Assembly: GCA_008933995.1 (NCBI GenBank)
Contig: WARS01000011.1
Span: forward strand, 18,373,516 to 18,437,515
Length of the DNA stretch: 64,000 nt
Source: Datnioides undecimradiatus
Taxonomy: Eukaryota; Chordata; Actinopteri; Lobotiformes; Datnioididae
Reading direction: 5' to 3'
A program made the position numbers and the translations under genes. How positions within the stretch are numbered: position 1 is the stretch's first letter; each line of letters opens with the position of its first letter. Shown piece after piece: positions 1 to 64,000 of the stretch. The notes under the pieces are model-generated. The model ran no database searches, was not told the origin of the DNA, and worked only from the letters and a program-made list of their open reading frames with translations.

Positions 1-76
1 CGAGACGCTGCGCAGAGCTCGATGGGGACCAGAACACGCGTTGGTACAGTTATCAGACGAACCACGTGGCCCTTAC

Positions 77-655
77 CTGTGAGTCCTTCAGCAGCCGTCA
101 CCCCAGCACCGCTGTCAACATCACACAAGCGTCACCTCGGCACTCACCTCCACGTCGGCAGACACTGCGGGGGTCCAAACGCAGGTGTCGGCGCGGGGAC
201 GCGTCAAGAAGTCGGCTGCTTTCTTTCTGCTTAGTCTCTCTCTGTGTTGTCTCCTGACGGTTAGATTGGCTCGGACACCGGCTCCGACGCGCTTCGCGAT
301 CCCGAACGACAGAGCCCGGGCAGGCAGGCAAGGCAGGCAAGGCAGGCGCTGCTGGAAATGTCTGCAGCGGCTGATGCACCTCCGCGCGATTTGTTTCCCC
401 CGCCGCCTCCTTCGCCTTTTGATTTAGTCTTCGCCTTCAGCTCTCGTTAAAGACAAACTTTGAGAATAACGCGGGGCATTTTCAAGCTGTCGAAATCGCT
501 GCCACATCCCTGAGGTACCGTGACTCGAGATGTTGCGCTCCGGTCTGCTCTCTCTCCTCTGCTCCTCCCGGCAGCGGGCGGACAGGAGGGCGGTGCGACT
601 GGATTCGTGCGCTCCAGCGGTGCATGCGTGACACGGACGGCCAGATCCCTGGATT
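77..655 (-). other. Candidate non-coding first exon of a gene leaving the window to the left
   Basis: Read on the minus strand, this is a purine-rich, CpG-rich leader-like sequence typical of a vertebrate 5' untranslated exon. It contains two good splice donors. One has the form CAG/GTAAGG, with the last exonic base at 77. The other has the form GAG/GTGAGTG, with the last exonic base at 148. The two could be alternatives. A 93-codon open frame at 98-379 is arginine- and proline-rich, matches no family I know, and is best explained by the high GC content. A 9-base unit (GGCAGGCAA on the plus strand) is repeated about three times at 322-347. If the exon is real, the rest of the window is the upstream regulatory territory of that gene. 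I do not recognise the gene. A CpG island with chance splice signals is the main alternative. Confidence 0.4.
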
Positions 656-700
656 CACCTGTCATCACTAGACAAAGTGCATCCTATTTAAAATACAACC
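640..700 (-). promoter_or_regulatory. Candidate core promoter reading leftwards
   Basis: A TATTTAAAATA stretch at about 685-696 reads as a TATA-like element on the minus strand. It lies roughly 30 bases upstream of the point where CpG-rich sequence begins in the minus direction. The element is nearly palindromic, so it does not fix the strand by itself. Direction is inferred from the CpG-rich, exon-like sequence to the left and the plain AT-rich sequence to the right. No transcription start can be proven from sequence alone. Confidence 0.3.
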
Positions 701-2009
701 GGAGATAAGCCCAGCTCAAAGGCTGCAACCCTCAAACCCAGGGGCAGATAAGATTTGAAGGGAACCCGTTTCTTCTTAAGAGGGGCGCGCATTTGTCCAA
801 GATTAAGAGAAAAGAAGCAATTAGTTTGTAAACCCTGTAGGTGTTTTTGGTTTGCAGGAAGTCACTGATAAATTCCACAAAAGTTGGAGCCCAGCTGCCC
901 AAACTTTTATGACAAAAAAATCAATCCAGACCTAATAGAGGTCTGCAGGACTTAATAGAGGTTTCATCCCATGGAGCCTTTCAAAGGCTTTTGTTGCCTC
1001 TCTGTTCTGTCGAAGGGGAGATAACAGGGAGGGTGAAATTGAACCAACCTTCATTTTGACAGGGACCTCTTAGAAACCTCTCCAAGACCCTGGACCCAAG
1101 ATTAGGGAGCTTCATCCTTTAACCATTTCTCTCTTGGTCTTTATTTCTTTTGTGAAAAAGATTTTTTTTTTTTTTTTTTTTTAATCTGACTGACATGTTA
1201 CTCGTAAATAAAAGACTGAATAAACGCAGGGCAGCACAAAACCAGAGGGCGGAAGGTGATTTTATACACATACTGTACGTTTCCTGTTTTATTCTCCTGT
1301 ATACTCTTCTCTAGTGTTGTTCGTTTTACTTCTATAAGACAGAATATACGATAATGATATTGTATGAACTTTAATCAGTTACATATAACTGCATATTAAT
1401 AAAACGTGGCTAAAATCCACTTTATTTGCTGCACATCAACAACATGCCACTGAGTGCGCTTTGCAGCTCATGCTTTGACATTTTAGTTTAAACCTGCATG
1501 AATTTCAGCGACTGTGATTGAAAACCACAAATCTATGGCCAGTAATAAAAACACAAAAACAAAACAAAACAAGGTGCAGGAGGGTGAAGTGCTGTGCAGA
1601 GCTGAGGGAACCGGCACAGTCCTTGGATCCATTGCACATAAAACACGTAAACCGGCGCAGCTGCAGGTGAAGCTCTGACCTTCAACAAAGTATCTGTGCA
1701 TTGTGATATTTGTGCTTGATTATGAAAAAGTGACAAATGTGATTAGTTCGTTAAGGAAAGGCATCAGTTTATTTATTTATTATTATTATTGTTGTTATTA
1801 TTATCATCATCATCATCAGGACATGTTGCAAAGGAAAAATCAAAATTTTTGATTTCACATCTTCATCAGTTTAACTAAATGGTTCAAGTTGCTGATTCTC
1901 CTTTTTAAAAACACAGAAATTACAGGTTAAAGAGTAATTTGGCTTATTTACGTTTGATTAAAACTCATTATTGAAAGGAAAGCTGTTCTGAATCCACTGG
2001 TCCCACTGG
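701..2009. other. No gene seen; AT-rich with simple repeats
   Basis: There is no supportable open frame or RNA gene here. The stretch holds a run of 21 T at 1162-1182 and a TTA/TCA-rich microsatellite at about 1769-1818. The short open frames on the minus strand at 1483-1736 overlap each other and resemble nothing I know. Confidence 0.6.
1769..1818. repeat. Imperfect ATT/ATC microsatellite
   Basis: Tandem TTTA, TTA, TTG and TCA units run together, ending in five TCA units. This is ordinary simple sequence. Confidence 0.85.
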
Positions 2010-2860
2010 ATTTACATGGCAGAGTCTTCATGATGCTATATTTCACCGCTATTTTACCACATTTTCCGGACGAACGTGGAGCGGACATGCAGGTTTCTAT
2101 GATGGTTTGAGACTAGCCCTCATTCTCTGGCCTCATTCTTTTGCACCCGTTGTTTCAGTGCTGTTTTCACCGCTGCGCCAAATACGTTTCACCATCCCGA
2201 GCAATGATTTCACCTTGCGCACTTGACTTTTCCAGGTTTAAATGCAAAGGGCAAGCGCCTTTTGATATCATCAACATAGAAACGGGGGCATGAATAAGCG
2301 AAGAGAGGCGGCGGCGTGGAAAGTGTCAGCATCTGTGTCTAATCACTGGTATCCATGGTGGGCCTATTAAGTCAAGCTTATTAGGAAATTTCAGTGGAAA
2401 TGACATCGCACCCATGAGCGCAGTCACACAGAGAGAACGCTGTGGATACCAGCTCGTGCTCCAGTTGAGGTCATATTTGGGCTAAGCTGTTTATATGCAT
2501 ATTCATATCCTAATCACAAATACCCCAGCATACATAATTAAGCTGAATACTTTGGATATTATTATGGAAAGAGAACTCAGTGTGACCACAAAAAACATTA
2601 AATAGGATACCCTGGGTAATATGAGCCTATCCCAGCACATAATCGTGATGGGAGCTTATACCAGATGGGAAATGGTGTTTTCATGCCCCAAATGGAAATG
2701 TTGAGCCTCCTGAATAACACTGGGATGTAAATGTGCATAAAAATGCCTTCATTATCACATGTAGCCTGGGTGTCATTGTTGGAGCGAACATTTATTTTAG
2801 GTGTTGGCGAAACACGAAGCGAGCCAGGCATTGTCCGTTAAGTTTGGTTCGGGCTGACAG
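2010..2860. other. Candidate conserved non-coding block
   Basis: This is unique sequence without simple repeats or recognisable transposon pieces. It is dense in homeodomain- and POU-type words, for example TATGCATATTCATA at 2493-2506 and ATAATTAAGC near 2535. The texture is that of developmental enhancers, but conservation cannot be tested here. The 77-codon minus frame at 2598-2831 is probably an accident of this composition. Confidence 0.3.
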
Positions 2861-4958
2861 TGGAGAAGTTGTGCAAAGTTGAGTTTTTCAGCGAAGCCCT
2901 GAATGTTTTGACTCTGGGAACGAGTCCATGTAGTCATAATCGGTCGGGTACATACATCGAATGCAAGTGCGCTTCTGTGTGTATCTGATCACTGTAGCTG
3001 CTGCTTACTTTTCAGAGCGGGGGTCCAAGCGCAACAGCAAAGACGAAGCTCAGAACTCACAGATGCAAAGAAGGAGCATCAAACAGAAGTGGGGTAATAA
3101 TATTAACGATAACATAAGCACAACATGTTCAATCAATAATCATGATTGAATCCACAACACAAGCAAAGCTCTAGCAGGAAAAGCAACGTGCTAAGAAATG
3201 TTTTGAGTCCAGTGGGACCAAGGTGTGGACAGGTAGTGCTGATGTCAAGTTCAAGCAAAGGTTGTGAGGGCCTCTGCAGGTCGATGGAGTTAGGTAAGTC
3301 ACTGCACCACTGAGGAACGATATATAGATGGTTTGATTGTAAATCAGCTTGTAAGTGTGGGTAGCCATAGCAACACTAGATGCCACAAAACACGTGCAGT
3401 GAGACCAAACGACTTGATGGCGCCCTCCGCTTTCTAGCAACAGGCAGGCGCTTCCACCTCCACGCTGCCCCTGCTGTTAATGAGCATCTTTCTGAGCAAA
3501 AGCGATGCTTCAAGCAGGTGCAGGACGCAAAATGCGTCCTCCGTGCATCCACGTAGTTAAAAACCAGTTAGTCTCTGGCCTAATTGCTGCAGGCGACTTA
3601 GATGAGCGTGTCAACATGTTACATTAAACGTATTCTCATCAGGATGAAGCCTTTTAGAGCCGCTCACCTTCCAGGGCTTTTTGTTTCCTTTGCATTTGCA
3701 CCCTCTTACAGATCCCTGGCTCCATCACTTCTGCACGGCACCCAACAGCATTTTTAATTTGTTGTAATTCATGTGTTTGTTTTTTCCAATTTTTTAAGGC
3801 CAATGTGATGAGCTGTTGTGTCCGGCGTCGCGTTGACTCATGTGTTCAACCAAATGCTGTTCACTTACATTCGTCTTGCGCTCGGAGGGTACCTGCTGTG
3901 AAGCGGGAGCCTTCCAAAACGGGGTTTTCAAGAACTGTGATCATTTGCAGCTCTTGCAGTGTGGAGACTGTGGAAAGGGGATGTTCATTTAGCGATCTGA
4001 AAACATCTTACAACGGCAGGAATGTAGGAAAACGATGTTCCGAGAGACTTTGGTAAGGCAAGAAGCTGCAAAAGCGATGGATCCACGGATACATGCCTAG
4101 CAGCAATAAGGTGCTCGTATTGGGTAAAAGGTGTAAGAACAACGACGCTGTGATCTAGAAATGATTTAAGATCTGTCTTACATCCAGGAGGAAATAGGTT
4201 TCCATGTTCAGAGGAGAGTATCAGTGTGTTGGGAGTCCAGCTGTGCAGTAAACCTCCGGAGAGCCAAAACAGATTCTCCTTCCCTGAGGTGCAGAAAACC
4301 TGCTCTCTCAGCTTAGTTTAGTGCCAGAATTATCTGAGGTCAGGAGGGAGCTCAGGGGCTGCAGAGGGCTTAGGATAAGTCAGAGTGACAATTAGTGGAA
4401 TGACACATCTTGACACGTCAGACCTCCAAACAACCACCGATGAATCATAGGAGAGGAGGTCCAGAAATAGCCGCCGCAGCCTCGGCAACAGAGCGGTCCA
4501 GCGCCCGCGTCAGCTCTGTTTTTGGGTCCTAACCTGGGAACGGCAGCCTTAACCCCTTTGCAGTGAGCAATCACGTGCCGAATCCGTGCATTCAGGAGCA
4601 TGTGGAGCTCTGCAAGAAGGAGAAGAACCAGCGGACTACAGGATCTGTTCAGGCCAGATCTGAATATGCACTCCCCAACCCTTAAAACCAAAGTTCACGT
4701 ACGAATAAGGAATTAAACACTTCTAATGACGAGATCTCATCTGATCCTCTCTAAAACAAACTCCTGGTTAAATCTTCTGAAGGAAACTTGTCCCCGTGTC
4801 CAGGTTTTACCCCAAATTAATAACATTAACCCAAAATTTGATTTTATTGTGGATTTCACGGGCAGGTTTTATTTCTGATTGTCCTACTCCATTTAAGATG
4901 TTGCATTTCTTCTTTTTCCTACAGTTGCATGCTCGAGCGTCACTCTGCGGACTGACTG
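2861..4958. other. No gene seen
   Basis: Mixed unique sequence. Open frames up to 99 codons (the minus frame at 4392-4691) have no recognisable domain, and frames on both strands overlap. I see no RNA gene or clear repeat. Confidence 0.55.
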
Positions 4959-5270
4959 ATTTTCTTTTATGAATTACAATAAGCCAATTACTCACCTTCA
5001 GACAGATATTTCAGGGAATCCTGGGAGGTTTGGCGTTGTCGGACATGTTTGTTTTGCGTTTGCCCAGCAGGCAACGCTACGCCAACGCTACTGTGACGAG
5101 TCTCGAGAGAGTGTTGCGCTGACTTTCGAACTTTTAAGAGAGTCTGCAGACCCTTTGTGGAAGCAGCGGCAGCAGATCAGCTTCACTCAAACGACTCATA
5201 ACTTTACGATCGAGCCGTCGACCGGTTCACGGCACATTTAGGTCGATCCGAAGGTCCGCATGTCGATACT
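4959..5270 (+). repeat. Dispersed repeat, copy 1 (related to 57656-58125)
   Basis: This matches a second copy near 57.75 kb in the same orientation. The shared segment at 4962-4989 and 57751-57778 is essentially identical. Further matches follow in the same order around the words CAGGCAACGC, TTCGAACTT, GAAGCAGC and TTCACTCAA. Small insertions and deletions separate the copies, so both are old. The family is not certain. A degenerate non-autonomous DNA transposon is my best guess, because copy 2 carries ATTCGATCTCGATAC-type sequence common in teleost hAT-like elements. The 90-codon plus frame here is not a host gene. Confidence 0.6.
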
Positions 5271-6323
5271 AACTTATCGATTTTAAGGATTCAAACACAG
5301 TTACCTTTCTTGGTGATTAAAAAAAGCATCAGACACAAAATGTATATTAATATATTATTCAAAGAGGGTATCTTTCAGTTTATCACTCAGCTTTGGGAGC
5401 ACGTGTTGAGCCTGCAGAAGCTTTCTGACGTCACCGATGAATAGTTTTGATTCATGCAGCCATTTTTAAGAAGGTCGTGCAGCGTCGGGCGTGTGCCATC
5501 CAGATGTCGACGTGAAAACTAACACACGAGTCGTAGGTGTTGAGGAGCGCTGCTCTGGAGCGGGGGCTGTTTGAGAAATCTGAGAGGTGGCAAGATGATT
5601 AACAAGAAGCCAAAGAAGAAGAAAAAACATGTTTATATGAAATTTATTTTTATTTCTCCAAGGTTATCGGCTCTTAATGTGGATTATCACTTCACACGGA
5701 TGACAGAATAACCTCAACGTTGCTGGCGTTGACGGTAGCGGGCACCCTGGTTGTTAGGGTTAGTGTTATTCCCTCTGCTGCGCTCGGCATTTATTATGTA
5801 AGGGGCTGCTGTAAAAGGCCCGGCAACAGGTTTGCATGAATGCATAAAATACAAGGCAGATCCCCCGGGTGACCGTCACGCTGCGAGCGTGCCACTGTGT
5901 GTTTAGACTGCTGGAAGTAAACAAACGAAGGATGTTTAGATGTATTTTAAGATTCTGCCTGTATTTCTTCGTCCCTCTTTATGCAAATGAGCGCGCTGCA
6001 GTGGAGCGACGTGCACCGCTCGTGAACCAAAGGGACGAATACGAGGGGGTAAAGGTGACCGAGACAATGACAACAACTTAAACTCAGAGTTTCCGTTAAA
6101 TATCAGTTATTTATAAAATGTATATTTACATTAAACTTTCCATTGTGGTTACATTCTTTAACATAACATATAATATATGAACATACCACATGGTACCTAA
6201 TATACACAATAAAAACCAGCAGTATGGGCATTTACAACATGTTTCTTCTTTATTCAGCCACCAAGGCTTAGTGCTATTGGTTATTAATTTTCTTCTTCTG
6301 TGAGTTTTATTTTCACTTCTACT
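5271..6323. other. No gene seen
   Basis: AT-rich unique sequence. The 70-codon plus frame at 5869-6081 and the 66-codon minus frame at 6126-6326 have no recognisable features. Confidence 0.55.
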
Positions 6324-6355
6324 CATTTATTTATTTATTTATTTATTTATTTATT
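6324..6355. repeat. (ATTT)n microsatellite
   Basis: About eight tandem ATTT units, nearly perfect. Confidence 0.9.
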
Positions 6356-7318
6356 ATCTGTGATGCTTCAGCAACCTGTAATTTCCCCATAGGAATATTA
6401 CAGTATATATAGATATATTATATTAGCTAGCTGGATGGTTAGGTGGTTATATTACATACATGCATATCTATATATACAGTATATAGATATGCCCTACATG
6501 TCAAATACACACACGGTGAGCAATTTACTGGCTATGCAGGAAGCGGCCGGTGCAAACTGGTCTCATGTGGCATCGTTTGATCAGCTTCACGCCTCCTCGG
6601 AGACACGTGCGCATTATTGATCACAGCTTCTCTGAAGGATCTCACATTTACAGGGATGAACATTTGAAGGCGTCCAGCGGCACGCTCCAGCAGCCCATTG
6701 ATGCGTTGTTTGCCGGGAGACGCGTTGGGGACGCGAGGCCCCGTCGAGCGTGCGGCTGCGCGCCTGGTCCCAACGTCTCACCAGATCTTGGCCTCCGAGC
6801 GTGCAGCTTGCAACATTTTGCCGAGTCAGCTGTCTCGTTCTCGGCTGGCAGATGTGGAAACGCCAGGGCATCAAGCGTGAATGGATGGTTTATCCCAAAT
6901 GAGAGGCCACAACGGCACTTTTAAAGGTGAGCAACAGTAAAACGATGTTTGTTGGATAGATTCTCACGTATATTCCGTTAGTTATCACTGAAACAGGGAC
7001 AGGAACACTCAGAACTGTCATCATAAAATGTCACTTTGGTTGAAAATGGTGAATTTACAGGAATCATTATTGAAAAAACATATGCGCTACATGCATTGAA
7101 AAAGAAAAACATGACAGACTGACCAAAGATAAAGTCGTACTGGCTTTGATCTCCGAGCGCGCAGACACGATGAACGTGGGACAATCACGCGGCTCTCGAC
7201 AGTCACAACTTCGTTTTGCTGAGGAACTAATCGCAAGGGTTGTTGTTGTTGTTGTGCGAGAGCTAAGGCTGTATTAAACAACAATTCAGTCTCATTTAAC
7301 TGAACTCATTTAGACTGC
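6356..7318. other. No gene seen; local GC-rich patch at 6540-6930
   Basis: The patch at 6540-6930 is CpG-rich and open in three overlapping frames on both strands (up to 124 codons), as expected from base composition. I see no splice-site arrangement or domain that would make it an exon. Confidence 0.5.
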
Positions 7319-7343
7319 GTGTGTGTGTGTGTGTGTGTGTGTG
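7319..7343. repeat. (GT)n microsatellite
   Basis: A perfect GT run of about 12 units. Confidence 0.95.
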
Positions 7344-8369
7344 CCGCTCAGTTTGGCGGAGCGTCTCCTGTCCGAGCTGCTGGAGGAGAAATCGTCCGTT
7401 CAATTCGAATTCTGTCTAATCGGCACAAAAACGAAAGATCAAGACAAAAATGGAGATCGGGGAGAAACGGAAAGCTGACGAAACGGCGATCACGCCGGCG
7501 AAGCAGCTCTGAAAGACGCACGAAGTTTCATTCCTGCTGCAACCTCACCTCCTAGAGAGAGAGTCACCTGCAACAAGGATCGTGCAGCTTTCAGCCTGTG
7601 CTCCACCGTAAGCACTGTGAGTATCGCACATTACAGTACATGCATTGCAAACCTTTAGTCACCGGTTGCTTTGCAGGTGTAGACAATTACTATGAAATAT
7701 GAAGGAACTGATCATTAAAGAACGCATTAATACAACAGTTATTATAATCCTGTATATATGATTCTGAAATGGGCTTTTATGCATAATGAGCACTTTTAAT
7801 GTAAATACTTTTACTTATGCACAATTGTATGCAGGGTTTTTACTTAGTAATGCTACTTTTACTTAAGTAAAGGGGGAAAAAAAAACCCTTAAACCCTTAA
7901 AAACACACCACGATCTTCCTCTTAACCCGCGTGCTTTTACATAACCATATGAATTAATTAAACTGTCACAATGAGCAGGGAGCGTGTTGCAGGATGGCCT
8001 TACTGTGATGGGAAACAAATGAAATATGACATCAGGGTGTTACCGTTAAGGTGAGTTAATTAACAACATTTCCTCGCTGTGATAACGTTAATAAGGGAAT
8101 TCATTCGGCTTTAAGTTTCCCTTAAAACGCGCTCGCTGCTGGAGATTAGTCGCAAACGGCGGTGATGCTCTGCGACTGGCCCGGCCAAATAAAATACATA
8201 AGTGAGCGCCGTGTCAGTTTTGCCCACGGACCGTTTTCAGATAAGTTTGGAGCGGCTCCCGTGCATTCGTTTGAATTTATGACTTTGGTCTTTGTGCAAA
8301 ATGTGCAAGGTTTCTGCTCATTTTTCAGCTCAGGGAGCAAATGCGGCTACTCCCTCTTGTAGTACAGCA
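7344..8369. other. No gene seen
   Basis: Unique sequence, AT-rich from 7690 to 8100. Short frames only. Confidence 0.55.
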
Positions 8370-9440
8370 TTAAATTGATTTCCTGGACTCGGTCATTATT
8401 GGACTACAGAAGAGGAAATGGGCCCTACCGGTAATTAAAAAGTGATTTTTTTTTCCACGGGAATCTTCTGCCTCATTAAAATCTCACGGGGCAGGTAAGA
8501 GGGGGGGGTATTATCTGCTGCAGAGAAAGCCAGGTAGTTCACATCATCCCAGTGAAGCGCCGAACAGGAATTGAAGCTTTTACAATGGAGGAAGCAAGCC
8601 CCTTTTCTCACAGTATCATTTATGCAATGAATGATATCTAGTAATTGGTGCGAACATCTTGGTTCACATTGTGTTTTCCGCGGGAAGCGAGAGCTGCAGG
8701 CGGGATGTAAAGAAACCTTGTGAAGAGGTTAAGCCATTGTTAAATCCACAATGCTTAATCGTTCTCCTGAAATAACAAGGAAACAGCCGTCCTGGAACAG
8801 TCGCCAATGGAAAGATTAACCGGATTAACACCAGATGATGCGGCCGAGCGGTGATTGCTGTGGGTCTGAGTCATGTCAGCGCGGAAACTGTTTAGATCTT
8901 TGGAAAAGAATGCAAATCTCTTCGAACGCTGGCGTCAACAGCGTCGGTCGCAGCGTGACGAGGGCATTTTCACGTCCATGAGACAATCTGTGATTATTCC
9001 TGGTTCGACAGGTTCGATGCACGAAGCAGATACTTTGCACGGGAGCCTTCATTCCTCCAGCTCCGTTCCCAACCTTGATGGAGGAGAGGGAGTCCAAATA
9101 ATAGATTCTGTGGGGATACGGGACGATTTTTGTTGAAGCGCGCTGTGAATCTTTGGCTGGGAAAGCCACTGCGGGCTTGTTATGGCGGCTCCTTATGAAT
9201 AAGTGTGGAGGTTCTGCAGCCTTAATAACCTCTCTGCCTCAGAATCCTCTCTTTCACGTCTGTCATCCTGGTCATGTCCATGTAGAGGGGCACAAAGCCA
9301 CCACACCCCCGGGGCGTCCATGAATAGGGATGTTTATAACAGCGTGGAACGATTTGTCACTCCGCAGCGCAACCTGTGTCCTGCAGGAAGCCAAATAATG
9401 ATTTTAACTGCCCGTCTAAAAGATGGATCTCCCTAATCCT
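8370..9440. other. Candidate conserved non-coding block
   Basis: Repeat-free sequence with many TAAT, ATTAA and CATTAAAAT words and low homopolymer content, looking like a cluster of regulatory elements. The 87-codon plus frame at 8873-9136 and the 97-codon minus frame at 8876-9169 lie over each other and show no domain, so neither is called as a gene. Cross-species conservation is not testable here. Confidence 0.3.
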
Positions 9441-10520
9441 CCCCACCTTTCTTCCCACTGAAAGGTGCAGACTAATTTACGACGGGGCCGACGATGGGCA
9501 TGCGACGCCTGTGAATGAATGATCTGGCCTCTAGCAAAAAGAGGTAATTTCCTCTTAATGTAGTGCCGTAAACATTTATCATCACGCTGAGCTGACAGCG
9601 CATCGACGCAGCCGGGACGCGGCGAGCGCTCGCTTTAATCTCTGGAGATTCGTACCTCTGATCAGCGACGCGGCCTACAATCACCACCCACCATGCCTGG
9701 TTAATTTTACCACCACCTGCAGCTGTAACTGTTGGTTTGGTGGGTGATAGAAATAAATATAAATCCGCGCGCGCTGCGAGGGGGCAACTCTGGATAGGCA
9801 TGAGTTACTGCCCCCAGAGTATAGAGGAAATATTAAAGTTTGCTGTTTGATACAGTGACGAAAGGAAAGACAAGCAGAAACCGAAGGATTGAGTTGACAC
9901 TTTGGGACGTGTAATATTCCAGTGATTCGCGAGGTGCTCGGACTGCTCATTAAGCTCAGGGATAAATAATGCAGATTCACATTAACTGGCTCACGCCGAG
10001 CGAGAGGCATTTGCACATGAATGTGCTGAAACAATGAAAATGCTCGAGACGACTGTGCACAGGCCGAGCGGGTGAGGCCGAGACGAAGCAGAGAGGGAAA
10101 TGCGCTCTTGGTTAATGCATGTGCCTGAAATTTCACTGGAGTTAATGTAAAAAAATGCACATTTATGCAGCGTAATATTGTTTTTTTTCATCAATTAATT
10201 GATTCATTTTGTTGCATTGCACTCATTTGCATTCAAATAGGGAACAGATATACTGTATGAAGAGAAGAGAAAAGGAGGAGATGTTGCTAATTTGTGCTTT
10301 AAGCAGCTGAGAAGGGCTATTTGTAGCCCTGCTGCAGCTGGATGCAACAGAAGTGATGAGGCATCAGGCAGTAACATAAGCTCCCATTGCTAACTCACAC
10401 AGGCTACCAATAAATCACGGCTGTATCTGCAGCTATATGTCTTTATCATGGTAATGCATGGAAGCGTTGTTTTTCCTAAGGCTGTATTAATTCATACTTG
10501 GCCACTGGCTGCAGAGTAAT
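9441..10520. other. Candidate conserved non-coding block
   Basis: Continues the texture of the preceding block. Notable words are ACCACCTGCAGCTG (E-box-rich) near 9710, ATTTGCATTCAAAT near 10226, and AATAAATCACGGC near 10408. The 159-codon minus frame at 9681-10160 is serine- and histidine-rich, has no recognised domain and overlaps other frames, so I do not treat it as coding. Confidence 0.28.
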
Positions 10521-11479
10521 TTCATAACGAGGCAACACACATGCAGACCTGACATACTGTGCTAACATGCTAGGAAGCATCCAGCAGTTAAAACTAAAAA
10601 TAAAATAAAGTCAATAGCGAACACACACCTGTGTTTCAAAATCTTAGCAAACAATCCAAAATAATCCTTAAAATGAGGCGTGGAACTGGAAAAGAAACAG
10701 GAAGCAGCTGAAAACAAGTCGAATCAAAGAAAAACAAAACATCCGAACGACCTCGGAGCAAATCGATCGCAGAATCTGATTGTGACGCGACGATATTCAG
10801 TCTGCGGCCACGCTGAATGTCCGACTCCTCTCGGGTCAGGTTTTCCTTTCTCTCACGTGAAACAAACAGAGCAGGCCACAAAGCAGCTGCAGCTGCAGAG
10901 GCGGTGATGATTAATCAGTCCTGAAATACAAACAATCACGTCGCTATGGAAATGATTAATATTGTAGGTTAGAGCGTCTCTGAACTGCACTGCCCAGAGT
11001 CGAACAGTACGCCTGTGATGATTTCACCTCAGACTTACTGTGGACGTGGTCCGGACAACAAGGAAACACTTCAAATGCATCAAACGTAAAAGCTGAAAGC
11101 AGATTATGGTCAATTTGGTCAATTATGGTCATTATGACCTTATTAACAGCCTAGTATATGACCGATCATGATTAAATACTGATTATGAGTCAGTGTCATT
11201 TAAAATGCAGGGGCCCCAAATGTAATTAAAAATGTCTCCATACATACTGTACTGTACTTACGGCTTGTGTCACCTTACATATAGCCCAGAATGTTCCACA
11301 GGGTGCTGTATCATGGTTTTAAATGGGCCCAAACCCCGGGATTAGGTATGAGGCGCAGGACTGTGAGTGAAAAAAGTGGGGTCGTATCTTCACTTGAGAT
11401 AAATAAATTGAAAAATGTCGCTTTAATGAGAGCTCAGCGGGGGCGATTGTGTCCTGCGTGCCTGAAAATCCTCGGCAGG
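10521..11479. other. No gene seen
   Basis: Unique sequence. Short GGTCAATT/GGTCATTATGACC-like repeats occur at about 11107-11139. Nothing else is supportable. Confidence 0.55.
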
Positions 11480-11990
11480 ATTTTCCTCCACTCGCTTTAA
11501 GGCCAGACGTTCATCAAATCACGGCGCGAGAGCCAAGAGGAGGCCCCCCCCCCGTGGTTGTTGACAGGTCTAAAGCATATTAAATCCAGTGTCACCAGAA
11601 GATCAATACCTACTGAAAGTGTTGACGCTTGTCCAACCGGGGTGACGCGCCGTGGGCGTGCATTTGCATTACACTGCGGCGGACTCTCTGTGCCAGTGTT
11701 AAAGTTCGCTGCCTGGGATCGGGCCGGATCAATTTTCACTCTGTCAATCACAATAAGACTCAAATGAGCAATTTTAAAACCGAGAGCGTTGGCCCGACCT
11801 GACGGAGAGGTAGAGCAATCGTCGTCGTCTAAGCCTTCATTATCTCTTAGCGGGGGTGTTTGATGCAGTTGACATCTGCAATTAATGTGCCTTTCCTGTA
11901 AAATCAAAACATTTTTCTCTGGACCGGACGATTTGGCTGCTGTTCAACGGCTTCTGCAAATCAGGTCTTCGTTGGGAACATCATTATGGA
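11480..11990. other. Candidate conserved non-coding block
   Basis: Repeat-free apart from a run of about ten C at 11544-11553. Words such as GGGCGTGCATTTGCATTAC at about 11655, CTGTCAATCAC at about 11742 and GCAATTAATGTGCC at about 11879 suggest enhancer-like sequence. The 136-codon minus frame at 11497-11907 has no recognisable domain. Confidence 0.28.
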
Positions 11991-12867
11991 TCTTTAATGG
12001 ACTGCCAACGTAATTGCAATTTGGGACTAAGTGTGCGGGATCCTGCAGGAATACAACTGCAAAAGTCAGCAAAACGTGCACATTTTACTAATAACTATAA
12101 TAAAAAGAAAGTCATGCATGTGTGCAAATGTCATGCAACAGGTACTCCTGCTGAAAACGGGCGATTGACTTCTGTGTTTGTGTATTTCTGTGTTTGTCAT
12201 GAAGGACGTCACATCCACCTTGAGCGAGGGTCATGACAGCAAGCAATACGTTAATTAAGAGTTGATTTAATTGTTGTGTCATTGCCTTCAGCTGCTCAAG
12301 ATGTTCTATATGTGCTCATCTCTCTCAGCATCAGTAACCTGCCTCCTAATGTCCTCCTTTCACCTGAATCAGAGGAAGTTCCCCCACCTCGCCGTCTCGC
12401 CACTTCTGCATCTTGCAAGCTGCGAAGTACAAAATCGCCCGTTGTCTCCACAGGCTACTGACGACAATAAACGTGCCTGCCTCCTCACATGCCAGCGTGC
12501 GGAGCTACAGCATCAATGGAGCTCAAGATGACATGCATCAAGTGTCGCGTTCAGCCAACCTACAGCTGCACTCCCGAACCATGTTTTTCTGCTTGGTGCT
12601 ATGGACCAGTGATGCACGGCCTCATAAAAACATAGAATTAGACAAATAAGCAAAACAATCTGCTCCATCGCCCTTAACTTAATGTTCATCTTAATACATT
12701 ATTTTCTTCTAAAATCAGAGCAACACAGCGTTTTTGGAAAATGTCATATTGGGTATTGACGCCTACTAATCAGAAGATGGAGCAGGTTGGGTTTTGAGCA
12801 TCCAACTTTGATATAACTCTGATTTCTGATGAGTTACACACAGATATCTGACGGTAACAACAACAGA
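11991..12867. other. No gene seen
   Basis: Several overlapping short plus-strand frames at 12271-12649 have no recognisable domain. No RNA gene or clear repeat. Confidence 0.5.
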
Positions 12868-12938
12868 AATGATAATAATAATGATAATAAGTAATAATAA
12901 TAATAATAATAATAATAAAAAGAAGAAGAAGAAGAAGC
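12868..12938. repeat. Compound (AAT)n(GAA)n microsatellite
   Basis: AAT/GAT units are followed by a perfect AAT run and then a GAA run. The minus-strand frames across it, rich in Leu, Phe and Ile, are translations of the repeat. Confidence 0.9.
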
Positions 12939-14609
12939 CTGGAGCGAGAAAGAACCAAGAAACCCTGATCAATTAAAGACCAAAAGCAAGAAAATAAAGC
13001 CTTTAAATGAAGGATGCATGACTAAACTAAATCCTGATCGGCATGTTTAACTCTTAACACTACTGACATTTATGAATAAATCTAAAATCGTTTTATTCTG
13101 ACTTGTCCTAACCTTTAGCTGATAGTCGGTACCCTCATTACAGTATATTCTAATGTGATTTCGGGATGCGCGCTGGATCTTTCATGAGACTATTAGCACA
13201 GCTCAGCTGCTACCTAAGTCGAGTGCAGCCCCGGAGGTCTGAGAAGAAATGGTCATTACCCCCTCGGCAGCGACTGCATGTGTAAAAACGACAGAATCTG
13301 CAATTTCCCCGAAAAGTTTTCTCCCGTGCAACTTCCACTTGCAAAAGTAGGCAAGGGGAAAGTATGACAGACTGTGAAATCCAATAAATATTTATTACTC
13401 GGCTTTGGAAATGTTCAGGATATGAAGTGCAGCGCCTCAAAGCTCGGGATGATGGCGACGAGGATGAGGGTGAGGTTACAGCGATAACGATGGTGAAGAT
13501 AACGATGATGGGATAATAATTAGGATGATAACGATAACCATCGCGAGGCCGATGACCTTCACGCGCATCTGTTTAAGGTGATGCATCGCCCTTTTTACAG
13601 ATTCTTCTGTAGAAAACCATTTATTATATATTATTCATATTATTCATTCACAGGAAGGACCTGCTTCATTTGGTCCTGACTTCCAGATGTTTCAGTTTGA
13701 TTTGCGAAACCCAGTCTGGCCCCAAGCAGCTGAACCATGGTCCCCCAGGAAGAGGTGGTCTCAGTCCGGATCAAACTGGACCAGGATTCGGCTCGTTCCT
13801 GGTATGAGCTGTGGATCAATTAAAGCAAGTTTGGGCGAAAGAGAAAGAGACCAAGAGTTTAAGTGACATTTAATTGACCGACTTTATTAAGAGTCACCTT
13901 ATCAGCTGTTTTCCAAGGATGAGGTGTGTCATGTACAGCTCTTTTGTATGCTCCCTTAATTGGTAAAGGCTCTACGGTTTCGTTTCTTCCCCCTTGTTTC
14001 TCTCTGGACACTTCACGGACACCGTCTCCATGCTTATTACGCCATAGGCTCCATGCACCGTGCTCGTAATCGCTACAGTCAACGCCGTAGCCATGGTTAC
14101 TCCCGCCTTCGGCCCTGGTGAACCAATCATTGCTGGCTCACGTAAAAGGCATTGTTGCAAGTGCACCAGCATGGGAATGTGACACCGTAATATCATGTTC
14201 AGCAGATGCAGTGTTTACAGCATTGAAGAACTTATGTTAACGTGCTAACATTAGCTAATTAGCACTAAGTACAAAGTCAGAAGAGGCATTAGTTCTCTGG
14301 TACTTTGTTTTAAGCCAAACGGACTTCAGTAACTGATAACAGGACAATTGAGGGGTAACTCTGCAAAGCTTTGTAATTAATGTTCTTGAGAAGGAAATAA
14401 TGAATTGATTCAATTGAGCAGGATTTCAGTCTTTCCATGTTTATGATATTATTTTCATTATGAACCAAAATTGCTCAGAGCACTCAAGGGAAAGTATGAT
14501 GATCGCCAGCTTGCTAATCAGACTAATTTGGCGTTTCTTTTAATTTATTTTATTATTGTTTTGCGGAATAATCCACAGTGTGTGATGTCTCTTCTCCCCC
14601 CAACACCCA
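12939..14609. other. No gene seen; GAT-rich low-complexity patch
   Basis: At 13441-13560 the sequence is a degenerate run of GATGA, GATAA and GATAACGAT words, a decayed simple repeat. The rest is unique sequence without a supportable gene. Confidence 0.55.
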
Positions 14610-14683
14610 GTCTCTGTGGCGCAATCGGTTAGCGCATTCAGCTGTTAACTGAAAGGTTGGTGGTTCGAGCCCACCCAGGGACG
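14610..14683 (+). tRNA. tRNA-Asn, anticodon GTT
   Basis: A complete cloverleaf of 74 bases without an intron. The acceptor stem pairs GTCTCTG (14610-14616) with CAGGGAC (14676-14682), with a single T-G wobble, and the discriminator base is G at 14683. The internal Pol III promoter is intact: A box TGGCGCAATCGG at 14617-14628 and B box GGTTCGAGCCC at 14662-14672. The anticodon stem TTCAG/CTGAA encloses loop CTGTTAA with anticodon GTT at 14644-14646, which decodes AAC and AAT. From memory, vertebrate tRNA-Asn genes usually have TTCGG/CCGAA in this stem. The change here keeps pairing on both sides, which argues for a functional gene and against a decaying copy. No CCA is encoded, as expected in eukaryotes. 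It stands alone and is the only confident gene in the window. Confidence 0.97.
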
Positions 14684-14687
14684 TTTT
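14684..14687 (+). terminator. Pol III terminator of the tRNA-Asn gene
   Basis: TTTT directly follows the discriminator base. This is the minimal Pol III termination signal. Confidence 0.85.
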
Positions 14688-15099
14688 CCAGAGCAGCGAA
14701 TGCTGTCGGACATTACCTTTTATGGATGTAGTCATTGTTCTCGTTCTAGCACCTCTCCAAAGGGACATGAGTGACCGAAATGCGTGAATCAGTGGAGGAG
14801 AATGTGGAAATGTGGGCAGCGATTCAGAACTCAGCCTGTAACCAAAAAAAAAAAAAGGTGGGAGCCAGCAGCATGTTAAACGGTGTATTTAACACCTCGC
14901 CGTCGTCTGCAGAGTCCAAGCTGAATTTAGAAAAGATGTAGATGACGTGTGAAAATGTAAATACAGCCGTCGCACAGTTACTTCACAAAGTTTTAGCTCA
15001 AACCGGCGTCTGGTCGCGCTTTCTTCACTCCACCGCTTGCTCCCCAATTCCAGTTGGTTAGCCATCATAGTAATGCACCGTCTGCAGCAACCCATTGTA
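14688..15099. other. No gene seen
   Basis: Unique sequence with a run of about 12 A near 14844-14855. Nothing supportable. Confidence 0.55.
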
Positions 15100-15480
15100 A
15101 ATTAAACGAAGTAATTAACTTAATTGCCAGAAATCTATGTTGCTATTAAGTTGCCACTCTGTAAGAGTAATCATTTGCATCTTATCCACTTAATTGATTG
15201 GCACACTACATCACAAACACAGCGGCCCTTTCATCTTATCTCCACATTGAACAGTTTCTCCCTCATCACTTTAAGCAACAAATCATCAGAATACGGTTTC
15301 ATTTAAGGGAAAGGCCGCTTCTCACAGCAAGCCACCCAACCTCCTTTTGTGTATTCATCCCACCGAGCTGGTTTTAACAATGAAGCGAGATAAAAAGCCA
15401 GCTTCACAACCCGGGCCACTCAAAGCCGTAGATAACCATGTTATTCAAATGTCACCGTATTCTGCAGGATCTCAAAGAAA
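15100..15480. other. Candidate conserved non-coding block
   Basis: The block carries a perfect octamer ATTTGCAT at 15173-15180, a TTATC (GATA) word just after it, and TTAATTGATT at 15191-15200. Further TTATC and ATTTAAG words follow, with no repeats. This looks like a compact enhancer, but it is inferred from motif density only. Confidence 0.32.
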
Positions 15481-17999
15481 AAACATTTGAAACTGACGCT
15501 TTTCTCCTCTTTGTGTCCCGTATGAGGGGCTCACTCTGACTTATCTCCTGCTGGATCTTATCTGGATCTCTCGATGGGTTCTGGTCCAGTCATGCTGCTT
15601 TCATCTCCAAAGAAAAAGGCTCTATCTGAAAGTTGAAAAGTGCTGTTTTTGTCAGCCGAGGAAATGTCAGCATCAGATGTTTTTGCTTTTTTTTTTTCCA
15701 CTATTACTGGTCCAGATGAATAATCTAAGTAGCTCACGGAGCCAGCTGTGTTCCCTCTATATAAATAAAGTTATTATGGCTGTGAGCCTGTCTCTTTGTG
15801 ACAACAATAGATGTCTGCTGACAGCTAGATGCAGTTTTGGCTGTGGATCTACAGCTGACAAAGCATGTTTGTTCCATTTTCACTGTAACGTCTAAACCCT
15901 GACTTCTTCCTTCGCCTTCCTGCCTTGAGAGGAAGTTAGATTGCTGTATAAAACATTTTAAAGTAATACCTCACTGAAAATCAATCATGCAAAAAGTGTG
16001 CAGAAACAGAATTATTTATGTGTATTCTACTGCATCCTCACAGCTCCAACGCTCCACCAGCGCTGACTCTTTAACGATTTACTGGCAAAGCGAGAACTGT
16101 TTCGCTTTGCTGAAACATATCCCCCCCCCCTTCTCCCCCCTGCAAATAGTTTCAGGTACTAAGAAACCCTGTTTGTACGTTTCTGTTTGAGTTTCTGTAG
16201 CACCACATCTGAAAAACGCCGGTGATTACACAAAGTTGTCCTGTGAAGGATGTGAAGAAGCTCAGCAACGTTTGAAAGACAGTTTTCACCCACAAGGAAA
16301 CACAGCGTTGTTCTTCTTGACCCTGTGACGCCTGAATAGCCAAAATGACTGGATATACTTTTGTGGAACGTAAACCATAGTGTAGGTTATTGCAGTGCAA
16401 AATGGAGCTAAGGTTCTTGAACCTCTGAAGCTCCTGTGGTACCACCATGAGCGTCTGCACCCAACAATTTCCATGACTTTCTGAAATCGACAATTTGACA
16501 AGCACGGCCACTTCAAGAGGCGACCAACAGCACTATGAATGCCTTGCAGGAACGATCCAAGTGTGTAAGCGGCACCTCCATGTTTATATGATGATAGCAT
16601 CTCTTTCCCATCACTCCACCCTCCAGTGTGGCCGTTGGGAACGGCTATAAAGACTTCAGATAGAGTCCAGTGAGATGCTATATGAAGTACTTCTTTTCCT
16701 GCAAACCGAATGTGAACAGATAGCTCAAGGGCACAGATGTGCATTAGCCAGTGTATAGATCCAGCATGTTAGAGACAAATACTCCAAACAAATAGGGGGC
16801 AGCATAACACCAGAGTAATAGCTGCTGCTAAGGCACATTTTAAGTTTAGTTGCTTTAGCTAGATAGCTCCTGGATAGCTCAATAAGCCATGCAGCTAAGT
16901 TGTATTCAGACGTCCTATGATTTGGTCTTGTTTGGCTGCTAAGACGAGGTTTTCAGGCCGGGTTCTGGGAGCAAACATCAGGAAATGCTGGTGGGGAGCT
17001 GCACCAGAATAAGTTCAGGAACAGGAGCCGGACAGGGCCAAGAACTGGACCAGGAACTGGACCAGGAACTCAACAAAGCTTCTGAGTGTTTGACAGCAGG
17101 GAGCACACTAGGGGTCAGATTCCTGGTCAAAGTTGCATTGAAGGATGGGCTGAGGCTGTCTGGTTAGCTGTATTGATTATGAGCGTTTAGATACAGTCTG
17201 ACTTGTTCTGACGTGGTCTTCACGGGAATCTGAAAAGACACACAAAGGATTTTCAGTGGAGTATTCCTTTGAGGCATGACCTGCAAGACTAAACTCGCCT
17301 TTTAATGTTTCTCACTAGAATCGCAGTCAGACCGACTTCTCAATTCCTTTTGACACCGCCTTGACGATGCCAGATGCCTCTGGCCCTCTTTTGCCCACCT
17401 TGATGCTCCTCATGCTGCGGTCCATCTGAAGGGGTAAAAGAAAACCATCTTGTGAACCACATGGTTCAGCCCCAAGGTTGATGAATCCCATCTCTATAGA
17501 TTTCTAAATCAATGTGTTTCTGTCAGGTTGTACAGTTTGGGCGTTTCTCTGCTCTGCAAGCGTGAAAGCACCCCTGTGCTTAGGCAGCTCGGCTCCCTAA
17601 CGCCATCCAATCACAGCCCAGCCGAGAGGAACCGGAGCAAAGTGGATGTCAGCATGCCTCCGCGATGATGGATGGGCCTCACTAGAGAGATGATGGATGA
17701 CCAGGGTGGCCATGTTTGTTTCATATCATGCAGAATGAGTTACTATGGCAATATCGCTGTTCCAGTGACCCCTGGTTGACCTGTGTCAACAACAGAAGTC
17801 AGCCATGACTTTGGCTGCCTGCTGGATGACAGATACCTCCAGGCAGTCCAGAAACGCGCTCTCGTCTGACCGAAGAAAGATTTTTGTGAAAGTGTTAGAA
17901 ATGAGTTCATTTTGTCACTTGTCTTTGGGCTCCTGAAGCTACACCCACTTGTAATTGATTGCGGACTAATGTTTGTTTGCTTCTTCTCAGCACAAAATT
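15481..17999. other. No gene seen; two small simple repeats
   Basis: A C-rich run lies at 16121-16140. A 12-base unit GGACCAGGAACT is repeated about twice at 17043-17070. The 152-codon minus frame at 16286-16744 is the longest here. It shows no domain I recognise and lies in sequence that may belong to an interspersed repeat I cannot name. Confidence 0.45.
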
Positions 18000-18540
18000 C
18001 CAATAAGTTGTGCTAATTAAACACAGAGGAAGCAATTAAAAAGCCCCACTATCTGCAGCGGGCAGACCGCGTGGCTCACAAAGACGTGAGATAAATAAGG
18101 AGGAAGTGACTTTTATTTCAGTTTCAAAGTCTTTCTGAGGACCCTGTCACAATAAAATTGCATTCCTAAATCAATCTTGACAAATTATCGCTGAATACAT
18201 GAAACAATGCAACGCGGCGTCTGAGGCGTGTTTCCTGCGTTATGTAATTAGCGGGTGTGGATAAGACGTATTTCTAAACGGCATTAGTTTCTTTTTTATT
18301 TTGCACTTAAAGGCTCAACTGCTCGCATCTCCATCTCAATAAAGCACTTCATTAAGAGACTGTTTCATCTAACAAAACACAAAAAACAGCCTCGGCTGAA
18401 CCTCAGCCAGCTCTTAAAATCGGCCCGCAGACGCTGTGGCTTTCATTCCGACTTGGTGTTTTATTTCTTCGCGCAGGAAATGGCCTGTTTAATGCTTATT
18501 TGTCCAGTAATTATCATTTATTATAATTGTCTAATGTTCT
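18000..18540. other. Candidate conserved non-coding block
   Basis: Repeat-free and rich in ATTA, CAATTAAAA, AGATAAATAA and TAATTAGC words, with balanced composition. The texture suggests regulatory sequence. Conservation is not testable here. Confidence 0.27.
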
Positions 18541-19858
18541 TTCGGTCCCCTAAAGTAACACAGGACGTACCAGGTTTTACTTTTAAACGTACACATGCTC
18601 CTTGGACATGTTTAAATATTATAAAATAATATAAGTTTGAATGAGTTCCTGCTGATTTAATGTTGAACTTGCAGGCAAATGTAAAACGTGCAGACATTTA
18701 TACATTAAAAAGACCTTTTGACATTTTATTAACACACATTTTCGTCTTTTTTCATCCTTCTTTTCTCTTTTTTTAATATTTTTCTTCATTCCTCCTCAGT
18801 TTTTAACTCACGGCCCCGCCGCCGTAATGACCCATTTTCAACATTTTCATTTAAACGACCCCGGGGACCAATGAATGAAGATGAACTTCGTCTCATGTTG
18901 GAGCGACTTATAAAGGAGAGAAGTGTATTTAATCGCCTCTTTACACACTCGAGGAGTTTTGTTAGCTTCAACAGCTGCGGCACGTTTAAAAGTCACAAAA
19001 ATGACGTGGGAGGGCGCATCATGAAAACAAACAACGGGACTTTCAGATTTCAGTTCAGCAATGTGTTGTTGGTGCACTGAATCAAGATATTATTGTTTCT
19101 AATACTGCGCAGGACTCAGATGGTTTCTCTGTTTCCTAATCGCATTCCTTTCCCTGACCTGCTTGGAGCACAGGACTGATGGTGTTTACTGCTTCTGGAA
19201 GATTTATATGACATTAGAAAAGTTTGCAGAACTGAAAAATTAGACGAGCATCACCGTGTAATTAATGAGTCCCCACCTCCCAAAACTTGATGTTTTGTTG
19301 AACTCATTTGCACCAAAATAATGAAATTTGCTGCCCCGAAAACATTTTGTCTGTCACTTCCTGTTTCACCACAGTAAAACTCGAAGTTTGTCCGATTGAC
19401 GCTGTCGTTTCTGTTGCCTGGGGGATGATATGAGGAGATAATGGGGACGGGTTCGTACATGGTTAGTATCGTCAAAGTGTGGGGAAGTAATAATGGCGTT
19501 TTTACTCAAAAGATTTCATGAAGAATAATAAAAAAAGAGTCACTGCAATGACTGGAAATCATCACTTCACTTCTCATTTAAGCAGCAAACTGTTTTCTCG
19601 GTGAAGTCCTCTACAGCAGATGCCCTTCATTCATTAGCGCCGTTAACGATTGCCCCCGTTTCGCCGTGAGACGCCCAGCTGCTTTTCATGTCGCTGTTCG
19701 TTTTGCACCAGAGTGGCTCCGCCGTTTCCGCCGTGAACTCCGCTGTGTCGTCAACACAAAGACGTTGCCCTCCAGCAATGTGAGCAGGGCGCAACCTTGA
19801 AATACAAATAAGAAATCTTCAAAAACCTGGCTCCCACTGAGTCCAGGTTAGCCAGACA
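18541..19858. other. No gene seen
   Basis: AT-rich sequence from 18600 to 18790, then mixed. Overlapping frames on opposite strands at 18786-19080 have no recognisable features. Confidence 0.55.
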
Positions 19859-19894
19859 TGGTGTGTGTGTGTGTGTGTGTGTGGGTGTGTGTGT
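19859..19894. repeat. (TG)n microsatellite
   Basis: TG run with one GG interruption. Confidence 0.95.
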
Positions 19895-21523
19895 AATTGC
19901 TCGATACCCTTTGAGAACCTCCTTGAGTCTTCAACCTTTAAAAGTGAAGTGAGATCAGTTTGGACAGAATGAGGATAGAGCATTTTAAGGTTACAGGAAG
20001 AGTTCACTACAAGATACAAAAGTACAGCTCACCTGTTTTGTCCATTAAATTGTTTTGCAATGCAACACAAACAGAGCAAGATTTAAAAAGCGATATATGA
20101 AGCAGGAAGCCAGTAGCTTCCTCAAGCCTGCATATTTTTGTTGTTCCTCTACCCGCATTTTATCACCAGCTTTATGTCTGTTTCACTACATTTGTCCTAT
20201 TTTCATATTCTCCCTGTATGTAGCGTGGGGAAAGCTGCAGCCGCATTTCATTTTACAATCCTGTGCTGTATAATGAAGCCGAACCTTGAACCTTGAAATC
20301 ACCCGCGTCGGACAAGATGCCAAAAGCGCAGACAAGACTGCACTATCCAATTGCAACAGTGGACGGACGAAACTGACCTAGCAACTGTGATGTCGGTGCG
20401 TTTGAGGTCTCCCGAAAACGACAGCGAAAACAACATTTTATCAGCATAACACAAAAATAATTGCAGTATCTGAACGCTCGCAGGCGATAACGTAAATGAT
20501 TCTCACTGAGCATTCCTGCAAAACACTCAGTGTCAGCGTGCTTCATTTGTTTTTCTCAGTGCAAATCATTTAGCAGAAACTGAAAAACAGACCTTGATTT
20601 GTTGTCGTTTGTCCTGAAGATCTGCATGTCGGCGTCTGTCAAGGATGTCATTCAGTCTCGCTATCCACCATCCAAGGAACACATGAGTTTTAATGATCTA
20701 ACTTAAAACCGTATGTATTGTCACTGCGCATGACTCCTTGCGCCATGTTGGCGAACCGAAGCTTTATCGTGCTCAGTTCAGGTCGTCTGTGCTGAATTTA
20801 TTCCCTCAGATGCCTCAACACGGTGGAGTAGACCTCTCAGCCGACGGTCTGACCCTGCGAGACGAGATCAGGGCGCAAAACCCTGCAAATGCTGGAGGAG
20901 ACGACCTGTGTCAGATCCACCAACTTCCTTGTTTTGCTAAGACCGGTTGTAGCTGCTCTGTAGCAGGGATTGTGCAGCATAAGTCGGTATACTTGGTGCT
21001 ACAAGCTTGCTACCTAGTTATATGCAAAGGAAAGCAGCTCTATATCAAGGTGTTCTGTAGAAGATATGGCTTGATAGGCAGGACAAGGGTTAGGTTCAGG
21101 AATGTGTTGGCGGAGGGGAACATAAAGGGTTTGTGTTTAGGGAGTAAATGCAGTCAGGAAAGGTCCTCACATGTTTACTGATGCAAATAAGTGTCTATGT
21201 TCATTTGCGTTAAGAGCTGGGTGGTGTTGTCCAATGACAAGATAAATGCCGACTACCTTGACAGGCTCTCGGAGAGTAAGCCGAGCTGCTGCTGCATCTC
21301 TGAGCAGACCGAGCGCCTCGCACCGCTGCATCATTATTCATCCCCAGGACCGTGTTCAGATGAAGCTGTGTATCTAATGACGGGCTCTCAGGACATCGAA
21401 TCATCTGCAAGAACGACGGGACTGTAAATGAGTGCGTCCGTGTGCCTGGGTTCACGTTCTGCATTCATGGCGGTGAAAGATAAATGAGGGGAGCGGGTCC
21501 GGGTGTGAGTATTTCAGAGGGCG
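19895..21523. other. No gene seen
   Basis: The 147-codon plus frame at 20738-21181 is the only sizeable one. It has no recognised domain and its second half is ordinary AT-rich sequence. The part at 21200-21470 is CpG-moderate and open on both strands. Confidence 0.5.
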
Positions 21524-21542
21524 CGCGTGTGTGTGTGTGTGT
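21524..21542. repeat. Short GC/GT dinucleotide run
   Basis: Alternating GCGC then GTGT units. Confidence 0.85.
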
Positions 21543-22939
21543 TTCTGGACTCGGTGTGTACGCTCTTGCACGTGCACGATGGGAATGGATCATCAGGAGG
21601 ACGGAACATGCATCAGGTCCTGAAAGCAGACGGCTTGTTGAGTGATCCGACAGTCTGAACAGCGTCTGGTTTAAACAAGAGGCTAATTTTGGCCGCGCTG
21701 TGTTTGTGTCAGTGTTTCATCAAACAGTTTAAATGATATAATGATGATCGCCGTGGATCGTCGCTCGACGTTTGGCTTCAGCCGCTGAATGACGGCCCGT
21801 TGCTGACCCGTCTTCTCAGCGCTGATCGAGATGTATCCCGCTTCACGCCACACTCGCCAGAAACATCGCAGATTGTTCTGTCTTTACCTGCTAAAAAAAA
21901 GCAAAAAGACCTCGAGTGCCCCGAAGAAGGAGGAGATAATGAAAGAACATCAAGATGTCCAGTTTCTCTCTCTCTCGGGGACTCTGTGTTTTAAAAAGGG
22001 CTATTGTGCACACGCTGCACTGTTCATCCAACGTGAATATAGAAGATGTCGAGTAAAAGCTGACTCAGGGTGTGGGTGTGATGATGGGCCCATCATACAT
22101 GGTTACAGCTTGTGGTGGGGGAGTTTGGGAGTCATTTAACTGGCACCAACCGGGTCTATTATTACATGTAGATCAATGGTTTTGATGCCAGCAGAGCTGA
22201 CGCTAACGCGGTAGCAGATTGGGCGTCTGATTCATCAGTTTTCTAGCGTGGAGGCCGACATTTCAAATACTTGACGCTATTTTCGACGCAAATTCAGACG
22301 AGCGGTCGGTATTGGAGATTCGTTTTGTATTCGAATGCGCTCAGAGCGGATGAGATTGATTGCAAAATACTTTGTCTGGCCTAAGTGTCCTCCTCATCCT
22401 CGTCCCTCATTACCTTTTTTCCTTTTCATTACTCCAGCGTTCAGCAGCTGCCTGCAACTGCTACCTATGTGCAAGGTGCTCCAACCAGCCAGTGTTGCGA
22501 CACATCCGCGGCTTTGCGTGCAGTAACACCCTTTTGTGAAACGGGATTCAATTCATGCGTAAAGCAGTTGGACAATTGCTCGTCCATTTATGAATGGAGA
22601 GGAGGCACCGGCGCGTGCTGCGGCAATACTGTAGTTAGATCAATACAGCGGCAACACGCGGGCGAATGAGTTTCATCTTTTAATTGACACTCGATGACGT
22701 GAAGAGTTAGAAAAACTCCTGAAAAAGAGCAACATGTCGGCGTCGGATGGACGCACGGCTGCAAATCAAGTCAAATGAGATGATGCAGCTCACATGAGAG
22801 ATGACGACGGGCCACAGGGATGCCATGTGCAGCTCTTTAATGCGCTTGCATAGTTGCACGGTGTGGTTCGAGCATGAATACTGTTTTGGACTTTCAGGTG
22901 TGAAAAGGCTCTGAATTAAAACGTGGTTTCTGTGCAGCA
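21543..22939. other. No gene seen
   Basis: Unique sequence. Frames of up to about 100 codons occur on either strand without domains. Confidence 0.55.
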
Positions 22940-22957
22940 CCCCCCCCCCCCCCCCCC
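22940..22957. repeat. C homopolymer
   Basis: Run of 18 C. The 171-codon minus frame at 22707-23222 crosses this run as polyglycine, which is one reason I do not call it a gene. Confidence 0.95.
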
Positions 22958-23491
22958 AGAACAGCGGCTGAGTCAGAGATTTGCCCAGCTTGTTACCGTT
23001 TTTAGCTCTTCCCTCAGCTCTACTGGCAGGCGCCGAAAAATAAAAAACTAAAAACGAAGCTGGTCGGATGCTGGTGGTCGGTGACTCTGACAAAGGGCCA
23101 GTTCTGCGGCTGGTGTGCTGAAGGCAGTAGGGTGGAAACGGGCCGCGCTGGCTTCGGCCTGATTCATCTGCTGATTTGAACCGAGGCAAGGCGGCAGGAG
23201 AAAATGCCAACACCTGACACATCGGTTAACGTGGCTCTCGGCTGAACTCTGCTCTGCAGCTGTCAAGGCCAATAATGTCAGAGGGTGTTTCCCCCCCCTC
23301 GCTCACACACGCCTAAATACTATCATCACGACATGTTACCTCATCAGCACGCTGATGCATACGGTAGCTGTGCTAACACAAGTGCATATGAATGTAAACT
23401 AGTTTAGTCATCCTGCATGCTCGTGCTAACACTGATGCAGAAGATGCTGATTAGTACAAAAATCATCATCATATGCACCCTTCAAAGCAGA

Positions 23492-23492
<1 letters not shown>
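22958..23492. other. No gene seen
   Basis: Unique sequence with no supportable feature. Confidence 0.55.

Positions 23493-23523
<31 letters not shown>
23493..23523. repeat. (CA)n microsatellite
   Basis: Perfect CA run of about 15 units. Confidence 0.95.
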
Positions 23524-23524
<1 letters not shown>

Positions 23525-24622
23525 GGAGCAGAGACAATGCTGTGTTTAGCAGAGAAGGGTCCAATTAACGAAGAACACCTCGTTTTGGAGACGCAAAATG
23601 GATGATAATGATGATTGCAGATGATTATTAATGCCATGACAGCAGCCCTAATGATCTGTCCCACTGTGGGGGGATATACATTTCTGAAATAGCTGGTGTT
23701 GGTGTTGTTGCAACAAAGTCCGCACAAGCAACGCACAGGTTGATATTGGGGAAGGAGCGATGCAGCTATGTGGGCAAAAATAGTGAAAAAATTAAAATTC
23801 AGGTATAGTTTCCAGCTTCGGAACAAACAAATGAGCAATCAGGCGCTTCATTCTTATCGAATTCTCACATTAATGTTTCTATCTTTTGCAGAAATGTCAC
23901 ATTTTTCTCACCTCACAAGGCTCCACATCAACAATACACCTAGATATAAGTGTCGAGTCTAGATATAAGGCTCGTAATGTTCAAACTGGCGTCCTCTTTC
24001 AAAGTTACTTATCCTGAAGTCGTGAAACGGATCATACGGTGCAAGTTTGTTGCTGCCAACCAATTCAAGCGCTTACAGTTGGTCTCCAGAGTTCATTTGC
24101 AATTTAAAGCCAAATAGTTTGCATTTATGAATCACTACATATTGACTCCGTCTCCCCGTGTGTTGCTCAAAGCCCGATGTCCCCGGTTCAGGTTGTAAAA
24201 TCCCCCAAATTCTCCAAAATTACTGGAGACGTGGCCTCGGTGTCTTTGGTTTTTAGCTGCAGGCCCATTTTATAGTAGTTCTTCATACTTGTCCTTTGAT
24301 TTCGCACATTAGACATTCAAATCCGATGTCTTACCTTCAAGTGTTTAGGAGTACAATCAAAACCCTTGTTCGATTTCATCAAGTAACAGCAAGGATAACC
24401 TGAGAACATGAGAACAAGAGGCTGCCGACCGACCGGAGCAGCGCCGTGTGACTCGGCTGTCGGCGGCGGTCGCGGTTTTTGACGGGCAGACGAGCTTCAC
24501 CCGACCCGATGACCCTTCACGGCTCCTTTCACTGGACTCTTTGCGTGCACGCATGCAAAACACACATGCATGCACAACCGTGAACATCCCTGCGTTTTAC
24601 TGTACGTGCCGCTACATGCAAG
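23524..24622. other. No gene seen
   Basis: Unique sequence. The 118-codon minus frame at 23482-23838 begins in the CA run and has no domain. Confidence 0.55.
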
Positions 24623-24657
24623 GGTGTGTGTGTGTATGTGTGTGTGTGTGTGCGTGC
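24623..24657. repeat. (GT)n microsatellite
   Basis: GT run with one A interruption and GC variants at its right end. Confidence 0.93.
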
Positions 24658-27439
24658 GTCTGCAGCGTTTTGAGCCAAGATGACTTTGTCGATTCGTCCT
24701 CCCGGCCATTTTTCTCGAGGGTGAGTCTTTTTGTCTGAAAACCGCAGAGTGCACTGCACATACTAATGAAGGTGTCACACAACAAATACACTTTACGGCC
24801 ATGTCTAACTAATGGATTCGGGACATTTCCACAATGGAGGATAAATAAACTGATAGTTGTGTCCTTCGATGCGATCTTTATCCTGCATTATGCTCTGCAG
24901 GAATCTTAAACAGGCTGTTGAATAAGGTGGATACATGTAAATTATACGTTACAGAGAGGGGCTTTTACAATTAGGTCATAGTTTAAGCTAACTATCTGGT
25001 GAGTTGCCACCACATCACTGCTTCTATTAGCACATTTGGTCCAATACACCAAACAACTCTGCTTTGTGTTTAATTAGAGCTCTTCATTTTCACTAATTTC
25101 ACTAGGTTGTTTTTTTTTTTTTTTGCTTTTTGCAAATGAACGCCTGTCAAACACTCGGCTGAAAACACACTGTGGCTGTCAGCTGTGTAAAATGCACCGT
25201 GCAATTATTCAGTTAAATAAAAATGCGAATGCTTCACAGTGCGGGCACCGGGGGGGTGCGTGCGATGGAGCTGAGGGTGTTCGGGGAGGAAGGTGTCGCT
25301 GAAGGACTAAGTGGAGTTTTTAGGTTAACGGTGATTCTTGAGGTGATTCTGCCCTGGACAAATCAACCCGCTGGTCACATGATGAAGGCGAGAACCCTGA
25401 TCTGAGAGACAGACTGCTTTTTGGTGTTTGTGCGTCCGCGGTGCTGAAAGCCAGGAGGCTAACCGGCTCACCTGGATTGCTGCAGGCGTCTGAACTCACG
25501 CCCTGAACTGAATGATGAATTTCATGAGGTGGCCATTTCAGCTTAGAGTTAACAGAGGTTTGAACCTTTTTTAAGTGTGTTCAGTCAGTAAAATTGCAAT
25601 ATATCCTTTCCGACTCCTCCTGTCATCACGCTACTGTTTCACGCTGCTGCCCACAAATGTTGTTTTTCACGTTTGAACGCATGCGCAGTGGTGTTTTTTA
25701 AGGTTCCTACGGTGTGCTGCTCTGCATGTTAGCATGTTATGCCGCTGTGCAGACGACAGACATCAGCTCTGCATGCTGCACATTTGCGCCATGATCTATT
25801 GTGCAATCTCAAAGCGTGAGAGTAATTCACTGTTTGTGCAAATGAGATGTGGGAAATAATAGAAATATGATGCATTTCAGCACGAGTTAAAAGTCAAAAC
25901 GCGCTCTTTTACAGCAAAAGGGTGTTTTTGTGTGCATTACACAGGCGTTCTGCGTCTCTCGTCACTCAGGTTGTATTTAACCTCTTTGCTCGGCAGCGCG
26001 CGGGCCTCCTCTTAATCCACTCGGCTTTCGCAACGTTAAAATCTCCACCTCTGGACCCGCGCGCTGGCTCGGAATTGAATTCTGCCCAAAACAAATTCCA
26101 TTAACAATCCCAGCCTTGTCCTGCGTCTGTCTCAGCTTCAGCACTATCTCTTAAAGAGATTAAGAAGAAAGGCAACAACAAAAGGGGCTCGTGTTTTTTT
26201 GTTTTTTTCTGTTATAGACAGAGCAGCTTCATACACAACTTCAGGCGACACAACATCCCCAGGTCCTTGTTGGGTAACACGCTGCAGGGCAGGCAGATAA
26301 ACCACGTCCTCCGCTACCTCAGACCAGAGTGAGCGAGCGTCAGCAGAATCCGCTTCCTTCTTCCCAATGAGCCCTGTTGTTTTTTGCCGCGGACGGGCAG
26401 CTGCAGCCCCCGCAGCAGGAATTGTTTCGGGCTCAGTTAGCAGTTGCCCGATTGAGCGGCATAACGGGTTCAAGCGGGAGGAGAGGAAGCAGTTCGGGGA
26501 GCTTGGCGGGAGTAGCGGCGCTTTGGCAAACTGGGACGGTGAAAATGCATGCAGTGTAAAAGCAGGAGCTCGAGGGGGGGGCTGGTGTCAGATGCTAAGA
26601 CGTACGCAGACGTGATGGGCGCTGAAAGCAGGGCAGCTTGTAAGCACATTTGATCCCTGGCAAAGCTCCGTCAGATCAAGTTAGTGATGTGTGCGAATGA
26701 CTGTTTCCTCCAACTACACGTTGGTTTATCGTCTACTCTCCGTCTTAAGTTTTATGTTTAAAGGTGTGCTCATCTTCCAGCAACGTCCCATTTCACGCTC
26801 CTCCACACCTGGGAGTCGCAGATTTAACTTGCACCGGCGCAAAACAAGGTTTTAATAAATTGTTTGTAACTGAGGAAAAGTTTTAAATTCTCTTTCAGCA
26901 GCAGCACAATAATGAAGAAAGGAGGATCATCCTCCCACAGGACATTTAAAATGGCGTGTAGAAGACCAGAAGTTAAAGTGGCCTGAGTTGGAGCTCAGAG
27001 GAGACGCCACAGAGGAGCCCGGGAATTAGTTTTATATCATGTAAAGCAAGAGAGGTGCACGTGTAAATGTGTGTGCAGGTTGTGTCCAAGATGTACGTTA
27101 GAGGAGGAGAGAGTGAAGGAATTCGGTGTTGCGCGTGTCCTCTTGAGAGAGAATGTGGATATACAAGTATTGCATTGTTATACAGCACAAATTCTAATAC
27201 ATCCAGACATATCTGCACAGTTGCTGCATACAGTGCATTTGTCTGTTTGGGTGACCGAGAAGGAATAAAAGCTCTTTGGACGAACACGCCCGCAGAATAA
27301 CATAGGTCAAGCGCAAATGTGTGTGTGTGAACAAGCCTCCGCGCCCACATGGGAAGTGTATCGGTGTTAGTTTGTCTATATGAGCGAGCACCTGTCCTCG
27401 TAGCGCCCCAGTCCTTCACAGCTCGCTGCCTCTTTCCAG
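24658..27439. other. No gene seen
   Basis: Includes a T run near 25107-25124 and a mildly GC-rich part at 26340-26620, where short frames overlap on both strands. The 148-codon minus frame at 26973-27419 has no domain. No RNA gene or clear mobile element. Confidence 0.5.
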
Positions 27440-28015
27440 CTAATTTCCATCCAGAGACGTCAGAGAAGAGCCTTGATTATGCTCCATAACAAAGTGAAAA
27501 GCAGCCCTAATTTACACTCCCGACTCCCCGCCGAGAATCATTATCTGCGTTCGTGGCGTTACACGAAAGGTCACACTGATTTCTTCAGTCACGCGCAGAC
27601 AGACACACTACTCCAAATGGGTCACGGAGTCGCAGAGATTAATCTTTCCCACTTCCTCGTCGGCATCGGACGCCTCCTTTTGTTGAGCAAAAGTGAAGAG
27701 CAGGAATTAAAGGCCGCTATCTCCTGCTCTGCAATACAACTGGAAGGTGGTTGGGGTTTTTTTCTTTGGTCTGTAATTGAATTTCCCCCGGGCAGTCAGA
27801 GTGCTTTAAACCGGGGCTTTGATTCTTCTGTCAACATTGGTGACAGTGTCAAAGGAAAATGGGTATTAAAGGACGGCCGTGTAGTCTTTCCTCCGGTTCA
27901 AAAGAACGATCAGAGCCCCGCTCTCTGCGTGATGAATACGGGGTGTTTAAACTGCTGCAGCACTGAATTTACATGTGCTTTGCAGCTCCTATTATTGCTT
28001 TTTAATCTTAACGTC
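27440..28015. other. Candidate conserved non-coding block
   Basis: The longest open frame of the window (181 codons, plus strand, 27473-28018) lies here, but it has no domain I recognise. The sequence is repeat-free, with words such as TTGATTATGC, GATTAATC, GGTCACACTG, GTCTGTAATTGAATT and CTGTCAACATTG. I read it as a long enhancer-like element in which an open frame survives by composition. A fast-evolving or lineage-specific coding exon is the alternative. Confidence 0.33.
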
Positions 28016-29094
28016 TAAAATCCTGATTTAAAGCATCTCCAGAATGTGTTTTCTCAAGGTCAAAGAATCTTTTTTTTTTTTGCATGTTAAATTGGTTTTT
28101 TGCTCTAACGGGAACAATCTGCTGCGCGCGGCGAGTCCTGCGGAGCAAATCCAACAACAACAGCTGTTTCCTGGCTGTTACACTTGCACGCATTGTACAT
28201 TTCATTGTTTACACACGGCTGCCACGCCGATTGACAAACCGGGGGCCGGGATCCTCCGAAGGGGCCACGTCACAAGCTTGAGGGTTAAAATTGGATTAAT
28301 GTGACCTTCAGGAGGGCACCTAGAGACCCCCAACCCTCCCAGTCTCTGTACGCAGGTATCCATTAGGCCATATTCACACTGAGAGCGCCCATACTCAGTG
28401 GGGGAAGATGAAATACTGTCATCATAAGCATAATGTTGCAGGTTGCAATCATTTCCCGATTTTTAGTGGCACTGAGGCCATTTTTTTTGGGCTAAACTCG
28501 GTGGCTAACGTTACAGTTTGATGGTGTTATATTACGAGGGGTGCAAAGTAATTTGGAGATATTGTGAAAATATTAAAATGCAGTGGATATAATGAGGCTT
28601 GCAGTGAGGTAATGCAGCGTCTGCCCAGCCTTCATGCTGCACGAAACACTCAAGTCCTTGCTAACGTCCTGGATGTGTTATATCATGCATTACACAGAGT
28701 CTACATAACGTCACTGACTTAGCATGTGAAGAGGTGAAGTGGGGAGACAGTTAGCTAGCTACAATTAGCTAATGAACGTCACATTAGCTAACGGCGAAGC
28801 ACGACGATGCTTTACAGGAGGAGGAAGAGACGTTTTCTGCAAAAGTTTGAGCAGCAAAGTTGATTTCATGCTCTTTTCACACGTTTTGAGTGGGCGGGGC
28901 TCGGTCGGGAAAGGGCGATGTCGCACTCTTCCATGCACCAATCAGGATTGAGCAACTTTTAAGTCATAACGTACTGACGGCAGACGCCGATGTGCACGCT
29001 CATGCTGCAATCACTCTCCCACCCATCTCGGCCCATCCAGCAGCGTGCACAGGGCTGCGATGACATCTGACCAGTTAAAATGCAGTTTAATCAA
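28016..29094. other. No gene seen
   Basis: Mixed sequence with several GCTAAC and TTAGCTAGCT words at 28490-28800, of the kind common in teleost intergenic DNA. I see no defined element ends. Confidence 0.5.
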
Positions 29095-29730
29095 CGACTG
29101 CGCTCCACATTAATCTCAGCTAATGTCGCAGGGGCCCGTAATAAAAACGCCCCTCGCTGGGCTCGCACTGTCTCCGTTCTCGGCTTCGTTAAGCGGGAGG
29201 AATAAACAGGGAGACGTCATTTTCATACGATGGAAAATAGGATTTTGATGAGGAATCGCAAATGTTTTGAGAGAACTCATCGGCGACGCTTGAGGCAAGC
29301 AAACAAAACGGGTTTTGTATTTGGTCCCCTGTGATGTCAATCTCGTGGGTGAAGACGGACCAAGGCTCTCCTCCGACTGACACTGATTCTTGCTCCTCGC
29401 GTGCTCGCAGGGTGTTTTTTGTTTGCCTGAATAATTCAGGAATATTTCATCCTCATCTCCCCTTAAATGTAATCAAGCCGGGCTGTAATTATATCCTTCG
29501 GAGGACCTTTCAACATACCTTCCAGGCACTTATTGGGAATTTGCATTTGTAATTGCTCTCTCTTCCCGCTGTGCTCCACTGATTTGCAGAATAGCAATAA
29601 ACAAAACATGTCTCCGAGTGCTTCCAGCAGGAAATCAATAGGGAATCGTTCCTTTTAATCATCTGATACTGTGATTGGAGAGAGGCAGGTTTAATTTTCC
29701 AGCCATACCGAGACGCAGCAACCAAAATGT
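29095..29730. other. Candidate conserved non-coding block
   Basis: Repeat-free, with words such as GGGAATTTGCATTTGTAATT at about 29535, AATTCAGGAATATTTCAT at about 29433 and CTGTAATTATAT at about 29483. The texture resembles vertebrate developmental enhancers. It sits just outside the left arm of the inverted duplication, and I found no partner for it in the window. Confidence 0.35.
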
Positions 29731-30589
29731 TTCAGGTTTGGTTCCCATAAAAAAAAAAAAAAAAAAGCAATAATCCGGTCATCAGCGGCCGTTTGTCATG
29801 CTGAAGTGCCCTTGAGTACGACCGATGAACCTTCTCCTCCTCGGCGAGTGGGAGATTTCCTCGGGGCATCAGTCCCGTCTGTGAGTAGCTGCTGAGCAGC
29901 TGACATATTTTGAATCAGTTAAGTTAATGAGCACAGGAGAATCGGGCTGTCGCGATGAAACGGACGTTTTCGGCGTCCGCGTTGAAAAGTGGCACGCCTG
30001 AATGAGCCGCCGATGTGCTAAAAGACGCGAAATACAAAGAAAAACGGCCTCATCCAACTCTAATGCACTTCGGCCTTCGGTCCCCTCAGTTTAAAATCAC
30101 AGCCTGTCATGAAAATCGATGATAGATTGCAGATAAGAGGTAACAGATTACAGTCCGACTGAAACAAATTGATCTGATTTCATTTCAGTCTCTCACAGTT
30201 GACAGGAATCGCCTCGTGTGTCTTTGAAAACATCAAAAGATACGACGCAAAGTGGTATTTTGATGTGTTTTGACCCAACCAATCATCGCTCAGTGACGTG
30301 TCCATCCTGCCGACGCCGATTCCTTCTTGTTAGAGTAGGACTACACTGGGTATGAAAGCACAAGTTGGCACGAAACCGCGTGTTTACACACGATTCTCGT
30401 GCGTCTATATGAGGTCTTGTCGTGTAGGCCTACCGTGCACATATGCTCTCGTGTGCTCCCAACTAAAAATCAAACAGCGAGGACGCCGTATGTCGCGTAG
30501 CAAGCCGCTTTTTCAACAAGCACATCCTCTTTTGAAACAACAATTTAAGTATTTAATTGGCTTTCGCTCATTATCAGCTCTTATTTGTC
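29731..30589. other. No gene seen
   Basis: A-run at about 29748-29766, then unique sequence. Nothing supportable. Confidence 0.55.
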
Positions 30590-31347
30590 CCTCTTTCCCC
30601 CTTTTCTTTCAGTCGGGAAATAAAGTGCATTCAATTACTTAGCACCATTTCTCTCCACAGCAGGCTGCAGCTGATGTGTGTGGAGTAAGGGGACGGGCTG
30701 GCTAACCGCTGGGTGATGTGCGGTTTATGGATGACTTATTCTGGGCCTCTCAGGGAGTCTGTGTCTAAGTGTAGCTCCTTAAGGGCCGAATTAGCCCCCT
30801 GATCCACTAATCAATTTGGAAAGGGAGGGAAAATTACCACAAGGCCCATTATTACATGTTCAAAACAAAACTCTACAGGTTTACAGGTTAGAAACCCCCA
30901 AAAATCCATGTATAGCTTGAGCGGCTGTCTGCAGAAAGAGCTGAAAACGTGGTGTTCCTCATGAATTTACCCTTTCCTAACCACTGATAATCCATCATGC
31001 AAAGATAAATTCACGTCAGGTCGGTGATCGCAACCCGCGGCAATTACGCTCAGGTACAGAAGTGTGCGAACGTCTTTCCTGACCTGTATAAATCATATCC
31101 TGTGGCGTATTTGAAGTATTATCATGCTATAATGAAATATTCAAATGCGGCCTGCCCGCTTCCAGCACGATGGAGCAGGTAAGTCTGTAATGATGACATA
31201 ACGGCCTGGGAGGAATAAATGGGATTCATGGGAAATGAATCAGGGTCTGCAGGACTCTGGGTGTGACGGATGAGGCCAGAAAGTGGGTCAGAACCGCAGG
31301 TTGGTTGGCTGCACAACTGGGCCGAGACACAACGCCCGGGGCAATGA
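30590..31347 (-). repeat. Inverted duplication, outer island, left copy
   Basis: Pairs in inverted orientation with 61809-62660. Two strong islands are present. Island 1 (30714-30836) pairs with 62373-62497 and contains a perfect 33-base run (30788-30820 with 62391-62423). Island 2 (31080-31347) pairs with 61809-62082 and contains a perfect 53-base run (31262-31314 with 61848-61900). By hand, about 20 differences occur over roughly 245 bases of island 2. The 245 to 290 bases between the islands could not be aligned. A weak third match lies near 30597-30640. The pattern suggests selected non-coding elements retained after an old duplication. Open frames run through both copies, but similarity continues past their stops, so this is not a protein. 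Confidence 0.88.
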
Positions 31348-31656
31348 AGAAGTGCCTGCGCTCTCCCTGCACTGTTTTCTCGTTAACATCGCCGACTCTT
31401 GCATCCCTTCCTTTCTTCTAAAAGAAACCTTACCGGAGACGGAGCGAACGTGGGCAACACTGACCCCTCTGAAAGCCTGGATACATAAACTCCTGGAGAT
31501 CTTAAACCTGCACCTTCTCAGAGCTGGACTCCGAAGGAAACACCTGACAGCAGACGGTGCTCTCGCAAAGATAAACCAATAAGTGAGTCATGCATTAAAC
31601 ATGAACTGCTCAGTTTGTGCCGTCCCTGAGAGTTGAGGCTTTTGAAAGGAACTCAT

Positions 31657-31733
31657 TCATATTTTAATCACACTGGAGGTTCAATTAATCATTGCACGGT
31701 TTAAGGGTGAAATTGATGAATATTCAGTTGCCA
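31657..31733 (-). repeat. Inverted duplication, second island, left copy
   Basis: Pairs inverted with 61423-61498. Shared words are CATATTTTAATCACAC, CAATTAATCAT and ATGAATATTCAGTT, in the same order and at the same spacing. The core contains homeodomain-type sites. It lies about 300 bases inside the outer island in both arms, so the collinearity holds. Confidence 0.8.
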
Positions 31734-33814
31734 AGTGAAACGACTTCTGACCCCGGCTACTTGCACTGGTTTTAATCATACTCCTGCATGGCGCGCTTCA
31801 TCCTGCCGGTTGTAAATCTCGGAGGAGCGGCGTCGAACCGCTCAAGGTTGCTTTTGTATTTCCATTTATTTGCGGAAACATGCTGGTTTTGTTTCATGGG
31901 ATTAAAAAAAAAATATAGTAATCTAAAAATAGAAACGTGACAGCTATATTTTTGGCAACGCTGACACAAAGAGGCATGAATAAAGGAATTTGGCAGCACG
32001 CTTCATCTTCACCCTCTATATTCAGACGAGCCGATCTTTAACCAGATGCCATCTAATATCTGCATTTTTATGAGGTTCATCGAGACAGATGACGGCGAAG
32101 AATCTGGTTTTGCTGCTGACGTGCACGGTTTTACTTGCCTCTGTTTGCCTCTGACATGGGGTTCTTCATTTGGGACCCCCAAAAAGGGCATTTTACACAC
32201 ACAACTCCTATCATCCCATAACGCAGCGTTGTGCTCACCATGCTGTGGACTATCAGTCCACTGGAATCACCTCATATCATAAAACAGCCTTTCGATCAAC
32301 ACTGATCTTAACCCGACAATCATGATCGCAGCTCCCCAACCTTCTCCCCTCGGTTCCTGTCTGACAGCATGTGTGTATATAGAACTACATTACTTTATTT
32401 ACTTGTTCAGTTCAGTATTTTTCTACAGGCAGTGCTTAAAAACCTAAATGAGTCTCTTCAGGTCATTAAAGCAGCCTCAAACCAACGCAGAGGAGATTGC
32501 ATTATCCCTCTCATTTCAAAAACATCACATGGACCTCACAAACATCGACTGACATTAAAAGCCTTACCTGAGTAATGAAACAGACGCATTTAAACACTAC
32601 GATTACTTGCCCTTTGTTATATATGTTTTTATTATTTTCTTCTCCTCCGTTCAGGGTCAAACTGTTCAAAGAATACCCGCCTGTACATGCGCCGTATACA
32701 TCATTCCCTTTGTTGTGCTCGGACGGGAATGTGGGCTGTGACGGAGGTTGTGCAGCTAAGAGGAGAATGTATTCAAATAATGAGAAGAAAGCACGTTGTT
32801 GTTGTTTCTGAGAGGTGGAAAGCTTTAAAGCTGCGTGTCCTTGGCCTCTTTAGACTCGGTTATGGAGGTTTTTCCTTGTGGAGAGCTCGTAGTTTTACTA
32901 TAACGACGGTGGGTAGGGTGTTGTGTGTACCTAACTGAGCAAAACGCAACAAACATTATATTTTAGACAGATCTTCAATAATCTGACAGAATCCTTTTAT
33001 AGACACCCCATAAACTCTGTTTTTACTTATCTTTTCCAATTATTCTTGGAGTTTTCACGTACACAACGAGGAGAATGAGAAAGTCTGCGATGTAGGAGGG
33101 ACGGTTTGCTTCGGACAAACGGTCAGAGGGCACCGTTTCTCCTGCCGCACTGATCCTTTGAACCGATCCTGTTATTTTTCACAGAGGAGGAATCCGTCTT
33201 AGTTCCACCGACGCCGGCGGTCAAAGTGACATCAAGGACGCACGCGGTCGAACAAGGTACACGGACAATAAGACCTCGCCGCTGAGTGCGCGCCGACCGT
33301 GCAGGACGCGAACGAGACAACGCGCTGGCTGCCGGCATTCGTTCTGCTGTTATTGAGGGAACAGCTATTGTGGATGCAAACAATGTGGCTCCTGCAGAAC
33401 TCGACACGTAGTTTCAGTGACAGATGTCAGAAACAGGTGCGCCAGGTTGGTCTCAGTGGTCACATGGTCAGCCCGGCTGCTTCTGGATCAGAGAGTCGTG
33501 GTGTTGAATGTGGCGTTCCTCATGGAAACGTTCTCGGCCCATCTTCTTTTCATTTCCAGTCTCACTTGGAAACATAATTAACCATCATCATGTAAATTAA
33601 CATGTTTATGTGGTCGATACTCATTTGCACATCTCGGTGTTACCAGATGACCAGCTCTCTTAAGGACTTTTAAGATGCCCAAGAGCTGCAGGAGAAGAAC
33701 CGCAGTCAGGGTTTGGTGGCCTTAGCAAACAGATTAAAACTAAGATTACAAACCCTGGATTATTAAAACATCTCTTTTTAATCTCAGGAATATTGCCAAA
33801 GTCCACGATGACTT
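31734..33814. other. No gene seen; inside left arm of the inverted duplication
   Basis: I could not align this to the right arm apart from faint similarity just inside the second island. No gene or defined element is seen. The 78- to 94-codon frames have no domain. Confidence 0.5.
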
Positions 33815-34112
33815 CGTGCTTAGCACCTCGCCTCACAGCGAGAAGTTCCCAGGTGCGAAGGTCCTGTCCGGGTCCTTTCTGTGTTGAGTTTCCACGTTCT
33901 CTCCTGTGTCTGTGTGGGTTCCCTCCGGGTACTCCAGCTTCCTCCCACCACCCAAAAACATGCATGATATGTGAACTGGGAACTCTAAATAGGAGTGAAT
34001 GTGAGTGTGCATGAGTTTGTCTGACTCTGTGTGTCAGACTGGTGACCTGTCTTGGCGATGCCTCTTGGCCAGTGACTGCTGGGATAGGCTCCAGCACCCC
34101 CGCGACCCTGAA
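33815..34112 (+). mobile_element. tRNA-headed SINE with L2-like body, truncated copy, plus strand
   Basis: Matches the body of the better preserved minus-strand copy at 35648-35962 and general teleost repeats of this type. The order is a short TTAGCACCTCGCCTCACAG head, TCCGGGTACTCC and CTTCCTCCCACC in the middle, and GCTGGGATAGGCTCCAGCAC near the 3' end. The GGATGG tail is missing. The family name is from memory. The 145-codon minus frame across it is a shadow of the repeat. Confidence 0.75.
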
Positions 34113-34860
34113 AGTCAGATTTATTTGTTTATTTAACCTCAGAAAGTTGCTGAAATACTCACTCGTGCCCTTGTTTCCAGCAGTTTTGGCTATCGTAATT
34201 CCCTGTTTTACTTAATAACCTAAGAAGCCTTAAAGAAAACTGCAGCTAGCTCCATTAAAATCACTGAAGATACTGCATCAGCTAACTGTATCTCCATGAA
34301 AAGACTAGGAAGTCGGTTTTAGAGCCTCAAATGACCTTCCTCCACCCTGCACCAGAGGTTTTCTATTCACTTTATCTTCCAGCCGGATCACCTCTGTCAA
34401 ACTGTTCCTTATGTGGCCCATAAAGTGACCAGTAAAGGCGTCTTCTGTTTCACTGCGTCTACACTGTGCAACTCAGTTAATATTAATGGCGGGCTCTTTC
34501 TATTTACATGTCCGTAAGTTAAGCGCTTCTCTTTTAAATCTAACTTTTAAATGCAGTAACTTTAAATAATTGTTTTCATGTTTGTTGGTTTAACAGTTTC
34601 TTGCTTTATTGCTGTACTTTTTAATCATGCGAAGTTGTTTTATCCTTTATTTTGCACGGTTGCATGAAAGAACCACATAAAGAGAGTTCAGCTCTGTGGG
34701 TTTTTGAATTTTCACTTAAATCATCTTTACTAAGTGAGAGCATTTTCTGACCACTTCAGGTAACACACTACAAGGCTACAGAGGGAGGTTAGACTAAATA
34801 ATAGCAGGTTAGAATAAAGGTACACAGGATTTAAGGGGGTGGGGGTTTATATATTGGCAA
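34113..34860. other. No gene seen
   Basis: AT-rich unique sequence inside the left arm. Nothing supportable. Confidence 0.55.
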
Positions 34861-35230
34861 GTAAATGACGAGCTAAATAGCCAGTCACATGCCAGTGGAG
34901 TCCTCCAACAAAACGGACGGACATTGATCTGCCCTGTTATGGATGAATAAGGGTCGGACTAATCTGCTTACACGCACCATCGCCCCCGCTGATTAACCAG
35001 GAATTAAATATGCACTGGGTTGCGCAGTCCTGCACAAGAACATTTCAGTGGGTCGCTTTTTTAAGAACCACTGAGTGTCTCCAGACAGCAATTTAGCGCT
35101 TTAGCTCCCCTGGCCACGCTGGCTGGGAAATTATGGAGCCGCGCTGCTGAGCGCTGAAACATTAAAGGAGGATCCTCAGAGTGTCTCGCTGGCTGCAGAG
35201 ACCCTGAAATGCAGATGAGTCCATATGGCT
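34861..35230 (-). repeat. Inverted duplication, third island, left copy
   Basis: Pairs inverted with 53180-53510. The best segment is 35084-35115 against about 53288-53321, differing at two of about 34 bases. A weaker segment at 34921-34980 pairs with about 53418-53490 and shares a GGACAGATCAATG-like word. Because the core could also belong to an interspersed teleost repeat, membership in the duplication rests on its inverted orientation, its mirrored position and the second matching segment. Confidence 0.65.
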
Positions 35231-35633
35231 GCGAGAGGAGAGGATCCTCAACCAGGACAGGATGGAGAGCGGAGAAAGAGGGTGGAACAAATACAGAAGC
35301 ATTCACTCCACACGACTTCATGCTCAGGTCCAAATTTCCGCTTGAATCTGAATCCCTTCTGTGGCTGCCCATTTCTCTTCCCGGGATGCGAAGCACAGCC
35401 GAAGCCAACGCGAGCTGACAGCGATGTTGAAGAGGTTCAGAGGGGCTGAGAGATGAAAGATGTCATATTTGTCTTTGGACCTCCTCTTCTTAGTGTTTGT
35501 TTCGAGCATGTATTTTGGTTTCTCTCTGTGTTTCGGTTGCATCAAGGCAGCTCAAGTCAAGGCTTTCTCTGTATCTCTGCATCTTGTTACAGAGCTAATG
35601 TAACTCGTCCAAACCGAAACACCAAAGGCAAAA
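35231..35633. other. No gene seen
   Basis: Short overlapping frames without domains. Confidence 0.5.
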
Positions 35634-35976
35634 CCCTTTAGACTCTCCATCCATCCATCTTCTGTGCCCGCTTTATCCCTTTGTGGGGTCACGGGGTCGC
35701 TGGAGCCCATCCCAGCTGTCTCTGGGCGAGGGCGGGGTACACCCTGTACGAGTCGCCAGCTCATCGCAGGGCAAACACATAGACATACAACCATCCACTC
35801 TCACATGCACGCACTACGGGCAATTTTTATAGCAACCAATTAACCTATATACAGGAGGAACCCATGCAGACACAGGGAGAACACACAGGGAGGCCCTGAG
35901 CCGACTGGGAGTCGAACCCAGAACCTTCTTACTGCGCTAACCACTGCACCACCGTGCCGCCCCCCTTTAGACTCTC
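35634..35976 (-). mobile_element. tRNA-headed SINE with L2-like tail, complete insertion with target-site duplication
   Basis: The element proper runs about 35648-35962 on the minus strand. Its 5' end reads GGCGGCACGGTGGTGCAGTG, followed by an A-box-like GTGGTTAGCGC and a B-box-like GGGTTCGACTCCC. The body contains AGCTGGGATGGGCTCCAGC, and the 3' end is a (GGAT)n tail. A 14-base direct repeat, CCCTTTAGACTCTC, flanks it at 35634-35647 and 35963-35976. This is the expected target-site duplication and fixes both ends. Such elements have no coding capacity and move with the machinery of a partner LINE (L2 type is inferred from the tail). The exact duplication suggests a fairly recent insertion. 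Confidence 0.88.
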
Positions 35977-38570
35977 ATGCACCAATATCTGAGTTGTTCC
36001 TCCAACCCTCCTGATCACTTTTAGCCATTTTAGCCATTGATCTAACATATCAACATATTAGCTAACATATTTAATTAAATCCAATCTAAGTAACATCGGC
36101 GTCCAACCTGAACCAAACTGAATGTTTACTTTACGTGGACTTTGCAAAGACTAGCACATGTCAGCTGTGCACTGGACAGTTTAAGGAGAACTGTGCACTG
36201 TTGCACTTCACTGCAGAACGCATCATCCTGCAAATGCATCAGGACGATGCATGCACATAGTCGCGTACATCCAAATCATGTTCCTTTACAACATTTTGGA
36301 TCGTCCCTAGCCGACTTGTTCCAGAAAACATGCATTTCTACATTATGTGCACATTTGAAATCACTGTATAGTCGATAAATATATTCGGTGAAAGAACAAG
36401 AAAATGATTGTTTTTACAGTAACATAATGAAACACACACACACACGAACAGAATTTCTTTTTTATTTACTTAATTTCTTTTTATTTTTATTTTATTTATA
36501 AACGACCTCTACTAGAGCTCCAATCCAATTTTATTCCACATTTCCCGGGTGGAAATTGAAAAAATAAATAAAAGTTACCCCCGTGCATCTTCTCTATGTG
36601 CCATACAGATTTGCATTGGTTGGAAAAAAATCAAATCTGAATTGCAACGCTTTCAGCTTCATTGTGAAAACAGCCTGAGAGAGCCACAGAGGCAGAACTT
36701 AGCAGGAGCAGTCTGCCTAAAATGCAGTTCTGCTGCACAGGAGAGGATCCGCTGCCCCTGGATACTGTGACGTGTCCGCTCCAGTTCCTGCGCTAAACAC
36801 AAGTGGCAGAGGTATATGTGTGTGCGCAGGTTTGTGTTAGTGTGCCTGTTTGTGTTAGCATCCCCGCGTGTGTCTTCAGACATGTGACTTTCCCGTTGGT
36901 GTGCATGGGTTTTGTGTTTGTGTAGGTGATGGAGAGTCCACTCCAGCAGGAAGGCAGAGGGAAATGCATCACTCTAAATAACAGTGCTTAGAGTTGGCAG
37001 CGAGGGAGGGAAGGGTTGCCGAGCCTTTGGGGGATAGTAGGCGGACAAATGCATCACATGCTCTTTCCACAGAATCCACGGACGGCAACCTTTTGCTCAT
37101 ATAAAGACGATAATGAATCAGAGGCGAGATGGATGTCAGAGAGAGACACTTCCCCTCGCCCTGCTCTCCAGCCCAGCAGGTGGTCTCCAGCTTGTGCCTT
37201 GTTTGTCTCTTGGCCCATCGCTGTAGCATGAGTCATTGCCCTTAACATGAAGAGCAAGACAGATGAAACCAGGGCGCATGCATGCATACATACAAGCGCA
37301 CGTTAGCAAACACACACCTCCACGCCGGCCTCCTGCTCGCATCAGGAGCATCGCTTCCTCAGAACACAGCTGCTCCCAGAGGAGCCGAGGGATTCTGGGA
37401 GCTGCTTCTGCTCAGCAGCCGCTGAATTTCAAGAACAGAGGGATGAATAAATAGAAAATCAATGGAGCCTCATGGCGCGAGGATGCAGGGCTATTTTCCC
37501 AATTACGGCAAACGTTGCTCCAAGTCAGTGGTGCATATGAGCCCTTTGCTGAGCCACCTGACATTCAACACAGCGCCTTTGATGTTTCCAGATCTGGTCT
37601 GAGGTTCAATAGCAACTGTGTTGTTTCTAGTGTTAGCACTGGTTTTGCTCTATGAACCCACAAACTTTTGAAATTCAATGAAGTTTAGCTTTTGGGCAGT
37701 TTTAAGTAACAAAATGTACAAATATGAAACTGAAGAGATTGACATTTACAGAACGTTCTGATGTAAAATCAAAAAGAAGGAGAGAGAAACATAAAGTCTG
37801 GACTGGATTTATGTTTCTTAGTTTTTTATGCGGCTGGTTTTGTTTTGTTTTGTCTTGTTTTTCTCTTGCCTAGCTGCACAAGCAACCTGACAAACATCCG
37901 CTGGGGTAAAAGTTGCACCACAAAGGTCATGTCGCAGACACAGCTGCAGCACCCTGGACAACATTGAAACCGTATATTTCACCTGTATGTGTGAGTGAAG
38001 ATGCTCAGACACCAGCTGAACAGTCGAACACGTACCCGTCCAGTCAGAGGCTCGGGGGCTTTGAGGTTCCTTCCATCGGTTATAGAAGAACATTTCATTA
38101 CATTGGGTCATTTACTGCAGAATATATTTATTGTCATCATTACTGTTTAACTTAAAACCTTGAAGTAGACCCTGGATCCAGATCTGGATTCTCACAGTTT
38201 GAGAACCAGCTTCATGTCACGTTTCATCAGAACTGCGATCACTGGCCTCTCACTGATATATTTACCAATGTATCAACGCTATAGTTTCACATCATAGCCA
38301 ATATGAAAGAGTAGAAACTGGTTCTGAACTGAAATGGAGCGGCTGAGACATGAATAATTAGTTGGAGAACTGATGGCGGACATGTCATTTATATGTTAGA
38401 TGATGTTCGGCGGCGTGCTGCTGCGGACCAGTGTGCAGGAGGATTTCAAAACCTCTCTTTCCCTGGGTTTGGATCGGTTTGAATAGTTTTCTCCTGCTTT
38501 AAAGCACCATATGTGAGGAGAGTCACTCTAAATTGGCACTGACAAACAATGTCTCTGGGGATTCGATTGA
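35977..38570. other. No gene seen; possible regulatory patch at 37440-37620
   Basis: Unique sequence with a short CA run near 36434-36446. The patch at 37440-37620 is repeat-free with CCCAATTACGG and GGTGCATATGAG words. It may be regulatory, but I found no clear partner in the right arm. Frames up to 97 codons have no domains. Confidence 0.45.
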
Positions 38571-39169
38571 GTGAATAATAATAAAAAAAAAGAAAAGATA
38601 CCTCTCTGCAGCTTTTTTTTTTTTTGTGAAAGTCACTCTGGAAACTTTCCTTGGGAAGAGCGAACTTTGAAATTCAAATGCGCCGCGTTGTCACACAGCC
38701 ACCGCGGTATGAGGGAAAAAAAAAAACTCCAAGCACAGACAGAGACTAGACAGCACGCCGTCGTCTTTCTTCAAATGCAGCCAAAATAATTGAAAGGAGT
38801 CCCTCTGAGGACAGATCATCAATTTTTTTTTTTTTTTTTTTTACAAGATCTGCGAACTTCGCCAGCTTTAAAGTGGCCTTGACAGCAGCGGGGAGAACGC
38901 TCCTGTTTTCCCATCTGTGATGCAAAAGGCGGTTCAAATGGCTGCTAAAACACGGCAAATGGCGGCGTGCGGCGCGGGTTGCTTAAAACGGTCCCGGAGC
39001 GCATCTCTTCAACCGCTCCCAGCTGAGAAAAATGCATGAGTTTCTGGCCTAATTTCAGGTGGAGTACGCCGCAAACGGGCCCATCTCTGTTTGTAAAGCA
39101 TCCCAGACATTCCCTTTTCTCCTCAAGTGCTCTTGTGCTACAGCGCAGCGGCGTGTGTTTCAGCGGCAG
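38571..39169. other. No gene seen; homopolymer runs
   Basis: A/T runs lie near 38581-38590, 38612-38625, 38716-38726 and 38823-38842. The part at 38850-39169 is repeat-free and moderately GC-rich. Confidence 0.5.
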
Positions 39170-39600
39170 CTTCACGGCTGTTTTCTTTTAAGAGTCAATT
39201 GAAGACGCCCATCAAGGCTAACTACTTGTAATGAAGGCCGTTTCTGCCACTGACTTCTTCAAATTCGGCTGCAATCGACGCTGAAATTGCATCGCTTTGT
39301 GGTTTTTCAAGTCGACCGGCCTCGCTGAACAATGAAGTCATCAAGTGAACGTTTCACTTTACAAGAAATTTCTTTCTCTGCTGAGCAGCGATCGCTCACC
39401 GCTGCTCAGCAGTGGGCATTTAGCTCAGTGCCATTTCAAATCCAATATGAACCATATGACTAATAAGCTCCATTCCCCTCGCCGTCCCGGGTAAGAGATA
39501 TGAAAATGAGTTACTGCCGATATTTTCATAATAACTGTGTCAGCGATGTCTAAACCTCAATGACGGCTACACAAAGCCCGGCTAATGCATGCAGTCCTGT
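39170..39600. other. Candidate conserved non-coding block containing a perfect hairpin
   Basis: Repeat-free block with ATTGAAGACGCCCATCAAGG, ACTAATAAGCTCCATT and GAAATTGCATCG words. It contains a perfect 13-base inverted repeat (39378-39390 and 39400-39412, arms CTGCTGAGCAGCG) with a 9-base loop. The stem is too short for a typical microRNA precursor. The function is unknown. Confidence 0.32.
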
Positions 39601-39617
39601 CGAATTAGCGGTTTCCC

Positions 39618-39810
39618 TTAAAGGTCCAGTGTGTAGGATCCAGAGAGATCTAGAGGCAGCGGCGTATGAATATAATACTCATAACTATGTTTTCATTCTG
39701 TGCACGTTCACCTGAAAATGGGAATGATAAAGCAAACCCTGCATATCTACGTAAGGACTGACCTGCTTCCAAGGACTCCGCCATGTTTCTACAGTAGCCT
39801 GGAGCAGACA
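39618..39810 (+). mobile_element. MITE-type element, left end only
   Basis: Begins TTAAAGGTCCAGTGTGTAGG, which I recall as the terminal inverted repeat of a very common teleost non-autonomous DNA transposon. The interior also fits (GAATATAATA, CATAACTATGTTTTCATT, CACCTGAAAAT, GCCATGTTTCTACAGTAGCC). The matching right terminal repeat is absent, so this copy is truncated. It has no coding capacity. Confidence 0.7.
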
Positions 39811-40439
39811 GATCAAAGATCTTTCTTGTTCTTCAGGGGTTTCTCTATTATATCATGGCTGCTGCATGCTTTTAATATTACCTGCTTTTACACCAATACG
39901 GCAGAGGTGAATGCCGCTCACAGCGTTGCTCTGTGGATCATCCAGAGTAACGGAGACACCTCTTCTGAAAAGAGATGCTGGGGTTCCATTCGATGTACCA
40001 GATTTCATCAAGGTAATCCACTCAGGCCCGCTGCCGCTTTCCAGGGCGCACATATTACAAGCAAACAATGAAACGTATCAAATAATAGTCTGTCAGTCAG
40101 GTGCAGCAGCACCGGGATGTCAGGGTCTCAGACTCTAATTTAAATGCTTTCGCTGCCAAACTTGCAGCCATCAGGTTGAGATTCCAGACGTTTTCTGGCT
40201 CGGCTTCAGGTCGCGGGATTTTTGCAACGCTGGCTATTATGAACGTCTGCAGTGACAAGTATGCTGCTCTCTTTATGAGTCCTAAAGCACAGTATCGATG
40301 CTTATCTGAACTCACCTTGTCTAATGAGACAGTTGTGGCCTTTGGTTACAGGGACTAACACATCTAACAGCTTCCCTCGCATCTACCCTACAAGTTTAGA
40401 CATCTACAAGACTAAATCCAGCTTTGTGTGAGAGCTTGC
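39811..40439. other. No gene seen
   Basis: Unique sequence. The frames at 39853-40358 on both strands overlap and have no domains. Confidence 0.5.
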
Positions 40440-40960
40440 AAAGCCAAGACAAGTTTATTTTAAAAGCCCCATGCAGACACAACACAAAGTGCTTTACAGG
40501 GGCATAGAAATACATTTGCATTGGGAAAAGATTAAAACTGCATTTAAATGACAATGAAAAAACAAAAATCTTGAAAAAGGAAATAGTAAAGTTTGAGGAG
40601 AAGCAGCATTTAAAAGACAGTAATAACGATAATAGCAAATATTCAGAATATCTACATACTAGAAAGATGTTATGTATGTTATTTACTGGACAGCCACAGT
40701 AAAATAATATTTTAAGCCCTGATTTGAGCGAGCTATGGTCTGTTTCAGCAGGCCTCAGGTATTCAGGAAGCTCGTTCCACATATACTCGTTCCACGTTGT
40801 TTGGTTTCTGGGACGGCTGAGTAACCCTTTTGTATTTGACCTGAGGGGTCAGGGATGTGCTGTCATGTACCAGTGAACTGCGCATATATCCAGGCCCAGG
40901 TTAGTTTGTATGGTAAATAATTAGATTTTGAAATATGTCTCTTGACACAAAGAAACCACA
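40440..40960. repeat. Old interspersed teleost repeat, family unnamed
   Basis: The sequence contains phrases I recall from a widespread teleost repeat: AAGTTTATTTTAAAAGCCCC, ACAAAGTGCTTTACAGGGGC, CAGCAGGCCTCAGGTATTC and GCTCGTTCCACATATAC. The middle is A-rich and decayed. I cannot assign its class. The 128-codon minus frame at 40396-40782 lies within it. Confidence 0.55.
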
Positions 40961-41539
40961 AATTGAAATGCACTCTGCTGCGTTCAGATGACAGACGACA
41001 GCTGACTGCTCGTCTCGGGAAGGCTTGATGCCTTCACTCCACATAAAACTATATGCTTCGCTGCCAGGTTGCGTCACTCTGCAGCTCTCTGCAATTTATT
41101 TAACTTTTAAGATGTTTTTCTAATATAAAACAAAACCTCAAGTCAATGCAAATCAGATGTTTCGAACGTGTCTCAGGTGGCATCACGTCAGGGCGTAAGT
41201 ACAAGGTCTGGAGAAGATGCATTGTGGTGCAATAGTGCAGGCTAATTTAAAACAGTTGTTGTAATATAGGTATAAGGGCGGAATGTGTGATGTACGGATT
41301 TACAGACCAGACTAAATACCAGCCATTTGCACAAGTCAGGACGGTCTTCAGAGTCCGGCCCGTCATGAATCACGCAGCTCAGCGCGTTCGCTTCCGTTCG
41401 GTTGGACTGAGGCTGCAAACTCACGCAAAACCAAACATCTGCATGGCTACCACCGAAAGCTCGACGCACAAAAACAACCAACTAAAACTCTTTTGTTACA
41501 GAGTCTCACGCTTTCAATTAGTTTAATCAGAAGATTCGA
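40961..41539. other. No gene seen
   Basis: Unique sequence inside the left arm. Two opposed 79-codon frames have no domains. Confidence 0.5.
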
Positions 41540-41735
41540 GGTGACTGTCCGCTGCCCCGGCAATTAATGAGAGAGGTCTCGAGAGCTGCTGAGGCAGATC
41601 CCGAGGCAGGGCTGTCCACTTTATCTTAGCGTATATAGAAACATAGAGCACAGGCAATGATTTAGTGCCTGGGCTCCTGTGAAAGGTCACAGCTATTCAT
41701 ATTACAGTGAAAGACCTCCCATGAGAGCGTCGTAC
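41540..41735 (+). repeat. Inverted duplication, inner island, left copy
   Basis: Pairs inverted with 48222-48416 along its whole length. The best blocks are GTCCACTTTATCTTAGC within 41611-41630 (a perfect 20-base match to 48317-48336), CTGAGGCAGATCCC at 41589-41602, GCAATTAATGAGA at 41560-41572, TGATTTAGTG at 41658-41667 and AAAGGTCACAGCT at 41682-41694. The order and spacing agree. GATA-type, homeodomain-type and nuclear-receptor half-site words are the parts retained, as expected of an enhancer. Confidence 0.88.
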
Positions 41736-42526
41736 TGTATCACTGAGTAACATGTACGGCTAACGCCTTTCCATCAGCTCGCTCACAGCTGCCTGAAGGT
41801 GGGTCTGAAGCCACGGTGCAATCCAGCAGGGTTTGTGTTTGTGTGTGTGTGTTTTAGTGTTTGGAAGCAGCTAATTATGAAGCGTTTGATATACTGTAAA
41901 TCCAGTTCTCCCCCCAAAAAAAAAAAAAAAAATGATTGGCAGCTCAGAAATTAGAACAAATTATTACACAGCTTTGTTGTTTTGATTGCCAAGTGAGCGC
42001 CCGCTGAGGTCTGAACAGACTGAATCCAAAAAAACTGAGACCTTGGTGATTTCGTTGATCTGGCTTCAAATTAACAGGCATCAACACGTTTTTTTTAAAA
42101 AAAATGGGAAAATTGGTGTTGGCGCACACTGAACTACACAAAGGACACAAAACTTTACGGAAGAGCTGAAACTTGTAAAACTAAACATCAAAATGATGCG
42201 CGTCACGCGAGCATCTTTTACCCCAAATAACACGAACTGAAAAATAAAAAAGAAATTCAGTCCTTTTGAAAAATATCACTCCCGGTATAATTTGTTAAAT
42301 ACACAATTAAACCTTTTATAAAAGATCTATTGTTGTTTACCACACTAAATTAGGAAAGCAGTTTCAGTTAGAGGCTGATGCGCGCCTTATTTACATAATT
42401 ATTATTATTATTATGTCACTTTGTCTGAAACCTGTTTTTCTTAAGATTTCATCTCTTTTATATATTTAATCATTTTAATTCGCTAATGTCGTTTTAAACA
42501 TCACAACATATTCGATGAATCTGGCG
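41736..42526. other. No gene seen; left side of central spacer
   Basis: A TG-rich stretch at about 41834-41850, an A run at about 41915-41932, and an ATT run near 42399-42413. No gene. Confidence 0.55.
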
Positions 42527-42712
42527 TCAAATTGGGCGCAGACATTCGTGGTCCCTGGAGGATGAACCCTAATGACTTTGATGATCCACTAGACCTTCCT
42601 CCAAGCGCCACCATGAGGCTGACATTTGTGGTTTCTAGTGAAGTTACTCACTGGATCTACATGAAACTTCAGACGTGTGTTCCCCTCGTAGCTTTTCATG
42701 ATTCCCAGAGTT
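42527..42712 (+). repeat. Interspersed teleost repeat fragment
   Basis: Phrases such as GCAGACATTCGTGGTCCC, GGATGAACCCTAATGACTTT, AAGCGCCACCATGAGG and CATTTGTGGTTTCTAGTG closely resemble a repeat I recall as frequent in teleost intergenic DNA. Its class is unknown to me. The 60-codon frame across it is not a gene. Confidence 0.6.
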
Positions 42713-43634
42713 GATCCGGTCTAGTCCCATCATTGGGTACGTTGGCCTTGCTAACTTTAGCACTTAGCTGAGAGTACAGAAGTGCTTGGGTGGCAAGAGA
42801 CTGTTTCATGTTGAGTTTTGATCTCATTTACACAAATGTCTCAAACGGTGTTCAAACCCAGAGAGCATCTGCAATTTGATTCAAGGTAATGGTCCGTTTC
42901 AGTCGGTCGCCCTATCACCTTTAGCCCTCTGCTTGCTGTAGTTTACAGGGAAACCCAGGAAACAACAGACCTTGTGTCCAAAGTACCTGCCTCTTTTCTT
43001 AAAATGTATGAATGAATCATGGATTGATGTTGAATCTTAAACTAATTACGGTATCTACATTTCTAAGGGCTCGTTATACACAGTGTTTTAATTCTGAAAT
43101 CCATTTTTTAACCACTGACCTTGTTGTTAAACTGCAACGAAACCGCACCTCTGCTTTGTCTTTATACACACTATGTGATTAAATTATCACCGCTCTGAAG
43201 GACTGCGCAGCCCATTTCTTGGAGAAACAACAAGCTGGATTAGGTGAGACCAAGACACAGCGGTACCTGATCCCAACCATATTATTTTCATGCTGAGAAC
43301 CCAATTATCTGACTGCTGACGCTGACGCTGACCTGACCTGTCAGCCCTGCTTCGTCACGTTTCCCTTTTTTCCTGGGGAAGATTTTTTTCCCTCCCTCTT
43401 TCATTTGTGCATTTGTGAGTTTTTTGTCTCCCTCAGGTTGCGCAGACTCAACGGGAAGCGGATTTGACGGTGACCTGCGCAGCGTTGCCGTCTCGCTAAC
43501 GGTCCTCAGACACGAGCCAAAAATAATCTGAATGTCTGGAGCTGGTTAATGAGGCACTCCGCGGACAGGCTCTGTAATGCTGAGACCACCCGTGGATTCC
43601 TGGGTACAGCCAGTCACTGCTGTGCTGGGGAAAT
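42713..43634. other. No gene seen; central spacer
   Basis: Unique sequence. The part at 43430-43620 is repeat-free and might be regulatory, but it has no convincing partner across the axis. Confidence 0.5.
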
Positions 43635-44022
43635 ACTGGTATATGGAAGCTGATCCAGAGCTGGAGGTATGTTGAGGCTTTCTTTGGGTGCGACCAGGAT
43701 GGATAGGATCAGGAATGAGCACATTAGAGGGACAGCTCTTGTGAGATGTTTCAGAAGATAAAGTTAGAGGCCAGGTTGAGATGGTTTGGACATGTTCAGA
43801 GGAGGGGCAGTGAATATATTGGCCGAAGGATGCTGAGGTTAGAGCTGCAAGGCAGGAGGTCTAGAGGAAGACCAGAGAGGAGGCTTATGGATGTAGTGAA
43901 GGAGGACATGAAGGTAGCTGGTGTGAGGGAAGAGGACACAGAGGATAGGGTGAGATGGAAGAAGATGATTCACAGTGGTGACCCCTGGAGGGAACAGCTG
44001 AAAGGAAAAGAAGAAGAACAGA
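43635..44022 (+). mobile_element. 3' end of an RTE-like LINE, truncated
   Basis: The plus frame at 43746-44027 encodes the typical C-terminal end of a non-LTR reverse transcriptase polyprotein, with LRWFGHVQRR, GRRSRGRPERR, MDVVKEDMKVAGVREED and WKKMIHSGDPWREQL. Just upstream, in another frame, GATRMDRIRNEHIRGTAL is the preceding conserved part, so one frameshift lies near 43755. The element ends in a short GAA-rich tail at about 44006-44018. The reverse transcriptase and endonuclease parts are missing, so this is a 5'-truncated, dead copy. RTE (Rex3/BovB-like) is my best clade guess. The class, a non-LTR retrotransposon, is firm. Confidence 0.85.
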
Positions 44023-45522
44023 GTTGAACCATGATCCATACTGAATCTGACTCACCACAGATCGACAGACGCGTACTGTGTTTTGCTATGAAGCCCAGGG
44101 ATTGGTTGAGAAAAAGCTGCGAGGTCACATGAAGGGGAAATGTTGAATCCTGACCAATCAGACAGGGATTCTCACAAAGTGCAGTGTCAGTCATGGCAAA
44201 CAGCAAAGCGGTAGAACATGAAAATCCTCCTTATAATGGATTCAACTGCATGTTTGCAACGGGCATGGCCGGCGGCAACATGGCCGCCAGTGCTGAGCGC
44301 TGACCTGAGTTTCAGAGTCATCACAGCGGCAGACGTATGAAGATATGAAAGCTTCGTGCACCGTGTGGAAGAGCTGGACAGGAGGTCAGACACAGGAACG
44401 GCATGGAGTACCTGTAGATTTTCAAAATAAAACACCCTGCGCAGACTCACGATCAAAACAGAAAAACATTTTGTAGCTTATTTACCAACGATACAAGCAC
44501 GAAAGTCAGGCGAAATGCGACCAAATCAACAAAATCTGAGAGGTAAACAGTTTTTTTTATTCCTTTTTGCTTTCATTTTTGAAAAGCAATGCAATCTGGG
44601 TTTTGTGATCAATTACGTCCCTAAAAATCACCACAACCTAACTAGTAGTTGGTTAATAAATTAGTTTGAAACATTTTATTTTAAGGTAGATTTGTGCCCA
44701 GTTAATTAGACAAAGAGCAAAAAATAAAATATACAGTGTGCCACGCAAACATCAGATGATAAGGGAGTCAGTGCTCCTGAAATGTGCAGGAAAATGTTGC
44801 TTATCAGAGCAAAATAGAAAGTTCCCACCCAAGCATGAGATGCTGCATCATTTCATGTGCAAACTAAGCAATCTAATTTAAAGGGTTTTATGAGGTCTTT
44901 TATAGGTCCAGCAAGTTTCATGATCCGCGAACCATGAAACCCTTTCAAAACTCACAGTGGAATTTCCAAACTGCATGGCTGTGCATGTGAAATTAAGTTT
45001 TCCCTCCCCCGCCGCCTGCGTTTCTGAACGCGCAAGGTTTTCATCTGACAGGCCCGCGGTGCCGCCGATGCTCTCTGTGACACCGACAGATAGCGCCAGC
45101 CAGGTTCAGCCACACCTGCTGGTGTTTTGTTGCAGTTTTTCAAATCATTTAAAGAACAGAAAGTTCTTTAAAGATCAATTTTCTCTCTAATTCCCGTGGA
45201 CTAGAAAGCGGGGAGTCGGCGAAGAAAGCGAGAGACGAGGGGAAGGGAAAAAGCGCGTCTTTGCGGGGAGCCTCTTTGAAAACTTCGACCCGTCGATTGG
45301 CAGGATGCGATGATGGTGTGTGAGTGCCGAAGCGTGCTCCTGGGTTTTAGATAATAGTGGGACTGGGTTCCTCTGAATCAAAGTTTAAAAGCTGTTTGTG
45401 CAGTTTTGTCGCAGGCTCAAGCTGAGTGCACTATCAGCTCAGTGCAGACACTTACATGGTCACATTCACACGTCTGCTGGCTTTTACAAATACCTTAACA
45501 TTTCGTACACACAGACTCTGCT
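44023..45522. other. No gene seen; contains the duplication axis
   Basis: The midpoint of the inner islands falls near 44980. I see no palindrome or gene at the axis. The surrounding sequence is unique and mixed, with a GC-richer part at about 45000-45110. Confidence 0.5.
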
Positions 45523-45542
45523 ACACACACACACACACACAC
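45523..45542. repeat. (CA)n microsatellite
   Basis: CA run of about nine units. Confidence 0.9.
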
Positions 45543-45649
45543 AGATATTGACATAACGTGATGCAGTAAACACTGTAAAGGTTTGCTTTTCGTTTTGCTT
45601 CCAGGGCACGCCTTGCATACAGCACATTACACTGTAAAAAAAATCTCAG

Positions 45650-45799
45650 TTCATCTACCATGCATGTTTTTGGGTGTTGGGAGGAAGCCGGAGCAGCCAT
45701 GAGGTCCTGGCTCAACACAGAAAGGCCCCAGTTGGGGATCGAACCTGAGATGCTCTCGTTTGGAGGTCAGGTGCTAACCACGAAGCCACTGTGCCGCCC
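45650..45799 (-). mobile_element. 5' fragment of the tRNA-headed SINE, minus strand
   Basis: The right end reads (minus strand) GGGCGGCACAGTGGCTTCGT, then GTGGTTAGCACCTGACC and a B-box-like AGGTTCGATCCCC, as in the copy at 35648-35962. The body continues through GGCCTTTCTGTGTTGAGCC, GGCTTCCTCCCAACACCC and ACATGCATGG, and then stops. The L2-like 3' half is missing. It is an independent insertion of the same family. Confidence 0.8.
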
Positions 45800-46784
45800 T
45801 ATTTCAATTCAGCTCAATTTATCATTTAATGGGGTATGAAAATGAACAATTTCTAACTGAAACTAAAACTGGAGCAATGATCTGTCTCAAGCACAACAAG
45901 TCCTCCAAACCGAACGATAAAAGTCGTCTGTCGTTGCCTCTTTCAGTCGGGACGACTTCACTCATCAGTTCCCGACAAAACACACGTTTTAGGCCTTCAA
46001 ACAAGCAATCAGCTGTTTGTTTAGTATATTTAGATTTAAATCGTTCAGCCTAATTGTTTTTTAATATCTAACCAAGAAAAATCACGTTTAATATTCTATC
46101 GAAAGGTGTTATAACAAGAAATGTTAGATAAAGTTATATCACGACTTCTTTTAAGTGTCCTTTTACGCAGTTTTGCTTAACTCGTTGAGTTTAGGGATCT
46201 TCTTTAGGCGAAGCGTGAACCTCATGACCTTCAGAAGGAAAGTCTTTCCCACCCCTGAGCAAAAGAAAGGAGCAACTTGACAAAATCGCTTTCCTGTGTA
46301 TCTCGTCAGTTATATCTCACCGGCAGGCCATCTCAGATGACCCCGGATGACTGATCTATATCCCATGAAAGAGGCCGCAGAATAAATGGTGTCCCGTGCT
46401 CATTTAACAGGCAGCTGAGATCGATGGCAGCCGATCAAAGAAGGAGATAAAACAGGAGTGGTCAATCGCTATGGAGCCTTTAATGTCGACTGAAGGTTAC
46501 CCCATTACGGCTTTGCTTTCAGTCTGCAGAATATGAACGAATCTTGGGTTTCTGTTGAAATTCTCCACAAAACGCACATGTTGCTCTGAAAGGGCACGTG
46601 TTGTTTGGTTGGGCTTCCATTATAAACAGTGTCAAACTGTTAAAACCCTGCCGCACTATCAACCATCTGCGCTCGCAGTGTAGATGCTGCAGCCTGAGGC
46701 GCTACCAAGATCTCAGTGCAATCAAGACTTTTTCTTACCAGCATGTAGCCTCGTTTAGCTGCTGTGGAATTACCCTCATATAAC

Positions 46785-46786
<2 letters not shown>
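45800..46786. other. No gene seen; possible regulatory patch at 46290-46560
   Basis: The patch is repeat-free, with GATGACTGATCTATATCCC and CATTTAACAGGCAGCTGAG words. Only faint, unconvincing similarity was found to 43540-43560 on the other side of the axis. Confidence 0.45.

Positions 46787-46822
<36 letters not shown>
46787..46822. repeat. (TG)n microsatellite
   Basis: Perfect TG run of about 18 units. Confidence 0.95.
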
Positions 46823-46826
<4 letters not shown>

Positions 46827-48221
46827 CCTGTGTCTCATGGTCATTACATTAAATGGATTGCAAAGCATTCCTGAGAGGGTTTTCCTCTTAAAAGCCGGAG
46901 AGTTGTCCCCGTTTTATGGCGTGACGTGAGTGGTGCTTTGATGAGCGTGCTGGGAGTCGACTGACCCTCCTTGCTGCCGTGAACGAGACTCCTACCATGA
47001 AGCAGCGGAGGAGCAGCAGAAGCTGAATGTCAACGTTAATAGCTTCATTATCTCCACGGCATCTGATTCGTTCACAAAAGCTGATCTGTTTGAGTTAAAT
47101 TGCCCTAACAGCTTTCTATACAGACAGATCTGTCTTGTTTCACTATGGTGACTGAACTCCTGCATACGACTCTTTCCCCGACACCTTTAGACCAAACGAA
47201 AACTTTAATCAAGTAGCTGGAATCTGCAAAACGTTCCAAACATGTGCTGGACTGTAAACTGGAATGAGTTATTTAGGCTCTTGTGTCGACAAACACGCCC
47301 TGGATTTCGACTCACCATAGAGGGCAGCATCCATGCTAATGCCAGCAGAACGGGACTGATGCCGTCCGTGGGCTGGCGACTATTTGTCAAAAAGCCAATT
47401 TAAACCAATTTTGGGAGCTTTGCTACCGTCTCTTCCCGTTCCTCTCTCACAGGACTCATTTTACTGCCAATCTTTTGTTCGACAGGACTGACTCCTCGCC
47501 TGGGTTGCAGATCGTCAGTCTTGACGGGGTTTGTACCTATCGTGTCGTCTTTTCGCGCAATCATATCGATTTGCCATTACCCAACAATTATCACTGCATT
47601 TCTACATATGTAAAAATACCTAATGTTATAAAAATATAATTGGCCTTTCTATGGCGTATATAGAGTAAATGGTACCAGTACTAAGCTCCCATGAGTTCTT
47701 CTTCTTACACAGGCATGTTTCTGACGTTTTTGAAAAAGCATTTCCAGTGCAAACGCTCTATGAAAACCTGCACAGTCTACATTTACGGCCTTGGAAGATA
47801 CTTTCAAACTCCTGCCAAGAGAAGAAGGCAGCGACAAAGCAGCACATGCTGTCGGTTGGTTCTGAAAACTTTTTGTTTCGTTCACCTTTCATGATTGTCA
47901 GGCTCTTGCCTTTCCTCGTCTCGGAAAAAGGGTAAATTGCCAGCGCCTGTGTTTGTTTTAGCCTCGCTCGTTGTTTCATCTCTGCTGATAGCTGGAGTTT
48001 AGACGTTAGCGAGGCATGTCTGCACCTCTACAACTGCAAAAAACAAAAAGTCAAAGTACACTTTGTGTCTGAACGATGCATTGCCTAATGCGTGTCACAG
48101 CAGATGGTTGTAAAAGCTGTAACTTAAGTGGGAAGAAAACTAAAGCGTGTCAGAAAAGAAAAATGTTAATGTTAGCCATGGAGCATGCAGAGTCAGCCCC
48201 CATTACTCTTTGGTGGCTTCA
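46823..48221. other. No gene seen; right side of central spacer
   Basis: Unique sequence. Overlapping frames at 47649-47979 on both strands have no domains. Confidence 0.55.
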
Positions 48222-48416
48222 GTAGGGGAGGTCCTGCGGTGTGGTACAGGAAGCTGTGACCTTTCTAGGAAGCCCGGCCACTAAATCACTGTCTAGCCTG
48301 CAACGTTTCCATGTAGGCTAAGATAAAGTGGACAGCTCTATCCGGGGATCTGCCTCAGTGACTCCTGAGACCCATCTCATTAATTGCTGGGGCAGCAGAT
48401 GCAGGGGCAGTCACCT
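48222..48416 (-). repeat. Inverted duplication, inner island, right copy
   Basis: Inverted partner of 41540-41735. The perfect 20-base block is at 48317-48336, the TCTCATTAATTGC block at 48375-48387, GGGGATCTGCCTCAG at 48344-48358, CACTAAATCA at 48280-48289 and AGCTGTGACCTTTCT at 48251-48265. Spacing differs by only a few bases over nearly 200. Confidence 0.88.
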
Positions 48417-49829
48417 TTGGTTAGAATAATCTGGATTTCCAGTTTAACAAAAGCGCTGACCCAACAGATTTGCCTGCAGAGTTCTCTTGCTTTAAAAAGT
48501 TGTGTTGGGGGGCTACATTTTAGTGACTTTATCACTTTCTGAGGGCGCAGGGCTTGGATCACAAATGCATTGCATGTTCAAACAACCTATTAAACCACAG
48601 CTTTGAAATCAAGGTTTTCAATACAGAGCTGAAACTTCCTAATTTTGCCTTAATTGCAGTGAAATTGACCTCAACAGACCCAGATCTCGGCCTGCAGAGC
48701 TGAAAAACAATCTCCTTGACTGAAATTAGGTGTCCAAAAAACAGCGTTTTGCTTTATTTCCCTCATTGGTCCACTGAGGTTCTAAAAATGCTCCTCCTGA
48801 AAGAAGAGCATTTGTTTAAAGTCGGATGCATAGCAGTGTAAAATCTGTGTTGGTTTCTATTTTCGGCCCGCTTTGAAGATGCACATTCCACGTTAGAGAT
48901 CTGTGCCGTAAAATGATATTCATTAATTCAAAATTTATAAGCATGTCACAAATGATTCAGGCTTCTTAACGCACACACAAAGGCGGGGAGGTGGAGATTC
49001 TTTTGACACGAGAAGGTAGGTCACCTGAGGAACCGTGCGGTGTCATACGTGCGCGCTCCTGCGGCGCAGAAAAGGTTGAGCTTTGTTTTTCGGTGCCACA
49101 TGCATGACAAACCCAGCTTGACATCTGTGAAGGCAAATGTGCCGTGAATGCTCTCTGAAACTCCTGAGTGACACATGATGAAACTCCCTCATGTCTCGGG
49201 GAAGAAGTGTGTCATTTGGGCGCAGGAGAAAAACAACAGCCAGAGAGGTTGCTGAATTTCTTTTGTCATGGTGCAAGAGGCTTTACCGAGCAAGTGCCCT
49301 ATTTTATTAGTGCACAAGCAAATTCAAAGACTGTGTGGCCAAAAATGCATCTGAACCTATAAGATCACTCATATCTACAGCCTTGTCTCTTCAATCTGGG
49401 CATCAGGGACAGCTGTGTGCAATGTAAAATCAAATTGTATTGCGCAGATAAACCACAGATCCTTCACATTAACTTCTGTGGAGAGCAGATGCATCTAAAT
49501 ACCGCGTCTAAATGTCAGGTAATGAGGTCAAACAATCAGAGGACCTTCACCCAGGAGGCTGTGTGTGTCTTTGTTGCTTTACTTGCTTCACTTATCTGAA
49601 CCCAAGCCACGGTCTTCCTAAACCTAACCAACTGAGACCATCTCGCACCTTAACCACCGTGACGACTATGGATCTGATCTCCACAGATGTTGATGGAAGA
49701 TTGGAAAATTGAAGTTTGGCATATGCATTGCACAACGTTTGAAACTGTAAAGTTTTGTTTTGTTCTTGTTTAATATTTCTTTTCCAAAAATTGGGCATTA
49801 ATGTGCTGCTGCAACACTCGTCTGGTTTC
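48417..49829. other. No gene seen
   Basis: Unique sequence inside the right arm. Short frames only. Confidence 0.55.
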
Positions 49830-50112
49830 AGGCTCTGCACAACAGTCTGGACCTGCAGGTTGCAGGGTTCTGGTGTTGGATCTACACGGGGATGGAGTCG
49901 AGATCAGGGCTCTGTGCACCTTCTGATAGCTGATTTCCAGCCTTTCCAGAAATACTTTTTTGTTTTCGTTGATCATCTTAAGACCTTTCAGCTTCATCCT
50001 TGGTGCCAGACATCACCCCTGTTCCCTTCATGGTCCACAGGCCAAACCATTAAAAAACAGCCCTACACTAAAAGGACAACGTTATCCAAAGAGGTGTCCA
50101 CATACTTTTGGC
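49830..50112 (+). mobile_element. Tc1/mariner-like non-autonomous relic
   Basis: Ends with AGGTGTCCACATACTTTTGG at about 50092-50111, the characteristic terminal sequence of many fish Tc1-like transposons. The interior (CTGCAGGTTGCAGGGTTCTG, TTCTGATAGCTGATTTCCAG, GGCCAAACCATTAAAAA) is non-coding, so this is a deletion derivative or MITE of that group. I could not find the opposite terminal repeat, and the left border is approximate. Confidence 0.6.
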
Positions 50113-50765
50113 AACAGAGCATATGCAATCCTGTTCCCTTTGGACCCCTTAAGCGGAATTAACAATCTCAGGCGGTTTTTATTTATTTATTTTTGTTTCA
50201 CAACCATCATGTTTGAATGTTATTAACTCTGCCAGAGCGCATTTCTCTCCTGGGCGTAATCAGCGGCGATGTGATGTCTAAAAATTTCAGCTGTCAACAG
50301 GCGGTGGGGTGACAGGAGCGTCTCTGCGAAGCGAGTAAAACCTCCGCGCTAAAAAATAATTTTAAAAAAAAAGATGAAAGGGCGCGGTGATTAACGCTGA
50401 CGCGCAGGATTCAGTCGGATCGTCCCGAAATGATTAAAAAAGACAAACTAATTAACGACTGTCCGACTCGTCCCGGGAAATCAGAATCACTTTGAATTTT
50501 CAATCAGACTGAAGAAGGAAAGCTCGGGCAGCGCCGCCTGAGGAAGGGTGCGGTCTGGACCGGGTCGAGGTGCCCACATCAGGCCGCACCTGAGCACATC
50601 CGGCGTGCTAACACGATCTCCGTGCGTGCCTCGACAGCCCCCAAAAAAAAGCAAAAGAGCCCCCTTTACCGACGAGATCTCTTTGTTCCGTGAAAGGTAT
50701 GCGCCATCGTGTGATGAGCGTTTTAAGTCATTTCCATCAGAGGCATGCACGCCATCTCCAGGGAC
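50113..50765. other. No gene seen
   Basis: The part at 50220-50640 is CpG-moderate with ATTA-rich words and opposed 82- and 100-codon frames without domains. Possibly regulatory. Confidence 0.45.
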
Positions 50766-50791
50766 ACACACACATACACACACACACACAG
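50766..50791. repeat. (CA)n microsatellite
   Basis: CA run with one T interruption. Confidence 0.93.
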
Positions 50792-50980
50792 AGTAAGCTA
50801 CAGCTTGTGCTTCATCTGTCGGTTGTCACTTTTCATGACATTAACAACATTATTAGCAACGCTCTGTCAAGGAAGAGCGTATATATAGCCCTTAAAAATA
50901 AAAAGCGCCACCCCTCCCCAACACCAAAATATTAAAATGGCTCTAACTTTGAGTGGCACCGAATTAGCATTTTTATGTGA

Positions 50981-51020
50981 GTCATTTAGCTGTTATCCAG
51001 AATGACTTACAATGCAACAG
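50981..51020 (+). repeat. Fragment of a common fish repeat
   Basis: GTCATTTAGCTGTTATCCAG followed by AATGACTTACAATGCAA resembles the widespread fish repeat carrying CATTTAGCAGACGCTCTTAT and GCGACTTACA words, with an internal deletion. The fragment is short. Confidence 0.45.
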
Positions 51021-52799
51021 TGGAATAAGCCTCAGCTCCTCAATCATCAGGCTTACAGTGGAAGCCTGACGATTGGAAAAAGTGGAAAAAGGTCGAAGCT
51101 GTGGCGCCCTGACGTCCCCGTAACCCTGTTATAATCATAAATAATAGCAGGGAGGTACGGGGGAGTGAAACAGGCTGATATGAAAGAATGGGGACAATGG
51201 ATTACACATCCAGCCTACTATCTTGTAAATTGCACGAAGGAGATAAAGCAACAATCACAGTGAAAGAAAATGGGAGATTGACACGAAGACAGTTTTCAGC
51301 GAGCTGTGTATCGGTTTAGAGAGCAGAGGCGACCTCGACAAAGCAGCATCGCTGAATAGGCTTCAGCTTCGGCTTGCTGCTCGTTGACAGCGGTGATTGT
51401 CACCACAAAGAGGAACCGTTAAGATTGACTAACAATGTGGAAGGCAGTGGATGCTCCGCGGCGAGAATTAAGAGTTGTGCTCTGCTCGGCAGCTTTACTC
51501 GTATCCATGTGCATCTTCTATACAGCCCAGGGTCCTTTCATGTCTGGTTTAGCACAAATTATCAGTTTAAAACACAAAAACGGATGCATAAAAAGACTTT
51601 ACTTCCACTGTTTGTGTGGTTTTTCCTTTGTCAGGCTGCTGGTAGGGTCCTAAGAATAAGAGTGAGCTGCTGGGTCCAACAAGTCCTCCAAACTAAATGA
51701 CAAGATTCATTGTATTGACTGAACCGCAGGCGTAACAGCATAATAAGTCTCCATCCAATAAGTCCATCACCGCAGCAGCTGAAGTCCAGGTCAAACAGCT
51801 TTTTGACAGCTTCCACGTGGTATTCCCAAGTGAAACAGGAAAGGCTGGTGGGACGTGATGCCTGCATCCATTCGGTCTGAGGGGACCACTCACCTCCTTC
51901 GACACCTTCAACCCCTCAAACTGCAGGAGGTGGAGGAACAGGCTCGAGGTGCTGGTGCTAGCTAGCTAACTGATGCAGCGTAGTTCTGTGCCGATAAAAG
52001 CTGAAGATTGACGGATGGGTGGATGTCACGGTTGCCCATTTTCCCAGAATACCTGCGTCTTTCAACACCTGGCAGTTATTTACTATTTGCTGCATGTTAG
52101 AAGAGTGTGACGACAGCTGAAAAACACAAAAACTGAATTGGATTTCAGAGTTTTAGTGAACAAACAACACTGCAGTTACACACGAATGGCAGATTTTACA
52201 TGTTGTATTTGAAATTTGAAAAGTATAAAACTATTTCCAATCAAATTTGAGTGTCTGTGTCTCATAATGTGTGAAAAACGTTCTCCACCGCCGTGTGTGC
52301 AGTGGGAACTAAGCAGCTCCTTCTCGGGCTTCTGGGACATTCGCAAGTGAAATTACCGTAATAACTCCATTCATGCTGTAAAGCGCAACATCTTAGCTTT
52401 CAGAAACCGTGAAGTAATTACTGTAATCCAAAGTGCACTTGCACAAACGTGTTGCCGGCGACACATTGTGAGTTATAGGGTTAAGATGGTTTACGCCCAT
52501 GTAGCCATGCCATATTTTGTGATTTGATCAGATTTTGGTACAAAATTACAAAGAAATGTAATTTTTTACTGGGTTTTTTTTGGTTGTTTAGTAATAAAAA
52601 CGAAACAGGTGCACAATTTGACCGGCAGGTGTGATCTAAAAGGGTTAAAAAAAACGCGTTTTCATTTCATCTGCACCTCTCCCACATAGGAGCATGCACA
52701 GACTGAGAGACACGGTGTCTCTTTGCAGTGTCGCTCTTTGTGATAGCGTTTGCGTTGTTTTGGATCATCTGTCGTCATAAGGAACGTTGTAAAAAGTCA
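51021..52799. other. No gene seen; possible regulatory patches
   Basis: Patches at 51170-51450 and 52290-52460 are repeat-free with GATTGTCACCAC, TGAAGTAATTACTGTAATCC and ATTACCGTAATAACTCC words. I found no clear partner for either in the left arm. Frames up to 108 codons have no domains. Confidence 0.45.
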
Positions 52800-53082
52800 T
52801 TTCTCCCATTTGTCATAAGATTGTGCAGCGGTTCACCCCTGTGAACCACTGTCGCTGTTCTTCTGCTGCACTCTGCACACCTGCCTGCACATATTGTGTA
52901 CATATTTCAGTTCTACACATTTTAGTTCTATATTTATTTTATTTGATGTTATTTTTATCTTTGTTTCCTTCTTTACATTATTCCCTGTAATGGCATCTGA
53001 TGTCATTTGGTGCTGTAACACAATTTTCCCTCAGGGGATTAATAAAGTACTTCTATTCTATTCTATTCTATTCTATTCTATT
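52800..53082 (+). mobile_element. LINE-type 3' tail with (ATTCT)n end
   Basis: A non-coding stretch rich in TTTTATTT words ends with GCTGTAACACAATTTTCCC, GGGGATTAATAAAGTAC and a perfect 5-base repeat (TTCTA) at 53051-53082. This ending is typical of 3' untranslated regions of teleost CR1/L2/Rex1-type LINEs. There is no coding part, so it is a 5'-truncated insertion. Its left border is approximate. It lies next to the third island of the right arm. Confidence 0.55.
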
Positions 53083-53179
53083 TTGAAGTCCTTCTATGTC
53101 TCTTTGTGGTTGTTTTGTGTCTCCCTGTGGTCATTTTGTGTCACATCTTGGGCCCCACTATGCAGCAGGACAAAGTTTT
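53083..53179. repeat. Decayed TGTGTCTC/TTTGTGGT tandem repeat
   Basis: Words TGTCTCTTTGTGGTTGTTTT and GTGTCTCCCTGTGGTCATTT follow each other, about two and a half units of a roughly 22-base tandem type. Confidence 0.6.
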
Positions 53180-53510
53180 AAAGAATCTCCAGACGGGTTC
53201 CTCTCTGCAGCCGGTGACATGCTCCGAGGTGTCTAACTCCTTGTTTCAGTTTCCTGCAGCTCGGCTCTGTGGCTGCTCTGCCGGTGTGGTCAGGGGAGCT
53301 AAAGTGCTAAATTGCTGTCTGCAAAGCCCAGTCACTTAGTCTTACATACGCGCGGCTAAAATGCTAAGAGCTGCAGCCCGGTGCGTGTTAATTCTTCTTA
53401 AATCGACAGCAGCGGCGGCGTGTATAAGCCGCTTATTCTGGTCCTATTCACTGCAGGTCTGTTACACCGGGACAGATCAATGCCCCTCTGTCACACGTGA
53501 GCGATGTCGA
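53180..53510 (+). repeat. Inverted duplication, third island, right copy
   Basis: Inverted partner of 34861-35230. The best block is at 53288-53321. A weaker block near 53418-53490 follows at a matching distance, which supports a long segmental match over an isolated repeat hit. Confidence 0.65.
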
Positions 53511-56500
53511 CTCCGTCCTCCTTTTGTTGCTTGTTTTTAGTCCTGTGATTGTAGAAAATGGCAGATTTTGAGGAACACGCCGCCGAGGCTCGAGAGAACT
53601 TTTCTGCGATGTGTTTTTTTGTGCCGGAGTGCCGTTTGAATGAGTTCATGAAGAGTGTGTATTTCAAACGGGAGCGTCACGCCGTCGGCGCATCAAGCGG
53701 ATGACGGCGTCTGCCACCTCACGAGCCTGTGAAGTTTCAGCGTCTTCAAACGCGCTTGGATTGTTTTTGTATTTTAGGCGCAGATGTTTCAGGGTGTGAC
53801 GGAGTGACGTGCTGATTTGAGACATCTGACGATCTTGGACGGCAGCCCTTACTCTCCCGCACCTGCACGGTAGCATTTACATGATGCTAATGATGCTGGA
53901 CTGGGTCGCGCAAGCTAGCTGGCGACTGTTTAAGGAATCCAAAGGGGCATCGGGCATCTACGTCATTTTCCTTTTCAGATCTCTGTCTCGAGCGTCCATA
54001 CACAGTGTAGGAAACAGCGTATGTCATTTCAGCACAATGCTGCAAGCTATCACCCTTGATGCCGCTTAATTACGGACACGAGAACTGAGAGAATCCATCA
54101 TTACTGCATTCGCTAATGATGCAACGCAGCTCGTGGGTGATTGCGCCCCCAGCACGCGCTACAACCACGCCGTCCCTCCCCGTTTCTGTCAGCTGTCAGT
54201 GATGTTTTAACAATGAGAGCCTTTCATGAGTCAATCAAACCTTCGTTACAGTGATATACGGAGACTCAGCACACACATTTCAATGTTTCTGGCGCTTCGG
54301 GCGGAGCTCACACATGGCTGGGAAGCGATTTCAATACGCGGCGGTCTTTTTATTCACTGTTTTGCATGAAAACGTGGACTCAGTAATGAAATCCTGATGA
54401 TTGGAACTGATTAGCTCAATACCAAGAATCTGGCCTTTGAAGACTGTCAATGTCGCACGGCGGCTGCATGTGGCTCCCGTGGAGACAGAAACCCGCCCTC
54501 ACTGCACCCTTTTCATAGTCTTTCAGTTTTAGAAATGCTGAATGTCATGAAGAGGGAAAAGCTGCTGAAAACGCTACAAGCAGACGTCGACTGTTTACGT
54601 ACAGGTCACCGTCAGGTTCAGTCTAAACCCTTTTGCCGTTTTGCAGTCGCAGGTGGAGCCGTGTCGGGGGACGCATTGGATCTGAAGACGGTTTTATTGC
54701 ATGCATTTATTTTTATTATTAATTATAGTCAACGGTTGCGCTGAATGATCGAATGCGCACAGGGACTGTTTCGTTCGGCGGCAGCAACCTGATGAGCGTC
54801 AGCACGAGAAGCTGATTTATTACGTACTTAGATGCGCAGCGGCGTCATCGCGTCTCTAAATTCTTCTTCTGCTATTTGAATATATCTGCTCCGTCATCAG
54901 ATTTAACGCCGAGATTCTTCACTCATGATGATGTATGTTGCCGGCGTGCTCGCGCATCGATCCGGCCCCTCTAATTCTGCAGCTCGGCGGGACGTCTTAT
55001 CTCCGGGACAGACATTCTGCCACACGGGCCCAGAGCCGTCCCCGCTATCTTAGCCAGAGAGGGATCAATAGCCATCCATCACATGAACAGTGAGCAAAGT
55101 TACACATCCTGAGCAAACACACTTATTCCTAAAATGAACTCCGTTATGGAAGATGAAGATATATTCATCACTGAAGACATTTAGCTTTACGTTATGCTGC
55201 GTACAGGAAGTGGGTTCTTGCATTTCTCCAAACCAGGAAGTGCAAGCGCTTGTTGAAACAGTTTATTTTCTTGCTTTAGCGCTGTTAAAAGCTCATTCGT
55301 CACACAGATTCATACACTAACGCCGCAGTTCAGGGACCACTTTCATGCCCAAGGACACTAAACGCAACTTGCGGGACCTTCTGATCAGCTGATCACCCTC
55401 TCTCTCTCCGTTTTATTAAAACACATAACTTTTGCAATTAGGAAACCATTTATGAAGTAATGGAGCACAGGGTGACATCACACTCCCCTGTGTGTGATGT
55501 GATCTGATCGCTGGTCGTTGTTTTGCTATCTGGTCCGGCCAAGCGAGCACTTTACTGCATGTTGGTGCGTGTGAGCCCCTGCCTGTCCTCCCCACACCCG
55601 GGTTCAACATGGCAGCCGAGTCACAAACTCCCTAAGTGCAGCAGCAGAATATGTTAATAAAGCTTGTATGTAACCTAAATATTAGATTGTTATTATAATA
55701 TACAGACCTGTAATGTCAGGACAGGGCGTGAAGTGACTTCTGAATCATCATCATGGAACGGGTTGCTGTCATCGGCCTTCGAAGGCACTTCCTCTCCGAA
55801 GTCGCATTGTTCCGCAGTGACAGTTACGCTGTTTACCAAGCAAGTTATCATGCGTCATTAGGCGAGAACACAATGCAACGTAATGGCTGCAATTTCAGAA
55901 CTGACACAAACATTAAGACTTAATTCATCATAATAAAGCTGTTTGGTCAGAAGTGTTAGATCGTCCCGCCTCGCTGAACAGATGGTTCCAAAAGAATTGG
56001 ATGTGTCGGAGAAACCGGGAGGCACACAGGAGTCTCTGCAGGTCTGCGGAGTGTTGCCCAGCTCGAGTTAGGTGCTAAGGGTTTTTTAAAAAAAGGACCA
56101 ATTTATCTCCGATTGTCACAGATATCCCACTATTATCCCCTGCCATGCAGCTCAAAACTGTTTCATTATCAATTTATAATTAATTTATTGAGGAAATATC
56201 TGTGAGTGAACTGAGAATTAGAGCACGCACAACCGAGCCTTTTTAATTCTAAAACTCCGCATGGGAAAGATGAAAGGAAGCCTATTTGTCCGCGGTAGAT
56301 CAACAAACGCGCCCCCCCGGCAGCTCACACGGATGATTAATAATTAAAATAATAATAATAGTAATAAGTCACTGCTCTGAAAGAGGAGACTCATGAGGTG
56401 TAACATTAATTTTTAGTGTGCTGTGCTGCATTTTCCAGATACTTCTGCCGGGGAATATTATGTATGACATTAAAAATAAAATATTACGTGAGTTTTTTGT

Positions 56501-57655
56501 CATTGAATTAATAAGAAATGATGGATTTAATAGAATCCGCGTGGGTCTCTCACAGGATTTATGCTGTTAAGGGCTTCAAACTTTTAGAACATGTCCAGCG
56601 TTATGCTAGATGTTACTTATAGACGGCAAATCAAAGGATATAAAATGAAATCAGAAATGGACTTAAGCTCTAATGGGGCAACAGAGATGACGTGTTTATC
56701 CTGGTTCCTACCGTCTTTTTATTTTATTCTACCTGTTTTCCGTTTTACACGTCAGCCTGACGTTCGTCTCAGTGAATGGACCGGGGGTTTTCCTGGAGGT
56801 TTGCGGAGCTGCTGGCGAAACTGAGATTGACTCTCATTCGGGTTGAGAATGCACATTGTATTATTCTGTTTTGCTGGTGTGCATGGTACTCGCTGTCCAC
56901 CCCGCAGCATCAATAACTCAAAGCTGTGAACAGAAGAACGAGCTGAGCTCCTATTGGTCGGCACACTTTGTGGACTCGCGTGCACAAAAATACAAATGCG
57001 CTCATCTTTCCATCAGGACGTCACAGGGCGACCCAGATGCTGCGTCAGTTGTCAGCCGTGATACACGACACAGGGTAAAACAATCAATTGCGCCGCCCCG
57101 CACCCTTCGTCCGCCCCGACGCCATGCCTGCGGCGTCGCCAAGGTTGTGGAAGGATCGTGGTCACGCTTTAATAAATGTTGGCTGTCGGCTGGAGACACA
57201 AAAACACCAAAACAGCTGTCCCACATATCAGGGTCCAGGGTGTTGTTGATGCATCCATCCGTCAGCCTCCTCTCTAAACGGGGCCTGCTCCACAAACCGC
57301 CCTGACGTCTTCGGGTTCAGCTCACTTTCTCAACCCTCTCATTGGTTCCCTCGGACTTTGAGCCGTCCAATCGTCATTCAGGAGCGCGCCTTGAGAGTCC
57401 ACCTGCTTATTGTCTCCTGCTCTTACCCTGACTGAGACGTTGCTGCCCCATTATTGTTGAGAATAAGTCAAAGTGTTGCATGCCTGGACCAGTTATCTCG
57501 TACAGGTTTGTTCAGAGACGCTGCTTTGGTGCTACGGCGTTTAAACAGTCTGTGTTACTTTTCACAAACAGGTTTCAAGTTATAAAACTCATAAAACATG
57601 AATCAAAAATTGATTCAGGGTGAATTTTATCTGTAAATATTAAAGGTGTGCATCT
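53511..57655. other. No gene seen; inside right arm
   Basis: A long stretch without a supportable gene or clear mobile element. Parts at 53980-54480 and 54840-55080 are repeat-free with enhancer-like words (for example CGCTTAATTACGG near 54061). The 97-codon minus frame at 57002-57295 and the 149-codon plus frame at 56856-57305 lie over each other in a GC-rich patch and match no family I know. An AAT-rich run lies at 56341-56368. Confidence 0.45.
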
Positions 57656-58125
57656 TTCCATCACTAGATGCACGGGCTACAACATGATTCAGGGACAATT
57701 CGGTACAATTCGATCTCGATACAACCCTTTATTTCATGTCGATATTCATTTTCTTTTATGAATTACAATAAGCCAATTCTATAAAAATGGCATAGCTTAC
57801 CTTCAAACAGATATTTCATAACAGACCAGGGAGTCCTCAGTGTTTCTGTTGGTTAGTGTTGTTGTTTGACAGAGGAAATGTTTGTGATTGCCCCGTAGGC
57901 AACGCCACGCCAACGTTACTGTCTGACCTTCGAACTTATGCGAGTTTGAAGCCTCTCTGCAGAAGCAGCAGCCGCTTCACTCAACCGATTCGTAACTTTA
58001 AGATCGGGCCGTCAACGGTTCACAGCACATTTAGATCAATCCAGAAAGATCTGAGATCGGTGTGTCGTATCTTAAACTTTAAAACCGATTTCTGATTCAT
58101 ATCAGTTCATTTTTACACCCACAGT
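57656..58125 (+). repeat. Dispersed repeat, copy 2 (related to 4959-5270)
   Basis: The longer of two copies. It starts around AGGTGTGCATCTTTCC and includes CAATTCGGTACAATTCGATC and CGATACAACCC. It then follows copy 1 from 57751 onward, and ends near TTTTTACACCC. The ends AGGTGTG and (reverse complement) GGGTGTA could be decayed terminal inverted repeats, which would fit a hAT-like MITE. This is a guess. The 79-codon frame inside is not a gene. Confidence 0.6.
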
Positions 58126-58689
58126 AAATGTCTGTAGCTCTAATTTACCGGTTGCAAATATCCACAAATCCATAAATCCAAGAGACCCACTCGTCTGTGC
58201 ATTTGAAACTGAGCTTCAAAACAAATGGAGGTGTAGTTTATGAGTGTCGTTCACATGCACAGCGGCTGCAATATACCCCGAGTCTCTTTGTTTCCCGACA
58301 GATTTCCTGTTAGTGTTACTCCTTTATTCCATTGCTGCAGCTCAGGATAACATGAGGCGGGCTCATGATGATAACTGGAAATGAAAGCTGCACCTTCCTT
58401 TGTCTTTTATAGGGAAAATAATCCATACGCTGCAGCTCCGATGAATATTAATGCAACATTTTGGTCAGTTAAACCTCACTGTACTGTTTTTACATTTTCA
58501 TGTGCGTCACATATTCAAAATTGTCGAATACCAAACTTCTCTGTTGCCTGCTGTGTCTTTTAACACACTGCCAGTCAGTGACTTTCCTCTCGCCTTGGCT
58601 CTGTTGGATTTTTAAGCTGTTAAATTATGCATATGTCTGTTTACTGAGAGTAAAGCACCTGTAATTCAGCCTCTTCTGCTTTCTGTGAC
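58126..58689. other. No gene seen
   Basis: Unique AT-rich sequence. Confidence 0.55.
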
Positions 58690-59055
58690 TGCACTCAGGG
58701 TCTGTTCCCGACCCCTGAAACAGGACGAGATTCATGTTTTTGAGTTTCAGTGGGTGCTTCGGTTGATTTCCTGTTTTATTTCAAAAAGGTTTTCCGCAGA
58801 CTTGTTTCCTGTGTCTGAGTAGTTCATTAGTTTCACCTGGGTCTTGTTTGCCTGCACTCCTCTAGTCTATATATGTTGTGTCACTGCCTCAGATCTATGC
58901 TTTTTGGCTTCTGCCTGAACGCCCTGCGTGCTTGCTATGGACTGATGTTCTGGATTTCCATCTCTGCTCCTGGTCTCCACCTGCATTTGCCTCCATCTCC
59001 TCCACTTCCCTGTTCCTCCGTGTGGTTTGCGACAGCGGGCGACATAAAACAACGA
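58690..59055 (+). repeat. Interspersed-repeat relic, possibly a solo LTR
   Basis: The stretch has a TATATA-type word downstream of a TTAGTTTCACCTGGG and TTGCCTGCACTCC phrase and is pyrimidine-rich after it, as I recall for LTR-type repeats in teleosts. It has no coding part and looks old. The class assignment is weak. Confidence 0.3.
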
Positions 59056-60643
59056 CTGTTTGACAGGAATGAATAAGAAATTTGGTCAGGTCATCATTTG
59101 ATAATCATGAAATGTGCTTTTACAGAGCAAGCCTTTGGTTTCAGCTTCTCAAATGTGAGGATTTGATGGATATCATGTAAACTGAGACGAAGATATTTGC
59201 ATTTTCCACTGTTGTCTTTTGTTTTCTGTAAAACATTAAATTGAATAAATTAAGAAAAAGAGAGAAGTTGACAGTTATCACAGACGTAGTACTCCCACAA
59301 ACATAAAATGTACTTTCCTTTGTCATTTAATCACTCATCCACTAAGCAGCTGCATGTTTTGTGTACGCACCTGTCCTTTCGCTTCAGTCCTCCCCCTCTT
59401 GACTCCACTATGCATTAGCTCTTTCAGTAAAAACTGTATTTAACAGTCCAATGGATGACCTTGAGCTTCTTGTGAATTTGCTCTTTTGTGGCCTTTTTCC
59501 ATTAAATGTATTTAATCAACACTCGTCCATGTTATCAAATGTTGAAGGGCAGATTTAATGGGAGATGAAGCACCATACTGTTTCCATTAAAAAGCCATCA
59601 TTGTTATTAAAATTGTGACATTTGTGACCTTCATCTGACACGAGACACGCGGCAAATTACATTAGATTAGAATACGGAAAAAGACCTAGTGACGAGAGCG
59701 ATAGGTTCATTTAGGTTATACCAATTCAAAGGCTTTTAAATATCAGTCTTTGAATTGCAATCTCTGTATTTACTATTTGACAGCACTGCCTTATCTGAGC
59801 TGAGAGTTTTAAGCAATAGACTTGAGATGTATATTCGATTCATAGGCTACAGGCAGACACAAAACTGTCTGAATAAGGACATTTTCAGCAATAAGTTGAT
59901 ATCTAATTATGTGAAAATCATAAATATCACCAATCTAGAAGGGCAAATTAAGCCAAAGCTGATGTATAATAACTACAGATAATCTTTAAAACGCATAAAG
60001 ATGAACATAAATTGGTATTTGGCACGCGCAGGGGCTTGAGCTGACAATGAGGCTGGTCAGAAAACAGCGTGCGAGAGAGTTTTAATAGCCACCAGCGAGT
60101 GACAAAGACAATCTGAGAGGCAATCTGAGATCTGAAACGTAAAAGTAATGAGAAGTGATGTGTGGCTTCGTCTGCAAAGTCAGCGGGTAGGAGCAGCTGT
60201 CACCGTGTTACAGACACGCAGAACGTTTTCCTCTCAAGGAAACGTGAGACAAACAATTCGATCAGGACCCTCGACACACAGGAGAACACAAACTCTTTCG
60301 CCAAAGTATGTTAAACTCTCTCCAGTCAGATTTTAGTGGCGGTTCTGCTTTGTGGTTTCTTTTTCATGGTCACCCTCGTCGTGCTTTTCATGCCCGCTTG
60401 TCTGACGGTGCAAGAAACAAGAGACCATCAGAAAAGCTGTAAATAATCCAGCGGCGTTCCTCCAAAGCATCTTCTTCACTTGGAGGTCAAATTAAGAAAA
60501 TGTTATTACTTGTTCCACAGAAAAACCAACCTTTCTGATCAGCTGACTTTGTTTTCAGAGATCTAGATACCGGCAGTTAACTCCTCTTAACCAATAAAAA
60601 CAATGGCCGAGGCTAGCAAACTGAGACAAGTAGTTATAAACCA
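59056..60643. other. No gene seen
   Basis: AT-rich unique sequence. Short frames only. Confidence 0.55.
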
Positions 60644-60772
60644 TTGCAAAAACAATCTAGCTAGCTCACCTAGCTAGCTTGCTAGATTGTTTTTGCAACC
60701 TGGGAAATGAGCCCATCGCCGTTAGCTAGCTCACTTAGCTAGCTATAGGTGAGCTAGCTAACGGTAATGGGA
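60644..60772. repeat. Two adjacent perfect inverted repeats (TAGC-rich hairpins)
   Basis: Hairpin 1 has perfect 18-base arms TTGCAAAAACAATCTAGC (60644-60661) and its complement (60682-60699), with a 20-base TAGCT-rich loop. Hairpin 2 has perfect 16-base arms CCGTTAGCTAGCTCAC (60720-60735) and its complement (60750-60765), extendable outwards to 60713 and 60772 with two mismatches. The two share TAGCTAGCTCAC words, so the whole could fold in several ways. I do not recognise a known element. Confidence 0.8.
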
Positions 60773-61422
60773 CATTGGAAACAAAAATGGCGACCGGGCT
60801 ACATGAAGCGGTCAAGAACTCTGCTAATATGGACTCCAAAGGACAAATGAATGAAGTGAAATCAAATGGCAACCCAGTATGAGCATAAGGCCAATAGTAA
60901 ATAACAGAATTTGGTCTTAAACAACAAAGTAAAATGCCCTTGGTCCGTTGTTTTTGATGTAATTCGCCACAGTCATCGCTCTCAAAGGCACCGCCTCAGC
61001 TTCCTCCTCTTTACCGCCATATTAACTCCCAATATTCAACACCAGGCGCAAGTGCACGAACATTTTGAAGGGCAGGTTGGAGCAAGTCGTGCAGTCGGGG
61101 GTGTCCCAGCCTCACACTTCTAAAGACAGACCGCTCTGATTCTCACCCGTCAGGAAGTAGCGCGTGGTGATTTATGACTCTCCGCACTGAGCGAGAGCAG
61201 GTAGTGGGGATTTCATTCTGGCGAGCTGTATGGCGTCTGCCTTTAAACTAATTTCTGCATACCGAGGTACTTTCACTACCTGCGCCTGTGTCATTTTTCT
61301 TAATGACTGTTAAGGGGAGGCTGGGTGAGCAAGGCAAACAGGCGCCGCTCCACCACAGGAGCCAGTGAGCAGAATATAATTAAGATGAGGGGAGAGGAAG
61401 GGTCGGGACGAAAGACCTCAGT
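60773..61422. other. No gene seen; inside right arm
   Basis: The part at 61140-61420 is repeat-free and may hold further weakly retained duplicate sequence near the second island. No gene. Confidence 0.5.
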
Positions 61423-61498
61423 AGGTAACTGAATATTCATTGCAATCACACTAAACAGCTCGATGATTAATTGCAGGCCTGGTGTGATTAAAATATGA
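61423..61498 (+). repeat. Inverted duplication, second island, right copy
   Basis: Inverted partner of 31657-31733. AACTGAATATTCAT lies at 61427-61440, ATGATTAATTG near 61462-61472 and GTGTGATTAAAATATG at 61482-61497. Confidence 0.8.
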
Positions 61499-61808
61499 CT
61501 GACTTAGTGGAAAATTCGGAGCTTAGTCAAAGGTGAGTAAATCGAGTTTCTTTTGATTAACAGATGACACTTCCTCGTTCTAGCTGAGAGAGAGACAGCA
61601 GGGGTTTTGGAAGTGGTTGCAAGCAAGCCGTCGGTGGAAACTTGAGAAAAATTATTTTGTTCCGCAGACAAAACCGAAATAAATGATCCCTCAGTGTCCG
61701 TTTTTTATCATCGCAGGGCCTGAACGTGGTAAGCCGGGATCTATAATTGACCCCAGGATATGTGATCAGAGCGGCTGAACGCAGGGATAGCCTGTTCGCT
61801 GATGCCTG
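61499..61808. other. No gene seen; spacer between retained islands
   Basis: Not alignable to the corresponding interval at 31347-31657. The 111-codon minus frame at 61557-61892 runs into the island and has no domain. Confidence 0.5.
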
Positions 61809-62660
61809 ATTGCCCCGGGCGTTGTGTCTCGGCCCAGTTGCGGCCCAGTGCAGCCAACCAACCTGCGGTTCTGACCCACTTTCTGGCCTCATCCGTCACA
61901 TTGAGACTCCTGGAGGCTCTGATTCATTTCCTACGTATCCCATTTATTCCTCCCAGGCCGTTATGTCATCATTACAGACCTACCTGCTCCATCGCGCTGG
62001 AAGCAGGCAGGCCGCATTTGAATATTTCATTATGGCACAATAATACTTTAAATATGCCATTGGATATGATTTATACAGGTCACGGGTGGTGCTCAAATGT
62101 TTTTCTAACCTGATCACAAAGACCTGACACCGTGATCATTAACCTCAAAAATGATCGATGTCTGTGCCGGAGATCCGATTTCAGATTTCAGACTTTCTCC
62201 ACGAATACAGAGAAACACCTCAGCTGTGTCCCATATATCACGCTGCAATAATAACAGGGAACTCTGACACAAATGGCCCGCTCCTTATATTGGCATCTAT
62301 TTCACACAAGCAGCGAATTATAAGCACCAGGAGGAATATATTTCCTCCTTGACTCCAAGTGGGAGAACCTGTGTTAATTTTCCCTTCCTCTCCAAATTGA
62401 TTAGTGGATCAGGGGGCTAATTCAGCCCTTGAGGAGCTATGCACAGACAGAGGCTCCCTGCGAGGCCCCAGAAGAAGTCATCCATAAACCGCACATGTCA
62501 GCCCTGTTGCTCGCTAACTCCCAATCACCCACTGGCGAGCCCGCAATGCCACTTGCGATGCCTGTTGCTAAGGTGCTTTGAGCGTTCTCTCCTCAGTAAT
62601 TAAAAGTAATTGGATGGCGAGTTCCCGCTTGAAGAGGGGAAGAGGAGCTGCGGTCATAGC
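61809..62660 (+). repeat. Inverted duplication, outer island, right copy
   Basis: Inverted partner of 30590-31347. The strong islands are 61809-62082 and 62373-62497, with unalignable sequence between, and a weak match near 62600-62650. A small internal duplication of GGGCCGCAACTGGGCC type near 61831-61848 is present only in this copy. The open frames at 61802-62113 are not coding, because similarity between copies ignores frame and stops. Confidence 0.88.
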
Positions 62661-64000
62661 AATCCAACTGGACTCCATCTGGCATTGTGGCAACAAAGAG
62701 GCGTCATCGGTTCTCTTGACTGACGTTTGGCAGATTCAAAAGGCAGACGACCGCTGTCAAAAGCCATCGCTCGTGAGCGCCTGATCGAGTGAGTTTTGGG
62801 GACAAGCAAGTGAACAAATACTCTGCTTGACATTGTTTATTGGAAAGACTCGCTCTGTGTTTTCTAAATGTCTTCAGTTCACTTTTCTGCATATATAATG
62901 TCTGCAGGTATACTCTACCGATGTGTCCTTACATTCTTTAACACAACCATGGAAAGCATGATGCATATTTTAACTGATAAGTCAGCGAAGGTCATACCTA
63001 AACGCACCTTTTTGCCTTCAAAGCACAACAGTCGATAACGATACTGATATTGACAATGTGCTAGTGGCCTAAACAAAACAAAACAGCATTAGCTTTCATT
63101 TGGAGTTGTGTTTGCTCAACTTTGGTTTTGGTTCTTGACAGGCAGCAGTTAAATGCTCCACCATGCTAGCACTGTCCTGCTAGCCGCTAACTTCATCCGT
63201 AGGTTGCTTGGTACTGGCCAGGTGGTGCGCAGAGGGTTTGTTACTGGTTTTTCACTGAAAACCAACTGAGGGGAGCTTTGAGTCGAGCAAGCAGTAGAGT
63301 TAAAACCAAAAAATAAGCTGAAAGACGACATGTGGACCTTAGGGGAACTGTGAATAAGTCTTCGTAGGTTCGTCGCTACAAGGACCTAATTATAAACAAA
63401 TACTGGTAATTTATTGTTATTTTACTGTGTTAAATGCACATTTGTTGATTTGTTGATTGTCAAAACACAGCTCAAAAAGTTACATCCTCAACAACCAAAA
63501 ATTTTTTACTTTTTTGTCTCAAGAAGAGGCCGTAAACTCAGAAAATGCTTACAGTACAGTAATATGTACAGTGTGTGAGGAAAGAAATGGTAGAAATTAA
63601 AAATGATTATCCCTAAAAACCAGAAATAATGAGCTCTATACATTGTGTATACTTCATAGTTTGGGGATATCGCCTAAATCGGTTGCCAGCTATTGTTCTT
63701 CAACATAACAAGCTAGCTTTCTAAGCGCCTGAGTAATTAAGCTAACCGCTTGGGTGCGATAACTTGGTGAGTTTATACCGAGTTTTTGCGACTTCGGGTA
63801 ACATTAGACATGGAAGAGGAACAGTTTCAAGGATTTGGCCCCGTGTCAACCGTCTCACTTGCCTCACCAGATATCCCATTACGCCGCACGCTTACTCGCC
63901 TATCATCAGCAATGAACGGAGGCAAACTGGCCCGCGCCTCATGAAATCACGTCCGTCTTACCGCTTTCCGCCGTGAAAAGAGCAGAGGTATTAACACACG
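62661..64000. other. No gene seen
   Basis: Unique sequence, AT-rich from 62900 to 63660. A 44-codon frame at 63810-63944 starts MEEEQFQGFGPVSTVSLA with a good Kozak context (GACATGG). It ends in a stop and matches nothing I know, so it is noted and not called. No partner for this part was found left of 30590. Confidence 0.5.

Follow-up and report, generated by a model that had tools for sequence, protein, structure and literature searches.

An ancient head-to-head duplication of the gene desert beyond mgat4c in Datnioides undecimradiatus, with paired islands that are probably regulatory

The stretch of DNA analysed here (the window, 64,000 nt) comes from Datnioides undecimradiatus (assembly GCA_008933995.1, contig WARS01000011.1, positions 18,373,516-18,437,515, forward strand). 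A flank of 100 kb was added on each side. Coordinates are window positions, and those that are negative or above 64,000 lie in the flanks. The neighbouring genes are, in order, alx1, rassf9, nts and mgat4c, then a gene desert of about 190 kb, and then eif4g2. This neighbourhood is established by an exon with an ALX-type homeobox (alx1), by Pfam (MGAT4 family, mgat4c) and by a match to PDB 3l6a (EIF4G2). Peptides recognised by eye are presumably alx1-like N- and C-termini and RASSF9-like and neurotensin-like products. The gene mgat4c is on the minus strand: its 5' end faces the desert and its coding exons run leftward from there. alx1 is a gene of the frontonasal skeleton (face development). 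We take the order alx1-rassf9-nts-mgat4c to be conserved with human 12q21; a paralogon list in the available part of PMC12616123 partly echoes it. An Iroquois cluster, considered first as the identity of the locus, was discarded. Among the TALE homeobox matches (150 of 201 candidates were scored), the top six are on three contigs other than this one; the single match listed for this contig is weak and 8.5 Mb away.

Between mgat4c and eif4g2, a mirrored chain of islands, arranged about an axis near 45 kb, occupies about 137 kb of the desert. Self-BLAST of the window and flanks gives seven firm inverted pairs (A-F and O) and one weaker pair (W). The surviving arms measure about 90 kb to the left of the axis and about 47 kb to the right; at its left end the chain comes within about 45 kb of the 5' coding exon of mgat4c, and at its right end within about 10 kb of eif4g2. 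The features are listed below; the right islands of pairs C to F were found by both self-BLAST and genome search.

-45414 to -44865, beyond the window: left island of pair O (182 bits, inverted, in order)
91250-91770, minus strand, beyond the window: right island of pair O
19679-19844, plus strand: left island of the tentative pair W (59.7 bits, in mirrored order)
80404-80575, minus strand, beyond the window: right island of the tentative pair W
27416-27649, plus strand: left island of pair A (103 bits)
66166-66381, minus strand, beyond the window: right island of pair A
29411-29560, plus strand: left island of pair B (84 bits)
65155-65329, minus strand, beyond the window: right island of pair B
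30716-31345, plus strand: left island of pair C (71% identity over 691 columns, 363 bits)
61809-62496, minus strand: right island of pair C
31650-31738, plus strand: left island of pair D (75%, 64 bits)
61418-61505, minus strand: right island of pair D
34913-35201, plus strand: left island of pair E (65%, 108 bits)
53202-53491, minus strand: right island of pair E
41548-41720, plus strand: left island of pair F, the innermost (76%, 128 bits)
48226-48399, minus strand: right island of pair F
41721-48225, no strand: central spacer with the axis, a LINE-like fragment (43711-44008) and a relative of a high-copy repeat (45644-45793)

Both arms thus retain recognisable copies of at least seven elements, each about 90-690 bp long. 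Pair C has two strong cores (about 30716-30835 and 31080-31345) and identical runs of 52, 43, 33, 32 and 28 bases, while the longest identical runs of pair O are of 28 and 20 bases. C and D are separated by 304 bases in the left arm and 303 in the right. The central spacer has no significant match across the axis (best E 1.7). The initial annotation listed four pairs (C to F) as inverted and in mirrored order about an axis near 45 kb; self-BLAST of the window recovers all four, and the same axis serves the chain extended into the flanks. The edges given for the first pair are recovered in part: 30716-31345 and 61809-62496 align, but 30590-30715 and 62497-62660 are absent from the alignment. 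The limits proposed for the whole structure (30590-62660) enclose real pairs but were too narrow, as it continues well past both ends with pairs A, B and O and the weaker W.

The order of the islands was evaluated by permutation. When the left side of the desert (-90 to 45 kb) was compared with the right side (45 to 101 kb), 16 pairs reached at least 59 bits. Seven of them, some of which were in order, touch a repeat from a hand-made list (families recurring in the 264 kb self-comparison, and the repeat of 33804-33981) and were removed. Eight of the nine remaining pairs are inverted, and all eight fall in a single mirrored chain, an arrangement that 0 of 20,000 permutations matched; the sole direct pair is 4959-5249/57748-58042 (111 bits). 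With shorter arms and the repeats kept, 1 of 2000 permutations was as ordered. The reversed-sequence control gave 53 matches, the best of 46.8 bits. Weighing against the chain, 56 pairs reach 59 bits or more over the whole 264 kb (34 inverted, including ten out of order, and 22 direct), and most of these 56 represent a few multi-copy families.

Five weak candidates also lie in order but were left out of the count. Two of them have 36.8 bits (9098-9219/82536-82655 and -33403 to -33342/87459-87517); the others are -28317 to -28272/85496-85541 (31.1 bits), 22756-22784/71447-71475 (32.6 bits) and 24560-24577/69566-69583 (28.3 bits). Controls from the same segments score as high as 34-35 bits, and those of the outer segment as high as 55 bits. 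Multi-copy families, excluded from the chain, are found around -80.9, -64, -8, 58.7, 65.5, 88.2, 108.9, 130 and 148 kb. The pair 40463-40781/113486-113771 (113 bits) is inverted and out of order; it stands outside the chain and is not assigned to a repeat family. Another strong, inverted and out-of-order pair, 33804-33981/45644-45793, was dropped as a high-copy repeat: as a control in the genome search, 33804-33981 gave 40 scored matches among 497 candidates.

The islands of the chain behave differently from this control. All eight genome queries covering the seven firm pairs (for pair F, the right copy was used) return the query and its mirror partner, and nothing else. The query for pair W (19679-19844) returns itself alone, so its partner is below the sensitivity of that search. 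The block is therefore an old inverted (head-to-head) segmental duplication, the islands of which survived in both arms: several segments are inverted and in mirrored order, and they are not dispersed repeats. These results establish the duplication, its orientation and the presence of two copies in this genome. They back the earlier proposal of a large, ancient inverted duplication of gene-free DNA; the refuting outcome, scattered high-copy repeats without a mirrored chain, was looked for in the self-comparison and the genome searches, and the pairs are not of that kind.

Taken together, pairs C and D look like equally spaced inverted repeats some 1 kb long, which could recall the terminal or internal repeats of a giant transposon. 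This origin is very improbable: more mirrored pairs lie both inside and outside C and D, the search of the 581 Mb genome reveals no third copy of the C and D islands, and ten ORFs of the window (including a 204-aa ORF of pair A) have no Pfam family above the cut-off. Neither further genomic copies nor internal transposon genes were found, the short LINE-like fragment being all that is seen inside.

The spacer between C and D is saturated, unlike the adjoining identical runs of pair C. Its alignment between the arms scores -31, compared to a mean of -43 for shuffled sequences (sd 6.6, best of 300 equal to -20), and a simple simulation of this spacer requires the total divergence to be at least about 1 substitution per site. 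The saturation is established for this spacer, beside which the core of pair C is 90% and pair D 76% identical in the genome-search alignments. Both the long perfect runs (up to 52 bases in pair C) and the unalignable sequence between islands (in the one spacer that is comparable) had been noticed beforehand and are borne out. Gene conversion between the arms, rather than functional selection, might maintain such a similarity, as in the palindromes of sex chromosomes; the arms are inverted relative to each other and long identical runs adjoin unalignable spacer. Conversion tracts should however homogenise the sequence whatever its content, yet the saturated spacer lies next to islands that are 90% and 76% identical, and the spacer lengths are unequal between the arms. 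We consider this explanation quite unlikely.

No convincing coding or structured-RNA signature was found. A codon scan recognises no coding gene in the desert. A hidden transcription-factor gene was considered and rejected, as a panel of 26 transcription-factor and signalling domains gives no match below E 0.03 in the 264 kb; the same panel gives nothing at E 0.05 in the next 50 kb leftward. When the left copies of pairs A-F are taken as seven blocks (C being split in two), six have no frame open throughout. In pair A, a frame is open in each of the two arms, and mismatches are in excess in one phase (26/72 vs 14/72 and 15/71), which hints at coding; gaps of 1, 4 and 8 bases in its alignment break the frame.

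These features of pair A could be expected if the block were the relic of an inverted duplication that carried a gene, for example another mgat4c copy at the outer end of the right arm. The gene copy would have decayed, and the paired islands would be regulatory or exon fragments that it left behind. The chain does come near the 5' coding exon of mgat4c and eif4g2. This scenario nevertheless appears unlikely: besides the negative codon scan and domain panel, a tblastn search of the fetched region with mgat4 exons detects no further mgat4 copy, and Pfam assigns no family above the cut-off to the 204-aa ORF of pair A or to four peptides of pair O.

Alternatively, the islands may belong to non-coding transcripts as exons, promoters or splice elements, for instance to long non-coding 5' exons of mgat4c or to an inverted pair of lncRNAs, with selection acting on the RNA. 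The minus-strand orientation of mgat4c, which turns its 5' end towards the desert, is compatible with this idea, and the two copies of pair C have a donor-like site in common (GCAG/GTAAG in the left copy, GCAG/GTAGG in the right). Against it, folding z-scores range from -2.35 to 0.67 in 12 strand and block tests on the left copies of pairs C-F; three of the 12 lie between -2.0 and -2.35, which does not indicate a clear structured RNA. Rfam detects a tRNA alone in the window and nothing in the four flank loci scanned. Selection on transcripts is thus an improbable account of the islands.

The searches for regulatory motifs were negative or uninformative, and do not favour the enhancer reading. 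No CTCF-like site was detected, at a threshold so strict that shuffled sequences also gave none. The 12 islands of pairs A-F have no ALX-type palindrome (a plus-strand scan gives 3 and 1 in 106 kb), and an exact 22-base pattern of pair C is absent from the prokaryote contigs, the sole set scanned. DR1, DR2 and DR5 retinoid sites are absent from 14 islands. According to the accessible part of PMC13249048, a distal enhancer that drives mouse Alx1, named Alx1-DE1, lies in an intron of the neighbouring gene Lrriq1. We infer for the block the kind of control described there for Alx1-DE1, exerted on Alx1 over a long range by an element that is not part of the gene itself. In that same part, however, the enhancer is upstream of Alx1 and has a site of the DR5 type, whereas the block is downstream and its islands have none.

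The locus also resembles a genomic regulatory block (GRB): it combines a developmental homeobox gene (alx1), unrelated neighbours, a large desert and non-coding islands. The order of the unrelated neighbours is presumably that expected from tetrapods. Unlike in a GRB, much of the landscape is mirror-duplicated, and the likeness is drawn from this genome alone. Head-to-head arms, mirrored order and an axis with a spacer are shared with inverted segmental duplications and palindromes, but this block is so old that the islands alone align, and no gene is recognised in its arms.

The copies of duplicated conserved non-coding elements (dCNEs) sit beside paralogous genes on different chromosomes. 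The islands are like dCNEs in being non-coding elements present more than once in the genome, but their copies are in cis and inverted, within one gene-free desert on one contig, with no third copy found. McEwen et al. (2006, via the available part of PMC5728398) attributed dCNE copies to whole-genome duplication. The same part of PMC5728398 states that conserved non-coding elements are mostly single copy, the exceptions being ascribed to whole-genome duplication; duplicated CNEs as such are already known. In segmental duplications, human ultraconserved elements are reported to be depleted (Derti et al. 2006, cited in an excerpt of PMC3862641). A limited open-access literature search found no description of a mirrored block duplicated in cis, in agreement with the initial annotation, whose author knew of none. 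The terms "inverted" and "local duplication" do not occur in the available part of PMC1896008, and the main text of PMC5585340 does not mention ALX1, MGAT4C or RASSF9.

We propose, with a probability of about 0.6, that after this ancient inverted duplication at least seven islands were kept by selection as distal cis-regulatory elements, the likeliest target being alx1. Most of the desert was duplicated head to head long ago, perhaps by fold-back or template switching. Most of its sequence then diverged past recognition, or changed separately in each arm. That seven elements are still recognisable in both arms is most likely explained by selection. The islands are most likely non-coding regulatory elements, probably enhancers of alx1 duplicated in cis, even if mgat4c, eif4g2 or a more distant gene is just as possible a target. 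The desert may thus hold two mirrored copies of one enhancer array, which could act redundantly or have shared out sub-functions.

A more far-reaching version is that the mirror-duplicated array makes up most of the desert beyond alx1 and mgat4c, that both halves have long been under selection, and that the mirror arrangement itself matters. This remains speculative and has a small chance of being correct. If it were, the arms might for example form a single hub by folding together, or the array might be offered in both orientations, to alx1 and mgat4c on one side and to eif4g2 on the other.

A block of elements which was duplicated in cis and kept twice amounts to an internal experiment. Each pair reveals the bases that stayed alike since the duplication, and the arms could be deleted separately, which would test the redundancy, dosage sensitivity and orientation dependence of an enhancer array.

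The initial annotation described four groups of inverted, mirror-ordered island pairs, spread over 30.6 to 62.7 kb of a gene-poor window, and took them for an old inverted duplication of a regulatory block. Self-BLAST recovers all four, inverted and near the positions it gave (pairs C–F). The self-alignment was repeated on 264 kb, the window plus 100 kb of flank on each side. Further inverted pairs appear (flank positions are numbered on from the window, below 1 leftward and above 64000 rightward):

Inverted pairs about an axis near 45 kb, left copy and right copy
Pair O: -45414 to -44865 and 91250-91770; inverted, 182 bits, mirrored order kept
Pair W: 19679-19844 and 80404-80575; inverted, 59.7 bits, weaker, consistent with mirrored order
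Pair A: 27416-27649 and 66166-66381; inverted, 103 bits, mirrored order kept
Pair B: 29411-29560 and 65155-65329; inverted, 84 bits, mirrored order kept
Pair C: 30716-31345 and 61809-62496; inverted
Pair D: 31650-31738 and 61418-61505; inverted
Pair E: 34913-35201 and 53202-53491; inverted
Pair F: 41548-41720 and 48226-48399; inverted

Between the left and right sides of the desert, the self-alignment gives 16 pairs of at least 59 bits, seven of which were removed because they overlap a hand-made list of multi-copy stretches. Eight of the nine that are left are inverted and one is direct; all eight inverted pairs form a single mirrored chain, which none of 20,000 permutations matches. With shorter arms and the repeats retained, one of 2000 permutations equals the chain score; a control with reversed sequence reaches 46.8 bits at best. 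The whole 264 kb also contains, at the same threshold, 22 direct pairs and 10 inverted pairs out of order, mostly from a few repeated families; copy number was checked for part of these pairs. With pair O included, the structure covers about 137 kb instead of about 39 kb. The arms could in principle be the inverted repeats of a giant transposon, but this reading was very improbable and becomes slightly more so because of this width.

The genome (581 Mb, with the window on a 19.5 Mb contig) was searched with eight queries covering all seven firm pairs (A–F and O), and each matched only itself and its mirror partner. In the same search 33804-33981, part of a strong inverted pair of the window that breaks the order, gave 40 scored matches among 497 candidates. 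The firm pairs are therefore not scattered high-copy repeats, the alternative against which the initial annotation had set its proposal. Only the best candidates were scored and very common words were skipped, so that faint third copies could escape; the query 19679-19844 (pair W) missed its weak partner at 80404-80575. The ancient inverted duplication proposed at the outset is thus borne out and extended by the flank pairs, and we regard an ancient inverted duplication of a low-copy, gene-poor block as almost certain.

Other repeats occur in the region. The central spacer (41721-48225) holds a fragment at 43711-44008, LINE-like by eye; its reverse-transcriptase-like reading frame has no Pfam match, and the fragment shares 78% identity with another copy at -44449 to -44197. 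Two short near-perfect palindromes (60644-60698, 89%; 60712-60771, 84%), possibly a small foldback element, lie about 14 bases apart in the part of the right arm that separates pair E from pair D. The direct pair 4959-5249/57748-58042 (64% identity), outside the mirrored chain, is probably an old repeat; the inverted pair 40463-40781/113486-113771 (66%, 113 bits) is not in mirrored order. In the flanks, an inverted repeat of about 670 bp (-119087 to -118420/123658-124282, 90% identity, about 243 kb apart) looks like a young mobile element, and a direct-orientation local array at 108900-109890 has relatives at about -80900.

The flank genes were found by codon scan and family searches. The left neighbour is an MGAT4-family gene (Pfam PF04666), called mgat4c from its own neighbours, and the right neighbour is EIF4G2 (match to PDB 3l6a). 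Farther left are what we take to be a neurotensin-like and a RASSF9-like exon, then an ALX homeobox exon (18192208-18192348 of the contig) flanked by peptides that are presumably the start and end of alx1; the order alx1-rassf9-nts-mgat4c would agree with human 12q21. The chain spans 18.328-18.465 Mb of the contig. It lies on the downstream side of alx1, at a distance of about 130-270 kb, and the desert that contains it extends for about 190 kb from mgat4c to eif4g2. Paralogon pairs around MGAT4 loci include RASSF9/RASSF10 and ALX1/ALX3, according to PMC12616123; a second mgat4 copy was not found in the region examined.

In six of the seven blocks of pairs A–F, the left copy lacks a reading frame that stays open from end to end. 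Pair A has one frame open in both arms, with more mismatches at one codon phase (26/72 versus 14/72 and 15/71), a weak hint of former coding; this frame is, however, interrupted by gaps of 1, 4 and 8 bases, and its 204-residue ORF has no Pfam match. The peptides of pair O match no Pfam family. Rfam finds only a tRNA in the window and nothing in the flank loci holding the left copy of O (L009) and the right copies of A and B (L014), W (L015) and O (L016). This tRNA-Asn (GTT, 14610-14683) lies inside the wider left arm of an otherwise gene-free desert. Folding z-scores range from -2.35 to 0.67 (12 tests, left copies of C–F), and motif scans did not help on the target.

The spacer between C and D can be compared directly between arms because its lengths are nearly equal (304 bases left, 303 right). 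Aligned globally, the two versions score -31, whereas shuffles average -43 (sd 6.6, best of 300 at -20). In a simple divergence simulation (transition bias 2.5, 10% indels), scores as low were obtained in none of 150 runs at a total divergence of 0.8, in 19% at 1.0 and in 70% at 1.3. This spacer, the one compared, is close to saturation. At neutral rates of 3-10 per billion years per site, this suggests that the duplication is at least some 50-170 million years old. In pair C, next to this spacer, stretches of 52, 43, 33, 32 and 28 bases are still identical between the arms, a contrast that fits purifying selection acting on each of the copies; gene conversion could also keep copies alike, but its confinement to the islands is less natural. 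Selection on the islands as cis-regulatory elements is, we think, likely.

The islands may be duplicated elements of the CNE type. PMC5728398 describes CNEs as mostly single copy, a subset being duplicated through whole-genome duplication, and ultraconserved elements are depleted in human segmental duplications, as cited in PMC3862641. Here, in contrast, the CNE-like elements are duplicated in cis and mirrored; our search of the open-access literature for inverted or cis duplication with conserved non-coding elements found no such block described.

In mouse, the enhancer Alx1-DE1, in an Lrriq1 intron, contacts the Alx1 promoter, an example of long-range control (PMC13249048). Alx1-DE1 is upstream of Alx1 whereas the mirrored block is downstream of alx1, and for this reason alx1 is only a plausible target. 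We give a probability of roughly 0.6 to the whole reading, an inverted duplication whose islands are selected cis-regulatory elements with alx1 as the likely target. The duplication, perhaps originating from fold-back or template-switching repair, would have doubled an extended segment of the regulatory landscape of alx1. The rest of the sequence would have decayed and the arms changed length independently (about 90 kb on the left and 47 kb on the right, with spacers of 1761 versus 836 and 7571 versus 14022 bases), while some elements may have been retained in both copies, favoured by dose, robustness or divided tasks.
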